A DNA stretch of 64,000 bases from Paramacrobiotus metropolitanus (taxonomy: Eukaryota; Tardigrada; Eutardigrada; Parachela; Macrobiotidae): the NCBI RefSeq assembly GCF_019649055.1, contig NW_026570343.1:124001-188000 (forward strand), in the 5' to 3' direction. The translations under genes and the position numbers were made by a program. Numbering within the stretch: the stretch's first letter is position 1; each line of letters begins with the position of its first letter. Under the pieces are notes generated by a model, which saw only the letters and a list, made by a program, of their open reading frames with translations, did no database searches and had not been told where the DNA came from. Of this stretch, positions 1 to 64,000 are shown piece after piece.

Positions 1-2190
1 TTATAACGTATGTAATCTTTAAGGGTAGACTTTAAAAAAGTGGAGTACGGGCACAGGGTAATTTCCGAAATGTACATGACAAATCCGACAATATTTTGTA
101 TGAATTTGTCATGATTAAACTTTGCCATTTTTTAAAAACTATGAGAAAATGCCATTTTGTAAAGTTTACTTTGTATGTTCTTTGACCGGCCGGTTTTGCA
201 AATAGCAAATCTAGCTTGAATATGTTTTTGAAATATGTCGGTATGTGTAGTAAACAAAGCAATGAGAAGCAATGGGAAGTTCGATTTGACACTACCAAAA
301 TAATATCTGCTATTGCTAAAATACATGTACGTACTATCGCTTTGACGAGAGCATTCAAAAGCCACAAACAAGCATAGCAACCAGTGCAAAGTACATCGCG
401 AACCTGCCGAACATTTATCCGGCTCTTCACTACCGCATCGCTCAAGCATTCATGTTCTGCACGGGAAGAATATGTTAATTAAAAAAAAGCTTTTTTTATC
501 TGAACGCAGAACAGCAGAATCTTCTATCAGCATAGGCTATTTTCCCACTGAGTATGCAGACTGCTATAATTGACAACGGCACGATCAGGCGTGCCGAGGG
601 TATACGAGGCTTAGCGTGCCTAGCCATTGTCATTTCAGATGAGACAATATCGCGAGACATATAGGACTTCTGAACAACCATATGCAAAACTCCATTCCGA
701 ATCCGATCTAGCAACTCGCTTCAACGTCATTTTTCTTTTAATATCATTTTTTATAACAATAGTTAATTAAATATAGTCATAATTGACACTAACATGGTGC
801 AAATCTGTTTGAGAGTTCGTTGTTGAAGATATATCTGCACTCTGTAGTTGTGTGATGCTACGCAGAATTTGAAAGTGAATATATTTTGTTTTTGAATTGT
901 GCTAACGGTAAGTATATCCCAGTATATGGTTTTAGCTTATGGAATGGTTGTACGAGCAAATGTTGCTAATGACTGAGATTATCTAAAAACGCGCGCTAAA
1001 TAAAAGTTTTTTTTGGATCTCATAGGGCGGGCATGCGTCGTCTGGCCGGTCTGGGATATCTTCAGGATATACTGGATATAAATAATTCATCGTCAGATAC
1101 TTTGTAATATTACAGAGTAGCAGTAGACTGCCAGTATCTGTAGTTAGTGCTAGTTACTAATATTATTTGTATTTATAATAATTTTTAGAATTTAAACGAA
1201 ACATCATGCAGCGAAATCGCTGATATCACATTTAGATGGCGGTTTGAACATTTCACAATACATGATAATATGAGCGGAGTTTATACAAAATCGACAACGT
1301 TACTGTTTTGCGACACTCCAACGTTCCGCTTAAACTTTTCAAAATTAGTTCATTTTTGTATAAAAGTTAAAAAATGGGTAATAAATTGTAGAAAAGGGCT
1401 GATATGCAATATATACTGTATACTTTGTAAGTCGTTGCTAAAAACTTGTCATAAGTCGCTTTTCACAATCGAGTAACAACTAGTAAACGACGCTCGCACT
1501 TCACAAGTTCTGTACAAGAGTAAATCGAAATCCATGCAAGTACAGAGAAGTCGCCGCCCTGGTTACGTGTGTATGGCAAGAGCTATAATTTGGGACATAA
1601 CTTACTTACGCATGAAACCGAGTGTGACATTTTGCTGGTATAGCTCAAATTTTTAAGATTAGTTTAGTTTTATTGTAAATCTTGTGTTGAATAACTTCTC
1701 TTTGATTGTACTTAGAAAAAAACAAGTAGAAGAGTGTATACACGTTGAAATGTGGACTGCACTGGTGTTTTTTTCATAGACGCATATGCTTAACCTTGCG
1801 AAGCGTCTCATCTGAAATGACACAATAGAGCCGAAATCACACCTCATTAGCGAGTGTACCGTTGTCAATTGTCCGGTGTACATTAACATTCAGCTTTCCC
1901 TAATGCACTAACTTGACATGCTCGCATTAGATGTATGCGGCTGCGGAGGATTTGTTATTTGCCATGATCGTAATTATATATATAGTAATTAATCATAGTC
2001 CATGTGCTCTTGATGGTTTATCTAAGTTTTTGCCAGAGTGGAGACTAAATATGCACCAATAACCAAATAGAGCGCAAAATCATGATGCCACCGCCGTTGC
2101 TGAAATGGAAACCGTTCATTCGGAAGACCAGTCAAAGTTTATTCGTTTCACAAATCTCTGTTTCAAGTCTTGCTTTCATTAGGAGTTTAA
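1..2190. other. AT-rich stretch without a supported gene
   Basis: Short open frames occur on both strands but show no domain, no splice logic and poor protein-like composition. The only internal structure I see is a pair of related segments in opposite orientation (566-650 on plus, 1804-1876 on minus), described under findings. Confidence 0.5.
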
Positions 2191-2191
2191 A

Positions 2192-3237
2192 ATGTTGGCA
2201 AAGTTTCTTTTGCTCGTGTTATTGTGCGGCTTTTTTGCCGCAACAGATGCAGGTATTTTTGGAGCAATTCTCACAACCATTTCGAAAGCTATCCGGGGTA
2301 CGTATATTGCAGAATTGTTTTCTTCGCGTACACCGGATAACATTTTACTTTTTATTGTTTTATTCATATTAAAAATTGAAGATGTGTTATTATAGTGTAA
2401 TTATCATATAAATGTTTTTCTTATTGAGTTAAAGCTGTTCCTGTAATAAAAATAATTATAGTGTTTATAAATACTCATTCACATAGCTAATCTGAAGCTT
2501 TTGTAGTTTTTTTAGCAGGAACAAGAGCGCTTAGAGCGGCACCAGCTCGTACCATTAGCACATCGTCGTTAGGATCAGTGGGATCGCGAAGTTTATCACG
2601 TTACAGGATCAAATCTAGATGCCATGTCAAGCATTAGTTCAGGTAGGTTTTATTAACATGTTAAAAGATTTTTTTGCGTCAAGACTTCGCCAAATGCTTT
2701 TTTGAGTGGTATCTAACGCCGAAAACTAAAGGGAATCAAAACTGTAAGTTTGTTAAATTTTACCACGCTTGTAATAAATATTTGTCTAAAGGTGAGAGTG
2801 CTGCATCGGTCGCGTTGCCGGACAAGCCAATTGCTATCAAAACTATCGCCAAACAGGCAGGAAAAGCGACCGCCACCATAGGCATTGGCGCTGGAGCCAT
2901 CGCTGCCGGAACGGTCTTATATGACGCGACAAAAAAGAATGAAACAGTGCTAGCGATGATGGAAACTGCAACAACGCCTCTTCCAGTAACTACCTCGCCA
3001 CCTGAAGTGACGACAAGGAATCAAACCACAGAAAAGCCGTTTGCTCCTTCATTAACGGGAACACCTCCTTATGTCCCAAAATCTTCAGTCACTTCCGAGA
3101 CCGAAACCAGTTCTTATGATACAACGATCATTCTACTCATTACTATTGCTGTTGCACTGGGCCTCATCTTCTTGTTCTGCCTGTCTGTTGCCTTTAAACT
3201 CGTTTTCGCTAACAACAACCCTACTGGCACAGGTTAA
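2192..3237 (+). CDS. Candidate spliced gene: secreted/type I membrane protein
   Basis: I do not recognise the family. Exon 1 (2192-2297) starts with ATG and encodes a clear signal peptide (about 20 residues, hydrophobic core, ending near A-T-D-A-G), then meets a good donor (gtacgt at 2298). The last exon begins near 2792 after an AG and ends at TAA 3235-3237. It encodes a Gly/Ala-rich hydrophobic stretch, a Thr/Pro/Ser-rich segment like a mucin stalk, and one transmembrane helix close to the C-terminus with a short tail. A middle exon probably lies at about 2516-2645, flanked by AG and gtaggt. It does not stay open in the frame set by exon 1 but is open in the frame needed by the last exon, so its limits are unresolved or it carries a 1-nt error. 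An AATAAA signal follows at 3496. The membrane topology is a firm reading; the function is unknown. Confidence 0.5.
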
Positions 3238-3495
3238 TGTGCGGATTACTCCCAAACGCTCATTTGCAGTTTTTTCCCTACAGGCAGCACATTTTCAATA
3301 TCATTGTTGTTTTTTTGTTGTATTTTTTTAATGTTGTATTTATTTCCGGAAACGGGACTATAATTCAAATCGAGTTTTCGAGTATGAGTTTCGGCAATAC
3401 GCATGAGTGCAATGCCCAGACATTTGCGCCTAATTATTTTGGATATAAACTTGTTTTAATCGGTTAAAATTAAGCATGTAATCATATTCTGTGTC

Positions 3496-3501
3496 AATAA
3501 A
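3496..3501 (+). promoter_or_regulatory. Poly(A) signal AATAAA
   Basis: Canonical hexamer about 260 nt after the stop codon of the membrane-protein candidate, with no closer match. The rest of 3240-3977 is AT-rich and I see no other feature in it. Confidence 0.4.
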
Positions 3502-4007
3502 TTCCCCAGTCGAATGATCGTGTTAGACTTAGCATAGGTCAAAGTGACATTACACAACACAATTATTCTACCACGGCTGTCCGCAGAATGTCAAGTTGAA
3601 TTTGTAGTGTTTCGTAATTACAATATCTTCAATTCATGGAAGGAAGAAAATCTACATTAGGAAAATAAATCCATCTACCAAACATATGTTGGTGTACGGG
3701 GATATGATGCATTATTGTAGGATATTACCCGATTATTTTTGACTTTGCTTCTGATATGTCAAAACAGATGCGTTGTGCATGTGGAGTAAGTTATTTCGAG
3801 CATTGAATGATTACAGTTTGGTCAAACGGAAAGAACATGAATAACTGACCATAAACTTAAAGTTGGAATCAGTCCTAAACCCATTGAAAACCATTTCTAT
3901 CAGAACTGGACCGTGTTTTGTCTGATTTTGCATGCCATACATTTCAGTAGCAAATAAGTCGTGAAAAAATTTGAATTTTGACAGCCTTTAAATTAGATGT
4001 TGCAATC

Positions 4008-4755
4008 ATGCGTCGACGTCGGCCGTTTCAGCGTCGGCGTCACCACGCTTCACCAGCACATTATCCAGAACCCTTCGGTATGCCGGCACCTCTAAGTCTA
4101 CCAACTGAAAATTTGGAACCTTTTGCCGCACCCGCTTTTACTAATCCTGTTCAGCAACAATCATCTTCGTCCTGCATTCAGCCTACCGTTGGACAACCAA
4201 CTACCAGCATGCCACCCCCCTTAGATCAATCTACGGTGCAATTTCCCAGTAATTCTTTTGATATTAACGAGGAAGTGATTTCACAACGTAAGTCGGTATT
4301 TATTTTATTTAAACCATATACAATAATGCCCTATGAGAATTTTTAGTTGCATGCTTGTTAATTAGAGATTCTAGAAGAACAATTATTTACGTTAGACTTA
4401 GAAATATATCTGTATGCCATTTAATAATTTGCAAATAAACATTTATTACTTCATCGGGTTTGTCATAGATTCAAAAAGCTAATACATTACAGCCTGTATC
4501 TATTTTTACACCTTAGGATACAATATGCCACCCCCTTGTACTTTACATAACAAGGAAGATGCTGAGATTATGCTGTTATTTGATCCAACTCATGACTTGA
4601 CAGTGGACGATATGATTCCAGACCCATTACCAGAACCACTTTTAACATCATCCACAAATCTGAGCCATGAATCAGTTGCTCGTTCGATCATTCAAAAAAG
4701 TCAGGCCGTGAAAGAACCAGAGCATGTAGAGAAAATCATCCAGCTGCAAGTAAAG
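4008..4755 (+). CDS. Two 5' exons, probably leading into the Helitron gene
   Basis: Exon A (ATG 4008 to 4287) encodes an Arg-rich start followed by Pro/Gln/Ser-rich disordered sequence and ends at a consensus donor (gtaagt). Exon B (4517 to 4749 or 4755) starts after ccttag and is acidic and disordered. The two are phase-compatible: one base from exon A plus two from exon B complete an Arg codon. The next exon at 4827 carries a Helitron-like Cys motif, but its frame does not match exon B, so a frame break lies there or the acceptor is elsewhere. No catalytic domain is visible. Most likely this is the N-terminus of the Helitron polyprotein; a separate host gene is possible. Confidence 0.45.
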
Positions 4756-4826
4756 GTAGACTTAATAAAAATTTGAATACTGACTGCCTGTTATCAATTT
4801 GAAGTTTGTTTGACATTTATGCATAG

Positions 4827-5095
4827 TTTTGGATCCGGTCGGAAAAAGTGTAAAGAAGCTCAAAAACGTAATGGGAAATTTGGATTTCCGGCAATGCGCA
4901 ATTTGCAATGAAGGCTTTCCCGACATGAAGCTGTCGTGGGGGTTAGTTACCGGCGGAGTACTTCAAGCACCTGCTTCGGTACAAAGATGGGCGCTTTGCA
5001 GTCCATTCGAGGTTCCGCTATTTCGCATACAATTCAACTACACGATGGACTGCGCTAACACAAGGGTCAGTGTACATCAAAAAAAGGCTTCCTGA
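4827..5095 (+). pseudogene. Helitron N-terminal Cys-motif exon
   Basis: The exon begins after gcatag at 4826. About 30 codons in, it encodes C-x2-C followed by a G-F-P-D-M-K-L word typical of the Helitron N-terminal zinc-binding segment. Downstream of about 4940 this frame stops looking like Helitron. The plausible continuation (aromatic and Thr-rich, from about 5016) is in another frame, so a frameshift lies between 4940 and 5016 and the usual Cys-rich second half and conserved linker are missing or scrambled. Confidence 0.55.
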
Positions 5096-6674
5096 CGATA
5101 AGCCACTCAGCATCCCGAGCTGAAAGAGCTATAGTCTTGTAAAAAGCATAATGTTCTTTGGATCCACTATACGAGGGACGCCCCAGTTCTGGTGGCTTAA
5201 AAGACAAGAGTTAACAGCCATGATTAATCAGTTTTGACTGCCGACAATATTTCTCACTCTGAGTGCAGCTGATCTCCATTGGTTTGAATTACATACTCTC
5301 ATCCCGGGTGGATTAACCAAGACCGATAGACCAGCAGCGCTTGACATCGCTGATCGCAGGAAACAGCTAATTAAAAATCTGCTGATTGTTTCTTGGTTTT
5401 TCCAAAAGAGACTTCAAACATTCATCACAACTGTTCTGTCCAGCATTTTTAAAATTTGTAACTACTGGGGGCGATACGAAGACCAGCACCGTGTAAGTTT
5501 ACACTTCCACGGTTTTTTTTGGCTGGAAAATGCTCCTGACGTGAATGACATGGACAAGAAATCTCCAGAAGAATTAGAGCGAATCAAGAAATTTTTCAGT
5601 TCTTTAATACCAGCATTGAACAATTATAAAGAACGACCAGCTCCTCATACCCACCTATGCCAGATCCAGTTGAAAAAATTAACGGAAACTGCAGACGATT
5701 TGTTTAACCTACTGAACCACGTTCAGCGTCACACAACATGCAGTTCCTATGGTCTTCGAAGAGATTTAAAAACAAAACAGGAAGTTTGTCGTTATCGATT
5801 CCCTAAAGAAATACGCCCTAACCAACCAGTGGTTATTAAAGATAATAAAGTTTTTTGGCAATTTGAAGCTCAGCGCAACGATGAACTGATGAACGCGTAT
5901 AATCCCGTGATTGCTCAGTCATGGCGTGCGAATACTGACATTACCACCATCCTAAGCGTCAATTTACTCCTGTCCTACATGACTCAATATGTCACCAAAG
6001 CCAGTGAAAGATCTGACAGTTTTGGTGACATGTTCGCCAAGCCACTTTCCACAAAAGGAGACGACGAAAATGCCGCAAAACCAATCCAGCAGCTTCTCAT
6101 GGCATACTTTGGCGAAAGAGAAGTATCGGCACAGTAAATGTGCGTTTTATTAATGAGTTCGCCGCTCGTGGAAACATCGCGTTCCTTTGTTACATTAAAT
6201 TTATACGAAGAACAATCAAGACGATTGCGGAAGCCATTCGGAACTGGTAATGTCACCGAAACCGATATTCTTATCCGGTATAAAAGCCGCCCAGATACGG
6301 CTAACAATAAAGTTTCTCTAAAGGATATTGTCTCAAAATACGAATACAGCAGCAAGCAAAAAACATTTATCTCGAGAAAGCCCGGTAAAGAATTCGTAGT
6401 GAGAGTTATTCCAAACATTGCTCGCAATGTGACATGGGAAGCATACTGCCGACAATGGCTCATGCTAATTATACCCTTTCGAAACATTTCGGAATTTCTG
6501 AATGGAGAAAATCCATCTTACCGACTAACATTTGGACATTATTTTCCCGAAGTCGGTAATCAAGAAATTTTGGCGGTTGATCAGCAAGGAAATGAGGAGG
6601 ACGAAGAGTCAGTAGAGCTGCCAGAAGACGAACGTTTACAGTGGATGGTTGCTGCCGGAATGGCACCTACGTGA
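5016..6674 (+). pseudogene. Helitron Rep (HUH nuclease) domain
   Basis: Rep nicks one strand and joins it through tyrosines. The conserved word P-T-I-F-L-T-L-S-A-A-D-L-H-W is at 5238-5282. The metal-binding HUH motif is H-F-H at 5502-5510, inside R-V-S-L-H-F-H-G-F-F-W-L. The Tyr-bearing helix Y-M-T-Q-Y-V-T-K lies near 5975-6000. In-frame TGA codons at 5121 and 5235 and a TAA at 6135 interrupt it, the last inside the conserved segment that links Rep to the helicase (R-S-F-V-T-L-N-L follows at about 6180). Frame continuity across all stops shows that point changes rather than indels broke this part. Catalytic residues themselves are still present. Confidence 0.85.
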
Positions 6675-8352
6675 GTGATTGCTCCCGGAACCGGCGTAGC
6701 ACTGGGCTTTCGTGAAATTGACTTGATGGAGGACTGGAGCAGTTTTTTGAAAGCCTTACCTGCGGGACACGCAGCCGAGATTTTCCTCGAAAACTGCAAG
6801 CAAGAGTGCGCCATTGTAGATACAGCAGAACACATAGAGTATGACAATTTTAGTCCAGAGCAAAAGGCGGCAGCGGACGTTTTCAAATTTCATTTGCTGC
6901 ATCACCTGGCAAAAAAGCCAATTAAGCCTTTACGTCTAATCATCAGTGGAACCGCTGGTAAATATGCAATTTTCTTGTAAAAAGAAAGCGCACAATTAAA
7001 TGTTTTTTGCTATATTTAACAGTCTAAGGCTATTTAGGTACAGGAAAGTCGCATCTCATAAAGTGGATCATTGAACAAAGTAAAGTTGCTGACACCATGT
7101 CGTCTCCAAAATGTTTACTATGTGCGCCATCAGGTGTTGCAGCCTTTCTTATCAAAGGGCTAACGTTGCATTCAAAGTTTATGATTCCTCCACGCAAAGG
7201 CGACAGACCCCTTAAAGACTTAGGAGGAGAAAATTTGCGGCGTTTTCAGGACACCTTTCTAAATACGGAATATGTCGTAATCGATGAATACGGTATGGTT
7301 GGATGTCGTTTTTTAAGCGCTGTGGATAAGCGCTGTCGTCAAGCAAAACCGAATAAGGCTGACGTGCCGTTCGGAGGATGTCGGTCATTTTAGTTGGTGA
7401 CCACGGCCAGCTAGGCCCAGTCTTAGACTTGCCGTTGTACGTTTCAGAAAATTACGGCAGCCGCAATGCAGACGTTCAGCACGCCATTCGTTTATACAAA
7501 AGTTTTGATAATGCAGTCGTGTTAAGAATCATTCAGCGCCAAGCAGGAACGTCGGATGCTGCGATAAGATTTAGAGACTGCTTGTTAAGAATGCGGAGTG
7601 GCCAAAATACGATTGATGACTGGTATTTGCTGCAGACACGCGTTTTTTTACAACCTTCCAGAAGAAGCAAAATCAAAATTTGTAAATTGCCCCGGCTTTA
7701 CACAACCAATGATTCTGCTGATCCATATAATTTCGAAATGTTAGTCAGACATGGCCGAGCAGTTGCAAGAATCGAAGCCGTTCACGCTGGGCCAGGCGCT
7801 AAAGAAGCGACATATGAAGAGGCAGGCGGATTGGTTGCAGTGATATTCATTTGTGTTGGCGCTAAGGTAATGCTTACGGCCAATCTATGGACAACAATGG
7901 GCTTAGTAAATGGCGCTGATGGAGTAGTCATTGGAGTTATGCATCTGGAAGCAGTTGGCCCACCAGCTTTGCCGGTTGCCGTGTTGGTGCGGTTTTCTGC
8001 TTACCATGGGCCATCATTCCGTGGTCTGGATAAGTGCGTGCCAATCGTCGCAATCTCAAGGTCATTGGAATCAACAGATGGAAAGACTTGTTCCCGTAGG
8101 CAAATTCCTTTAACGTTAGCATCGGCTCGCACGGTACATAAAGCTCAAGGAGCAACGCTGGACATGGTAAACATAAATTTGGGCACGAAAGAGTTTGCAA
8201 CGGGACTGACATTTGTGGCATCCTCACGTGTCAAGCAATTGGAGAATATGGTTTATGGTGAACCTTTCAATTTCGACCGGTTACCCAAACTGCAGAGCAG
8301 TTTCTTCCACAAGGCGCCCTATGCGAGCACTGAATCTGCAAAACAACCGTAA
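6675..8352 (+). pseudogene. Helitron PIF1-type DNA helicase domain
   Basis: A superfamily 1 5'-3' helicase that unwinds the displaced strand. Walker A is split by an 80-nt intron (6958-7037, gtaaat...tttag): G-T-A-G before it and T-G-K-S-H-L after it, with phase preserved. Walker B is V-V-I-D-E-Y near 7275. The conserved I-L-V-G-D-H-G-Q-L segment follows at about 7387, and the terminal motif T-V-H-K-A-Q-G-A-T-L at about 8132. A frameshift of one base near 7378 separates Walker B from the following motif, leaving a TAG at 7391 in the original frame. The domain closes with the usual F-N-F-D-R-L ending. Confidence 0.85.
6958..7037 (+). other. 80-nt spliceosomal intron inside Walker A
   Basis: Donor gtaaat, acceptor tatttag. 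Removing it joins G|GT to give the Gly of the P-loop and keeps the reading frame. This is direct evidence that the element was expressed as a spliced nuclear transcript. Confidence 0.75.
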
Positions 8353-8824
8353 TTCAAACCCGCCACGCCCAAGCGATAGTGTCGATCGAGTAAGTCGTGA
8401 GTTGGCGGAACTGCGGCGTCGCGCAGTTCTTGTCGCGGGGGATGGAAACTGTTTGTACCGCGCGGTCGCATATGTTCAGTTTGGAAATGCAGATCACTAT
8501 GACAAAGTTCGAAAGGATGTGGAAGAAGCGATGTGCAGAAATGTGGAGCTGTTGCAAAACTTTTACGCAACTGACACTGCTGAAAACATATCTGGGCAGG
8601 TGAGGGAGCCGAGTAATATTCAGGCCGACCTAAATGCTGTGGGGATCCATGGACAATGGGCATCTCACACTCAGTTGTTTGCTGCATCAGTGGCGTATCA
8701 ACGGACGATTTATGTAATAACGGAAGAGTTGGGTGTAAGTAAGGCGACGCCGAATTTTCCCGGAGACCCTATCTACCTGGTTTATGATAGTATTGGACAT
8801 TATTTTGCAACCAAAAATTTGTAA
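8321..8824 (+). CDS. OTU-family cysteine protease domain of the Helitron
   Basis: 167 residues from ATG 8321. The OTU catalytic signature D-G-N-C is at residues 41-44 with Asp41 and Cys44, followed by L-Y-R-A. The catalytic His is in I-G-H-Y-F at about residue 160. OTU domains are deubiquitinating cysteine proteases and are known in some Helitron-like elements. The frame is open well upstream (from 8213) and overlaps the helicase end in a different frame, so the domain was either fused to the helicase before a frameshift or made separately. The three expected catalytic positions are intact, unlike the Rep part. It is the best-preserved piece of the element. Confidence 0.75.
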   Translation: MRALNLQNNRNSNPPRPSDSVDRVSRELAELRRRAVLVAGDGNCLYRAVAYVQFGNADHYDKVRKDVEEAMCRNVELLQNFYATDTAENISGQVREPSNIQADLNAVGIHGQWASHTQLFAASVAYQRTIYVITEELGVSKATPNFPGDPIYLVYDSIGHYFATKNL

Positions 8825-9078
8825 TGTCTAATGCCTAACAAGCTTAATAAGTAAATGGTAACACGCTTTTAACGGTACAATTAACTGCCTTTTACCACTT
8901 AGAAATTAACACTGTGTGGGAAAAGTTTGTTATAGTTGCGTTTTAAGAGTGCATACAAACACTAACAGAAAACAGAATAAAAAATTAACAGGTAATCGTG
9001 TAAAACGAACGTATCAAAACTGAATTACATTATTAGAAAATTCTCAGTCTGGCGGCCGAGCGATTCGGGAACCTCTAT

Positions 9079-9531
9079 ATGGAAGTGAATGAAAATGCCG
9101 GCAGCAACCTCGGGGAACCCGAGACCTCGAATACGGGTACTTCGGTTAAACTCGCCGCATTAAATTGTACCAGAAAAGTGCAAAATCCCAGTGACGACCT
9201 CGGGGAACCCGAGACCCCGAACCCGGGTACTTTGGTTAAACTTGCGGCATTAAATTGTGCCAGTAAAGTGCAAAATCCCGGTGCCGACCTCGGGGAACCA
9301 GCGACCTCGAACCCGGGTTCTTGGGTTCCTCGATGCCATTCGACTCAGCGTGTCGAGTTGTGTAGGTCAGCAGCAAAAACTCAGTGGCGAACCCAGGAAC
9401 CCGGGTTCGAGGTCTCCGTGTTACAGCGAACCTCAAATCCTACGTATAAAACGCAAGCTCGCTTCGCTCGCTTGCTTGATTACGTTAACGTTTTTACTGC
9501 AGCACCGAGGACTTCTGCAGCCGTCAAGTAG
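9079..9531 (+). CDS. Open frame over a 90-bp repeat (doubtful gene)
   Basis: 150 codons that stay open because the underlying tandem repeat is 90 bp, a multiple of three. They encode a 30-residue repeat beginning (N/D)-L-G-E-P. There is no domain, and the sequence lies directly behind the Helitron. More likely noncoding repeat sequence, possibly the element's 3' region, than a gene. Confidence 0.2.
   Translation: MEVNENAGSNLGEPETSNTGTSVKLAALNCTRKVQNPSDDLGEPETPNPGTLVKLAALNCASKVQNPGADLGEPATSNPGSWVPRCHSTQRVELCRSAAKTQWRTQEPGFEVSVLQRTSNPTYKTQARFARLLDYVNVFTAAPRTSAAVK
9107..9328 (+). repeat. 90-bp tandem repeat, about 2.5 copies
   Basis: Copies start with acctcggggaacc at 9107, 9197 and 9287, exactly 90 bp apart, and are highly similar. 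The third copy is cut short at about 9328 where an inverted repeat begins to dominate. Confidence 0.85.
9303..9414. repeat. 26-nt inverted repeat with 60-nt loop
   Basis: Left arm 9303-9328 and right arm 9389-9414 are reverse complements with one mismatch (gacctcgaacccgggttc at the outer side). It could form a strong cruciform or RNA hairpin. It may be a MITE end or the Helitron 3' structure; the CTRR that should follow a Helitron hairpin is not seen. Confidence 0.7.
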
Positions 9532-10027
9532 GGATGTAAAAGAAGCCCACTTGCGACGGCTCATGCCAGTGCTGCCTGAGTAACATTTTCGAAAATTTTT
9601 TCATCGATTTGTGTAGTAAACAATCATTCGTGTAAAAAGCCTTTTTTCTACAGATTAAAAGATCCAGATACGTGCTGTACTTCGTAACAAATTTTCGAAA
9701 TTTTTGAATTTGGAGGATGCTATGTGCCCTGGTGAGTCTGTATGCTGAAATTCTGACTAATACTGGAACCTTGAATGTGAATACTGAAATTCTGAATGTG
9801 AATAACAAGACTTAGAGTCTGGACCGTGATGACTGGAGTCTCCAAAAAAAACTGTAATTTTCTTGTGTTAATGTAATAAGTATAAAATTTTTGCGATTAG
9901 TAATCTATAAACTACAAGTACAAGTAATTACGTATATAATATTAGGTGTTGCGATTTGCGAACTGCTCGTAAACAACAGTTAGGCGCGCGAGACAGTGAG
10001 TTGCCAACAAAGTGCGGTATGAGATTA
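9532..10027. other. Noncoding stretch with one dispersed repeat
   Basis: AT-rich. Positions 9706-9745 (tttggaggatgc...tgtgccctggt) recur almost unchanged at 16775-16812, so this is a copy of a short dispersed repeat. Nothing else recognised. Confidence 0.5.
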
Positions 10028-10541
10028 CAGTGAAACTTCTCTATAACGTACGCCCTCCGTTCCAGGCTTTCTGAATGTTACAGAGGGGTGTATGTTATAC
10101 AGAAGCACCGCCCCCAGGGGCAGTGCCCTCAGGGGCTCAGGGGCACATCCCCCGGGGGTGTTACGTAAACAAAAAATCAACAAATTATTAGAGTATGGAC
10201 ATTATTCGGTCTGAATGTTGGTTTTTCTGCCCTTTCCTAAGCTAGGAGTTGGAAGATCCGGTAATAAACAAGTTAAAAACAGAAACCGGAATTTTCATTT
10301 AGAGACACCGAAATGGTTTTTTTCACCAGCCTAGTCAACCGTATGTTACGCAGGGGTTGAATAAGCTGGTGAAAATGTTACCGGTTCCATATAAGGTGTA
10401 TGTTATAGCTGTAAAGGGGTGAATTTTATACAGAGAACTGCCCCTGTGTTATAGTTTACCGGACGGTTTGGTTCCCAGCCTCATGCATGCAGTAAAGGGG
10501 TGAATGTTATAAGAAGGTGAATGTTAAGAGGAGTTTCACTG
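10028..10541. mobile_element. TA-flanked MITE (Tc1/mariner/pogo type)
   Basis: 514 bp. The ends are inverted: cagtgaaacttctctataac at the left and, read on the minus strand, cagtgaaactcctcttaac at the right, flanked on both sides by TA (10026-10027, 10542-10543). No transposase inside. The interior repeats motifs like ggtgtatgttatac and ggggtgaattttatac. A TA target duplication and CAGT ends are typical of IS630-Tc1-mariner MITEs. Confidence 0.85.
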
Positions 10542-11148
10542 TATATGAATGCGTTTGTGTATATTATGTACAGATATATGAATGCGTTTGTGCAGTAAAT
10601 ATGTACTAGCGGTGGTTGCGAACCACATTACTGCACGAGCGCGAGCGCCGGGAAATGATATCGGGATTGTGGAACTGGAAAAGCGTGACGTACGCTCTTC
10701 GTGGCGTCAGACAAATTTTATGCTCTTGACGAAGACTTATTGCAGCACCACGCGCTTCGCGCTCGGTGCAAAATAATTCGTAGCAATCGTTGTTGCGTAT
10801 ATTTTTTGTAATTTGTGCAAATCTATGAAATATGAATATATACACGAAATGGACATTTCTTTGCAATCAGTAGTGGAGGCCAACTGGAGTGAATCACCTC
10901 ATGCAAGCGGCTGCTCAGCATGTTTTTATCAGTCAACCGGCGTGTACGGCAAAATTGGCAATAGATTGCCTTTAATAAACTGAGATAGCAAATCATCGCT
11001 GTTTTGACTGATTTCTCTCTTGCTGATGATCCAAGCCACGAAAGTAAATTTCTCAACTGTAACGAATAAACTTCCCACGACAATGGAGAACTTCATAAAA
11101 ACAATTCGCGATAAACCACAGCCTACGCAGTTTATTTTTACCCATATA
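10542..11148. other. No supported gene
   Basis: Only short open frames without recognisable content. Confidence 0.4.
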
Positions 11149-11584
11149 TAAACGCCAAGACTTCACTTCATTCAAGAATACAATAACAACACAACTTGGG
11201 GTATCAAAAGGGCACAGTAGTGCCGACAACAATACGGTGCGAGGCGCCCTAACGACGCCACAGGGAGAAAAAAAATTTTCCCATAGCAAGCGGCTGGATC
11301 GCGCTAATAATGAGCCGGCCCGGCGAAGGTGACCGGCTTGTATATGCGCGCTTCCAAGCGGATATATAGTTAGGCAAAGGGGCAAGGGGAAGGCTTAGCT
11401 TCGCAGCGGCAAAGAATGTGCGCGTTCAGTGGGCGTTTATCAACAGATTTCACCAATAGTGAAACCTAACCGATAAACGCCAAGACTTCGCTTTATTCAA
11501 GAATGCAACAACAGCACAACTTGGGGTATAAAAGGGCACAGTAGTGCCGACAACAATACGGTGCGAAGCGCCCAAACGACGCCA
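11149..11584 (+). repeat. 111/112-bp direct repeat pair
   Basis: 11149-11260 and 11474-11584 are near-identical copies (start taaacgccaagactt, end aacgacgcca) 325 bp apart. Both contain a promoter-like ggggtat(a/c)aaaaggg. They sit just behind the tyrosine-recombinase remnant, where split direct repeats occur in DIRS/Ngaro-type elements. Confidence 0.8.
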
Positions 11585-11593
11585 AAAACCCTC

Positions 11594-12233
11594 CTAGTTA
11601 GACGCGACAGTTTTGGCGAAACGAGAACGGAGGTCAGGAACGCGGTTGGCGTAACCCTCGAAGCACTGGCTTGTCCAAGTTCCTTGAGCCGTCAATTCGT
11701 CAGCCGTTACTCCAATGGCAGCGGCAAAGGTGGTGCCACCCCTCCGGAAGCTGTGTAAGGAATAGCCTTTAGGGCTGTAGCCGGCGGCCATTAGCGTCCG
11801 TCTGAGGAAGTGTTAGAACTTCCCTGCTGTAGGCGGCTTAATTTTTCCCTTACCACTAACGTGAGAGAAAGGGAGGAGTGCGGGTATGCATTCAACTTTT
11901 GAAACACTGCCCGGACTGCTTGAACGGGAAAGAGCGGCGAATTCTTAATCGTTGGTATCGGCAGAATACGGAACCGCCGGCAAAAACGCTTGTTTTTATG
12001 GCGGGCACAGTTATTTCCAAACCGCTTGGCGTAAAACGTATCCCGCTGACGTGCAAGAACTTACTATTCTTGCGGAAGGGCAGGAGATTGCTTTTTCGAA
12101 GCAGCGAAAAAAGGCGATCAAGGCTGCTGCCCAAAAGGGTTTGCGGAAGCACTTTGGTAGACTCAGTAGTCGACCCTGAATTTCTCCATAGGTATGTGCA
12201 TTTGTGTACAAAATTTAAAGGAGATCGGTCCAT
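11594..12233 (-). pseudogene. Tyrosine recombinase remnant (Crypton/Ngaro/DIRS-like)
   Basis: Two minus-strand pieces fit one tyrosine recombinase. The upstream piece (12233-11892) has the beta-hairpin region with F-L-H-V-S-G-I-R-F and a Lys in I-K-T that fits the catalytic Lys. The downstream piece, read from about 11880 to 11594, has H-S-F-R-R-G-G (catalytic H-x-x-R), then G-T-W-T-S and a Tyr in C-F-E-G-Y as expected for the nucleophile. A frameshift lies near 11885 and an in-frame TAA near 11827. These enzymes insert DNA through a covalent phosphotyrosine. The class (Crypton versus DIRS/Ngaro) cannot be decided without an RT, which I do not see here. Confidence 0.7.
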
Positions 12234-12239
12234 AATGAG

Positions 12240-13046
12240 ACTTTTGGTACACCTGAATGCATTTAAACTTTTTGGAATTTTCGAACAGCCATAACTCCCG
12301 AACCGGATGTTGCGCGCACAAACGGCTTTTACGCCTATGTATACAAATCATCTGGCTACAGAATGTAATAAAACAAAGCAAAGAAGTGTTTCCGAGTGCG
12401 CGAAAGTGAAAGTTTTCGTGCATGTACACGAATTTGATACTATGTACCGGGCCAAAACCCTTAAGTGCACTTACAAAATTTAGCCTAATAAATTATTTAT
12501 TAAGCTTACTATATCTACGATACTAATTTAGTATAATTAAATGCATATACTATTAAATACCCATTAAATATCTTATACTCATTAAATACTAATTATACTA
12601 GAAAGGACGTACCAAAAGAAAGTTTACCTATTTTGCCTCCCTGCCATCTGAAGTAACACCCAACTGATATATTTTTTGTTACATAAGCAATTATGCAAAC
12701 AACCCAGGAAAATTAGAATCAAATGGTTTGCTGAAAAACGGGAGGGAGTAGAAATAGAATAATTTGTACTTTGTGCCACTTTTGTGCCAGCTTTTCCACG
12801 GGCTTTTTAAAAACCTATTCATTCTTGTATGTATCACTTCGGCCCCAGTCCAGTTTTTGGCATCAATAAATAAAAGCATTAATTGCAATAGTGTGCTTAA
12901 TATTTATGTTGTGGCAGATCTTCTTAGAAAGTGAAAGAAAACCGCGTGAAAAACCGCGCCTTTAAATGGTAATTCTCGAACTTATCCAGTTTTGAATTAA
13001 AATTGAAAGGGCTGGGCTAGGCTCGCACAGACACTCGCAAAAAATC
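12240..13046. other. No supported gene
   Basis: AT-rich, with a run of short att/tta repeats at 12520-12600. No coding signal. Confidence 0.4.
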
Positions 13047-13120
13047 TGCCGATTGAGGGAATCAAACCCACAATCTCCATACTATAAGGCCTCGAGAGAG
13101 GCACCACTAGGCTATCGGCA
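13047..13120 (-). tRNA. tRNA-like sequence (degenerate tRNA or SINE head)
   Basis: 74 nt with matching 7-nt ends (tgccgat / atcggca), an internal A-box-like tagcctagtgg and a B-box-like gggtttgattccc on the minus strand. D- and anticodon arms do not fold into standard stems and no anticodon can be assigned. It is therefore more likely a tRNA pseudogene or a tRNA-derived SINE head than a working tRNA. Confidence 0.4.
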
Positions 13121-15312
13121 AAGCATACAGTCTAATGAAATACATGTATTCTATCGAACGATCCTATAGAGAGCGGATGCCGCTCTGACAACATGATTAT
13201 TTTTCATTAAACAGTGCAATTTTTGCACAAAAACCCAAATTAGAAACTGAACCTGGAATTACATATGCCTCAGCTTTTTGCATCAAAATAAAGTTATTGG
13301 AAGCTGGAGACAGCGAATTATCACAAAAAAGTTAAAAAAAATTCTACACTTGACTTGTAAAAGCAGACAGAGTTTTCTGAGTTTCCGAATCTAACATGAT
13401 TAGATTACAATCAAACATACTGGAGGTGAACTTACATCACAGATCCTGGAGTACGGAAAGCCACAGGATATTATACGCCGGCTTTGTCCGGCAACGATAA
13501 GGCAGCGCCGCAGCGGCCGGATCTGACAATGGTTCAAGTTCATTAACAAAAGTAGTGATCGACCAGAGTACTATTACGGTGCACTCAAGGGTACGGTTTT
13601 TCCGTAATAATTTACCTTTATTTTGCCTTTACTGCCAAATTACAAATTTTTAAAATTTTGCTAAATATTTGCGCAAGTATACTTATGCCGTAACCAAAGA
13701 CATTGCGTATGAACGTGCTGACAAATCGGCCGACGAAATTTTCGAAAATTCACGATTTGGTAGTGGCCTATGTGTTACCGGTAGCATGTGCTCACTCTTA
13801 ACATCAGCGAATCGACAACTGAAAGGGTCAATGTTTGGCGTAGCCCTTTCACTATAAGCGTGCTGAGGAGTCCGCTTCTGCTTCTCTGGCTCTTTTTCTC
13901 GATTGCGCGCGCGCGGTGGGCACGATAATACGAAACAGTACGTAATACGTATTTAAACAGAAAGCGAATATCTACAACATTTGAAATAGGAAGCAGTTGA
14001 TACATTTTTCTTTGGTAAAGAGACAACACCGACCGCAAATTTGGAAATTAACTTTGACAATGGAACGTAGTATCTGTGTCGCTCACGTAAATACCCTGTA
14101 CAAGTGCAGGCTCTATATGGAGTTCTGCAGGAGCAGCAAAACTGATGATCTGCGTCTGATCTAAGTCATTTAACCACATGTATTGCCGTAACCTCTCACT
14201 CCAGGCGGGTGAAGGCAGGAGAACAGGGAAAGGGTCCGAGTAAAATGGTTTGTACCCATTAAAGAATGTGTTTAAACTTCAGTAGTGCGTACTGTGCAGT
14301 GTCCAGTTCCTGTGCCTGTACAGTATAGCTACACCTTTACCGGCTTTAAATGCGCGCTATACGGTGGTACGTAAACCTGTAAAACGGTCCCGAATAGTGC
14401 TATGCAACTAAACTGCTCCTACTTACAAAGTGGCAAAAACCATTTTTATGCTGGCGGCGGTACGTTGGGTACTCGTATGTAAAACGTAAATACCGTACAT
14501 GTACGAAATTTTTCTTTTTCCTGCTGTACTTCCAGTCCAGTCTTGATTGTTTTGGGATAGCATGTGCAAGTATCTATATATTGAACTGTGTATATGAGTT
14601 AGAAAATTGTTTGTCTGTGCAATATCTTTCGAAATTTATAGGTGAAAGCTTGAAATGTTTTAAAATACAATGAAACAAGTTCATTGTCACTGAAGCCTAC
14701 CGTAGGTACAGATGGATCTCCTTCTAATTTTGCAAAAATCTAAGAAACTGCAAACTATTTTTACGACGAATCACTTAATTACAGTATTACAAGCCCAGCA
14801 CGGATCAATAATGTCTTAAGATTCCGAGCATGTTAAAAGGCTGATTACTTATGTAATAAGTAATGGCACGATGATTATTACATTAAGGACGCACGAACAA
14901 AATAAACAGGCATGAGCAGAATCTGTTATTTTGCTTATTCGCAGTTCGCTAATTTCAATGACAATTCGATGTAATAACAAGAATTGTAATAAAATCTCGG
15001 GATATACAAACAGCCGATGTTAAGCTAATGGCCACCATGGTAACAAGCTTTTGAATGACCACTGGACTGTGGGTAGCGGGTTTTCCAGAAAATTGATGAT
15101 GCAGGAACACTCTCGACACTGAAAGGATTCTGTAGCACTTTAGAGCGTGCAGGTTGGATGTGTGGAACGGGAGAACATTCACTGCCTGTCCACTCCTTCA
15201 CCGCCACCAAACTGCTTGATCTGTGTTTTGCCCAGCTTGAACAGCGCAAGGCAGTGGACAAAGCTATCCATTAAACACAGAAGGCTAAATGCAAAAGAAG
15301 AAGAGCAAATCT
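13121..15312. other. Long stretch without a supported gene
   Basis: Contains a GC-rich patch (13470-13530) and scattered short open frames, none with recognisable protein features. Confidence 0.45.
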
Positions 15313-15413
15313 TCGGCATGGTGGAGATGTAACAACAAACACAAAAATATTTGCACTTTAAAATGGAAGGATGCTGGTCAGATGAATATAGAAATTAATC
15401 TCCACCATGCCGA
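15313..15413. repeat. 16-nt perfect inverted repeat around a start codon
   Basis: Arms tcggcatggtggagat (15313-15328) and its exact reverse complement (15398-15413), loop 69 nt. The ATG of the next ORF (15407) lies inside the right arm, so an RNA hairpin would bury it. Confidence 0.75.
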
Positions 15414-16024
15414 GGAAATCACGAAACGGCCAGCTTTTTGAATGGTTGCATGTAAACTTAGAGGTCATAAAGTATCGACGTAACAACGTTCACCGATATG
15501 TGAATGCGCGAATGCTGACCGAGTTACTGGCACATTCTAATCCGACCGTTACCCGCTATAAGATTTCAAGGGCTATCAGGATCGCGTTTCCAGCGACCCA
15601 CCAGTACAAGAAATCCCTTATCAGACGGACGAAGGAAGGAAGTCTTCATTACGACCAACTGCGTATGCGAACAACAAACAGAGAGCTGTCGCCGGAAATT
15701 CCTGAACAGGAAATCAGCGTGCAGCAACCTCTCCAAGCTGTTACGGGACCGCCATTTACCATTCCCACTACTGCTCCATCTACCTCCTGTTTCGTGCCCT
15801 CCTGTGCATTAATGAAATACACCATGGACCCTATGGCTGTTGGCAAAACTCAGTATGTTGATACGACTCTCGTTGCACGTTTCTCAGATTTGGCAAGTAA
15901 AGTATACAAGGATCTGGCAGAACAAGTCCGGCGTTGCGTTGTCCGACAAAGTGCACCACCTCCACAGCCAAACTGGACAAGTACGGAAGACAGATTCAAA
16001 ACAGCCGCATCTCCACTACAATGA
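15407..16024 (+). CDS. Hypothetical protein with possible winged-helix N-terminus
   Basis: 205 residues from ATG 15407. Residues about 30-85 are basic and helical, with a pattern I-S-R-A-I-R-I-A-F-P followed by a Lys/Arg run and an aromatic strand. This resembles an RFX-type winged helix by eye, a weak match. The middle is Pro/Thr/Ser-rich, and the end is helical then Pro-rich. A second frame (15934-16179) overlaps the C-terminus and ends in a strongly acidic Asp/Ser tail that looks like real coding sequence. The two are probably one gene broken by a frameshift, or joined by splicing I cannot place. A poly(A) signal AATAAA follows near 16200. No function is claimed. Confidence 0.45.
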   Translation: MPRKSRNGQLFEWLHVNLEVIKYRRNNVHRYVNARMLTELLAHSNPTVTRYKISRAIRIAFPATHQYKKSLIRRTKEGSLHYDQLRMRTTNRELSPEIPEQEISVQQPLQAVTGPPFTIPTTAPSTSCFVPSCALMKYTMDPMAVGKTQYVDTTLVARFSDLASKVYKDLAEQVRRCVVRQSAPPPQPNWTSTEDRFKTAASPLQ

Positions 16025-16179
16025 GACGCTCTCGCCGGGATGCTGACCCCGAGCCAGCTTTTCATGGGTTCGCTCTACACGAAATCCTGGATGATCCCCT
16101 TCCAGTAGAAGAATGGGATATGGACGACAATGGGGACGCAGAGAGTGATTCCGACTCGGACTATAATCCTTACGAGTAA
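15934..16179 (+). CDS. Acidic C-terminal segment of the hypothetical gene
   Basis: This frame is protein-like from about 16021 to TAA 16177-16179: basic R-R-S-R-R start, hydrophobic middle, then an acidic tail with repeated S-D. It overlaps the preceding ORF by 91 nt in another frame. The acidic tail and nearby AATAAA suggest it is the true 3' end of the same gene. Confidence 0.4.
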   Translation: MRCPTKCTTSTAKLDKYGRQIQNSRISTTMRRSRRDADPEPAFHGFALHEILDDPLPVEEWDMDDNGDAESDSDSDYNPYE

Positions 16180-17330
16180 TCATTTTTTGATTATTGCATA
16201 ATAAAATGTGCGCATTATAGGCCTTTGTAGCATCATACGTTGTTAAAGTAACGATGCCAATATCGATCTATTTATATTCCGCATATATAATCGCATTTAT
16301 TTGTTCGATTATTTCGTTGAATCATACTAACATGGTTGTTTTTGGTTTTTTCTGTTATTAATGCCGACGGCTATCAAGTGCAGTTATTGTTAGCAATATT
16401 ATAAAATCATGCTGTCTTCGCAGTGACGTTCACTCCCGATATCCACAATACGATTTTTATACAGATTAGTGATTTATTTAAGCTAATACCCTGTACATAA
16501 ATCTGCACACAATATAAGTAACTACAGAGTATATTATTCTACACCATACTGATATATAAATGCTTATACATGCTGCTCGCTTGCTTGCCCTAAGGGCTGC
16601 TGAGACTAAACTAGTATAATTACGAATAACCTGTACTGCACTGCATTGCACAGTGGTAGTATGCAAACTTTTAATTGTTGTATGGCCACGCCCCTTGACG
16701 ATGTCAGATAGAAATATTTTTTTAAGCATTCTATAATAGTACACTACCATTTTACAAAATCTGAGAATCTTTTGGATTTGGAGGATGCCTGTGTGCCCTG
16801 GTCAGGCTTATAGCATAGCATTCAGAATCAGACTTTCGGCTCAGACCATTTGCAACTTCTATGGCGCAGAAATGTTACAGGAAAGCCGGTTTAATATTCT
16901 GTACATGCAGATACACACGTTCGCACCAGGCTTGAAGTTCCTTTGGGGTTGTCTGCTCTTGTACCGTAATATAATAATAATAGCTGTATAAAGCAATCTT
17001 TATAATAATTATGCAGTGCGATATTATGTAGTACGTGAGCACCATGCACAGCCGCAATGTCCCATTCCAGCCTTGTGAAGAAAGCATGTACTGTACATGA
17101 AATACAGCCACTGGCCCACACCAATGTCATCCCGCTCCAAGCGGAAATTGCTGCTTTATTTGGTTGATACTTGGTAGCATAACAATCAATAACTTATCGT
17201 ATCGAAATAAACTAAGTCTGAATTTATTAACCACCTTATACCGTTTCCCATTAACAAATCGGCGCAGTTCTTGAGCAAAATTATGACCAATTAGCCGCCT
17301 TGTAGACCATAAACGATGGAGCTTAGATTA
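16180..17330. other. Intergenic, with a copy of a short dispersed repeat
   Basis: 16775-16812 repeats the sequence at 9706-9745. A possible minus-strand poly(A) signal (tttatt, 17222-17228) lies about 100 nt behind the HSP70-like gene. No coding region recognised. Confidence 0.4.
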
Positions 17331-19273
17331 TCAGGCGTTATCTAAAATGATTTTTATGTTTTTTTCGTAATTCGCAATGTCGCCTTTGCCTTTCGCAGTA
17401 GCGTGGAGGATATTACTTGCATCAGTATAAAAAGTGACGTAAAATTCGCATTCTCCCGCTGGCCGTGGCGGCAGACCGTCGATGGTGAATTCACCAATAC
17501 GGAACTGATCGACATCAAATCCGTTTCTACTTTGATGAATAACAAATGTAGCCTCACTCTGTTTGTTGTCACACGTACCAAAACTGCGCGTTACCCTACA
17601 CGGATACGGATCCCCTCTGGAAATTAGCCGGCTCACGTAATCCTTATTTTGCGTATCGTCCACTACTTCCAGTCCGTAGTAATATGCCGTAACCTCTTGT
17701 ATATTACTAATTTGGCCACCGTTGATGCGGTAGGACTGTATGGCCGCGCCCCGGGCAACGATTTCGTCGGGATTAGTGTCCGCACAGATCGCATCGTTCT
17801 TACCGAAGAATCTTTTTAACATTTCCTTAACGGCTGGTAACTTGGAGCTCCCGCCTACCAGTACCACTTTGTCAATATCGGGCGCTAATATCTTTGCCGC
17901 TGTCAGAGCGCGGTTTACAGGTGCCAAGATTTTCTCTTGCATATCGCTAAACATTGCATTGAAGGTCTCTCGCAATAATACTGCCTCGTACTTGACGTGA
18001 CCCAGAAGACCATGAGCAAATTTTCGGTATTTGGGGGTCTTTGAGCTGGACAGAGCGATTTTAGCGTCCTCCGCAATGATCTTTAGAGCGGCACGAGCTT
18101 TCGCGCTCTCAGTCAGGTTGACACCATGCTTTTGCTCAATATCTCTCAAAAAATAGTTGACAATTGCCTCATCAAAATCCTCCCCACCCAAATGCATGTC
18201 GCCGTCGGTGGTGATGACTCGGTATTCCCCGCGGGCCTCTACTCGCATTATCGTAATATCCAGGGTGCCACCACCAAAATCAAACACAAGAATAGTTGAT
18301 TGTTGGTCGAGCGCATCCCCGTATGCGATAGCCGCGGCCGTCGGCTCATTGAGTAGAGTTACATCGCTGAAACCAGCCAAATAAGCGGCGCTTAGGGTGG
18401 CTGCGCGTTGAGGTTCCGTAAAGTTAGCCGGAACCGTGACAACCGCTTGGGACACATCGGTAGCCAGGAAGTGCTCGGCGGTTGTTTTAAGGTACGCAAG
18501 TATTGTGCCGCTGATTTGTTCCGGACGGAAGGTCTTCCTCCATATAATCTCATTGGACTCACTAAGTTGTTCTACCTATAACAGCATAAGGTGTTGTTAC
18601 TAATAATGGCGATGCAAAACTCAGTCCGATGTGAAGGTCCGCTATACTTGTACTTTGCCGGTATACCGTTCAAATAGCAAATCTGGGGATACGGGTTTAT
18701 ATGCTGTCTACGGGTTCTGAAATACCGCAGTCAGTTTTTTGTATGCTGTGACAGCTGCGTCAGATGCGTACAAAGCTTTGTGCTATCATTAACTTTACTG
18801 TGATGACCGGTACGCACAGTATTATAATACTGTGTTTCATTTTCTCGGACCACTGTCAGATTAAGCCGTATCTGATGAGCTCATTTAGGTGTCATCGTTC
18901 CTGCAGCAGCAAGTAGCTTCTGAGGAATTTTACTGCTGCTTCGGTTACCAGCAGTTTCACTAACCTGCACTACCGGTGAGCCATTTTCGTTGATAATCTT
19001 GAAAGGCATACGATCCTTCTCGGTCCGCACGGCTTCCTCGGCAAAATTCCGCCCAATTATCCGTTTCGCGCTATGCACAGTATTGGTGGGGTGCTCAGGG
19101 CTCTGCTCTTTGGCAAATTTTCCCACTTCATTGTCACCTTGTTCGTAGCGGATCCAACTAGGGGTGATTGGCTCCCCGTCGGCGTTGAGTACCACTTCTG
19201 GTTTGCAGCCATGCTTTCTCACGTAGACGCAGCACCGGGTGGTGCCTAGATCGATTCCAACTCCGACCGTCAT
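17331..19273 (-). CDS. HSP70-like chaperone without lid domain, two exons
   Basis: ATG 19273; exon 1 19273-18949 (325 nt), intron 18948-18572, exon 2 18571-17331 (1241 nt), total 521 residues. The donor gtaacc and an AG acceptor keep phase 1 and make a seamless HSP70 alignment. Nucleotide-binding-domain motifs are intact: G-I-D-L-G-T-T (phosphate 1), N-E-P-T-A-A-A-I-A-Y-G (connect 1), F-D-F-G-G-G-T-L-D (phosphate 2) and V-L-V-G-G-S-S-K-L-P (adenosine). After the linker, the substrate-binding beta-sandwich is present but diverged, and the protein ends right behind it. The alpha-helical lid and any EEVD or KDEL tail are missing, so it is shorter than the usual 640 residues and more like Ssz1/HSPA14 in length. 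Cytosolic location is inferred from the absence of a signal peptide. Fold assignment is secure; function as a general chaperone is doubtful. Confidence 0.9.
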
Positions 19274-20949
19274 TTTTAGTTTACTGGTAATGCAGTATGT
19301 GGTATAGAAATGCAAATTTCCAATCGAGGCTAGCAGCGCACCAAAAATTTTTGTACTGCTGCAAGCCGATACAATGTGGGATGTTATTGCGGCAGAAAAT
19401 TTATCGAAGACAACGTGTACATAATCATATATTATCAGGCAAGCCATACATTCGAAAAACCCATATCATGCTGTTTGGTGAAATGTCGGATCAATGTACA
19501 GTAATCAGCTGCGACATCCTTCATGAAATGTAGAAAACTATGATAATAAAAGATAATCGGCAGCTTACAGATAATAAAGCGCTTGATTACCTTCCTGTAT
19601 TTATTGAAGTAATGCATAAAGATACTGGTTTTGATTAGAAGTCCTTTCCAATGGGTAGGGGACCGCACTCAGGCTGTGAAAGATCAGCGTTAAACTCTTT
19701 CGATGTTGAACAGTTTGCGATGGCATGGCTACATAACCATAACGACAATAAGTAAGTATTCGAGCAGGCTTGTACGGATGACATTGTAAACCACTAGTTT
19801 TAATTAACAAAGTGTGAACTCCTTTAATTTTACAAAATTGAATTGCATCTGATGAATAAAATTATTTTTTAAAAGTTGTGTATGCACCAAAGTTTTCTGC
19901 GGATGCAGTCAGAGCACTCTGAACAACGCCAAGTGATCTGAAGAGTCACAAAATAGTTCATTCTGAATGTACCGCAGCTGATTGTGGCTGTCCTTACGGC
20001 ATTACAATTTTTTTTGTGTACCGCAGTTGGTCAATCTTTCCTTTTTATTTGCAACTATCACCTGCTGCCACTTGGCATAGAGATCTTTTCTGTTGCGCAG
20101 CAAGAAAAGCTGTATCCAGAGCTTAAGCCCTAAAACAGTTTTGAATTATGGGATTTTGCACGGTTATTTCTGAAATTTGCAATCGTGGAAGAACAGTTCT
20201 TTTACAAAGTATCCGGACCAGTCTTGTTCTTCGTTTGCTTCTTTATGGAAATTTTTTAGGTTTATGCTTCGAAATACAGATGCATAAACGAAGTTTTTAC
20301 TATGCAGACTAGTAATTTCTGGTAATTGTATTTGCAAGAAAATTTTAGCACCAGTTGACTGAAATATGAAGACATATCCTTAAAGCAACCGCAACATGAG
20401 AAAAACCGAGGTGTATGTTTAACGACGCATTACGTATTTAATAACGAAATATAAAGTAAAAGTTACAATGAACGTTGGTTGCTCCTTTTCTGGAATTCCT
20501 TTAAATGCTAATCACGACACTGTGGCAATCATTGCATATGTGTAAGTGACTAGTCACTCACACTGTTTTGATGCCGTCTTTTTACATAACGTTTTACTGG
20601 ATTTTACAAATATGCAAGCCTGTCTCATGGACGGGTGAACACTGAAAACGAGCAGTATACTGTATAGGCTTGCTTAATAATGCGCCGTATTACTGTAAAC
20701 AGCTAAAGTCACAACTTGTCAGATTTCGCGGTTATAGTGTTCACCAGTCCCTGGGGACGGGCTTGTAACGTTCAGAAAGGAAACATGTTTATAACTTGGT
20801 TAGAAACTACAGTATCGAAAAATAAAATTTTTGCTCGATGTACCCGCATCTCTCATTGTGCTGACATTCATTTTCTACGCTAGATCTTTAGCAACTGCCG
20901 CGGAAACGGATATTCATCTCAAGGGTGCTTTATGCCTCCTTTACGACAC
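19274..20949. other. Intergenic, no supported gene
   Basis: Upstream region of the HSP70-like gene and left flank of the LTR element. I see no clear heat-shock element array. The open frame 20831-21082 merely runs into the LTR and is not taken as a gene. Confidence 0.4.
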
Positions 20950-21288
20950 TCTAATGCTAGATCCAGAATGGATCCAGCGACAGAGACCTAAACGGAATAG
21001 ATCCTGTGGAGTGAGCAATGCGATCTGGATTGCGAACTATGTGGAAACACAAGACGTCGCACCGCTAATTGCTGACTTTTAATAATATTGAAAGTCTGCA
21101 CAACAGAAAATCAACACTGATCGGCGCAGCTCGATCGTAAATCGTAGAGCCAATTCAACAGTGTGCAGCACGTGCTATGCCGCGCCCACTAACAAAACGC
21201 AAGCCAATCAGAAGCGAGACACAACACAGACACGTAATCCGAGTGGCGCAGCGTTGCGGACGTGAACGCTAGTGAACCCCTGCTCACA
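20950..21288 (-). repeat. 3' LTR of the giant element
   Basis: 339 bp, 98% identical to 41294-41632 by hand comparison. On the sense (minus) strand it begins TGTGAGC and ends ...GCATTAGA. The canonical CA end would be five bases earlier. No purine-rich tract precedes it, which is unusual. Confidence 0.9.
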
Positions 21289-21650
21289 TGCCTCTGGGGG
21301 GATGCCGAGCTCCGTTGAGGCTGGACACACTCCCGAATCCACGAAAAGACGACGGTCGCCAGTGTCTGTGCGTGCTCAAAAACATCAAATTCTCTTATTC
21401 CATTTATCACATCAATTCCATAAGGCACAATTCCATTAACACGATGAGAATAAAGAGATCCATTTATAAAAATACTATCATCATAAAACAGATCAACAGT
21501 TAAAGGATCAACAAAAGTATTAATCAAATGTAGACTAGGATCCCCCATTTCTGACTCGTAAAGGTCACAGGTTCTGTCCACCGTTTTCCGCACTTTGGCC
21601 CATTCCGCTCTGTTGAGCAATTCCGCGCATCCGTAGTGCGACTTCATCAC
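21189..21650 (-). CDS. Last ORF of the giant element, running into the LTR
   Basis: 153 residues from ATG 21650, ending inside the 3' LTR (stop 21189-21191). The first 110 residues look globular (mixed charged and aromatic, with repeated N-G words); the rest is LTR translation. I do not recognise a family. It carries one octamer copy at 21560. Confidence 0.35.
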   Translation of the reverse strand: MMKSHYGCAELLNRAEWAKVRKTVDRTCDLYESEMGDPSLHLINTFVDPLTVDLFYDDSIFINGSLYSHRVNGIVPYGIDVINGIREFDVFEHAQTLATVVFSWIRECVQPQRSSASPQRHVSRGSLAFTSATLRHSDYVSVLCLASDWLAFC

Positions 21651-22846
21651 AATCCGCTTGAAAATCAGGTGCGTATCAAGTACGACTTCGGGAATACTGC
21701 TTCAATTTTCGGAATTGGTGCGTATCAGTTGTACGACTTAAAATGAGATCCAATAAAGGTCATGGAGGGACGTCATGTAGACAAGCGTAGTTCGCTTCCT
21801 CCCTGGTAAAGGTCATCCTTTGTTGAGATGATTCGTTGAGATGTGCGACTCATTTTGGGTTAATGGTCCCAAAAGGTCATGCGACTTGAATTCAGATACG
21901 GTGACTCTGTTGGGCAATGATGATCCCAAAGGTCATCCAACTTCTTTTCAAACTTCCATGTAAGGTCATGGAGGAACTTAGCCAATTTTCTGCAGCTTCA
22001 AGCACTTCTTTGCTTGCCTCCCTGGTAGAAGCTTTTAATTTGACCTTACCGTCGCACATCCAACTTCAACATGCCTCGAGCGGCAAAAGTGCCGGCAGAG
22101 TTTACCGTAACATCTCTGATGGGGCCGGCTAACTACCGCATTGAATTTACCCCATGACGTTTCCACATTCAATCTTTTACTCTTGTTCGCCGCTTGTGGC
22201 CCACCTTCGTTTCGAGAGATCCGGCTTAATTACCGTAGTTTCTCTCGTTAAGTTCTGACACTGAATCGCTTGGAGAGATGGCCGGCACATTTTACCGTAG
22301 CAACTCTAATGAGGCCGGCTGACTGCCGCATTTAGTTTACCCCAATAACATTCCACCTGTTGTCTTTCTCTTTTCGCCGCTTGTGGCCCCCTTTCGTATT
22401 CAAGAGATCCGGCTTGATTACCGTAGTTTCTCTCGCCAGTTTTATTCGAACTAACACTGAATCGCTTAAGGAGGAGAGCCGGCTAACTGCCGTAACTGCT
22501 CCCTTGGGGCCGGCTTTAGAGACCGAATCAATTTCAACCCCAATTTCAACCCCGAACTAACACTGAATCGCTTAAGGAGGAGAGCCAGCTGACTGCCGTA
22601 ACTGCTCCCTTGGGGCCGGCTTTAGGGACCGAATCAATTTCAACCCCAATAGATGCTCCACATGATTTCTTTATCCCTTCTGATTCTGTGCTATAAACGC
22701 TGCAAACAACAAATACACAAATACAGTTAGTGTGAATATGTCACGCCGCCCCTATACAACAACCATTTTTAATTTTTGTGACGTACCGACAAATGCCGTA
22801 GACGTCCTTTTAATCGATCAACACTATTCCATCCTAACGATCAACA
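21651..22846 (-). other. Noncoding 3' region with octamers and GCCGGC-type repeats
   Basis: Four exact AAAGGTCA copies on the plus strand (21755, 21808, 21872, 21928) plus AAGGTCA at 21962. From 22085 to 22650 it holds degenerate repeats built on gccggct(a/g)actgccgta: a pair at 22140-22450 and a near-perfect tandem pair at 22456-22558 and 22559-22649. No coding frame is convincing. Confidence 0.6.
22456..22649. repeat. Tandem pair of about 97-103-bp repeats
   Basis: Both copies read cactgaatcgcttaaggagg, then agccggctaactgccgtaac-like sequence, and end in a run of caatttcaacccc. Two changes distinguish the cores. Confidence 0.75.
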
Positions 22847-23599
22847 CTATTCCATTTCATTTGAATCGCCCTCGCCATCTCTTGGCGGGCGCTTTTTAGT
22901 ACTTTCCGGTTGATTACGGTCAGATGTTCGGTCAACTGGTTCCGTCGAATCGACTTCCATGGCCTTTTCCGGGTCAACTTCTCGCTGACCGCGACCTTTC
23001 CCTTGACGACTTCGTTTAACCGCATCGACTCGATGGCGTGCGTCATTTTCTTCCAACCGCAGTCTTCGATTATTAGGGTCATCGGCTAATCGACGTTGTA
23101 CATCGGCGAGATTATCTCGAAGCTGCTGGTTTCGTAGGCCACGTCGTCCTATCTGGTTAGGAGCGCGTTCTGGGCGTCGTTCGCCTTTGTTCACTAGAAA
23201 TTCCGTTATGTAGACGTTGACTCCGTCCACTGGTTCAACGTAGTCGCTTCCCATGGTATTTTTGATCAGATTAATTCTCTCTTCAACCTGGGAGGCATGG
23301 CGCTGTGTGAGGTTGCCCTTTTCCATTCGTGTCTTGCACTTTTTCAGCGCCTTCCGAGCCGTATGAGCAATTCGTATATGTTCCATGGGCTCTCCCAGCT
23401 TAGTGACTTGAGGTCGGAAAAATGGTGGAATATCATCCTTCATCGTATTAGATACCAGCTGGTTCTGTGTCTTATAATGTGCCAATCGTGCAGCAAAGAC
23501 CTTCTGCCCATCCTTCTTGCGGCATAATCTTTCGGATCTACCTGTAATCCGATCGACGCTCTTGCTGCAAGCAACTTGAACGCTGGATTCACGTATCAT
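22847..23599 (-). CDS. Accessory ORF: basic, charged, helical protein
   Basis: 250 residues from ATG 23599. It is rich in Arg, Lys, Asp and Glu; residues about 150-210 form a charged helix, and the tail is acidic then Lys-rich. No known domain. Its ATG overlaps the TGA of the preceding ORF as ATGA, an arrangement that allows termination-reinitiation, although a frameshift explanation is equally simple. Confidence 0.5.
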   Translation of the reverse strand: MIRESSVQVACSKSVDRITGRSERLCRKKDGQKVFAARLAHYKTQNQLVSNTMKDDIPPFFRPQVTKLGEPMEHIRIAHTARKALKKCKTRMEKGNLTQRHASQVEERINLIKNTMGSDYVEPVDGVNVYITEFLVNKGERRPERAPNQIGRRGLRNQQLRDNLADVQRRLADDPNNRRLRLEENDARHRVDAVKRSRQGKGRGQREVDPEKAMEVDSTEPVDRTSDRNQPESTKKRPPRDGEGDSNEME

Positions 23600-24220
23600 A
23601 GAAGGAACTGAGCCACATATTCCTGTCGTTCGGGATAGTCTGTGTAATAAAATTGGGTCATCCCAACCGGGTCAGTCGTATCCAGGGGCACATCCAATAA
23701 ACTCAAGTCCAGTAGGCTATGTAACCCATTCCGTCGGACAGGGAGATAACAATCTCTTGCAGAGTCACGGGGAATGTATAACCGACGGAAATTTCCTCCT
23801 TCCACTCCCTTTTTAATTTTTTTAGCGTAGCCCGAATCGAGTAAGAATTGTGCCAATCTTGTTAGCTTCAACCGAATCCGAATCGATTCCCAAATATCGA
23901 CAAATTTCCACCGTTTGCTCATCAACGTCATTCATGATGTATTCCATGTCGACAAGGTCAGGGTATCGGTTATTGAATCGGGAAGTCGTTCGTCGATCAG
24001 TTTTGCGACGATCATACGGTTCACGTCGTCTTTCTGACTCGGGCTGCGACGGTTCATTACTCGCCGATGTAGCCGGTTGAAGGTCACTGTCGAGAACCAC
24101 GTTTCTTCGGTAAATCACGTTCTCTTGAGACGCTTTTGCAACTGAACTGGTCCCTTCCATCGTGTTATCTTCTTGTACGGCATTCACAATTGGATTCACT
24201 ACGTGGACTGGTGATTCCAT
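23596..24220 (-). pseudogene. Accessory ORF of the giant element, two frames
   Basis: The first frame (ATG 24220 to 23822) is disordered and then folded. The second (to 23596) continues the same helical segment, so a single-base frameshift lies near 23825 next to a run of T (plus strand). The second part has aromatic-rich, globular composition with a Y-Y-T-D-Y word. Not recognised. Confidence 0.5.
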
Positions 24221-24465
24221 TCGCTGATGCTTTGGAGGTGTATCTTCCCGTTCCGCGCTCGATGACCTTTTGCTTACACCAGACTCAAAGCCGGCGTAAT
24301 ACGCAGTTCTCTCTTGCCATCTCTTATCATGTGGGTCTGGTGTTCGATCCGCGTACGCTCGCGCCTTTTATCCCATGTCCTTTCAGGTGTTGACATTCTG
24401 ACATTGCAATTACAGAACGCAACTCCAAACGGCACCTGATGACCTTTCTTTTCAGGCTCTTTACG

Positions 24466-25533
24466 TTAAGTCTCCGCACGCGGTTGTTCTTCTCGTCCTC
24501 TGGTCCCTGCCAGAATTCTTGCGGTATCGATCTTCCGTTGAATGCTGGTTTCCGTGATTTCGTTTCTATGGCGCACCCATCCTCTTCCGCCACGGTATTT
24601 TCGATCGCAGGAACGTTTGCGTGACCTTTCGCTACGATAATCGCATGCCCTTTCACGAGAGTATTCGCGTGACCTTTCGTTTCGTCTTTCAGAAGTCCGC
24701 TCATGTTCACGTGAATGTCCTCGTGACCTTTCTCTATGCGGAGGCGTTCGTGGTCGTATAAACCCTTCATACCGCTTAAATCCTCTAAGCGCCTGCAGAA
24801 CGCTCCTTCTGTTTTGACGGGCTTTACGTAGCTCCTCCATACGCTTTTCAATCTCCTTCTTAATATACGGCGCTGGGGCGAATCCCTTCTGCAGTCTCAA
24901 TTTTTCCCGCAACAGCGCATCGAATAAGTCCTGTTGCATAGCGGCCGGGTCACTCGTCAGCGTGTCAATCTGAATAATCAGCGACTGACGTGTAAGCTGC
25001 GCCTCTTCTTCGTTAATACTTGCTGTCGGTACGGCTGGATTCGATGAGTTAGGCAGCCCCTCACGTGCAGCTTGTTCGCTTGCCCGTCTATTATCCGCTT
25101 CAATTTTGGCGCGCAGTTCGTCTTGAAGTCGTTGCCGCTGCATCTTCTCTTGGTCTCTTTCAAACTGCTTACGATATCCATCGGTTAAGGGATCTTTCGG
25201 TGGTTCCATCGTTATATCCCAGCCAGGTTCCTCATCTTTTATGGCCTGTCTGTATGGGTCTTCGATCAGCATTCGATCAGGCAACCCGACGTTGGGGTAA
25301 TGTGTCTTAGTAATCAACGTGCGGAAAATTTCCATATTGCCCCGAATGGCCTCTTTCGTTACAATCCAGAGTGGATTCTCCAGTCTTGTTGCGCGTGCCC
25401 AACATGGGTATTTACCGCTCTTTATAATGTTATTCCGTTTACAGTCCGGACACTTCGGATTATAGCCCGTAGATCGATCAATATCTGACGCTGTTCCTGA
25501 GCGTTGAGAAGTGGCTTGACCTTTTTGTGCCAT
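24466..25533 (-). CDS. Accessory ORF: zinc-ribbon-like N-terminus and RS-rich tail
   Basis: 355 residues, intact, with ATG 25533 in good context (AAAA before ATG). Residues about 25-45 have C-P-D-C and a further Cys, a partial zinc-ribbon pattern. Residues 120-260 are coiled coil or charged helix. Residues about 265-330 form an Arg/Ser-rich tail made of S-R-E, S-E-R and R-S words, like SR-type RNA-binding or splicing proteins. Several of these words are the translation of the octamer GAAAGGTCA as E-R-S. A role in RNA binding or splicing control is inference. It sits between a linker-histone-like ORF and another basic ORF. Confidence 0.6.
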   Translation of the reverse strand: MAQKGQATSQRSGTASDIDRSTGYNPKCPDCKRNNIIKSGKYPCWARATRLENPLWIVTKEAIRGNMEIFRTLITKTHYPNVGLPDRMLIEDPYRQAIKDEEPGWDITMEPPKDPLTDGYRKQFERDQEKMQRQRLQDELRAKIEADNRRASEQAAREGLPNSSNPAVPTASINEEEAQLTRQSLIIQIDTLTSDPAAMQQDLFDALLREKLRLQKGFAPAPYIKKEIEKRMEELRKARQNRRSVLQALRGFKRYEGFIRPRTPPHRERSRGHSREHERTSERRNERSREYSRERACDYRSERSRKRSCDRKYRGGRGWVRHRNEITETSIQRKIDTARILAGTRGREEQPRAET

Positions 25534-25920
25534 TTTTCCGCTTCAAATCTGCAATTAAACAACTCCGTTATAGTGATTTTTCCAAGATTAGCTTGTCCGT
25601 TCTTATCCAGTAACGCAACTTTTCTATCAGTTTTACGCCTTTTAGGCTATTCCGTTACTGAGCTGAGACTTTCCTAGCTCGTGCTACCCTTTCTATCACT
25701 GTAACGTGGTGACCTTTCTCACGTTATTAGCGTTTTCTGACTACTGTGACCTTTTTCTGTTAGTCTTATCGCTACTCTCGAGTTGACCCTTTTTCCGCTT
25801 TCTCGTATCCGTAACACGTTCGTTTTGAACTATTTTATGCTTTTTCTGTAATATGCAGTGGTTCATTACTCGCTGCATATTAAGCTGTCACGTTCACTCA
25901 GACTCCTTCGCCGGCGGGTT

Positions 25921-26307
25921 CTACAGTTTGAAGTCAACTCGTCCATCCTTATTAATATGAAGCGCTTCGTCTGCAATCAAGGCTTCAACGGCATTTTTGA
26001 TCCATTCCTTGTCCTTCTCAATGTTCAATTCTCCCAGTTCGTAGTGGACAGCTATGAAGTTCGAAAGGTCAGCCCATGACGCTCCATTGGTGCCGCCAAT
26101 GGCGTCCAAAGCCACATCTGTGACGGCTATCTTCCAGGCCTCCAGCTCCATTTTAAGTCTGGGTGTGCGATCCTTGCCCTGTTTCGGAATGTAGTAAAAA
26201 ACGTTGTTGTCCTTGTTATATTTACATCCCAACTTTCCTTCCTTATACGCTCGTTTCAAGACTCGCTCGCTCTTTCGTAGTGGATGCCGAGATGACGACT
26301 GGAACAA
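25921..26307 (-). CDS. Accessory ORF: linker-histone (H1/H5)-like winged helix
   Basis: 128 codons with no in-frame ATG at the start; the upstream frame is blocked by TAA, so this is the C-terminal part of the preceding ORF after a frameshift or a spliced unit. Residues about 58-128 follow the H15 pattern: V-T-D-V-A-L-D-A-I-G-G, then G-A-S-W-A-D-L-S-N-F-I, H-Y, a charged stretch, W-I-K-N-A-V, a small loop and a final F-K-L. In linker histones this winged helix binds nucleosomal DNA at the dyad. The preceding ORF ends in a Lys-rich tail, which fits a chromatin protein. The match is by eye; another winged-helix family is possible. Confidence 0.5.
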   Translation of the reverse strand: MFQSSSRHPLRKSERVLKRAYKEGKLGCKYNKDNNVFYYIPKQGKDRTPRLKMELEAWKIAVTDVALDAIGGTNGASWADLSNFIAVHYELGELNIEKDKEWIKNAVEALIADEALHINKDGRVDFKL

Positions 26308-26319
26308 TCTGTTTTACAG

Positions 26320-27261
26320 CTAGGACCTTTCCTTGGGTGTTAGCGACTCAGGCTCGGTGACCTTTAACTTTGATGTAGCTGATGCGATAACAAATTTCTT
26401 TGAAGTTGTAGGTGTCGATGACCTTTCTTCAACTTCGGCGGCTGACTCATTCGGAATTTCGACATCGGGAGAAGACGGTTTATCCTTTTTCTTTCTCTCT
26501 CCTTTCTTTTTCCCGGTGCCTGTGCCCTCGCTATCATCACCACTCTTTTTCCTTTTTTCTGCTTCTTCCCTTCGTTTCTTAAGGAAGCCACCTTCTTTAG
26601 CCTTTTCACGGTTCAATGCTTCTTCCAGTTTGGGCGCTTTACGTGGTTTCACAACCACTTTTGGGGGCTTTTTGTGTTTTTCGACCATTTCCTCATCTTC
26701 TTGGACCGATTCTTCTGCTGATTCGTCCTCTTCTTCTTCATTGTCTGAATCTTCTTGTTTCGAAGACCGTTTAGCGTCTCCGATTTCTTCGGCTTCGGTT
26801 GTTGCGGCCTCTTCCATTTCCCCGGCTCCACCTTCTTGTGCCGGCTGTTTGCCCTGTATTTCCAAATCCAGTGTCTCTACGGTTTGTCCTTGTGTCACAA
26901 TCTCCCACAGGGGGTTCAATTTCGCGTCATAGAACACCGTCTTATACGATCCGTTTTCCATTCTTCTAGTGAGTCGGGAATGGGCTTCATCTATTTCCGC
27001 TCGGTGTCGCATCATGCTGATCAGTGTGTTTGATTGGACTACAGGATCTTCACGTTCGCTTTCTGGTATCAAGTCCCACAGCTGATCAAGGGCTGTCTGG
27101 TTAGCATGTTCGGCGCTCTTTTCTGACACGTCCCATGGGGCGTATGGAATCGGATCTCCTGTTACTGGATCGACGATTACTGCGGTTATAACTTCCGATG
27201 CTCCCTGGCCGAAATGGAGTTTGAGCGTTACTTTCCTGGATGTTGCATCGGTGTACTTCAA
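26320..27261 (-). CDS. Accessory ORF: globular N-terminus with acidic/Lys-rich tail
   Basis: 313 codons; the frame stays open upstream of the nominal start. Residues 1-140 look folded (alternating hydrophobics, several Trp and Pro). Residues 150-195 are an acidic Glu/Asp block and 195-270 a Lys-rich block with K-K-K words, followed by Ser/Thr-rich sequence. It ends 13 nt before, and in a different frame from, the linker-histone-like ORF, so the two may be one protein. Highly charged tails of this kind are typical of chromatin-binding proteins. Not otherwise recognised. Confidence 0.5.
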   Translation of the reverse strand: MKYTDATSRKVTLKLHFGQGASEVITAVIVDPVTGDPIPYAPWDVSEKSAEHANQTALDQLWDLIPESEREDPVVQSNTLISMMRHRAEIDEAHSRLTRRMENGSYKTVFYDAKLNPLWEIVTQGQTVETLDLEIQGKQPAQEGGAGEMEEAATTEAEEIGDAKRSSKQEDSDNEEEEDESAEESVQEDEEMVEKHKKPPKVVVKPRKAPKLEEALNREKAKEGGFLKKRREEAEKRKKSGDDSEGTGTGKKKGERKKKDKPSSPDVEIPNESAAEVEERSSTPTTSKKFVIASATSKLKVTEPESLTPKERS

Positions 27262-27603
27262 AATCGACTCATAGTCATCTAATGTTCAGGTGTATGTCCG
27301 CCGTCGGCTTTGGCCGGGTTCTTTCTTTTGTCAACAACTTTCCATCCGCTGTGTATGTGTATGCCAAGTGATCGTCATTCGTGCCCACTTAAATTCGGAT
27401 CCATGCGTCCTCTTCATTTGCTATTTTCGACACCACGTGTTTCATCATCTGAATGAGGACTCTCGGGTTATGACACTTTTCCGGGGGAATGAATTGTAAC
27501 GCCTCGTTGACTTCTGTCTATGACCTTTGCCCAATCTCAGTTTTGACTGAGTTATCTGCGAGAGGATTGTATGAGTCAATCTCCTTATTCGTTCTTTTAT
27601 CAA

Positions 27604-28164
27604 CTATCCGAGCCGTGACTTTTCGTTCGTTATGGTCCGTCCCGGTATATTTGACTGTGAAAGCCTGCATTTCGGAAATCGAAGCGGGGCATCTCCCGTG
27701 TCCGACGGCGTGGGCGGCGCGCTCTTTCTACCCAACGGTATTGGTGCCTGTGGCTTAGCCGGCGGTGCTTTACTCGCCATGACTTTTTTAGTCCGCTGCT
27801 CTTTTCTGTCTCCTTTTTTTGGGCTCATCGTTGGTGACCTTGCTCTTTTTCCACTCTTCACACTTCCTTGAGATGAGTATGTGGTCGAACCAGCCCGTTC
27901 ACGGCTTGAACCTACTACTGAGCTGGCTCGTGACCTTTCCGCTCGTTCAGTAAGTTCAGCATGAATCTTTCTTTTCGTTTCCAAAAGGTCACTGTCCGAC
28001 ATTCCGTCTATAGATGCTGCTTTTTCGGCTAATGGTTTGGATGGTCTCACACTGCTGGTCGTTGAAATGATTTTCTCTTCCGGGAACACTTTAAGATATC
28101 TCAGGACCTTCTCAATAATCCAAGGCCATTGCCTGCCATTTACTGCCGGGTGATATTGCCACAT
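27604..28164 (-). CDS. Accessory ORF: disordered Ser/Lys/Pro-rich protein
   Basis: 186 codons. A short aromatic N-terminal segment (W-Q-Y, W-P-W) is followed by basic, Ser-rich and Pro-rich sequence with S-P-T-M-S-P and P-P-A-K-P words. Two octamer copies (27930, 27984) are inside it. No known family. Confidence 0.45.
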   Translation of the reverse strand: MWQYHPAVNGRQWPWIIEKVLRYLKVFPEEKIISTTSSVRPSKPLAEKAASIDGMSDSDLLETKRKIHAELTERAERSRASSVVGSSRERAGSTTYSSQGSVKSGKRARSPTMSPKKGDRKEQRTKKVMASKAPPAKPQAPIPLGRKSAPPTPSDTGDAPLRFPKCRLSQSNIPGRTITNEKSRLG

Positions 28165-28357
28165 CGATGCGATCTTTATCGCTAATTCTTAGCGCTTTGC
28201 TTCTGTTACTTTCGTTTTCTCTTTCAGTGGGATGTGGCATGGTTTAATGACTGCCTCCAGGCTGATCAACTTCCCATACCATCCATGTCCATCTTCAACT
28301 CTCATGTGAATTCTGTAAAGGTCGCGGCACATCCTGTTAAAGTCCTAGATTGCCCCT

Positions 28358-29182
28358 CTATCCGTCTGTCAATCTTTCCGCTTTGTCCACGATCACATTC
28401 AAACGCGCGTCATCTTCTCTGAGATCCAAAGGAAGTTTTGGCGCGTACTCATGCACTGAAGGTTCGCATGGGGACGTTGCCCGTAACCCTTCTGGTCCGA
28501 TCTCTTCTAAATTGGGGCCCAGTGATGGCAACATACCTCGCGGTCGTGGTGAATCAAAACGGTTTCCTCCTCGCCTCCCTCCTTTCTGTGGCGAGTATCG
28601 GTGAGGCCGTTGCGCTCTTAGTTGCTGCGGTGTTCTCAAACGAGGTGTTCCAATGTCCGACAGTGACAGACCTCCCGTTTTGGGAAAGGGTGGCAATATC
28701 GGCGATGACCTTTGAGACTGCACTGGAGTCGCTAACATTCCACTAAATCTGCGATGTCCCATAAGTCTACTCGGTGTAGTCTGTTGCGGTGGTGGCATCA
28801 GCATCCTTGCCGGTCCGATTATTCCTTGCTGCAATCCCATTATCGGTGGTGTATATGTTCCTGGGTACGGCTGATAAGGGTGATTCTGCATCGGTTGTTC
28901 CGGATACTCGGTTCCGGCAGGTGAGCCGTGGTGCACCCAGTGAGTTATGTCCTGATAGCCTGTTGGCTGTTCTGGATTATGATAGTGATAATAGCCCGGC
29001 CCCCCGTAATAACCGCCTTGCGCCGTTCCATGTTCGTTCTGTGCTGTTCCTGCTGATGACGTCGACCCCTCACCATATGAGGTGTCATAACCGTGTTCGC
29101 CCTCCATTCCATTAAGTGTCGATGTCTTCAACGGATTTCCGATGCTTTCCGAATCTGAATTGTCTGAGTTTTGCCGTTCCAA
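28358..29182 (-). CDS. Accessory ORF: Gly/Tyr/Pro/Gln-rich disordered protein
   Basis: 274 codons, open from a TAA just upstream. N-terminal part Ser/Asp-rich, then a low-complexity Tyr/Gly/His/Pro section (G-G-Y-Y-G-G-P-G-Y-Y-H-Y-H), then Met/Pro/Gln-rich, ending with an Arg/Gly-rich segment and a short amphipathic helix. It resembles prion-like or condensate-forming domains in composition. No catalytic features. Confidence 0.5.
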   Translation of the reverse strand: MERQNSDNSDSESIGNPLKTSTLNGMEGEHGYDTSYGEGSTSSAGTAQNEHGTAQGGYYGGPGYYHYHNPEQPTGYQDITHWVHHGSPAGTEYPEQPMQNHPYQPYPGTYTPPIMGLQQGIIGPARMLMPPPQQTTPSRLMGHRRFSGMLATPVQSQRSSPILPPFPKTGGLSLSDIGTPRLRTPQQLRAQRPHRYSPQKGGRRGGNRFDSPRPRGMLPSLGPNLEEIGPEGLRATSPCEPSVHEYAPKLPLDLREDDARLNVIVDKAERLTDG

Positions 29183-29398
29183 TCTGTCCGTTAACTGAGT
29201 TTATCTTCTGTAACAATGAAACGATATCGGTTAGCTTTTTATAACGGTGATGTCCTTTTCTTTACACCTTCCCAACTCCAATTTTTATTGTCATGAACCC
29301 CATTATTCATATTTATGTGGGTTATTTGTTTTCGCGTCCTTTAGTTATCCGATCTAGAAGTCCCTTGTCGGCAGCATCTTCAGCTTCGCCTTTCTGGG

Positions 29399-30190
29399 TC
29401 AACAGTTCTGTAGGAGTTGGTTTCTTTTTCTTTTGTTTGAACTTTCGTTTTCAATGGCTTTCGCTGTATCGCGGCCCAATTTGTCAGCTTTTATTTTGAC
29501 CGCCTCTATCTCATCCTGTCTCTTTTGTATAAAGCCATTCTCATTCACTGTAGCAGTGCGTGGTTCGAAAAAGGACTGTTGCGAATCCTTTTTAGAAGTG
29601 CGCTCTGGTACCTCAATGCCAACTTGTTGCCTCTCAAGGTCGTCATCATCTCCGGTAGCAGTACGTGGTTCGAAAAAGTTTGAACTGCGCTCTGAAATCT
29701 CAGCGCCAGTCTGCTGTTTCAAAAGGTCATCGGCATCTCTAGTAGCAGTGTGAGGTTCGGAAAAAGGTTTTTGGTACGGTCCAGAACTCTTTTGCGAAGC
29801 GCATGCTGCTACTCCAGTTTCAATTTCCGTTACTGGTGACCTTTCTGTCAAATTCCCAGCTTCTGTGTTCACTGTTGTCTCAAAATCTTTATCCACTTTT
29901 CTTGGTCTTCCTCTCTTCTTTTTCGGTTTGTCGCCACTTTCCGTATCAGGTAGCAGAATGCGTGGTTCGAAAAATTGACTTAGTCCATTTTTCGGACCAT
30001 GCTCAGCTTCTTCTGCCACGGTATCGTCCGCTTTTTCCGTTTCGGGTAGCAGAGGTGGTTCAAAAAAATTCGAAGTACGTTCTGGTACTTGCTTCGACCG
30101 GGAGTGGCGGTCGACTATTTCTTCGACTATTTCTTCGACCGGTAGTGGCGGATGCCATGGTTTCAAGCGGTCAATCGAAACTACCTTCAA
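29399..30190 (-). CDS. Integrase C-terminal end and repeat-rich tail
   Basis: 263 codons. The first residues (V-S-I-D-R-L-K-P) match the conserved end of Ty3-type integrases, so the frame continues integrase after a frameshift near 30187. The remainder is disordered and contains five copies of an F-F-E-P-R-T-A-T-like peptide encoded by a conserved nucleotide word (see repeats). It ends in a Lys/Arg-rich stretch that could act as a nuclear signal. Confidence 0.6.
   Translation of the reverse strand: MKVVSIDRLKPWHPPLPVEEIVEEIVDRHSRSKQVPERTSNFFEPPLLPETEKADDTVAEEAEHGPKNGLSQFFEPRILLPDTESGDKPKKKRGRPRKVDKDFETTVNTEAGNLTERSPVTEIETGVAACASQKSSGPYQKPFSEPHTATRDADDLLKQQTGAEISERSSNFFEPRTATGDDDDLERQQVGIEVPERTSKKDSQQSFFEPRTATVNENGFIQKRQDEIEAVKIKADKLGRDTAKAIENESSNKRKRNQLLQNC
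29550..30067 (-). repeat. Five copies of gtagcag-n-tggttcgaaaaa
   Basis: Starts at 29550, 29655, 29742, 29950 and 30046 (plus-strand reading); spacing irregular. Two further copies lie at 35404 and 35488 in a different ORF, on the other side of pol. Confidence 0.8.
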
Positions 30191-31238
30191 ATCCGCCTCT
30201 TTCTTTGGATTCTGTTTAATGACCTCTGCTTCATTTGTTCGAGGGAAACTGAGAATCTTCCATACTTTATCGTAACTCTGTTCATCGCCGAAATAACGTA
30301 CGGAAGGTACTTGTTAAACTTCCTTTCATTTCCCGCTTTGAGATACTGAGCCAGACCATCCGCAATCGTCTGCATCTGTCTTTCAACTTGGCCTTGACCT
30401 TCTGGATGATACGCCGTTCCAAACGTGTGTTTAATCTTGAACACGTTGGTGACCTTTGTCAACACTTCAGCTGTAAGATGCCGTCCACGATCCGTGTGTA
30501 AGATGTGCGGTGCTCCGTGTACCAATATAACGTGTTTAACAAACACTTTTGCAAACTCTTTTGCCGTTGCCGTCTTCATTGGTACCGCAATTACGTATTT
30601 CGTTAGTTAATCGATGAACACCGCTATGTACTTATATCCTCGTTTCTTCGTTGGTAACAACGGTCCTTTCAGGTCCGCGTAAACTCGGAAGAAGGATGTC
30701 CTACTTTAATTTCTTGCAGCTTTCCGGGTGGACACTTTCTTGGCGTCTTTCGGAATTGACATCCTTGGCAGGCGAGTATGTAATTCTTTACATCTGTACT
30801 CATTCGATTCCAATAATAGCGGAGTCTTATCGCTGATAGTATCTTTTCGAATCCCAAATGGCCTGCCGCTTTCTTGTCGTGCAATGCATGGATTATCGCT
30901 CTTCGCATTGACAACGGTACCACATATGACCTTTCAAGTTTCCCATTTTTATCCTTTACTCGATACAGTATGCCATTCCACAACTGGTGATGAACTTCAA
31001 ATTTCGATTTCGTTTCGGCATCTGGTAGATGTTCCATTTCATCTATTATCATTGCCAGATGGGGATCTTTTAACTGTTTATTTCCCAACTGCAAGTTCGA
31101 GTCGTCTTCCTCTTCCTCGTCACCTTGCAGGTTGACAATGCGGTCTGTCGCCGTACTGAGTTCATTCCAATCTTTGATGATTTTGCAACATGGTAGTGGT
31201 TTATACCTCTTCTTCGTCTGCTTCGGAAATCTCAGCAA
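30187..31238 (-). pseudogene. Integrase (zinc-binding and catalytic core), broken
   Basis: Integrase inserts the cDNA. 31238-30669 ends with the H2C2 zinc-binding segment: H-A-L-H, then H-L-G, and C-Q-G-C. The core then crosses an in-frame-equivalent TAA at 30607-30609, directly after the F-I-D word. 30579-30187 carries the rest: H-T-D-R-G (second Asp), Y-H-P-E-G-Q-G-Q-V-E-R (Glu). The first Asp is in the A-D-L-K-G-P word near 30670. All three acidic positions are therefore present, but the frame is interrupted at least twice. The motif order and P-E-G-Q-G-Q-V-E-R box are diagnostic for Ty3/gypsy integrase. Confidence 0.85.
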
Positions 31239-31411
31239 CTTAATCGGACACTCGTTTAACGCTTATGTCACTTTATCCGTCTCCCAAAGGTCATCTCGAT
31301 TCTCCGCTGCTTCACAAAGTCCGGTGACCTTTCCGTTTTGGGTTTTGGATTCCGTGTCAAGTCCGGTGACTTTTAAGTCACTAACAGTGGGCAACCAACT
31401 TTTTACTCGGT

Positions 31412-33461
31412 TCACTTTGGCTTCTGTTTCAGCCGACTCATTCGCCGTAGCTGAAGTGCCTTTAATCGTTTTTCTCTCTGTTCCATCATCTGCAGGAAAA
31501 ACTGTCCAATTTCAATTGCCGGTTCTTTCGTGTCGAATTCTTTCTTATAATCCTCGAAGTTTGGAATCTCATCAAATTCTTCCTCTTGACACGTTGGGCC
31601 TTCAATTGGCGCTCTTGATAACGCGTCCGCATTATCGCAATATTTTCCCGGTTTGTATTCAATCTTGAACTGATGACCTTGTAATCCCATTGCCCATCTC
31701 GTCAGGCGCGGGTTCATTCCAACTTTATTTGTTTCTGACCTCAACAAGTTGGTCAGTGCCCGGTGATCCGTTCTTACGGTGAATTCCGCATAATTAATAA
31801 ATGGCTTGAATTTTCTGACAGCAAACACCACTGCCAGACATTCCCATTTCGTTACACCGTAATTTCTTTCTGCTCCATGTAAGGCGCGGTTGGCGTACGC
31901 GATCGGATGACCTTCCTGTGATAGGGCAGCTCCGATTCCTTCTTTGCTCGCGTCACATTCAATAACGGTCGGCTTTGCCGGGTCAAATTTCGCTAACACT
32001 GGGCCTTCGCATGCAGTTGTTTCAGACTGTTGAATTCATCCTCATGTACCTTTGTCCAGTCTTTCTTTACTTGTTTATCCTGTCTCAGCGGCTCGTTCAA
32101 ATGGCACGTTTTCTGCGCGTACCCCATTATGAACTTGCGATAGTAATTCGCTAGTCCGAGCAATGACCCTAATTGCCTTTCTGTTTGAGGTCGTTTAAAT
32201 TCTGAGACTGCTGTGACTTTTTCGGGGTCCATTCTAATTCCGTCTTCGCTGAGGATATGTCCTACGAATCCCATTTATCTCATTCCGAATTCACACTTGG
32301 TTGGTTTGAGCGTGAATCCCGCTTCTACCAGACTCATTAAGACGTTTCTCAAATTCTGCATGAAGATCGCCCACGTTTTTCCGGCGAAGATAACGCCATC
32401 AATGTACCCGAAAACGCAACGCTTTCTTTTCGCTTTCGAAAGTACTTTATCCATGCACAGTTGAAATGTTGCTGGTCCGTTGCAAACTCCAAACGGCATC
32501 CTTTTGAACCGCTACATTCCGTCTTGCGTTACAAAGGTCGTCTTATTGATTGACGCTGGATCCATTGGGATCTGCCAGAATCCACTTTGTAGGTCCATTT
32601 TTCCGTAGTATTTGTTGCCTGCGCACGCGTCGAGCAACTCATCTGGGTTCGGTAACGGATAGTTGTTCTTTCTCGTTAGCTTGTAAAGCATGATGTAATT
32701 GACGCAAAATCTCGTCCCCATTGTTCCGTCACCGTTTTTCTTTACTGCCGCACGACTGGAAAACTCCACTCGGCGCCCGACGGTTCAATTACATCTTGTG
32801 CCAACATCTCTTTGATATGCTTTGTTATGAACTCGCGGCCTGTCCAACTCGTTCTGGCCGGGTTACATTTAACTGGTTTTGCATCTCCCGTATCAATGAC
32901 GTGAGTGACCCCTTTCACATCTCCGTATGGTTTCTTTGATGTCGGCAAGACCCTCCAGAATTCCCAGAACGCGTTATACACGTCTTTTTTCTGTTCTTGG
33001 GTAAGGTCAGGTCCCAGTTTCAGGTTTTCAGTTATCTTTTTCAATTCAGCTTTCGTTGTGTCGTCCAACTCAGGGTTTTCAAGCACGTTCTTTACTGTAC
33101 CAGCGTTCACCCTTACATTCTCCATGTGTTCGTAAGGCTCCACGTAGCCGAGAAGCTGATTTTTCTTCATGATTTGGTATTTCCTACTGTGATTCGCAGT
33201 GACGATTTCGAAATATTTTCCTCTGTGGTCCGTCACTCCTGCTAACGGTTGCACATCAGTTTCAATTTCTGGGACCGGTGTGAACATCGACTTGTTTTGA
33301 GCCGGTGCATATTTTCCCATCTTGACCTTTACGCGTGTGCAGCTTGACGGTTTCAATCTGATTCGTTTGTCACTGCACACTTTAATCACATCTTTCGACA
33401 GTCTTGCTTTTTCCATTTTCACTCTTTTGACTTTTATCTCTTTTTCATTCTCTTCGTCCAC
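31412..33461 (-). pseudogene. Reverse transcriptase-RNase H, broken into five frames
   Basis: Pieces: 33461-32742 (N-terminal linker with the D-A-K-P-V region), 32769-32512 (motif A, K-M-D-L-Q-S-G-F-W-Q-I), 32499-32275 (motif B region, P-F-G-V-C-N-G-P-A-T-F-Q, and motif C), 32274-31993 (thumb, G-F-V-G-H-I) and 31999-31412 (RNase H, with I-E-C-D-A-S-K-E-G-I-G and T-D-H-R-A-L). Motif C reads Y-I-D-G where Ty3-type enzymes have Y-x-D-D, so the second catalytic Asp is lost. The enzyme copied genomic RNA into DNA; this copy cannot. Conserved domains here contain almost no copies of the octamer that fills the rest of the element. Confidence 0.9.
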
Positions 33462-33511
33462 TTCGTCATCTTCATCGAAGTCCAGTAAATCATCTTGTTC
33501 TGAAAGGTCAT

Positions 33512-34396
33512 TTACGCCCGAATCTTCTGAAGTCGTTGAATTATCACTTGAACTCGCCCATTCCGAGTCCGAATCACTGCTCTCGTATTCTTGTGCAGTG
33601 GCTTGACCTTTGTCAGCCTTTTCGAGTGGACGCTCATCAACTCCTTCGTCTTCTGATGAAAGGTCACTTTCGTTTTCCCGCGAACCGCTAAGTTTTTCGC
33701 TTTCGAATTTTTGAGCAGAGGTTTGTCCGCTTCCTTTGCCTTTCGCCCATTTCGTGCAGCGATTCTTGGGTGACTCCTTGCTACCCGGCTTCTCGTTGGT
33801 GACCTTTCTGATTGGTCGGAGTTTGACCTTTCTTCTTCCGTTTTTGACTTCTCCAATTCGTCAATATCTTCGAGGCTCAATAACTCAATAAACGGTCCCT
33901 TAGTCCCTTCGATGGGTGGCTGTTTTTCACAGTCATCTGGTGCCTTTTCGTCAACTTTCAACTCAGGTGCTGGCTTTTGCTGCTCATTCGATATTCGTTC
34001 CACTTCCTCTTTAAATTTTTTCCACATTTCGCCTTTGTCCGTTAACATCTGTGCAATGTCGAAAGCCGACTTTGAACTTTCTTCTGTTTCGTTCGATCCT
34101 CCTTCATTTATCTCTTTAACTGGTTCCCCCTTATCTGCTTCTTTTACAGTCGCTTTATCGACTTCGTCCTGTTGGACCGTTTCATAACCTTTGGGTTGTT
34201 TGGGACCAACGAAGGCGCAATTTGCCATCAATTCTTCGGTGACGCAGTCAGCGCCTGGAATCGTCTCATACATACACCACGTGTCGCCACCTGGTTCTGG
34301 GTAGTCCACTCCATCTGGGTCTGGTGCAGAGTTCACTTTTTTCTTTTTCATCAAACCCGGTAACCTTCTTTTCCGGGTTACTTGTAATTCTCGCAT
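33512..34396 (-). CDS. Long disordered ORF between protease and RT
   Basis: 294 residues from ATG 34396. Basic start (R-K-R-R-L-P), Cys-containing middle, then Glu/Lys-rich disordered sequence and a basic end. It has a D-I-D-E-L-E acidic patch. No known domain. Four octamer copies fall in its last third. Ordinary Ty3 elements have no such ORF here. Confidence 0.5.
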   Translation of the reverse strand: MRELQVTRKRRLPGLMKKKKVNSAPDPDGVDYPEPGGDTWCMYETIPGADCVTEELMANCAFVGPKQPKGYETVQQDEVDKATVKEADKGEPVKEINEGGSNETEESSKSAFDIAQMLTDKGEMWKKFKEEVERISNEQQKPAPELKVDEKAPDDCEKQPPIEGTKGPFIELLSLEDIDELEKSKTEEERSNSDQSERSPTRSRVARSHPRIAARNGRKAKEADKPLLKNSKAKNLAVRGKTKVTFHQKTKELMSVHSKRLTKVKPLHKNTRAVIRTRNGRVQVIIQRLQKIRA

Positions 34397-34492
34397 CTCG
34401 TTTACATCAAATCTGGGGATTTCCTCTTCAAATTTATTCCAGTATTTTTCAAATGCTTCTTCGTTCCCCTCTTTTAACGCATCGTAGTACGC

Positions 34493-35549
34493 TTAGAGCG
34501 ATTCGTAAACAGGTGTGCCAGGTCCTGCCGGGAAAATGACCGTTCTACCTTCGCATTTATACATGTGGTTCACACGGAAGTCCCAGAAGAGATCGACTCT
34601 TGCTTCTTCCCACATTTCTCCTTCTTCGTTCATCTCTTCTATCTCTCTTTCGAAACTCCGTTCTGTTACTACCGGATCGAGGGGATCCTGGATTCCTTTC
34701 TCGACACGTTGTAGCCAGTGGTTTAGCCATTTTCCTCTTCCGGTAACAAAGTTTTTGACGCATGTCAACCAAATCGGTATCTGTTACAGTGATACCGTTC
34801 AATGTGCGGTTTCCACATTTCATTTGTCCGCATTCTACTTTTAACTTCCCTTTGGAATGACCTTTAAGGTCTGCCAGTGCGGCGTTACATCTTGGCCATT
34901 CCGAAAGGTCATCTTGTGAGGTCTTCTCGCGACATTCAGCACATTCCCATTGAGGCTGTACTCTACACGGATCCTCATAGTAACCGTGGTGACAACTCCC
35001 GGCTCGTTCTTCTGGAGTTAGTGTCTTTCGACTCGTTTGCGGATTGACATCCTCCTGTGCTGTAGCATCTTGTTCGCATTCGATTGGAGTCACGCTTTTG
35101 TCCTCAGAGGATATTTCGATGCTCTGTGGTTCTTTTTCTGTTCTGTGACCTTTTAACTGCTCAAGCGCCTTGTTGCGGATTTCACTCGTAAACATCTGTT
35201 CCTCTTCGGCTATTCGTTTCAATACCCGTAACCTTTCACTCTTTTTATCCTTCCACACTTTAGCCGTCTTTATTCCCAGTGCCTCTGGTACTGGGATAGG
35301 CTTTGCCCACTCCAAGCCAGGCACCAGCGATTGTTTCGCTGCAGCTGTCGCTTCTTTCTGTGTGGCAGCTATCTCTTCAAGCGTTGGTGACTTTTCGTTA
35401 TTAATAGCAGAGTGTGGTTCGAAAAAGGGTTCCTTTTGAGAGTCACGTTCTGTTACTTCTTCTTTAGTTTTATCCCTTTCATTTTGGGTAGCAGATCGTG
35501 GTTCGGAAAAGGTCTTGCTGACGTTTTTCGAATCCGGCTTCGATGCCAA
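34493..35549 (-). CDS. Cys-rich ORF with FFEP and PVPEALG repeats
   Basis: The main frame 35549-34557 has two F-(F/S)-E-P repeats near its start, one I-P-V-P-E-A-L-G word and a charged helix. It then has a Cys-rich region (C-H-H, C-x-V, C-A-E-C, R-C-N, V-E-C, K-C-G) that could bind zinc, and a basic end. A second frame (34768-34493) continues with acidic, Trp-rich, globular-looking sequence, so a frameshift lies near 34700. The Cys spacing is not a CCHC knuckle and I do not recognise it. Confidence 0.5.
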
Positions 35550-35886
35550 TTCTCAACTCGTATCGCCGGTGACCTTTCATCTTTCGTTCCCAGTGCCTCT
35601 GGTACTGGGATAACTTTTTCAACATTTCCATTTTCATTTTTTGTTTCCAGTGCCTCTGGTACTGGGATAATTTGTTCCTGCTGTGCTTTTGTCACATTTT
35701 GCTGCACTTGTGTCACTCTCGGTGCCTGTGGTACTGGGATGACTTTTTCTCTTCCCTTTTGTGTCAGCAGTGTCCGATTTAATGTGTTCTCGATTTCCTG
35801 CTGAATTGCTTTCAACTGCTTGAATGTCGACGATTCTTTTTGCACCACCTTTTTATGTTCCTTTCCCGGTGCCTCTGGTACTGGGA
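35275..35886 (-). repeat. Five copies of a hairpin-forming 20-22-nt word
   Basis: cccagtgcctctggtactgg-type words at 35275, 35589, 35646, 35720 and 35865. The outer bases ccagt/actgg are complementary, so each can fold into a small hairpin. Each encodes I-P-V-P-E-A-(L/P)-G or a close variant. Confidence 0.8.
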
Positions 35887-36010
35887 TTAGCGTTTTACTA
35901 TCCGTTTGAGCATTTCCTGTCTGTTTAACAAGTTCGGTGACCTTTCCGACTTGTACTTTGGCAACTGGTTTCGGGTCATCTTCCTTCTCTTCTTCGCCTT
36001 CGTTATCCAT
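35453..36010 (-). CDS. Repeat-rich ORF overlapping the protease stop
   Basis: 185 residues from ATG 36010, which overlaps the protease stop by 8 nt (atggataa). Acidic start, then four I-P-V-P-E/Q-A words separated by charged helical segments. No catalytic motif. Ribosomal reinitiation or a former frameshift signal would explain the overlap. Confidence 0.5.
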   Translation of the reverse strand: MDNEGEEEKEDDPKPVAKVQVGKVTELVKQTGNAQTDSKTLIPVPEAPGKEHKKVVQKESSTFKQLKAIQQEIENTLNRTLLTQKGREKVIPVPQAPRVTQVQQNVTKAQQEQIIPVPEALETKNENGNVEKVIPVPEALGTKDERSPAIRVENWHRSRIRKTSARPFPNHDLLPKMKGIKLKKK

Positions 36011-36674
36011 CAGTACGAACCGAGTCGAATCCTAATAATACTTGTACGTCGTCACACTTCGGTCGGACGTAGAAGGAGTGTTCGCTAGTCTTCTTCCTTA
36101 AGGTCACAGGTGCTACACAGTAATGTGTCACCAGAAATCCTGACGTTCCACTAATTCCATTTATCTTCACCAATCTATCTGGTGGTAATGAGAGCACTTG
36201 AAGTCCATTCTTCTCGCAGAACGGTTTGCTGATCAGCGACGCCTCAGCGCCGGTGTCCAGCATTGCGTTGACCTTTATGTCTCCCACTTTCACTTCGTGT
36301 GTGTACGCTTCAATTCTTTTGGGCAATTTTCCGTTTTGAATCGTCAATGTGTGAATCCTGCATTTCACAGGAATTAGCGATACTGATCCCGGATCCATAT
36401 CGGGGATCACTTGCCCCTTCGCCGAAGTGCTGTGACCTTTCAGTATCTCGCTCAACTTATCAATCCTGTTTGGCACGTTAGTTCGGACATCGTAAAATTT
36501 CTGCGGCTTTTTCTTATCTGTTTGCATTTCTGCAGCCATTTTACCACTGGTAACCTTTTCAGCATTCTGCACTTGCTCGTTTGCTTCTGTGCCAGCCGTG
36601 TGACTCTTTGTCACTTCCGATATCGTCTGATACAACACTTCTTCTTTCCGGTCACCTACACGTTCATCTTGCAT
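36003..36674 (-). CDS. Retropepsin-containing ORF
   Basis: 223 residues from ATG 36674. Residues about 130-215 are an aspartic protease of the retroviral/Ty3 type: hydrophobic strand, A-M-L-D-T-G-A-E-A-S (catalytic D-T-G), flap region with I-N-G-I-S-G-T, and a closing V-L-L-G-F-D. It processes the polyprotein as a dimer. The N-terminal part is disordered. The ATG lies only 8 nt inside the TTAA insertion boundary; upstream of that boundary the gag-like frame is compatible with this one. Confidence 0.85.
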   Translation of the reverse strand: MQDERVGDRKEEVLYQTISEVTKSHTAGTEANEQVQNAEKVTSGKMAAEMQTDKKKPQKFYDVRTNVPNRIDKLSEILKGHSTSAKGQVIPDMDPGSVSLIPVKCRIHTLTIQNGKLPKRIEAYTHEVKVGDIKVNAMLDTGAEASLISKPFCEKNGLQVLSLPPDRLVKINGISGTSGFLVTHYCVAPVTLRKKTSEHSFYVRPKCDDVQVLLGFDSVRTDG

Positions 36675-36682
36675 CTTCTTAA

Positions 36683-37558
36683 GAGGATCCCTATGAGACG
36701 AAAGTGGGTCTGGGAAAACATGAATAGGTTAATAACAGCTGAAGAATCATTGTTGCCATTGTTCTGACTGCATGCGCAAAGGGTTTTGCTACACAATGGT
36801 GTGTTGCGATCTTGTCTACGCTCTGTCTAGACAGAGATATTCAAGAAACAAAGGAAAAACTTCGAATTCTAAAGTCGAATGAGAAAGTTTTTTCAAATTA
36901 GATGTGCTACACATCATTGGATGTGTTTTAGCTTAGAAAGCTTATATTCTCCATCATGCTAAAAAAATGTTGTTAGTTTACAAAAAAATTGAGAAAAACA
37001 CTTTTTGAAAAGTGTTTTTTTGAGTTTATTCAAACATGCTTTAATGGACTATGGCAGTATCTCGGAATATAAGCTTTCTAGAAAATAACACACCGTATGA
37101 TGCCGATTTGGAAAATATAGAAGGTTTCACAATGAAGTTATCGATTTTTAAAGCCATTTAACAAGTTTTTGGAAAACGGCAGCTGAATGAAAGTCTTGCT
37201 GACTGACCGGCAGCAATGTGTGCCTGAGCCGGCTACCCATGCCCGCGTTGTGCAGGATAGAGATCAGGCAGAACAGCTTGAGAGGGAAGAATGAGCTTGG
37301 CTCCGGCCACAGGACAGCATGAGGCGTCCTGTTCTGCTGTCCAGGTCTATCTGCCATGCGGCTGGCCATGGCTAGCCGATAACATCATTGCATTTACTTC
37401 GCCTCTGCTGACCCGGTCTTGTTTTTTTACTAATAACTTATGATTACAATACAATATAACCCATCGAGACATACTATATGAAAGCCTGAAAAATTTCCTA
37501 CAAGCTGATGTCAATATTGATAACACATTTTTATGAAATTCATCTCATAGTGATCCCC
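36683..37558. mobile_element. TTAA-flanked nonautonomous DNA transposon (876 bp)
   Basis: Terminal inverted repeats gaggatccctatgagacg / ggggatcactatgagatg (18 nt, 4 mismatches) are flanked on both sides by TTAA (36679-36682 and 37559-37562), the target of piggyBac-like transposases. There is no ORF and no AAAGGTCA inside. Deleting the insert and one TTAA leaves the flanking ORFs in the same frame, which fixes the boundaries. It holds its own fold-back core (36912-37102). Confidence 0.85.
36912..37102. repeat. Fold-back core inside the TTAA insertion
   Basis: Arms 36912-36949 and 37065-37102 are inverted copies (shared inner part tagaaagcttatattc). Between them a perfect 12-bp hairpin (aaaaacactttt / aaaagtgttttt, 36994-37019). 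Confidence 0.75.
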
Positions 37559-38244
37559 TTAATAACTTCGCTTGTTATTTGGTCAGCTCGCTTCAGTTCA
37601 TTTGCTTCGCTGTCTTTCACCTCATCTGGTGACCTTTCATATGTAACCATATCATATCCCTTTTCGGTCATCCATTCAATCACCTTTGCAGACACTTCAT
37701 TGTTCGTTTTCTTCGGGTCGATTTGCGAAGACATTCCGTCTGTTCGGGCTGGTGACTTGTCATTGGCATCCTGTTGCAGTGCTTGTGATAAGTCCCGTGA
37801 CCTTTCAACTGCGCTACTCTGTTGCGTTTGCGCCATCTCAATTGACCGTCCTTTTTATTCATTTTGTGCCAAGTCCTGTGACCTTTCATTGCGCTTTATG
37901 ACAAATCCGCCGCTTGACAACTTTTGTATGGGGACTTTTTCTCCATAATTCGACGGTTTTCCTTCTGGTGGTGCGTTTAGTCGCATTTTCGAATCTGCGA
38001 GTGTCTTCTTGTATTCCTCTGCGTTAAATACTGGGGCAGGGTTCGGTGACACCTTCGTTGGTTTCCCGGTAACCAACTCTTCTAATCTTTTCCTCTCATG
38101 TTGTGTTCGTAATTCTTGCATGTCCCAGTAATCCTCTTGTGACATCCCCGCTTTCTGTTTCGCTTTTGGCGTTACGGGTATCCACATCCCGTGATTTCCG
38201 TTTGGTCTGCAGGCCACTTTTCGCCAGATTTCCTTCCGTTGCAA
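37540..38244 (-). CDS. Gag-like region, C-terminal ORFs
   Basis: Two adjacent frames (38244-37855 and 37836-37540). The first is basic with an R-P-N-G-N-H-G-M-W-I-P word, then Pro/Gly-rich; the second is hydrophilic and leads, across the TTAA insertion, into the protease ORF. No CCHC knuckle is visible. Assigned to gag only by position between leader and protease. Confidence 0.45.
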
Positions 38245-38298
38245 TGTTACTGCATCTACAAGTGAATCGTCGGAATTCTGTTGTGCCGGTTCGCTATT

Positions 38299-38872
38299 CT
38301 ATTGCTGCGCTGTTCGTAGTGTCAAGTCTGTTTCTTGACCTTTTATCCCTTTGGCGTTCGCACTCGCTCTTTGACCTTTCACTTGAGCTTTTCCTACGGA
38401 AGGTGACCTTTCATCTTTACTGTTACCAGTGATATTCTGCTCCATCCATTTTTGCTTTATTAACTTCTCAACTTTGTCCTCCGAACAATTCCAGAACTTT
38501 GGCTTTATCTCTCCGTAACAGTCGCAACGTGGTCGCAACCATCTCGTTCCGTTTTAATACTTCCTTTACCGGCACCCGTTTGTAGCGGCATTTCAAAATG
38601 GAAACTTTTGCCCGTGCCCGTCTCATGTGTCTTGCTGTAACTGGGCGGCAGTGATTCCACCGTTGCAGTTCTGACGCCGTATTGCAGGAGCTGTTCATCC
38701 TTATGTTAGTTCGACATGTGAGGGCCGTATTCTCATCTTCAAGGCGCCTAATTTTCAACTGGAATTCTTCCATCTCGATTTTCAAATCCTGATTTTCCTG
38801 ATTGACCTTCAACATGTGTTGGTGGAGTTGGAACGTTTTCTCCTGGACGAACTTTTCAGTATCGTTCTCCAC
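38299..38872 (-). CDS. Gag-like region, coiled coil and basic segment
   Basis: 38872-38468 opens with about 50 residues of classic heptad coiled coil (F-Q-L-H-Q-H-M-L-K-V then L-K-I-E-M-E-E-F-Q-L), followed by an Arg/Lys-rich stretch likely to bind RNA. 38538-38299 continues in another frame with K-G-Q and K-G-H words encoded by octamers. Confidence 0.5.
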
Positions 38873-38939
38873 TTTTTTATGTGTTCCACCAACTGGGTCA
38901 CATCTCTTTCTAATTTCATGTATTCTTCAGCTGCTACTT

Positions 38940-39423
38940 TTAGCTGGTTTTTGTTTGGGTGACCTCATCTTCTCCCGTCATTACCGTTTGGGTCATTTTG
39001 ATCAACTCCGTGTTGAGTTTGATAATTTCTTGTGTCTTCTGGTGGACAGTTTGTTGCCACTCTTTGTCTTTCAGTTCAAGCGCTGTTACCTTTAGCGCGC
39101 TCCCGGACAGCGCGCGCTGCGCTGTCCGGGAGGTGTGCCTCATGATCCCATCTCAAGCCTTGTTCGGCGATTGTCTTAGCGGCTCCTTTCAACTCAGTGT
39201 TCTCTTCGGTGACCTTTTCAATGTTTTCTTTCGACACCTTATTCTCTTCCATCACCTGTCTTATTTCATTGTTGAGATGTACGCCTTCGGTGGCTGTAAG
39301 GTCTCGCAGGTCTTTTGTAACTTTGACGGCGTCGTCGGCTCTTATCAGATGATCCTGTGATTCCTTCTGGAGGGTTCCAATATTCTGGTCTCGCAGCTTA
39401 AGGTCATTCCTGAGCTTAAACAC
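38940..39423 (-). CDS. Gag-like region, long coiled coil with a frame switch at a hairpin
   Basis: 39423-39076 and 39143-38940 together look like one long coiled coil: heptads of Leu, Ile and Val with charged partners on both sides. The frame changes exactly where a 14-bp perfect hairpin lies (39100-39132). The hairpin sequence breaks the heptads, so it may be an insertion. Confidence 0.5.
39100..39132. repeat. Perfect 14-bp hairpin, 5-nt loop
   Basis: ctcccggacagcgc and its exact reverse complement around gcgct. GC-rich in an otherwise mixed coding region, at the junction of two gag-like frames. Confidence 0.85.
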
Positions 39424-39437
39424 TTCAGTGGTGTTTG

Positions 39438-40055
39438 TTAACAGACGCTGGGTAGCTTCGGCCAGTTTGGTCGCGTATTCATCCCTCTTAGTTTCAGCTT
39501 CGGTTTCGGGGTTTCGAGCGATACCAGTCTCTCTTGGTATTCCTGTTTTCTTTTAGCCATCTGACCTTCCTTGGCTCCGAGTTCACTTTCCAAATCTTGG
39601 ACGCGTCTCCTCAGTGTCAGCGTAGGGCTACTTGGTGACGGAGGTCGTACGTTTATGACCTTTCCGGTTTGTGTCCGTTCGATTAGGTGTTGAGGTATGT
39701 CTTTGAATGGTGTCATACCTTCAGCACGGTCAGCCTCCTTCATCGCAGTTTGGAAGGACATATTCATCGTCGCTTCATCATCCGTGAAGTATGACTCGTT
39801 CGATTCGTCTTAGACCATTGGAGTTGCCCAAAGGACATCGCCTGCGGTCTTATCATTCAGTGAAAGGTCATCCAATCCCAGTTCAGTCAGTCCTTCTTCG
39901 GTGAACTTTGTTTTTCCAATTTCCACTTGAGCCAGGTTCACATTTTTATCCTGCTCGTCTACTTCGGCAGTGATAACACCCGACTGTGATGTTCCGACTG
40001 CCATCGTTTCTTTTTCTATGGGCTTCTCTTCCTCAGTTACCTTTGCTTGGTACAC
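39438..40055 (-). CDS. Gag-like region, N-terminal ORFs
   Basis: 40055-39810 (open further upstream, no ATG at the nominal start) is acidic with alternating hydrophobics. 39767-39438 starts with an M-N-M-S-F-Q word and runs into coiled coil (R-R-V-Q-D-L-E-S-E-L). They are separated by a stop and a frame change. Nothing resembles a known Ty3 capsid at sequence level. Confidence 0.45.
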
Positions 40056-40063
40056 CCTTGTTG

Positions 40064-40420
40064 AAGGTCACTTTTCGACTGAAAAAATTCGACAAAGTTC
40101 CGTTTGAAGGTCACTTTTTTGGTAAAAAGTTAGAGAGATTTGCCTCAAAGGTCACTCTTCAGATAGAACTTCGAAGCCGTTTTTTACAATTCAGAACACG
40201 TTTAGGAATAGAATCCTACAGCTGCTGGTATCGCTGTACTAATGTTCAATTCAATTGCAACTTCGTTGAAGGTCACCGTTGGTCAATTCAGACTCTTAAA
40301 GGTCAATCAAAAGGTCATTTCGGTCAGTTTCAACTTTTCGGTAAAGGTCACTTTTCAAAGTCAAAGGTCAACTTCTGGTGTTAAAGGTCACTTTCCTGCT
40401 CGTCTCAACTCAAAAGGTCA
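40064..40420 (-). promoter_or_regulatory. Octamer cluster in the element leader
   Basis: Seven exact AAAGGTCA on the plus strand (40147, 40298, 40310, 40343, 40363, 40383, 40413) and three AAGGTCA (40064, 40107, 40269) in 357 bp, all in one orientation. AGGTCA is the half-site of nuclear hormone receptors, and A-rich 5' extensions favour monomer binders. The adjacent sites at 40298 and 40310 are direct repeats 12 bp apart. Function is inference. Confidence 0.6.
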
Positions 40421-41282
40421 CTTTCCTTTTCAAATAACTCGTCTCAATTCTAATTTCCCATTACAGTTTAAGTTCAGCAGAAAATCCCCATTTACGTTGT
40501 TTACTTCGTTCCTATTGGTCCGCTAGCTCAAATTATTCAGTTCAAATTTCGACCAATCACGGCTCAGATAATTGACCAACCACGTTAAACCATTTAGATT
40601 TTATGTCAACCTAACGTCACGGTCAACGGCCAGACATGCGCGCCGTGTGCAAAATCCCGCCTACGTCTATGCTCAGCTCAGACCGGACCAATGAAAATTG
40701 TCAATTTTACCAACTAACCAATCACGTAATTAATAACGGTTTTCTACCTGTTCACCGTCCGTTCCGCGGGAAAATGATCCAGATGATCCAATTCTTCTCC
40801 ACACTCCGCTCCCGCGTTGCCGCTTTTCCGTAGCGGTTGTGACGCACGCTTTTGGTGTGCTACTGTGCCGGCTGACTGCCGTAGCAACAGTAGTGGTGCT
40901 CTACTGCCAGTTTGGAGGAGTCTGATCTGGTGGTATCCGTGCGCCCCTTTCGGCGCTTCGCCGCTTGTGTCCCACGGCTTAGGCTTCGCTGAAGCCTTGC
41001 CGATTAACAGTGACACCAATGCAGCTCTTCGCTGAAGACTCTGCACCGAGGAACACTGCCGCTGATTCTCCTGAACTCTTGCACAGCGTCTGGAACAGCG
41101 CACATCATTGCTGAAGACACTGCACGAAAACCAGGGCTGGAAATCCGGATCGGTGGGACGATTCACCGCTTGTGGTGTGCGCTTTGCTGTTCCACAGACC
41201 TGTGCCTTACTGGTCACACGGATAACAGGCCAAATTTGCCTGACACAAATCAAATCAAGTCAAATCAGAGAACCGCTGTCGG
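40421..41282 (-). other. Leader of the giant element
   Basis: No octamers and no convincing ORF; a 169-codon minus-strand frame (41253-40744) is Arg/Ser/Cys-rich and looks untranslated. Near 40866 it contains gccggctgactgccgtag, the same word that is repeated in the 3' noncoding region. Confidence 0.45.
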
Positions 41283-41293
41283 CTCTGCTACCA
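41283..41293 (-). other. Primer binding site matching initiator tRNA-Met
   Basis: On the sense strand TGGTAGCAGAG immediately follows the 5' LTR. This is the complement of the conserved 3' end of eukaryotic initiator tRNA-Met (CTCTGCTACCA). An 11-nt match directly at the LTR edge fixes element orientation. Confidence 0.8.
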
Positions 41294-41632
41294 TCTAATG
41301 CTAGATCCAGAATGGATCCAGGGACAGAGACCTACACGGAATAGATCCTGTGGAGTGAGCAATGCGATCTGGATTGCGAACTATGTGGAAACACAAGACG
41401 TTGCACCGCTAATTGCTGACTTTTAATAATATTGAAAGTCTGCACAACAGAAAATCAACACTGATCGGCGCAGCTCGATCGTAAATCGTAGAGCCAATTC
41501 AACAGTGTGCAGCACGTGCTATGCCGCGCCCACTAACAAAACGCAAGCCAGTCAGAAGCGAGACACAACACAGACACGTAATCCGAGTGTCGCAGCGTTG
41601 CGGACGTGAACGCTAGTGAACCCCCGCTCACA
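41294..41632 (-). repeat. 5' LTR of the giant element
   Basis: 339 bp, six substitutions from the left copy, no indels. Promoter elements are not obvious. The right flank (gcccccgcccgcccg) does not repeat at the left end. Confidence 0.9.
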
Positions 41633-41856
41633 GCCCCCGCCCGCCCGCACATTATGCAGCGTTAAAGAGACAAACATCTGCAAATAATGCAGAATTATAG
41701 TACTCCCGTTAATTTTTGCAATTTAATGGTGGGTGTACGAAATCGGATTTCGCAGTAGCCCTTAGTGAATCCTAATTAAGACGAAATTCTACTGAAATCG
41801 ACATACACTTTATTTTGCTATCTGTTTTTATCCAGTGCTACAGACAGTGGCCTAGA
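41633..41856. other. Short spacer, nothing recognised
   Basis: AT-rich sequence between the LTR and the next MITE. Confidence 0.4.
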
Positions 41857-42976
41857 TGCCCTGCAACGGATTGGGAAATCCGATCCGCTCCAAACCCATT
41901 CCGATTTTCGGATCGGATTGGACGGATTTCAATCTAGAAAATTCGGAGTCAGAGTGGTTTCGGAGTTTATTTGCACCTGATCGGATCGGGTTCTGATGCA
42001 AGCATAACTCCGAATAATCCGTAATTAAATAAATATTATTGTTTAATTTTTATTGAATTTCACCCGCCTTCAAAACGAAAAACTTTGTCAGCTTCCCGCT
42101 TCGCGCGATGCTTCCATTTGCGCTAAATTATTTTGCACCGTAGTATCTGCTTTCGTTCCGTTGACTGTTGTTAATTCTCTTTCACTTTCTTTTATTCCAT
42201 CTCCTGACACTTTTTGATATTTAGAGCGTTTTACGATTGTTATGATGTCGTTATTTGCTGTCGTCTTATTAAATAATTTTAGTTCAAGTACTTCGGTTAA
42301 ACGGACTACATGTGTTGTGCGGCGCAGTCAGTTTCACCAGGCACCGGCTTCCCATTTTTATTTGCAGCACTAGTAATTGGATTGATCCTGGAGATTAAAA
42401 TAAAATTAATAATAATATATACGTTAAATAAACCAAAGGAACACATGAAACTACCATTTATTCTAGTTGCGGACATTTAGAAATATCCCTATCTTTAATT
42501 TTCTAACCCTCTTTTTGACCCTGGTTAATACGTGGGTAATCAGTGGGCTGAACCGTATACAACAAAACGATCTGATACAGATTTCTGACAGTGAGGACAG
42601 ATAACTAACCTCCCCAATTGCTTCAACACCGTAGTGCTAAAAAACTAAATTTACCTAAAAAATATTTGTATGTGTAAATCCCCTAGCGTGACCTTTATTA
42701 TGCTCTAAAAATTGTACTTGGGAATTCTGAAGTCTTTTGCTATCAAAACATGGCAGCTAAACATTTTAATGTAGGGATGTCAGAGGTGTAATAATTAAGT
42801 AATATTCTTTTGGAAAATTTTTCGGATGGATCGGAGTGGGTTCGGATTGGCCAAAAATATTTTCGGATCGGATTGGTCGAAGTGTGCTTTTTAGAATTCC
42901 GAGTCGGACTGGGTTCGGATAAAATTTTTTAAGTTTGGATCGGACTGGGCGCAGTTTTGTACTCCGTTGCAGGGCA
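41857..42976. mobile_element. hAT-like nonautonomous element with 14-bp TIRs
   Basis: Inverted ends tgccctgcaacgga (41857-41870; complement 42963-42976). Both subterminal regions are filled with ggatcggattgg-like words in inverted orientation, the kind of subterminal repeats hAT transposases bind. No clean 8-bp duplication found, so the class is tentative. Confidence 0.55.
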
Positions 42977-43246
42977 CTATGACAGACACATACAGCTCGC
43001 GCACAATTAGCAAAAAAATGGCAGTAGTTGCTGTCAAATATTACCACGTATTGGGACTCTGATGCGAATTGTATCAAGGTCCAAACTCTCGAGTGCGCAA
43101 CAACTCACGCACTGATTTGTGAGTCAGACAGATTCACTGATAACGCCGCGCGCATTGGTCAGATGGAGAATCAGTTGATGAATTAGAAAACCGAGCTCTT
43201 GAGCTTGGTTTTATAATTCGCACTCACATTCATGACCGCTTGTCAG

Positions 43247-43780
43247 CAGACTTGGGCCACCTTTGCATTTTCCACCTTCCACCCACCCCACCTAACTCCA
43301 CAAATTTTCCACTCCGCCCCACCCCACCACGCTAAAAAAATGGCCCACCTCCGCCCGCCAACGATAAATGCTTCCACTGTCCACCCGCCCGCCCACCATG
43401 GCTTTCAAAAAATTTTCGTCAGTTTTTATTGTGTGTTTGGCTTGTGTTGCACTTCAAAAATGGTACAGAAATCACGTGATTAAAAAGTATTTAATTTTTC
43501 ACGTGCTCAAGTCACCAAAAGTGACACTGATCTCATTGAATCCGCGCGGAGCGCGGAATTTCTTTTCGATTTTTAACTGAAAAACAATGGTTTTTTATGT
43601 GACGGGCCCTTTTTCCTCCCACTTTTGAATTTTTCCCACCTCCGCCTGCGCTCGTATTTTCCACCCCGCCACCGCCCACCACCTTCAAACGTTCCACCCA
43701 CCTCCGCCCTCCAAAAAAGGTGGAGGTGGGCGGAAAAGATGGGATTCTTCCCACTCCACCAAAAAGGTGGCCCCAGTCTG
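43247..43780. mobile_element. hAT MITE with 8-bp target duplication
   Basis: TIR cagacttgggccaccttt / cagactggggccaccttt (one mismatch in 18) flanked by perfect CTTGTCAG at 43239-43246 and 43781-43788. Interior rich in ccacc/ggtgg words on opposing strands. 8-bp duplications and CAG ends define the hAT superfamily. Nonautonomous. Confidence 0.9.
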
Positions 43781-43788
43781 CTTGTCAG

Positions 43789-44418
43789 CTCTTTAAAATT
43801 ATCCTGCGCTGCTAAGAAACGTTCGCAATGATCCAGGCTGCATTAAACCGTTTGTAATTACGTTGTACTTACTGTAGTTCGTCATTACAGTAAGCTTTAA
43901 GATAATAAGGTTTAATTAATTAACTGATTAATTAGTAATTGAGCGAAAGTTTGATAAACTAACTAAAGTCATTCACGCCTAATTAGCACATTTAGCACCT
44001 TATTAATTAGCGAATCTGCCACTAATTAGTAATTTCGCACCTGGTTTTTTTAGCACCTGATTAGTAAATTTATTACACATGAAGAAAATATTAATATTAC
44101 ATGTCATTAAGCTATCTGAAATTATTTTTTTTAATAAGTTTGCGCTTGTTGTGTTGCGTTGTCCATGGTAGTGAATGGCACTGAAGGCAGATTTATTGCA
44201 GAATTCACGGTGCTGTCAGATTTGGTGTTTATTTCTACGAGTGTATCCGTTATCACTGGTTGGAACATTTTTCAATTTTTTTCCCTTAGTCATAGCGGAA
44301 AGATGACTAGCCGATACGTGCGCAGCAGTCGTGCCGCAGATACAAGCGGGCTGCTGATATTTGACAGTCCTAAGTGTTGAAAAACGAAACGCTCAATGGC
44401 GTATATAATGCCATAATA
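43789..44418. other. No supported gene
   Basis: AT-rich, with attagt-type short repeats at 43915-44060. The plus-strand frame at 44159-44380 is not protein-like enough to call. Confidence 0.35.
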
Positions 44419-44760
44419 CTAAACATATCCATAAACTTGTTCTCGGAACCACTGCAATATTTCTGCATTGGGGAAACAGATGTGGTAGCCAGTATCCATT
44501 GATGTCTCTATTACCGCGGTGTCACTGCTGTCTTGTGAACGTTGTACCGGATCATATGAAGATTTAGGCCGCAAGATGAAGGGGCCTTCGCATATTTGAC
44601 CCCTGTTGTCAATATTCTGACCCTGTACTACAAACGGGGGATCCTCCGCATTTTCTGGTCGAGCCAACAGAATGCTTGGAACAAATATCGTTGGAGGTCC
44701 TTTGAACGAGATGGCAAGCTGAGGAGACACAAGAACCACAAAGGCGTAGTAGTTTGCCAT
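44419..44760 (-). CDS. Hypothetical 113-residue protein
   Basis: ATG 44760 to stop 44419. The first 20 residues are hydrophobic and could be a signal peptide; the rest has balanced, globular-looking composition with several Pro and aromatic residues. No family recognised. It may be the 3' exon of a larger gene. It lies 376 nt downstream of the diverged HSP70-like gene on the same strand. Confidence 0.35.
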   Translation of the reverse strand: MANYYAFVVLVSPQLAISFKGPPTIFVPSILLARPENAEDPPFVVQGQNIDNRGQICEGPFILRPKSSYDPVQRSQDSSDTAVIETSMDTGYHICFPNAEILQWFREQVYGYV

Positions 44761-44870
44761 TGTACCGAACTCTACAGATACAAAGTGGTGCGTAATTAAG
44801 CATTTCGCATTACATTAAGTTAATAACTGCTTTATTTTGAGTCTCAGCTAAATGTAAGTGGCTCGGCGAC

Positions 44871-45024
44871 ATTTCGTCGACTACCACTTCGCCGACTAAC
44901 ACAATGTCGACCGCACTACGTCCATCGTCAAAAGGGCGACGACTGAGAAAACGTACTAAAACGGTAGCTGGACACCTTGACGGCACGACATTGTGTCTGT
45001 TCGCCGAATTTTCGTCAACGAAAT
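44871..45024. mobile_element. Small fold-back element
   Basis: Arms 44871-44909 and 44986-45024 are inverted, sharing atttcgt, ttcgccga/ttcggcga and acacaatgtcg. Only about 76 bp lie between them. Typical short fold-back MITE; no duplication identified. Confidence 0.6.
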
Positions 45025-45135
45025 TTTAAAAAAATTAATTTTCATTTTGTTGCAGTTGCAGTTCAATCAAAATGTCTTGATTCCAGTTATTTGTCAGTTT
45101 TGAATTAGGTAGTTTATGCACTGTCGAAAGAAATA

Positions 45136-46887
45136 TTAGTTTTTAGTCATCACCAGTAGTGACACAAACGAACTTTTTCTAATTATCACCAGTAAAGCTA
45201 CAATACCTTCATCGGCAGATGGAAATGCCGTCACCATTTCTGTTTGTCTCAGATCGTACGCCTGTATGAAATCGTGGCATTCCTCTACCTCATTACACAA
45301 GAATCGCAGACTGCCCCGACCTCTGAAGCCATCTTGTTGAATGAACTGCGTTATTTCCAAATATGGCTGTTCCCCGGTAGGATGCTCCCAAGTTATCTTT
45401 AAGCGTTTTCCCAACGCCATATCATAATACATCTGCACTGTACTCACTCCGTTTTGGCAGTGTTCCAATTTAATGCAATGCAGCAGGCTCGCTTTGATTG
45501 GCTTCGTGTATAATGTCAAAGTAAAATCGGATACGCTAATCCCGTGCTCTCTCTTCCCGACATGAAGTTCGCCGTGCAGCGTAACAGATGGGCGTTCAGT
45601 TACGCAGACGCCTTTAGTAGCTGCGATTTGCGGTCGAAGTGATTCATTTTGTGGGAACAGCATTCGAAAAATTTCCTGAAGGTCCACTTGGTCATTTGCA
45701 GCGATATGAAAGTATTTGTCGATTTGTTCGGAGCGCTCTACAATGCCGAACAAGTAACTCCCCACAGCGGCACCAATTGCTTCGGCTCTGTCCGCATAAC
45801 TTGCGAGGCGTACACTGAACGTTTTTCGGAACAGCTCCTCCAACTGATCGCGTAATGGCAAGAGCCGAGCATTTTTGCCCACTAGGAGCGCCTCGACCCC
45901 TTGCGTGATATACGTTTTACCGGTTTTATCATCCTTTTCTGTTAGACCGAAGCGGTTCAACTCAGTCTCCACGCATCCCACAACGTCTTCCACAATCGGC
46001 ATGATTATCTCGTTGTATTCGTCCCGAGTAATTGCTGGCGTTAGTCGGCTGTGCATTAACGTACGAAAGGTTACCTTTCCGGTCATCTGGCTGTAGAACT
46101 GCTCCATTTGATGCTCGCATTCTTTATTAAATTCAGCCATCATTTCATTGGGAATTTCCGCCATTCCTGCTGTTTCCATTTTTTTCTCGACAGTTTTTGT
46201 TATTTGCTTCCGGGCATCACCCAGCCGATGACGTAATATACCCAAACCGCTGCTGCATCTTTCCATGTGGTTATTGTCAATAACTTCGAAAACATTGACG
46301 CTAAAATCGTCATGGCCGGCATTGCATACAATTAGATAACAGCTCCGCTCGGTAATCTTGGTAAGCAGCTCTTCATGCGGAGTTTTGATAATATAAGCCA
46401 AGATTGCTGCCGATATATCGGTAATATCTGTTACCTCGTTAACCCCGTTCTCCCTCCATGCGGCTACAATGTCCTGGCGAAGATCAGGTTTAACGAGAAG
46501 AACATCATCCGGCAGCACGACGACAACTCCTCTCACAGACCGCTGAAACTCTTCCTCCACTGTTCGTTTAACATATGCGAATAACTCTCTCAACAACATG
46601 CTTGAGATTTCTGGTAACTGCGGGAATCTTTTCCAGACATGGTTATATGTCAGGTCATTCTGGGCATAGGCATAAGCGTGGACCACTTCTTTAATCATGG
46701 GAATGTACTGGTATTCTTCATCGAGGTTGAAGCTACTTGCTGCCAAACCAAAATGCCATTCCGAGTTGTCATTTTTAAATGCGGCCTCAGATGGAAATTG
46801 TAGCAGCATTCTGGCCACACCGTGTTCGTACGCAAGCACTGATACGTCCCTGAAACCGATTTCTATTCCTAAACGGACTTCTTGCAT
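45136..46887 (-). CDS. Highly diverged HSP70-family (actin-like ATPase fold) protein
   Basis: 583 residues, single exon, ATG 46887. The layout follows HSP70: G-I-E-I-G-F-R-D at residues 7-14 in place of G-I-D-L-G-T-T; V-V-V-V-L-P-D-D near 120 in place of V-I-T-V-P-A; D-I-S-A-A-I-L-A-Y near 155 in place of the E-P-T-A-A-A connect segment; L-I-V-C-N-A-G-H-D-D in place of the D-L-G-G-G-T phosphate loop; and A-L-L-V-G-K-N-A-R near 340 in place of L-V-G-G-S-S-R. After that comes a beta-rich C-terminal part with L-H-G-E-L-H, and no lid. The phosphate-binding residues are replaced, so ATP hydrolysis is unlikely. It ends with a hydrophobic stretch. The frame is intact over 1.75 kb, which argues for selection. 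Best read as a pseudo-chaperone paralogue of the gene at 17.3-19.3 kb. Confidence 0.7.
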   Translation of the reverse strand: MQEVRLGIEIGFRDVSVLAYEHGVARMLLQFPSEAAFKNDNSEWHFGLAASSFNLDEEYQYIPMIKEVVHAYAYAQNDLTYNHVWKRFPQLPEISSMLLRELFAYVKRTVEEEFQRSVRGVVVVLPDDVLLVKPDLRQDIVAAWRENGVNEVTDITDISAAILAYIIKTPHEELLTKITERSCYLIVCNAGHDDFSVNVFEVIDNNHMERCSSGLGILRHRLGDARKQITKTVEKKMETAGMAEIPNEMMAEFNKECEHQMEQFYSQMTGKVTFRTLMHSRLTPAITRDEYNEIIMPIVEDVVGCVETELNRFGLTEKDDKTGKTYITQGVEALLVGKNARLLPLRDQLEELFRKTFSVRLASYADRAEAIGAAVGSYLFGIVERSEQIDKYFHIAANDQVDLQEIFRMLFPQNESLRPQIAATKGVCVTERPSVTLHGELHVGKREHGISVSDFTLTLYTKPIKASLLHCIKLEHCQNGVSTVQMYYDMALGKRLKITWEHPTGEQPYLEITQFIQQDGFRGRGSLRFLCNEVEECHDFIQAYDLRQTEMVTAFPSADEGIVALLVIIRKSSFVSLLVMTKN

Positions 46888-47727
46888 TTTTCCTATAAAA
46901 TACGTAAAGGTTCTTATTTACGAACTCCACACAGTCTCCGCAGAATGCGATGAATCGTCAAAGACTGTACGAACTTACTGTAATATTTGGATGCAGGTGA
47001 TTGGTTGGTTATAGAATACCTTTGTGACCCCGCCCCCGTATACAAGGCCCTTAACCCTGCAAAGTGACTATATTCCACCAGAGTCCGTTGTCTCTCTCAG
47101 AATACGGTCCAGTTCATTGTATCAGACTCGTGTTAAGCATTTTACAGAAATTTTTGCACACTCGCATCGCTTACTTCTTGATATTGACGTTTGTCGTAAT
47201 AAATCTTTCACGACCTAACGCATTTTTTCTGTGGGAGCCAGACAGCTGCTACGAGGCGGACCAAATTATTCTACTTGTATCAGAAACGTACGGGTAGTTT
47301 GGCAACGGATGCTGCCAGGCCGTTACAAAATTGTTTTGTCATTCTTATTCCCAGGACTTATCTTCACTGTATTCTGTAGTGAGAAACCGTTTCTGTGCAT
47401 AGCAACTGGTTGCCAAAACGCGGCGAATTAAAGTGGCACTAAAAGTTTAGACCCAAATCAAATCCCAAGAGTCAAGATTATCGTCTAACCCAGGTATCTC
47501 ATAAATTCAAATTAACAGAATTTCTGAACCAGGTAAACAACACGTAGCAAGAACAAATATTGTGGAATCTTCCAGATTTGGGATTAAAACTCATTAGTCC
47601 GTTTTAACCTTCTGGAGAGCCCGTTTTTTTTCAAATTTTATTAGACGACTAACAGACCCGGCGCAAATTACGCGGAAAAAAATAATGCGATATTATAATT
47701 ATCAAAATCCACAGTTTTAATAATATG
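46888..47727. other. Intergenic, no supported gene
   Basis: Upstream region of the diverged HSP70-like gene; only short frames. No regulatory element stands out. Confidence 0.4.
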
Positions 47728-47729
47728 TA

Positions 47730-48514
47730 CTGTATTTTCACAAGTTTAAGGAACACGAAAATGCCCTAGGTCTGCTCGCAGCCACCCGGGGCCTGCAGCT
47801 GCGTTCAATGCTGCTCACTGAGCTCTGAAATTCAGAAATGCAGTTTAATCATTTTTTAAATTACTGTTGCTCATTACGGGGCCCCGTTTTACAACTCACA
47901 GAATCACATTATTTATTATTTTTTCTAAATGTCTATTGATTTTTTTATTACGTGCAAAACCGTTTTGTTTATCGGTACAGAAATGTGAGTCTGGCATGTG
48001 CGCCAGAGCGTGCCCCTGGCAAAGGGGTGCCCCTGAGGGGCAACATCGTTTCTCTGCATTTCTGAAGACTCAGTTAGGATTTGGCTGTGTCATTTAGTTT
48101 AGATCTTTTCCTTGCCCAGATTCCTAATTTTAACGAGGTAAGACTGTCTAATTGTGTATCTGTACGTGATAACGAGCACGACCAAAATTCCGCACTTGTA
48201 CAGCGATTCACACTGAGGCTAGGCCGTCACTTCAAGGTGCAAAGCGGTTGAAAAGAGGCCGTGCCGATGGATTACTCCAGGTTCTCCAGGATTTAAATTT
48301 GCACTCAGTTTTTTGTCCTGTTATTGACTGGATATCCAAAGAGTGTAACAATAAAATGAGGCCCCGTAATAAGCAACAGTAAATTTAAAAACGATTAAAA
48401 TTGCAGTTTTTGATTTCAGAGCTCAGTGAGCAGGAATGAACGTAGCTGCAGTCCCCGGGTGGCTGCGAGCAGACCTAGGGCATTTTCGTGTTCCTTAAAC
48501 TTGTGAAAATACAG
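47730..48514. mobile_element. TA-flanked MITE with about 160-bp inverted repeats
   Basis: 785 bp. Left arm from 47730 and right arm ending 48514 match over about 160 bp (start ctgtattttcacaagtttaa), flanked by TA on both sides. The interior is short and noncoding. Long-TIR Tc1/mariner-type or fold-back element. Confidence 0.85.
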
Positions 48515-50410
48515 TACTCGTACTGGAAAACTACGTTAAGAGCTATCGGATGATACATAGCCAGGGCGGTTTGGGTCACTCGTCGAGCTGGCGAACTCAA
48601 CCAAGATTAAGGCTTACGCGATTATTATGCAGAAAATTGTGTGGGTTTCGTAACAAAGCGTCAAATCGATCGCCGAAATGGTCTAACAGCCTGACCTGAA
48701 TGCTCTAGTGCAGTAAAATGTGCTTAATATTTTTTATAGTCTATTACGATTTGTCATATTTTTGCAACGTACAGATGTGTTCAATGCAGCACGCACAAAT
48801 ATATTTCAGGAGTCCAATATGTCGTATACCGAAAGGTCCTAATCAATAGCTTCCAGATATCCCGCGGCGAATTTGAGTGCGGCAATATGTCCCTGTTGAC
48901 CGGATGCTGAAACGGAGGTGGACAGGTTGCGATATGATGTTGATACTCCAGTGTTTCCGGCACCACTTTCGAGAGAAACCAGTCAACAATTAGTTTAAAT
49001 CACTTTACATATTTTGCGACAGATTTGCTTATTCGCCCGTTAAGGCTTTTTTTATTCACAGTCAGTAGGTGCCGGTTGGATTCTCGCAAGAAAAGACTGA
49101 GACTCTACTGCAAAAATCCCCACATATTCCTATGGTTAGGTCATACTTCTTGTATCCACATATTTTGGTCATACAATGGCCAGTTTGACACATACCTACG
49201 GTAACCTACCTCTACCGCAAAACTTCAGAATACAAAAATTAACTTCGGTTAGTGCAGTTGTTGATAGTTCCCAATTTAGTTGTAAATAAACTTTGTTTAC
49301 ACTGTCGAGCTATGTGGCATCAAGAAAAGTTAGCTGGTGTATAAGGAAGTCACTTACTGCCATAAAAGTTGTTGTGTGGAAACTGTGCAATGGCATGTCA
49401 TATCATATCTGACGAGGTGATATCTTTTATGAACACTGGTAGTCATTAACTAGTGCAGTCACCAGTCAGCCAGCCTACCTGGTTGATTATATTAATTCTA
49501 CTTACATAAATTACAGCGAGAAGGAATGGCGGGCAGTGTAATGGAACAACATAATCTCGAAATGATAGCCAGACTATTATTATCTTAAGATAAGAATTTC
49601 GACCGTAATGCATCAGTGCTTGCAATCGGTATTAACACGATAATCGGTATTAACACGATGGTGCTATGGGGCGCTCAGAAATAACCCAGTGGGACAAATG
49701 AAAAAAGCCATGAAAAAAAGGATAGGACGACAGCCCGAGGCGGGGATAGCGTTTCAGATAATAAAAGAAGTAAATGCTGTTACGCTTTACGGTACCGAAC
49801 ACAGAGCAGTGCAATCTGTGAGCACAATACTGCATTAGGTTGCACACGCGGCGTCCATAATTATCCAGCCTGATAATCAGCACAAGACGCTTCTACAGGT
49901 TTCAGCTGGTTTTCGATAGCTTCAACCGTCAAAACCAGTATATTGACACAATTCCTCTCCACCCCCTGTGACGTAGCTCACACGTGCTGGCGTGTAGACC
50001 ATGTTAACTACCATAGGAAATCTACACGCTAAGCCAAACCACGTGTTACCCGACCAATCAGGATCGTTGGTCCAGCCTTTGGAATAGTGTCAATTCATCT
50101 AAACTTAGAATAAATCGGTGACTGGTACCAAATTAACCTTGTTACGGGCGAGGAAATTTCGTAAATCCTAGACCATCGGACACCACCGCCAGCTTACTTC
50201 AACATCTTGCGCAAAGTATCCCACCGTCAGATGTACGAAACTGAGGCTGCTTTGAATATAACAACAAAAAGGAGGGGAGAACGGCTGCGAAGTTGATTTA
50301 CCACGCAGTCTGAGAGGCGCGCGTGCAGGATATAATTTCTGCGCCCACTAAAGTTATGGGAGGAGACGCACCAGATTATTTTGGTATGTTACATCACTTG
50401 CGAGGCCAAG
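48515..50410. other. Long stretch without a supported gene
   Basis: Contains a short direct repeat (taatcggtattaacacgat, twice at 49626-49660) and AT-rich sequence. No coding signal. Confidence 0.4.
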
Positions 50411-50876
50411 ATGGAAGAATTTCAGTTTGAAGGATACGAAGGCGAGGTCTCGGATCATCGCATTATATCTAAGTTTCCGCAAATGGAACAGAAATTTACG
50501 AACCGTCTTGTCATCATGACTGCAACAAAGAGTTGTACAAGGGGATTTTATTTTTGAAGAAGGCTTGAAAGATCACGGAAGCCACGTAATGGGGCACCGT
50601 GAGACATCCAAGCAAAAGACTATGTCAGTACTGTTTGCGCTACTAAGTCAGCAAAAAGAAGTCCTCACCACAATTCCCATGAACCCTCGTGGCAGGTCAA
50701 CGTTAGACAACGAGATAAACTGCGGTTAGAGCGAAATCCAGACTTCAGTTTTAATTGCACGTATTTGGATGAAGACACCAATTATCGGTGCAATAAAAAG
50801 GGAAATTCTACAAAATCCAGACGGTCACAAGAGAGCGCCACCGTGAGCACGAGCCAAATCACCAAGCAGCAATGAG
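50411..50876 (+). pseudogene. Possible degraded coding remnant
   Basis: Three frames in succession look protein-like: from ATG 50411 (E-E-F-Q-F-E-G-Y), then a frame from about 50530 to 50729, then one ending at the TGA at 50874-50876 with Cys residues and D-E-D-T-N-Y-R-C. Acidic and Cys content suggests real ancestral coding, but breaks and missing domains prevent a name. It could be the 5' part of the spliced candidate at 51.4-51.8 kb. Confidence 0.25.
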
Positions 50877-50910
50877 TAACTGGTGCTTTTTATATCGTTA
50901 TATTTACGAG

Positions 50911-51180
50911 TACAAGCCCGGCTCGAAATTTTTACGAAGTGTCTCGGGGCAACGGTTTTCATTGGAACTGCAATACTTTCAATTGGGATTGTTGCTTGGA
51001 AATGGAATTTCAGCAGTAAAAACGAAGTATTGGAAAACCATAGTTAAGTAATTTATTGTGTCTCGGGGCAACGGTTTTCATTGGAACTGCAATACTTTCA
51101 ATTGGGATTGTTGCTTGGAAATGGAATTTCAGCAGTAAAAACGAAGTATTGGAAAACCATAGTTAAGTAATTTATTTTTA
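50911..51180. repeat. MITE-like segment with 119-bp tandem duplication
   Basis: 50939-51057 and 51058-51176 are identical 119-bp units. The segment begins with tacaagcccggctcgaaatt, which occurs in exact reverse complement (23 nt) at 57383-57405. Confidence 0.85.
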
Positions 51181-51393
51181 AGATTTTTTTTTACCTTTCC
51201 TGGAATTCGAATGGCCCCTTGGGGGCCGGGGGTTTCTTTGAAACAAAATTTTTTCATTTTCTTAATTATCAACAATTAAATATTTTAAAAGCAGTATTTC
51301 AACTGGAATTATTACAGTTATTCAAAAATAGTACTGATGCGCATTATCCTGGGCATGGTGTTTCACCTTCGGTATTACCCTAGTTTAATACAG

Positions 51394-51765
51394 AGCAAAT
51401 TTTAGATTTGTACGAAACTGCGAATATTGTAAAACACTACGCTAGAGATCAGTTTGCACCTAATTCATTCAAAATCTGGGTGCAGGATCTGCGTAAGCAT
51501 CTTAAGTTATTCCGAACAGCTCCTACAAGCAGGTTATAAATTAGCAAGTTTAATAATGAATTGATAATTTTCAGCTGGTCTGTCAATGTCGCCGTGTCGG
51601 TTACTCGATCTGGGATCAACATCGGAGAAGGTGGGCGGCACGGGACGTTGGGAAGTGCCCTTTGTTCGCAAACATAATATTTTTGTTATGGCATACAATG
51701 CAATAACTGCAATTTACCGGTTAATAACACGAACTATGTACACTGTACTTGTTGGCTGGACATAA
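51394..51765 (+). CDS. Candidate two-exon gene fragment
   Basis: Exon 51394-51492 (acceptor tttaatacag, donor gtaagc) and exon 51575-51765 (acceptor attttcag, stop TAA) join in phase 1 to give an open frame of about 96 codons. The first exon looks protein-like (Y-E-T-A-N-I-V-K-H-Y). No family recognised and the 5' end is missing. Confidence 0.3.
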
Positions 51766-52616
51766 TGGCTGTTTGCTTTATTAAGCTGCACTGGGATCGT
51801 CCAATGCCTGACTGACATCGCGCTAGTGAAGTTTGACGGAACAATTTTTACAAACTAAAGCACACCAAACTTTATTTAAGCCGATCTTAAACAGAGAGTT
51901 GTTTTTTTTGTAAATTGTTTTAACAAAATCAAAGTTCGAGAACCCGAATTCGAATTTTCCTATATTTTCTCAGCAGAAAATTGCATTTCAGTCAGCCAAA
52001 CAGATTCTTGTGTACCAAACTGCAGTTTTGAATTTTTGCATAATTTCGTTTGACACCATAGTTAACGAGCACGGCCCATTTTTTTAGTAGCCAGTGAAAT
52101 TGTCTAGCGAAGATTAAATCATTTACGGTACGATGAGTGGTGCACTAGAAACTGACCATAAAATATATGAAGATTTTATGCAGCTATGCGCGTAAGACTG
52201 TATACTGTGTAGTACTTACTCATTTTTGTCTGAAATTTGTCTCTACTCATTTCTGCCTGAGCACCAGGCACTCCTTCTTAACCTTTGCAAATGATAATAA
52301 AGCACACTCGTACCATGGTAGTAAGCTTTCCATTTTGAAATAAATGAAATTTGTCTGATAAGCACTGCCTGAATAAGTATTATTTTATATAATTAATTTG
52401 GAAATTCAATACAGACAGACAATACTACTCAGTACACACCTTACTAGCAGGAAGTTGCTGCTAGGAACAGTATGATAATCGTACTTTAAATCAGATGCAG
52501 TTTAAAACATTGCATTTTGTTTATCGCTTCATCGAAGGTTGTGCATTGCGGTTGCCATGACGATTTCTGTCTCCTAGAATTCATAGCTTGTGAGCGCTCA
52601 AGTCTTAGCTTGACTC
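51766..52616. other. No supported gene
   Basis: AT-rich intergenic sequence. Confidence 0.4.
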
Positions 52617-52981
52617 CCTGACACTTCGGCCGCCCGACAAATCGGCCGCACGGCATTTCGGCCGCCGGACAATTCGGCCGCTCGTTCAAATCGGGCGTAA
52701 AAAACCTAAGAATCCTTAGAAAACCTAAGAAAATCGAAAAAACCTAAGAAAACCTAAGAAACCTAAGAAAACCAAAAAAACCCTAAGAAACCTTAGAAAA
52801 CCAAAAAAATCCTAAGAAAACTAAGAATAACCTAAGAATAAACCTAAGAAAACCAAAAAAACCTAAGAAACCTAAGAAAACCTGAGAAACCTAAGGAAAA
52901 CATGAAAAATATCAGGCAGTCGAAGTGTCAGGCAGCCGAAGTGTTATGCGGCTGAAATGTTATGCGGCCGAAATGGCAGGA
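52617..52981. mobile_element. Fold-back element with CGGCCG tandem ends
   Basis: The left end (52617-52690) has four units of 16-18 bp built on cggccgc-n-acaatt; the right end (52918-52980) has the inverted counterpart (gcggccgaaat). The outermost bases cctgacacttcg match between ends. The middle (52697-52910) is a degenerate run of aacctaagaa units. Confidence 0.65.
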
Positions 52982-53629
52982 TATGTACCCAGTTACCCAC
53001 CCCTCACCCTTAGCTTATATCGGCGCGCCAATTTGCAGTTCCATCTGTGGACTGACTGTCGTTTGCCCGTGGACGAATTTGGCCATCATGGACTCTCATG
53101 CAAAAACAGCGCAGGACGTTTCATGCGACATTCGTCCTTGAACGAAGTGATTCGGAGAAGCTTAGTCACCGCCAATACACCGGCTGTACTTGAACCGCGA
53201 GGGACCAGTGACGTCGATGAGCGGCGGCCGGATGGTGTATCACAGCTGCCTTGGAGAAACGGAAGGAGACTTGCCTGGGATGTGACGTGCGTGGACACGT
53301 TGGCCCTGTCTAATGTAATCAGCAGCAGTAGAAAGGCCGGGGAAGCAGCCAAAAAAGCGGAAGAAGAGAAGCGCCGGAAATATTAGTATTTAGTTAACGA
53401 GTACGATTTTGTTGCGTTAGCTTTTGAGACTTTTGGTGTCGTTAGCCCAGCATGTTTGAAGTTTCTACGCGAACTGGGCATGCGGATAATGGATGCTACT
53501 GGAGAACGACGCTCTTTCGAGTTTCTGATGCAGCGACTTAGCACTGACATACAGCGGGGAAATGCGCTGTTTGTAACGTCGACCGTCCCGCGTTCGGACG
53601 GTCTTAATGCTGTTTATTTTGTTTTGTAA
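52925..53629 (+). pseudogene. C-terminal endonuclease part of a non-LTR retrotransposon
   Basis: Open from 52925 (real similarity starts near 52990) to TAG 53384-53386, then continuing in the same frame to TAA 53627-53629. It contains a zinc-knuckle-like C-x8-H-x4-C (D-C-R-L...H-H-G-L-S-C), R-H-S-S-L-N, R-P-D-G and W-D-V-T-C-V-D-T. These fit the restriction-like endonuclease (PD-(D/E)xK) at the end of R2-type and related retrotransposon proteins. A helical tail with Q-R-L-S and Q-R-G-N-A follows. The reverse transcriptase that should precede it is absent, so this is a 5'-truncated copy with one premature stop. Confidence 0.65.
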
Positions 53630-54209
53630 TGTTACCAGATGTGATGCTTATAACTATGTGTGCCAACTAAACCAGTAAAATTTTCACCCTTAGCTTTGCG
53701 TTAGTACGAGCGTCGTCTCTCGTCCGACTTTGTCTTGGTGTCATCGCTGGTTATAAAAAGGGCAGATACAGTAGTTGCTGTTGCTTAGCCAGCTTAGGCA
53801 AGCAGTCGCTGTGCTTGCTGTCGTCACCCGGTTAGAGTATGATGTTATGGGTGAAATCAGGCGCGTTACATAACCACCATGTTTATCGTTAGCCAGAACG
53901 TAAATTAATGACAGCCAGGGGGCGACAGCCATGCCAGCCAGTTCTGGAGCATTGTGTTAAACTCACCACTGTAAACTCGCTTCATTACTCGATTTAATGT
54001 TATAATAACCGATTTAACAACATTGTAGAAACTCTGCCACGTATCGATCTGTAAAATACGAGGTGGTTGCAGTGCAAGCGCGATTCAACAAACAAAACAT
54101 ATTAGCAGAAACAGATTAGGCTTCTAAGATGATACCGATAAATGGCGCGACATTTTCTAAAAAAACTACTTTGCCCAAAAAAGCTATTGAAATATAATGT
54201 TAAATACAA
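53630..54209. other. No supported gene
   Basis: Contains a TATA-like ttataaaaag at about 53750, but nothing coding follows. Confidence 0.35.
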
Positions 54210-54290
54210 TACGGCCATGCAATGTCAAAACGACGGCGGAATTTTCTGCCGGCAGAAAATTGCGCTGTCGTTTTTGACATCGGCCGTACA
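54210..54290. repeat. Long palindrome
   Basis: 54223-54279 reads almost the same on both strands around a central gccggc (inner arms tgtcaaaacgac / gtcgtttttgaca and attttct/agaaaat), with outer acggcc/ggccgt. Could extrude as a cruciform; probably a tiny fold-back element. Confidence 0.75.
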
Positions 54291-56659
54291 ATACAGGGAC
54301 TACAGTGATAGGAGGCAATACTCGGAACTAGTACAAACAGAAATTTTATTGTACAACCGTTTAGTTACGATAAATAAATAAAAAGGTTTCGTTGCCGTGA
54401 GCGCAAGGCCTTGCCGTTTGTCAAAACAAACTGAATAGAGTATCTATTACTGATACTTTAACGGATGTAAAAATTTACGTTTAAATTTTGTTTTCACCAC
54501 GCCCTGTTGACGACAGCAGCTGAAAAAATTTTTACATGCATTCCCTAATGTTACTCTATCTTCACACAAAAGAAATTTTGTTGAATTTATAGCCGGTGAC
54601 GGGGCCCTGGGGAGTTTGAATGGTCATTTAGTACGGCCGGAGTGCTATACGAAAGATGCAGCGCATGATCGCATCTCCCGTCAGTATTCAAGTAGTAATT
54701 ATTAGACTAAATATATAAATGAATAAGTAATATACAAGTATGTGTTAATATATATTATACTCATACTATTATTATTATCAGTATTACGTAATATCTACAT
54801 ATTGTTATGATTGATATTAATATTATTAATTTTGAGTTTTTTGGTTCGTATTTTAAAGTATTTTGTTCAGTTTATTCTACTGCGCGGTCGAACAAACTGT
54901 CGGCTTCCTATTTTCCAGCAAGCAGTATTTTAGTTTTTTTAACTGATTTACTTGGCGACAAACTTCTGATTTTTAAAGAAAAATGAGCTGCTGGCATTGT
55001 GCATGCTTTGAATGAGCTGTGTAAATCCCGCATTTTTATGAATTTTCGAAAAACTGCAAGTTTTTTGCCAAATTTTTTGGCATTATTTTAGGGAAATGTT
55101 TTCGCGAAAACAGGCTGCAACCAGATAAGCCGTTTCAGTTAATTAGTGTAGCTAAATGATTGCTTTCATAGAAATAAGTTTAAACCTTAAGTCAGTTTCT
55201 GAAGCGTCGGAGAGGAACTTATTTTCAAAACACCCGCTAGGTGATTTTATGAGAGTCATGTGTGCGGAATTTTGTGCCTACCGCTTCTTGCCCAGACACA
55301 TTCAGTTAAGGTCACCGTTTTTTACATTTTTACAAACAAAACAAGAAACGTTTTCACTACCCAGAATACGTACTTCAGAAAGGTTATGCCCATGTCGTCG
55401 AATAACAGCAGTTTTACGGAATGGACAAATTTGATTTTGGGTTTCCGGGACATCCTCCAACTCCACCCATTTTTTCCAAAGAATTTATAAAAAATTCATT
55501 GCTTTGTATAATGTTGGTTTTACCTAGTTTCTATATGGAGCAAACACTGCTCTTTCCAATGAAACTAAAAGCTGTCAATTAAAGGTTGAACGGACCCGCA
55601 ACACTTCATAGAAGTAGACCGACATTTTGTTCGGTTACCCAGCTAAGTTACTCAATCTTCATGGAAAAATTTTTTTCTGAGAGGCAAACTGGTGACCATT
55701 CCCTGGTTAGCTTTACAACCAGATCGATGCAACAGTTCCCCTGAGTAGTCACTCCCGCTGCGGGAAGAATTTGGAAGTGTTTTGGAAGAATTTTTTTAGG
55801 AGGATTTCAAATAAACGCGCATGCTTAATAGATAAGCGTTTCGCACATGGTTTATCGATCTTCTTTCCCTATTTCTACTTCTACCGTACTCTTGAGAAAA
55901 TTGTGTGTACATACTGTTATGTACATCCAGTATGTGCGAATAGTACTGTGATACTTACTTACTATCTCTGTAGTGTAAAAAAGCTATAGTAGGCACTTTT
56001 TATTTATTAAAACGATAATTTTAAAAAATTAAATTATAATAATAATTAACAAATAAGGCTAACAATTCATAATAATAATATGAATTAATAATAATAATAC
56101 CATTGCCGATCCTATAGTAGTACGGAAATACCATAAGCATAAAATCTGTAGAAAGTGGAAATACTGTAGATCATTAAAAATAAAACGATAATTACGAGTA
56201 CATTAAGTAATTTAATTTAAGCTACACATTTATTAAGCTTAACGTTATAATCACTTTTCGGATATTGTTTGTGTACAAAAGCACCGGTGGCACCCGTGTC
56301 ACTTGGACTGGCAGACGCGCTGGTCGCCGTTTCGTTTTTCAGCTTTCTCGCCTCCCACACAAGAGCGGCAACTTTTCCCGCACAATGTACCAAAATTCAG
56401 ATTTAATACCACTAAAAGGTCATGCGTATCAAAACGATTGTAGAGCTTTACTGCCTTCCCACACGTAGATGTGGCATAAGATTCTTCCTACGGCAAATAT
56501 CATCGATTGTACTCTGTATATCAAGTCGAGCAGAAATCGTGTGATAAACACATCTTTCAAAACAAACATATGTGGCATTTGAGTTTGCGCAGTCCGTGGG
56601 CTCTCTTAAAGGACATCCCACAAGAACATCAATTTCTATGTTATTACTGTAATTAAACT
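54291..56659. other. Long AT-rich stretch without a supported gene
   Basis: Dense in aat/taa microsatellite-like sequence around 54700-54800 and 56020-56110. Short frames such as 55156-55490 lack protein features. One isolated AAAGGTCA is at 56415. Confidence 0.4.
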
Positions 56660-57050
56660 TTGATTGTGACGTAACATAAACACGCGGGGCTGTGACACAG
56701 TCACCGAAATTCGACCATGAAAGAAAATGAATTAAAAAATAATATTAAAAATTAATATCTTGGTACTGACGTAACTTAAGTAGGCGGGGCTGTCACCGAA
56801 ATTCGACCATAAAAGGAAAATGTATAAAAAATAATATTAAAAATTAATATCTTGGTACTGACGTAATTTAAGTAGGCGGGGCTGTCACACTGTCACCGAA
56901 ATTCCACCATGAAAGGAAAATAATCAAAATTAGGATTTAAAAATTAATACTTTAGTGAATACTTTGGTGGTGACGTAACTCAAATAGGCGGGGCTGTCAC
57001 ACTGTCACCGAAATTCGACCATGAAAGAAAAATAATTTAAAAATTGAAAT
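56660..57050 (+). repeat. Four degenerate repeats of about 92-112 bp with TGACGTAA
   Basis: Units start with tgacgtaa(c/t) at 56667, 56767, 56859 and 56971, each followed by taggcggggctgt and caccgaaattcgaccat. TGACGTAA is a CRE/bZIP-type site; its conservation in each unit is striking but function is unknown. Confidence 0.75.
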
Positions 57051-57217
57051 TTTAAAAATGTAAAGATATTAATTAATTTGATAATACCTGACTTAAGAAA
57101 TAAAAAAAACAATTAAAAAATGAATTAATATTTAAGTATTTTTTAAACACTAATTCTTTAATAATTTAAAATTAAAAAATCCAGTTCCATTATAACGTTT
57201 TCCATTTACAATAAAAA

Positions 57218-57405
57218 CATTTGCCCCGAGCCTTGAGCAATTTTTTAGACCGCTGTAAGCGGGATATTTGAGAAACGTGGGCTTGAGCCATACAACGTGC
57301 TTTACGCTAGTGCATTCAGTGAAGAGCAGATAAAATCTAGCCTTACTGTGCGCTATTCAGTGCGTCGCGCTTACAGCGGTCTAAAAATTTCGAGCCGGGC
57401 TTGTA
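57218..57405. mobile_element. Small fold-back element
   Basis: Left ttttttagaccgctgtaagcg (from about 57240) and right cgcttacagcggtctaaaaa (57369-57388) are inverted; the outer parts (gccccgagccttgagca versus tacaagcccggctcgaa) are diverged copies. The right end equals, inverted, the sequence at 50911-50933. Confidence 0.65.
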
Positions 57406-58350
57406 CTTTCCTTGGCTACATACGAGCTTGTTAGTTATTCCATTTGTGCTGTCTTCGGCTATCTTGTCCGCAAATTACTTCTTTTAATGACTGTACAGTA
57501 TTATAGTTTTGCTGGTCGTTTGCTTCACGATTGTCGATAAGAAGACTGTCAAGTACTTCACGTTTGTTGCGCTTAATTTTATGCAGCGCTGCTGCATTTT
57601 CGTGGATGTTAAAACGCGGTGAACTATTCCGATCAATGCTGTACCTACTCTACCTGACGCCATACTCGCAATCCCGGCATATGCCGTGGATGATTCGGAA
57701 TGCTAAACTCTCCGATGCAGTATTTACAATGAACCCGTGCTAACTCTCGTACACACTGAACAGCGTAACCTTTGACAGCGGCCACGTTACTGCCGTGCGA
57801 TATTGACAAGTTTCGGAGATATTGGCTGCCAGTTATGAGGGAGACCCTGGAGGAGTTCTTCGGCCGGGATAATGCGGTGTGCGCGGTCGCCAACCTAAAA
57901 CGAAGGCATCGCCCGGGACGCGGCTGTATCACCAACTTGTAGTCGCACCGCTAAACGGCTAAAGCACCAGGTTGCCTAGTGACCTCCTGGAACTACTATA
58001 TGGATGGAAGTATTTGAACGGGAGAGTCCCAGCCACCTAAGTTTATTCCGCGAAGCTTTACGTATCCTTGTAGCGTTATTGAAGTTGCTTACACGCCCGT
58101 GGACTATCAAGAAAAACTCCAGTGTTTACGTACGTAAATTACGTAATTACAGCGATTTTCTAACCTGTCGCTAACCTGAATTTCCATACCATCTTGTAGA
58201 ATCGTCTTTATATACTATGTGCGTTTTACGGTTTACCTTTGTAGATGTCGAGCTGATGTTTCACTTATTACGTGTTTTATCTTTGCTAACTTACGCGCGT
58301 TCGACCGCCGACCAAACAAAACTGAAACGAAAATAAATTTAACACTGATA
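57406..58350. other. No supported gene
   Basis: Overlapping frames at 57531-57935 on both strands have no recognisable content. Confidence 0.4.
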
Positions 58351-58596
58351 ATACTTCGAATGCTGCCTTATATGGGCTCCCCTTATAGCACTCTCCCTTA
58401 TCTGGGCTCCCGAGCAATATGAGCAACCCTCTACATGGGCGGTTACGTTATTACCCATACTTTCGCAGCTGTTATCAGTGTTATGCCTGACAGAAAATTT
58501 TGATTTACTTTAAATACTTATTCTACCAGTACTGCTTAGGTTGCATCGACGACAGATTCAAAATCTTTCTAAAATTTATGTTTGTGACTTTGTCAA

Positions 58597-60479
58597 ATGG
58601 ACCGTGAAGATGCGATTCTGTCTGCTGTAAAGTGCGTGCAAGATGGTGTATCGTCGTTAAATGCTGCGGCCAAGCGCTACAATGTTCCCCGCGCAACCCT
58701 GTACAACAGACTTCGAGGAATTGGAAAACAGAAGCGCGGAAGCTGGAAGAGAAAGTTTACGGATTCAGAAAAAGAATACCTTGCACCCTTCCTGCTGCAC
58801 TGTGCAGATATTGGCGTCCCTTTAAACAAACCGTGCCTGAGGAAACTCGTCACCAGCATGGCTACGGAAAAAGGTAAACACCGTAGTTATTTATTCTACA
58901 CTGCAATTATTTATTACTCGCCATGTAAAAAAACGTTATCCGCAAAATGTTTTTCGTGTTTTAAATTTCAGAACTATTCGTAAAATTACTAAATAACACT
59001 TGCACTTCGAACTTTGGTGCCGTTTTTAGGTATGGTGGCTAAATTTAGTGACAAATGGTTGAAAGGATTTCTGGAAAGGTTCCCCGAGTTACCACGTCGT
59101 ATTACGCATGGAGTCAACAGGAAAAAGGTGAGAGAATGGACAGCCGATAATTGTGAAGGTTGGGTAACATTGCTGAGCGAGTTGCAAATTGAAGGATGGC
59201 TAGACGACCCGGCTGGTATCTGGAATCTAGATGAAAGTGGATTTTCGACAGCAGAGACCGTTGATTTTGTGTTTGCCCGGAAAGGCACTAAAAACGTTAT
59301 GTCTTACTACGATGGAAACGATAAAGAAGTCATCACTGTACTGGCTGGTGGCAGTGCTGCGGGAAATATTTTACGTCCTCTTATTTTATTCGATGGAAAA
59401 ATGCACATGGCATCGCGATATCTCGGGACGAAAGACCGATGTTGGTTGTGAATAAATCGCTCGGGGGTGATGGATACTGACATTTTTCTGGAATATTTTG
59501 AAAAAGAGGTCCTTCCTGCAATGATTGCTCCAAAGGTAAAAAACCAAAGAAAACAAATTTAATAGAAAAATTTAGCTGCTTTAATATTTAATAAAAATAT
59601 TCATATTATTTTCCCCAAATAAATGTCATTGTAATTTTTCGATTAATTTTATTTTTACTTGGTTGTAGAATCTGCTGATGGTGGACGGCCATAATTCGCA
59701 TGTGTACAATGAGGAGTTTTTGCTGCGTTGCGTCAAATCGGAGAAGAATATTCGGGTCGTAATATTTCCAGCCGGCCAAACTAGCAAGACCCAGCCGCTC
59801 GATTCAAAGGTATTTGGACCGGTTAAGCGTTGCTGGAAAAATGTTCTACGCGAGAGGAATTTAAACACCAGTGCGAACGAGGTAAATTGTGAATTCAACA
59901 ATAAACTGTGAAAATGTTTGCATTTGTTTTTGTAGTTTGTATGTAATCACTTGTATTTTATTGATCCAGATTACGCAGCAGAATTTTGCCACCGAACTCA
60001 TGGAAAATTGGGAGAAATTTAACATGTCAACTAATATTAAGTCCGATTTTCGTGAAGCAGGCATTTTCCCCTACGATCCCGCCGTTGTTTGCAAAGATTT
60101 CCTTGGATTTGTTACTTCGGTAGAGCCGGTTCCCACGATAAAGCCAAGTGAAATATACGCTAGAGAGTTTGAGTCAATCCGCGCCGGTTACCGCAGGATT
60201 CATCTTTTTTCCGACTGGCAAATCGACCAGATTATTGAAAAATCAAAGCAAGTTTCGGACGGTGTCATTCCGACGGTGTCGCCGAAACGCGCCGCAGTGG
60301 AGTTCAAAGACAAACTTTGTGGCGGACGAGCGGTCAAACGACGATATGAGAAAGACTCGAGATTGTGTACTGTCAAAGGCGCTATTGCAACAGAATCAGC
60401 TTTCCTGGACGCTTTGGAAGAAAGAAGCGAGAAGAGACGTCGCCCGGTTAAATGCACTAAGAACCCAATGAAAAAATAA
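58597..60479 (+). pseudogene. Pogo/jerky-type DDE transposase, four exons, one TGA
   Basis: Exons 58597-58873, 59030-59535, 59669-59881 and 59970-60479; all GT-AG and phases agree, giving 501 codons. The N-terminus has a psq-type helix-turn-helix (L-N-A-A-A-K-R-Y-N-V-P-R-A-T-L), then a CENP-B-type helix-turn-helix (S-D-K-W-L-K-G-F-L-E-R-F). The DDE_1 catalytic domain carries Asp in W-N-L-D-E-S-G, Asp in M-V-D-G-H-N-S-H and Asp in Q-P-L-D-S-K-V-F. The tail is basic. It cuts and pastes the element at TA sites. The only defect is TGA at 59449-59451 (codon 233). That may be a real null mutation, a sequencing error, or (less likely) readthrough. Intron-bearing pogo transposases can also be domesticated genes, but the TIRs argue for a transposon. 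Confidence 0.85.
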
Positions 60480-61579
60480 TGTGATAATATGCTAGGAAAG
60501 TGCACTCGCTTTTTGCGGGCACTGCATGACCGAATCGTAGTATGTCTATGCGTCTAAACTGGAATAGTTTGGGCAGAACCTCTAATGGTAAAGCAGCTAA
60601 TTTCAATACAACAGCACTTACAGATTGCCTATGTAATCGGGTAAGCCATCTATGTAACACAAAATCCGTCCACTGCTCTAATAAATTTTTTTCGCAAGTG
60701 AACGGTTATGTTTAAATTATTGTAACTTCTGCTGTACTGTTGTTTTACTTTAGAAATATTGTTGCCCCGGCTAGACAAATTTTTCTGCTCGAGATGTTGC
60801 AGTCTTTAACACCGGACGCATGTAGTACACAATATTTTAACAACAACAGACTATCTCACATCAGAGCTTTTTTACGGTTTTTCGGCAAGAACAATCCCGT
60901 CCTGATTAATAATACGATGTTAACAGTTTTGCTAATTCTTAGGCAGTAGCAGCGCTCGTGGAAAGGTCCAAAAGGTCACCCATCATCCTTTACTACGGGC
61001 AGTAGTCTCAGTAACTTTACCATGCTGGCCAACGAGTTTCCATTCTAGCGATCGTATAAAGGATAAGACAGCAAAAACGTCTGCTGGGCGTTTTTGTCAG
61101 TCCGGTTCCCTCAAAACTGATGCAGTTCGGATCATATAAACTTCGACACAATAAGAATTCATGACGGCAAAGCAGCTGGGGAAGAGAGTGGGTCCAGTGG
61201 CTTTGCCGGCAGAACTTCTTGTTTTGCCAAATGGTCAACATCTGTCTGTAGCCTTGACGGGGCAACGTTGACAGGATATTAAACTTTAAGGTGGTTTTTA
61301 TTGGGTTACACAAATGAACATTAGTTAAACGCTAAATCAAACATTATTTCAGCGCTTAATACACTATAATACACATAATAACATTAATACACATAATACA
61401 CGATATGAAAATTAATAGTGTTATTACAAAATCCTGGAAGAGCAAAATTTACGCACGACGAATTTTTTTCTGAACCGACTGATGGTTCTGTCAGTTACAA
61501 GTGGAAAACAAATTCGAAATGTTTCCATCACCACGTTCACCACAATTTTCATAGGTTTTGAGTGTATGAGGCTACGCTG
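60480..61579. other. Transposon interior without a gene
   Basis: Between the transposase and the tandem array. One AAAGGTCA at 60971; no coding region. Confidence 0.4.
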
Positions 61580-62153
61580 CCCCATCCTTTTTTGGATCAG
61601 ATGGGGGTGTCCGACGAACGGACAACACAAGTTACTCGGGGTGTAAATGTGTGCGGCCACCGCGCTTGTGCATTTGTTCTTACACAAGCACGGTGGCGGT
61701 GACCGACGAACGGACATCGCCAGTTACGTAGGGTGTGAGTATATACGGCCACCGCGCATTAGTGCATCTCTTCCCAACGCCACCGTGAATGTGTGCATTT
61801 GGTGGCGGTGACCGACGAACAGACATCGCCAGTTACGTAGGGTGTGAGTATATACGGCCACCGCGCATTAGTGCATCTGTTCCCAGTGCCATCGTGCATG
61901 TGTGCATGTGGTGGCGGTGACCGACAAACGGACATCGCCAATTACATGGGATGTGAGTATATACGGCCACCGCGCATTAGTGCATCTCTTCAAAATGCCA
62001 CCGTGCATGTGTGCATTTGGTGGCGGTGACCGACGAACGGACATCCCCAGTTACATGGGATGTGAGTATATACGGCCACCGCGCATTAGTGCATCTCTTC
62101 AAAATGCCACCGTGCATGTGTGCATTTGGTGGCGGTGACCGACGAACGGACAT
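61580..62153. repeat. 109-bp tandem array, about 5 copies
   Basis: Units start with ggtggcggtgaccgac at 61692, 61801, 61910, 62019 and 62128 (last one partial), exactly 109 bp apart, with a degraded copy before 61692. Each contains gccacc and ggtggc in inverted orientation around gtgcatgtgtgcat. Inside the pogo-type element. Confidence 0.9.
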
Positions 62154-62639
62154 CACGCTTCCCATTAATTCTGAACATAGAAGACCTTCGTTACGCTTCG
62201 GTCGAAAATTTTGGCATTTTTCAGTTTGTTCATTGGCAAATCCGGTTGAAATTAATGAAAAATAATATTATATAGATAATATATATAAATACAATTCGGA
62301 TGTAGTGACGTAGTGGCATGGCAACAGTGGTTGCCATTGTGGCTGTGAGATGTGCTGCGATATTTAGTCTGCGTTTGAGCAGCTCCCTGGCTGCTAATAA
62401 ATATGCGCCAGGTCGTGACAGATGTGAAATTTCGGAATTGTTAGGTGTGCTCATTTGTAAATCTGGTTGAAAGAAGTATAAAGGGGTTCTGCTATAAATC
62501 CGATAAATTTAATTTGACGGGCATTGCTAACAAGCCGGGAGCCCAGATAAGGGAGAGTGCTATAAGGGGAGCCCACATAAGGCAGCATTCGAAGTATGCA
62601 TGTAATGTGCTGGATGCTGTGGTTCAGTGTTTGTATTAT

Positions 62640-62777
62640 GTACTTAAGTTAAGTTAAGTTTATTGATTTAACGTCCGCACACAATCAGGGTTTAGACCCA
62701 ATCCGGTGCAGCAGACACGTCATCAGAAACAAAAGAACAAGCATAGAACAGCAGCAGACTAACAGTTTCATAAGTAT
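62640..62777 (-). repeat. 3' end of non-LTR retrotransposon with short repeats
   Basis: On the minus strand the retrotransposon ends with aataaacttaacttaacttaa: a poly(A)-signal-like word followed by a ttaac microsatellite, a common tail for CR1/L2/Jockey-type elements. Confidence 0.6.
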
Positions 62778-64000
62778 TCACATTTCCAACAGGGACACAT
62801 GTTTAGGGCGGTAAAACTTTTTCAAGGACACAACGGATTTCCAGTCAACGCGATTCAAAGCTTCTGTAAATCTTCCAAGACTCTGATAAGCTTCTGCTGG
62901 AATCTGCAAGTCATTCCAAATTCTCGCCAACCGATAGGCAAACGATCTGTCCGATGGAGGCAGTTTGTGACCGCAGAAGTTTGATCCAGTCGCAACAATC
63001 GGGCAAGGGTGTTTGATAATCCTTTGTCGATGACGCGTAGCACCTGAAACACCAGAACACACAGCGGTATCTTTGCGAAACAACTGGTCCCCATAAGGAA
63101 CTGAGCTGTACACGAATTTGTGCGTCAGCTGAGGATTACGCTTTAAATTTCGAAGTACAATCGGCTCCCACTGAAGCTCTTTTAGCCTGCCAGTATAGTC
63201 ATTTCTGTCACTATTAAGATGCAACGATTTGACAAATCTCTTTTGAACGTTCTCTATGTTATCGACTAGACCTTTCTGTGTAGGAAACGTTACGGACGCA
63301 GAGTAATCGGAGACAGATAGAACAAGACTCGTATACAATATACAACGAGCCGACAAGTTGCGAGCACGAAACAATGTGCTAAGGTACCTCAACCGCTTCA
63401 GCATCCTACCAGACACATTCTCTGACTGTAGCTTCCACTTTAGGCTGCGATCTAAATGAATGCCCAAGTATTTCGCGGAATTAACATTCGGGACACCCTC
63501 CCCGTTAACCTGATAAGACTGAGATAATTTCACGCTGGATGAGAACTTAATGCAAACTGATTTTGTCGCGTTGAAAATCAAATTATGGTTTCGCGCCCAT
63601 TCCGTAACAGCATCAAGATCCTTCTGAAACGCAATCTCATCTGCACCTGACGCAATAATTTTACATACCATCACGTCATCAGCAAATATCATCATATCAC
63701 TACCTTGGCCACAAACAGCAGGCAAGTCATTAAGCATACTAATAAAGGCAGTAGGACCGATACGTGAACCCTGGGGGACTCCGCTTGCAGCCGGTAAGAA
63801 AACCGACTTTTCATTATTGATAACAACCGACTGCGACCGATTAGATAGGTAGCTACTGATAAGATTTACAATGTCTGACGTAACATTTAATGTACATAAT
63901 TTTTCGAGAAAAATCGAGTGGTCAACTTTATCGAAAGCCTTACTGCAGTCTAGCAGCACAACATCGACACGTTTACCGCGAGCTCTTGCATCCGCTAATT
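62778..64000 (-). CDS. Non-LTR retrotransposon reverse transcriptase, 3' part
   Basis: The frame is open to the window edge (5' part lies beyond 64000) and ends at 62778. RT motifs: D-C-S-K-A-F-D-K-V-D-H (motif A), G-V-P-Q-G-S-R-I-G-P (motif B), F-A-D-D-V (motif C, catalytic Asp pair intact), and K-Y-L-G-I-H-L-D (thumb start). The C-terminal 200 residues have the R-F-V-K and R-L-K-E-L-Q-W-E-P words typical of Jockey/CR1/Rex-type LINE proteins. Uninterrupted over 400 codons. It copies its RNA at the nicked target site. The clade cannot be fixed without the N-terminal endonuclease. Confidence 0.9.
   Translation of the reverse strand, partial: LADARARGKRVDVVLLDCSKAFDKVDHSIFLEKLCTLNVTSDIVNLISSYLSNRSQSVVINNEKSVFLPAASGVPQGSRIGPTAFISMLNDLPAVCGQGSDMMIFADDVMVCKIIASGADEIAFQKDLDAVTEWARNHNLIFNATKSVCIKFSSSVKLSQSYQVNGEGVPNVNSAKYLGIHLDRSLKWKLQSENVSGRMLKRLRYLSTLFRARNLSARCILYTSLVLSVSDYSASVTFPTQKGLVDNIENVQKRFVKSLHLNSDRNDYTGRLKELQWEPIVLRNLKRNPQLTHKFVYSSVPYGDQLFRKDTAVCSGVSGATRHRQRIIKHPCPIVATGSNFCGHKLPPSDRSFAYRLARIWNDLQIPAEAYQSLGRFTEALNRVDWKSVVSLKKFYRPKHVSLLEM

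Follow-up and report, generated by a model that had tools for sequence, protein, structure and literature searches.

An octamer under purifying selection along a giant Ty3-type retroelement of a tardigrade, and its candidate DNA readers

The element and its octamers

Why should a single octamer, AAAGGTCA, recur along most of one transposable element, within its genes as well as outside them, and what might read it? The window that we analysed, 64,000 nucleotides from the tardigrade Paramacrobiotus metropolitanus, carries 55 exact copies within the element (21560-40420) and three in the rest, a recount that agrees with the first-pass annotation, all 19 of whose example positions are present in our computed list. 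An order-1 Markov model expects 1.0 copies in the element (maximum of 5 in 300 simulations), close to the 0.6 estimated earlier, and AAAGGTCA is the element's top enriched octamer (z ~45). One-base variants had been put at about 15 and actually number 51 in 20950-41632 versus 41 in the remaining window; the first base of the octamer in the window is A in 55 cases, G in 8, T in 5 and C in 3. Part of the counts used 20939-41582 as the bounds of the element, and all 55 octamers lie inside both sets of bounds.

The element itself is a giant Ty3-type LTR retroelement on the minus strand (20950..41632; 20,683 bp), with an LTR pair and protease, RNase H and integrase domains, and is collinear with copies of what we call clade B. 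Its direct LTRs (5' at 41294..41632, 3' at 20950..21288, both minus strand), as in Ty3/Gypsy elements, are 339 nt each and 98.2% identical to one another, and neither contains an octamer. Read along the element's strand, the 5' LTR is followed by TGGTAGCAGAG, a putative primer site that would match initiator tRNA-Met. A non-systematic inspection of the flanks revealed no obvious target-site duplication, and neither Rfam nor tRNA scans detected anything in the window.

Between the LTRs lie four collinear ORF regions, all on the minus strand and broken by frameshifts in this copy. The ORF1 pieces, in the gag position (38471..40049), share 41-51% identity with ORF1 of clade B and 51-71% with that of copy C103; they have no Pfam gag match and include the antisense octamer at 39863. 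The ORF2 pieces (29402..38298) encode protease, RT, RNase H, integrase and a C-terminal extension, with the aspartic protease (36003..36728; PF13650, E 4.4e-08), RNase H (31412..32035; PF17917, E 1.9e-31) and integrase zinc-binding domain (30669..31262; PF17921, E 2.5e-20) arranged in the Ty3/Gypsy order; in clade B, RT, RNase H and integrase share a single frame in L039, and L043 has the protease upstream. The ORF3 pieces (25924..29200) correspond to a frame of ~1,780 aa that is open in two clade B copies, and those of ORF4 (22850..25542) to 966 aa in one clade B copy, with no domain detected. The giant Gypsy-like Burro elements of planarians resemble this one in being giant invertebrate LTR elements with extra coding regions (PMC6431247), but they reach up to 25 kb internally and >30 kb in total and place their protein domains in one huge polyprotein, and the available part of that paper describes no nucleotide code.

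The sampled copies of the element fall into three clades. The first-pass annotation had proposed looking for the same enrichment in other genomic copies, and it is present in A/A' and in C (with D) and absent from three clade B copies, which hold no octamer in 33.9 kb (five stretches) and have frames open over as many as 2,982 aa. It is likewise absent from 7.0 kb of another, distant Ty3 lineage in this genome. Nor is the octamer equally enriched across the host genome, the outcome that would have counted against the original claim: octamer-bearing copies have from ~1 (a decayed D copy) to 10 per kb, whereas 86 kb of unrelated sequence average 0.17 per kb.

Constraint on the octamer within genes

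In 23 homology-supported coding pieces (13.9 kb) we count 33 octamers, versus a mean of 2.2 and a maximum of 8 in 500 synonymous-codon shuffles, so that the excess holds under the codon-preserving as well as the simulated null. The 27 sense sites among them use all three reading frames (13, 9 and 5), as had been observed by eye, and are read as E-R-S 11 times; the other 6 of the 33 are antisense. In an RT-integrase block aligned over 29 A' copies, each of seven octamer sites is kept in 25-29 copies, a level that 1.3% of 14,600 octamer-site pairs reach in the same block, and third-codon-position diversity is 0.0225 within octamers versus 0.2957 elsewhere (permutation p 2e-4). This constraint on synonymous positions means that nucleic acid, and not peptide, is the conserved unit, as the first-pass annotation had argued from the reading frames; since six of the seven A' sites lie in one phase, conservation in this block does not by itself demonstrate all three frames.

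Octamers are conserved at two depths, among A' copies that are ~12% divergent and across clades that are ~27% divergent. Between A' and C, AGGTCA is retained in 162 of 210 comparisons, versus 0.18 for all hexamers (sampling the first six of the 28 A' rows and three of the six C/D rows), and four octamer positions are common to A' and all five C rows. Outside the genes, the octamers at the 3' noncoding end are mostly retained between the window and copy C103, sites opposite alignment gaps being excluded from the counts. The octamers are thus under purifying selection across the element, coding DNA included, and such selection on a word within genes suggests a DNA-reading protein that would recognise the element along its length.

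Could the excess instead have no function, and stem from the spread of tandem repeats, from codon usage or from a recent shared ancestor of the copies? In part of a dense cluster in C the gaps are 18 and 24, both divisible by three, which points to local duplication in frame. Against this, the octamer flanks in the window copy are near-random and carry little information, so that most sites probably originated individually; codon usage yields far fewer sites than are seen; sites persist over both depths of divergence; and neither the three clade B copies nor the 7.0 kb of the distant lineage contain any. The constraint on synonymous positions already contradicts this explanation, which we regard as scarcely credible.

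Orientation, spacing and a possible role in RNA

The octamers are not oriented evenly. The 5' noncoding cluster (40147..40420, plus strand), in which the three sense frames are stop-rich, has seven octamers, and the 3' noncoding cluster (21560..21935, plus strand) has five, all antisense to the element; the remaining 43 (24263..39870), 33 of them in the homology-supported coding pieces, comprise 35 sense and 8 antisense. The ends are therefore complementary to the body, and it is conceivable, if improbable, that the octamers work in RNA, either as a packaging or protein-binding signal or through pairing of UGACCUUU at the noncoding ends with AAAGGUCA in the body. The 12 of 12 antisense sites at the ends and a C piece in which 30 of 32 octamers are sense would be consistent with this, as would the commonest one-base variant of the window, AAAAGTCA (nine copies), which antisense sites would accommodate as a wobble. 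However, antisense coding sites are kept as well as sense ones, in 25 of 29 copies for that of the A' block and in four of five comparisons (three alignments, one only 60% identical), and a single-strand signal would be expected to run one way, whereas one C copy carries, within its ORF1, 11 octamers in sense and 8 in antisense orientation. Furthermore, at two block sites the window has AAAAGTCA where A' has AAAGGTCA, which looks like decay, and a sense bias in coding DNA can stem from amino-acid choice.

The spacing of the sites is informative as well. Gaps of 32-64 bp are the preferred range (61 vs 32) and gaps below 16 bp, the only class for which control words were examined, are depleted (3 vs 21), although some homologous sites are common to C and A/A' pieces, so that these counts are not all separate events. 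Nuclear-receptor dimer sites are ruled out by the depletion of close pairs. Conservation in both orientations together with wide spacing favours DNA binding over an RNA signal; the roles first suggested had been a host factor on the DNA, an RNA packaging or pairing signal and a signal related to small RNAs.

Candidate readers and the clade without octamers

The first-pass annotation had recognised AGGTCA as a nuclear-receptor half-site. That remark can be sharpened, since, according to the part of PMC7901948 available to us, the whole of AAAGGTCA is the NBRE, the response element of NR4A receptors; the identity is exact in all 55 copies, and the lack of close pairing is shared. The use of the NBRE described there is in promoter regions of target genes, whereas here the copies run through a whole transposon, coding sequence included. 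The host possesses an NR4A/HR38 gene, found as three exon pieces (C45:296815-298439) with CEGCKG and RGRRGRLP boxes. We take these to be the P-box and A-box of NR4A, with the roles assigned to those boxes, and presume that the preference for A at the first base fits NR4A better than receptors reading CAAGGTCA. With the octamer being the NBRE and the gene being present, the host receptor leads: the octamers would form a dispersed array of monomeric sites in double-stranded DNA, read most likely by a host NR4A/HR38-type nuclear receptor, a proposal to which we give roughly an even chance. Occupancy at tens of sites along 20 kb would then maintain the integrated element in a transcribed or open state in receptor-expressing cells; binding, the reader's identity and any effect on transcription or silencing we infer from sequence.

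Several observations sit less easily with a host receptor. Clade B, octamer-free in the three copies counted, shares the host; an enhancer would have no need of sites through coding DNA; simple monomer binding does not demand noncoding clusters that run one way (7/7 and 5/5 antisense); and other host proteins could read AAAGGTCA, 63 pieces of nuclear-receptor DNA-binding domains having been found. Neither NR4A nor HR38 is named in the main text of a study of C4 zinc-finger proteins in tardigrades (PMC12941274).

The main rival is a reader encoded by the element. The C-terminus of ORF3 (25924..26313, minus strand) is a predicted tandem winged-helix region and thus a candidate DNA reader, which may bind the octamers and block host silencing of this family alone, in the manner of VANC; we consider this possible but rather unlikely. 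Its second winged-helix unit is predicted to resemble the globular domain of linker histones, from the clade B version, which we modelled and compared with known folds and for which PF00538 scores below the cut-off (E 0.0047). Pieces of ORF3 and ORF4 had no significant sequence match in the PDB, and Foldseek gave none at E 0.001. ORF3 had been suspected to be missing from C on the basis of L077 and L078, which was ruled out by matches to its C-terminus downstream of other C integrases.

By analogy, the closest known system is that of the VANDAL arrays, in which the motif YAGTATTAY of Arabidopsis VANDAL21 is read by VANC21 (PMC5735166). The part of that work available to us describes features shared with the present element, namely a short, family-specific motif that is densely repeated within a single transposon family, variants particular to subgroups, and same-orientation arrays in noncoding regions. 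It also describes motifs that are mainly noncoding and often in tandem repeats, whereas here 33 of 55 lie in coding pieces under synonymous constraint and the window copy has near-random flanks, with some in-frame repeats in C; unlike VANDAL21 with VANC21, the present host element is an animal LTR retroelement with a candidate reader only. Among the matches listed from the open-licence literature, no title concerns this family or a retroelement with an array of this kind.

Collectively, these findings raise the prospect of a selected DNA address code laid over the element's genes, in which spaced octamers, read by the receptor or by the element's own reader, would jointly license it against silencing along 20 kb, and which a sister clade would have dropped; this we hold to be plausible but somewhat short of probable. 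We know of no earlier example of an address code embedded in coding DNA. Synonymous constraint this strong on one octamer, at dozens of places, is a clean indication that some reader acts on it in trans. If that reader is host NR4A, the fate of a selfish element would be tied to a conserved receptor and thousands of its sites would have been added to the genome; if it is encoded by the element, this would be an animal counterpart of VANC and a model for transposon escape from silencing.

Either case is directly testable with clade B as a natural control. Clade C lies outside A'+B in both a nucleotide midpoint tree and a protein outgroup tree; in the protein tree this placement has 87/88 support, and the branches are long. 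No sharp replacement motif emerged in clade B from k-mer and EM scans, which returned diffuse, coding-like words only. Without claiming active removal of octamers in B, for which the sites are too few, we find AGATCA in B at some of the lost sites, as at column 691, where nine of ten B rows have AAAGATCA.

Octamer enrichment in the element and in part of its family

The element reads on the minus strand between two LTRs of 339 nt each (20950-21288 and 41294-41632, 98.2% identical) and can be assigned to the Ty3 type because its sequence carries protease, RNase H and integrase domains. Two clade B copies of the family have an ORF1 of at least 985 aa, an ORF2 of 2,828-2,982 aa, an ORF3 of about 1,780 aa and an ORF4 of 966 aa; the window copy is collinear with them, but is broken by frameshifts. 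The NBRE word AAAGGTCA (hereafter the octamer; core hexamer AGGTCA) ranks first among the element's octamers. The first-pass annotation had reported 55 exact copies in the element and three elsewhere in the window, and our recount gave the same numbers, with 1.0 expected in the element under an order-1 Markov null. The codon-preserving null that it had proposed left the excess standing, as the coding pieces hold 33 octamers where a synonymous-codon shuffle predicts 2.2.

An integrase-piece search of the genome (169.8 Mb in 533 contigs, the window being bases 124001-188000 of contig 123) gave 150 scored matches among 1,084 candidates; excluding the window copy, these were 74-94% identical, and four lay within open frames longer than 3,000 aa. 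Sampled copies form three clades (A/A', B, and C with D), each with 100/100 support, and the window row falls within A/A', ungrouped there. Enrichment in other copies and in related Ty3 elements, a further check named in the annotation, was found in part of the family: C has 32 octamers in 6.2 kb and D 11 in 11.2 kb, beside 55 in 20.6 kb for the window copy, whereas the octamer is absent from 33.9 kb of three clade B copies and from three pieces (7.0 kb in total) of a Ty3 lineage with 47% identity in its annotated protein. Two further C stretches of 3.0 kb each (29 and 16 octamers) and a B-like one, L001 (2 in 3.0 kb), came from a search that selects the extended octamer. In the RT-integrase alignment block, no octamer occurs in any of the five B1 rows, and all five B2 rows carry one, at the same position. 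Clade B copies in the sampled stretches L039, L040, L043, L044 and L045 (C44, C97 and C1) have long open frames; octamer-free and residing in the same genome, they are a natural control.

Over the whole genome, the count of AAAGGTCA is 42,562 and that of the reversed word 15,522; for GAAAGGTCACC the figures are 2,576 against 120. Stretches without family-like protein (L047-L052, L065-L068 and the window flanks, none picked for the octamer; L008 and L002 left out) hold 15 octamers in 86 kb, or 0.17 per kb, about twice the reversed-word rate, and thus a weaker excess exists outside recognisable parts of the family; this excess may represent old fragments or host sites. L008, likewise without family-like protein and picked by the extended-octamer search, has 4 in 3.0 kb.

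Selection on the octamer and its history

Octamer enrichment is real, and the unit, a nucleic acid as the annotation had argued, is under strong selection. Among 29 A' copies aligned over 2,488 columns (mean difference 11.7% of columns), in a tally that takes every position with an octamer in any copy, seven sites are held by 29, 28, 29, 26, 25, 29 and 28 copies, and one extra octamer lies outside the kept columns, in a single copy; of 14,600 control octamer-site pairs, 1.3% are held by at least 25 copies. Third-codon-position diversity is 0.0225 in octamer columns versus 0.2957 elsewhere, and none of 5,000 draws of same-phase random windows was as low; six of the seven sites have a common reading phase.

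Between clades (six of 28 A' rows, three C and three of five B1), 162 of 210 A'-C comparisons preserve AGGTCA, against 0.18 for hexamers overall, but 1 of 174 A'-B comparisons does so, against 0.21. With L036 dropped, all five C rows carry the octamer at four of the A' positions, and three of them do so at a fifth, antisense one; C lacks the octamer at two A' positions and has two sites of its own, which D shares. Since the trees place C outside A'+B, with moderate support, the simplest history would be an ancestral array lost in B, where AGATCA occupies some of the lost sites.

Orientation, spacing and candidate readers

In the window 35 of the 55 octamers are sense, whereas the noncoding stretches are one-way, antisense in 7/7 cases at the 5' side and 5/5 at the 3' side. 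Ahead of the ORF of a clade C copy 7/7 are likewise antisense, its ORF1 holding 11 sense and 8 antisense octamers, and past ORF4 of an A' copy 5/6 are antisense. None of the readings offered fully explains these one-way ends.

The A' block has one antisense coding octamer, and 25 of the 29 copies keep it. Leaving out sites opposite alignment gaps, copy C103 keeps 11/13 coding and 3/4 3'-noncoding octamers of the window copy, where octamers in general reach 0.23; from C103 to the window copy a smaller share is kept (11/21 coding, 4/6 noncoding) because the window copy has decayed. Gaps between heptamer sites are rarely below 16 bp (3 against 21; those below 8 bp are impossible by the word itself, and 8-16 bp alone gives 3 against 10.6) and favour 32-64 bp (61 against 32), while seven control words show no shortage of close pairs. 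Retention in both orientations, together with this spacing, fits separate protein molecules on DNA, and DNA binding by a monomeric reader is likely.

NR4A receptors are described as binding the NBRE as monomers or homodimers (PMC7901948). An NR4A/HR38 orthologue with CEGCKG and RGRRGRLP boxes is encoded in the genome, split over three exon pieces (G000:C45:296815-298439, L069-L071). Octamer flanks in the window are low in information, with G favoured directly before and disfavoured after; the first base prefers A over G, T and C, and A' and C likewise have A first and G second, a preference that matches NR4A better than readers of CAAGGTCA. Host NR4A therefore leads our ranking of candidates, followed by a reader encoded by the element itself; another receptor is possible, since 63 nuclear-receptor DNA-binding-domain pieces were matched in the genome. 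The closest known kind is, by analogy, the VANC/VANDAL system of Arabidopsis, a transposon motif array with an element-encoded reader, whose motifs are also arrayed one way, like the noncoding clusters here. Unlike it, the octamer array extends through genes, and in the window copy appears not to be born from tandem repeats.

Other repeats and neighbouring genes

Clade C octamers in L041 (5496-5598) and L003 (236-479) mostly repeat at intervals of 18 or 24 bases in codon phase, which suggests local in-frame duplication. The 3' part of the element also has two tandem units of 106 nt directly past ORF4 (22447-22650 of the window). Within ORF2 (35281-35883, minus strand) CAGTACCAGAGGC occurs as four exact copies and one with a single mismatch within about 600 bp, possibly a repeated peptide; the related word GTACCA is enriched in clade B too. 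Hsp70-like genes flank the element on both sides (17331-18455 and 45136-46887); the former, a fragment, matches a Paramacrobiotus metropolitanus protein at 100% identity, in line with this tardigrade as the host, and its nearest relatives are 11 further proteins of this species at 51-63% identity.
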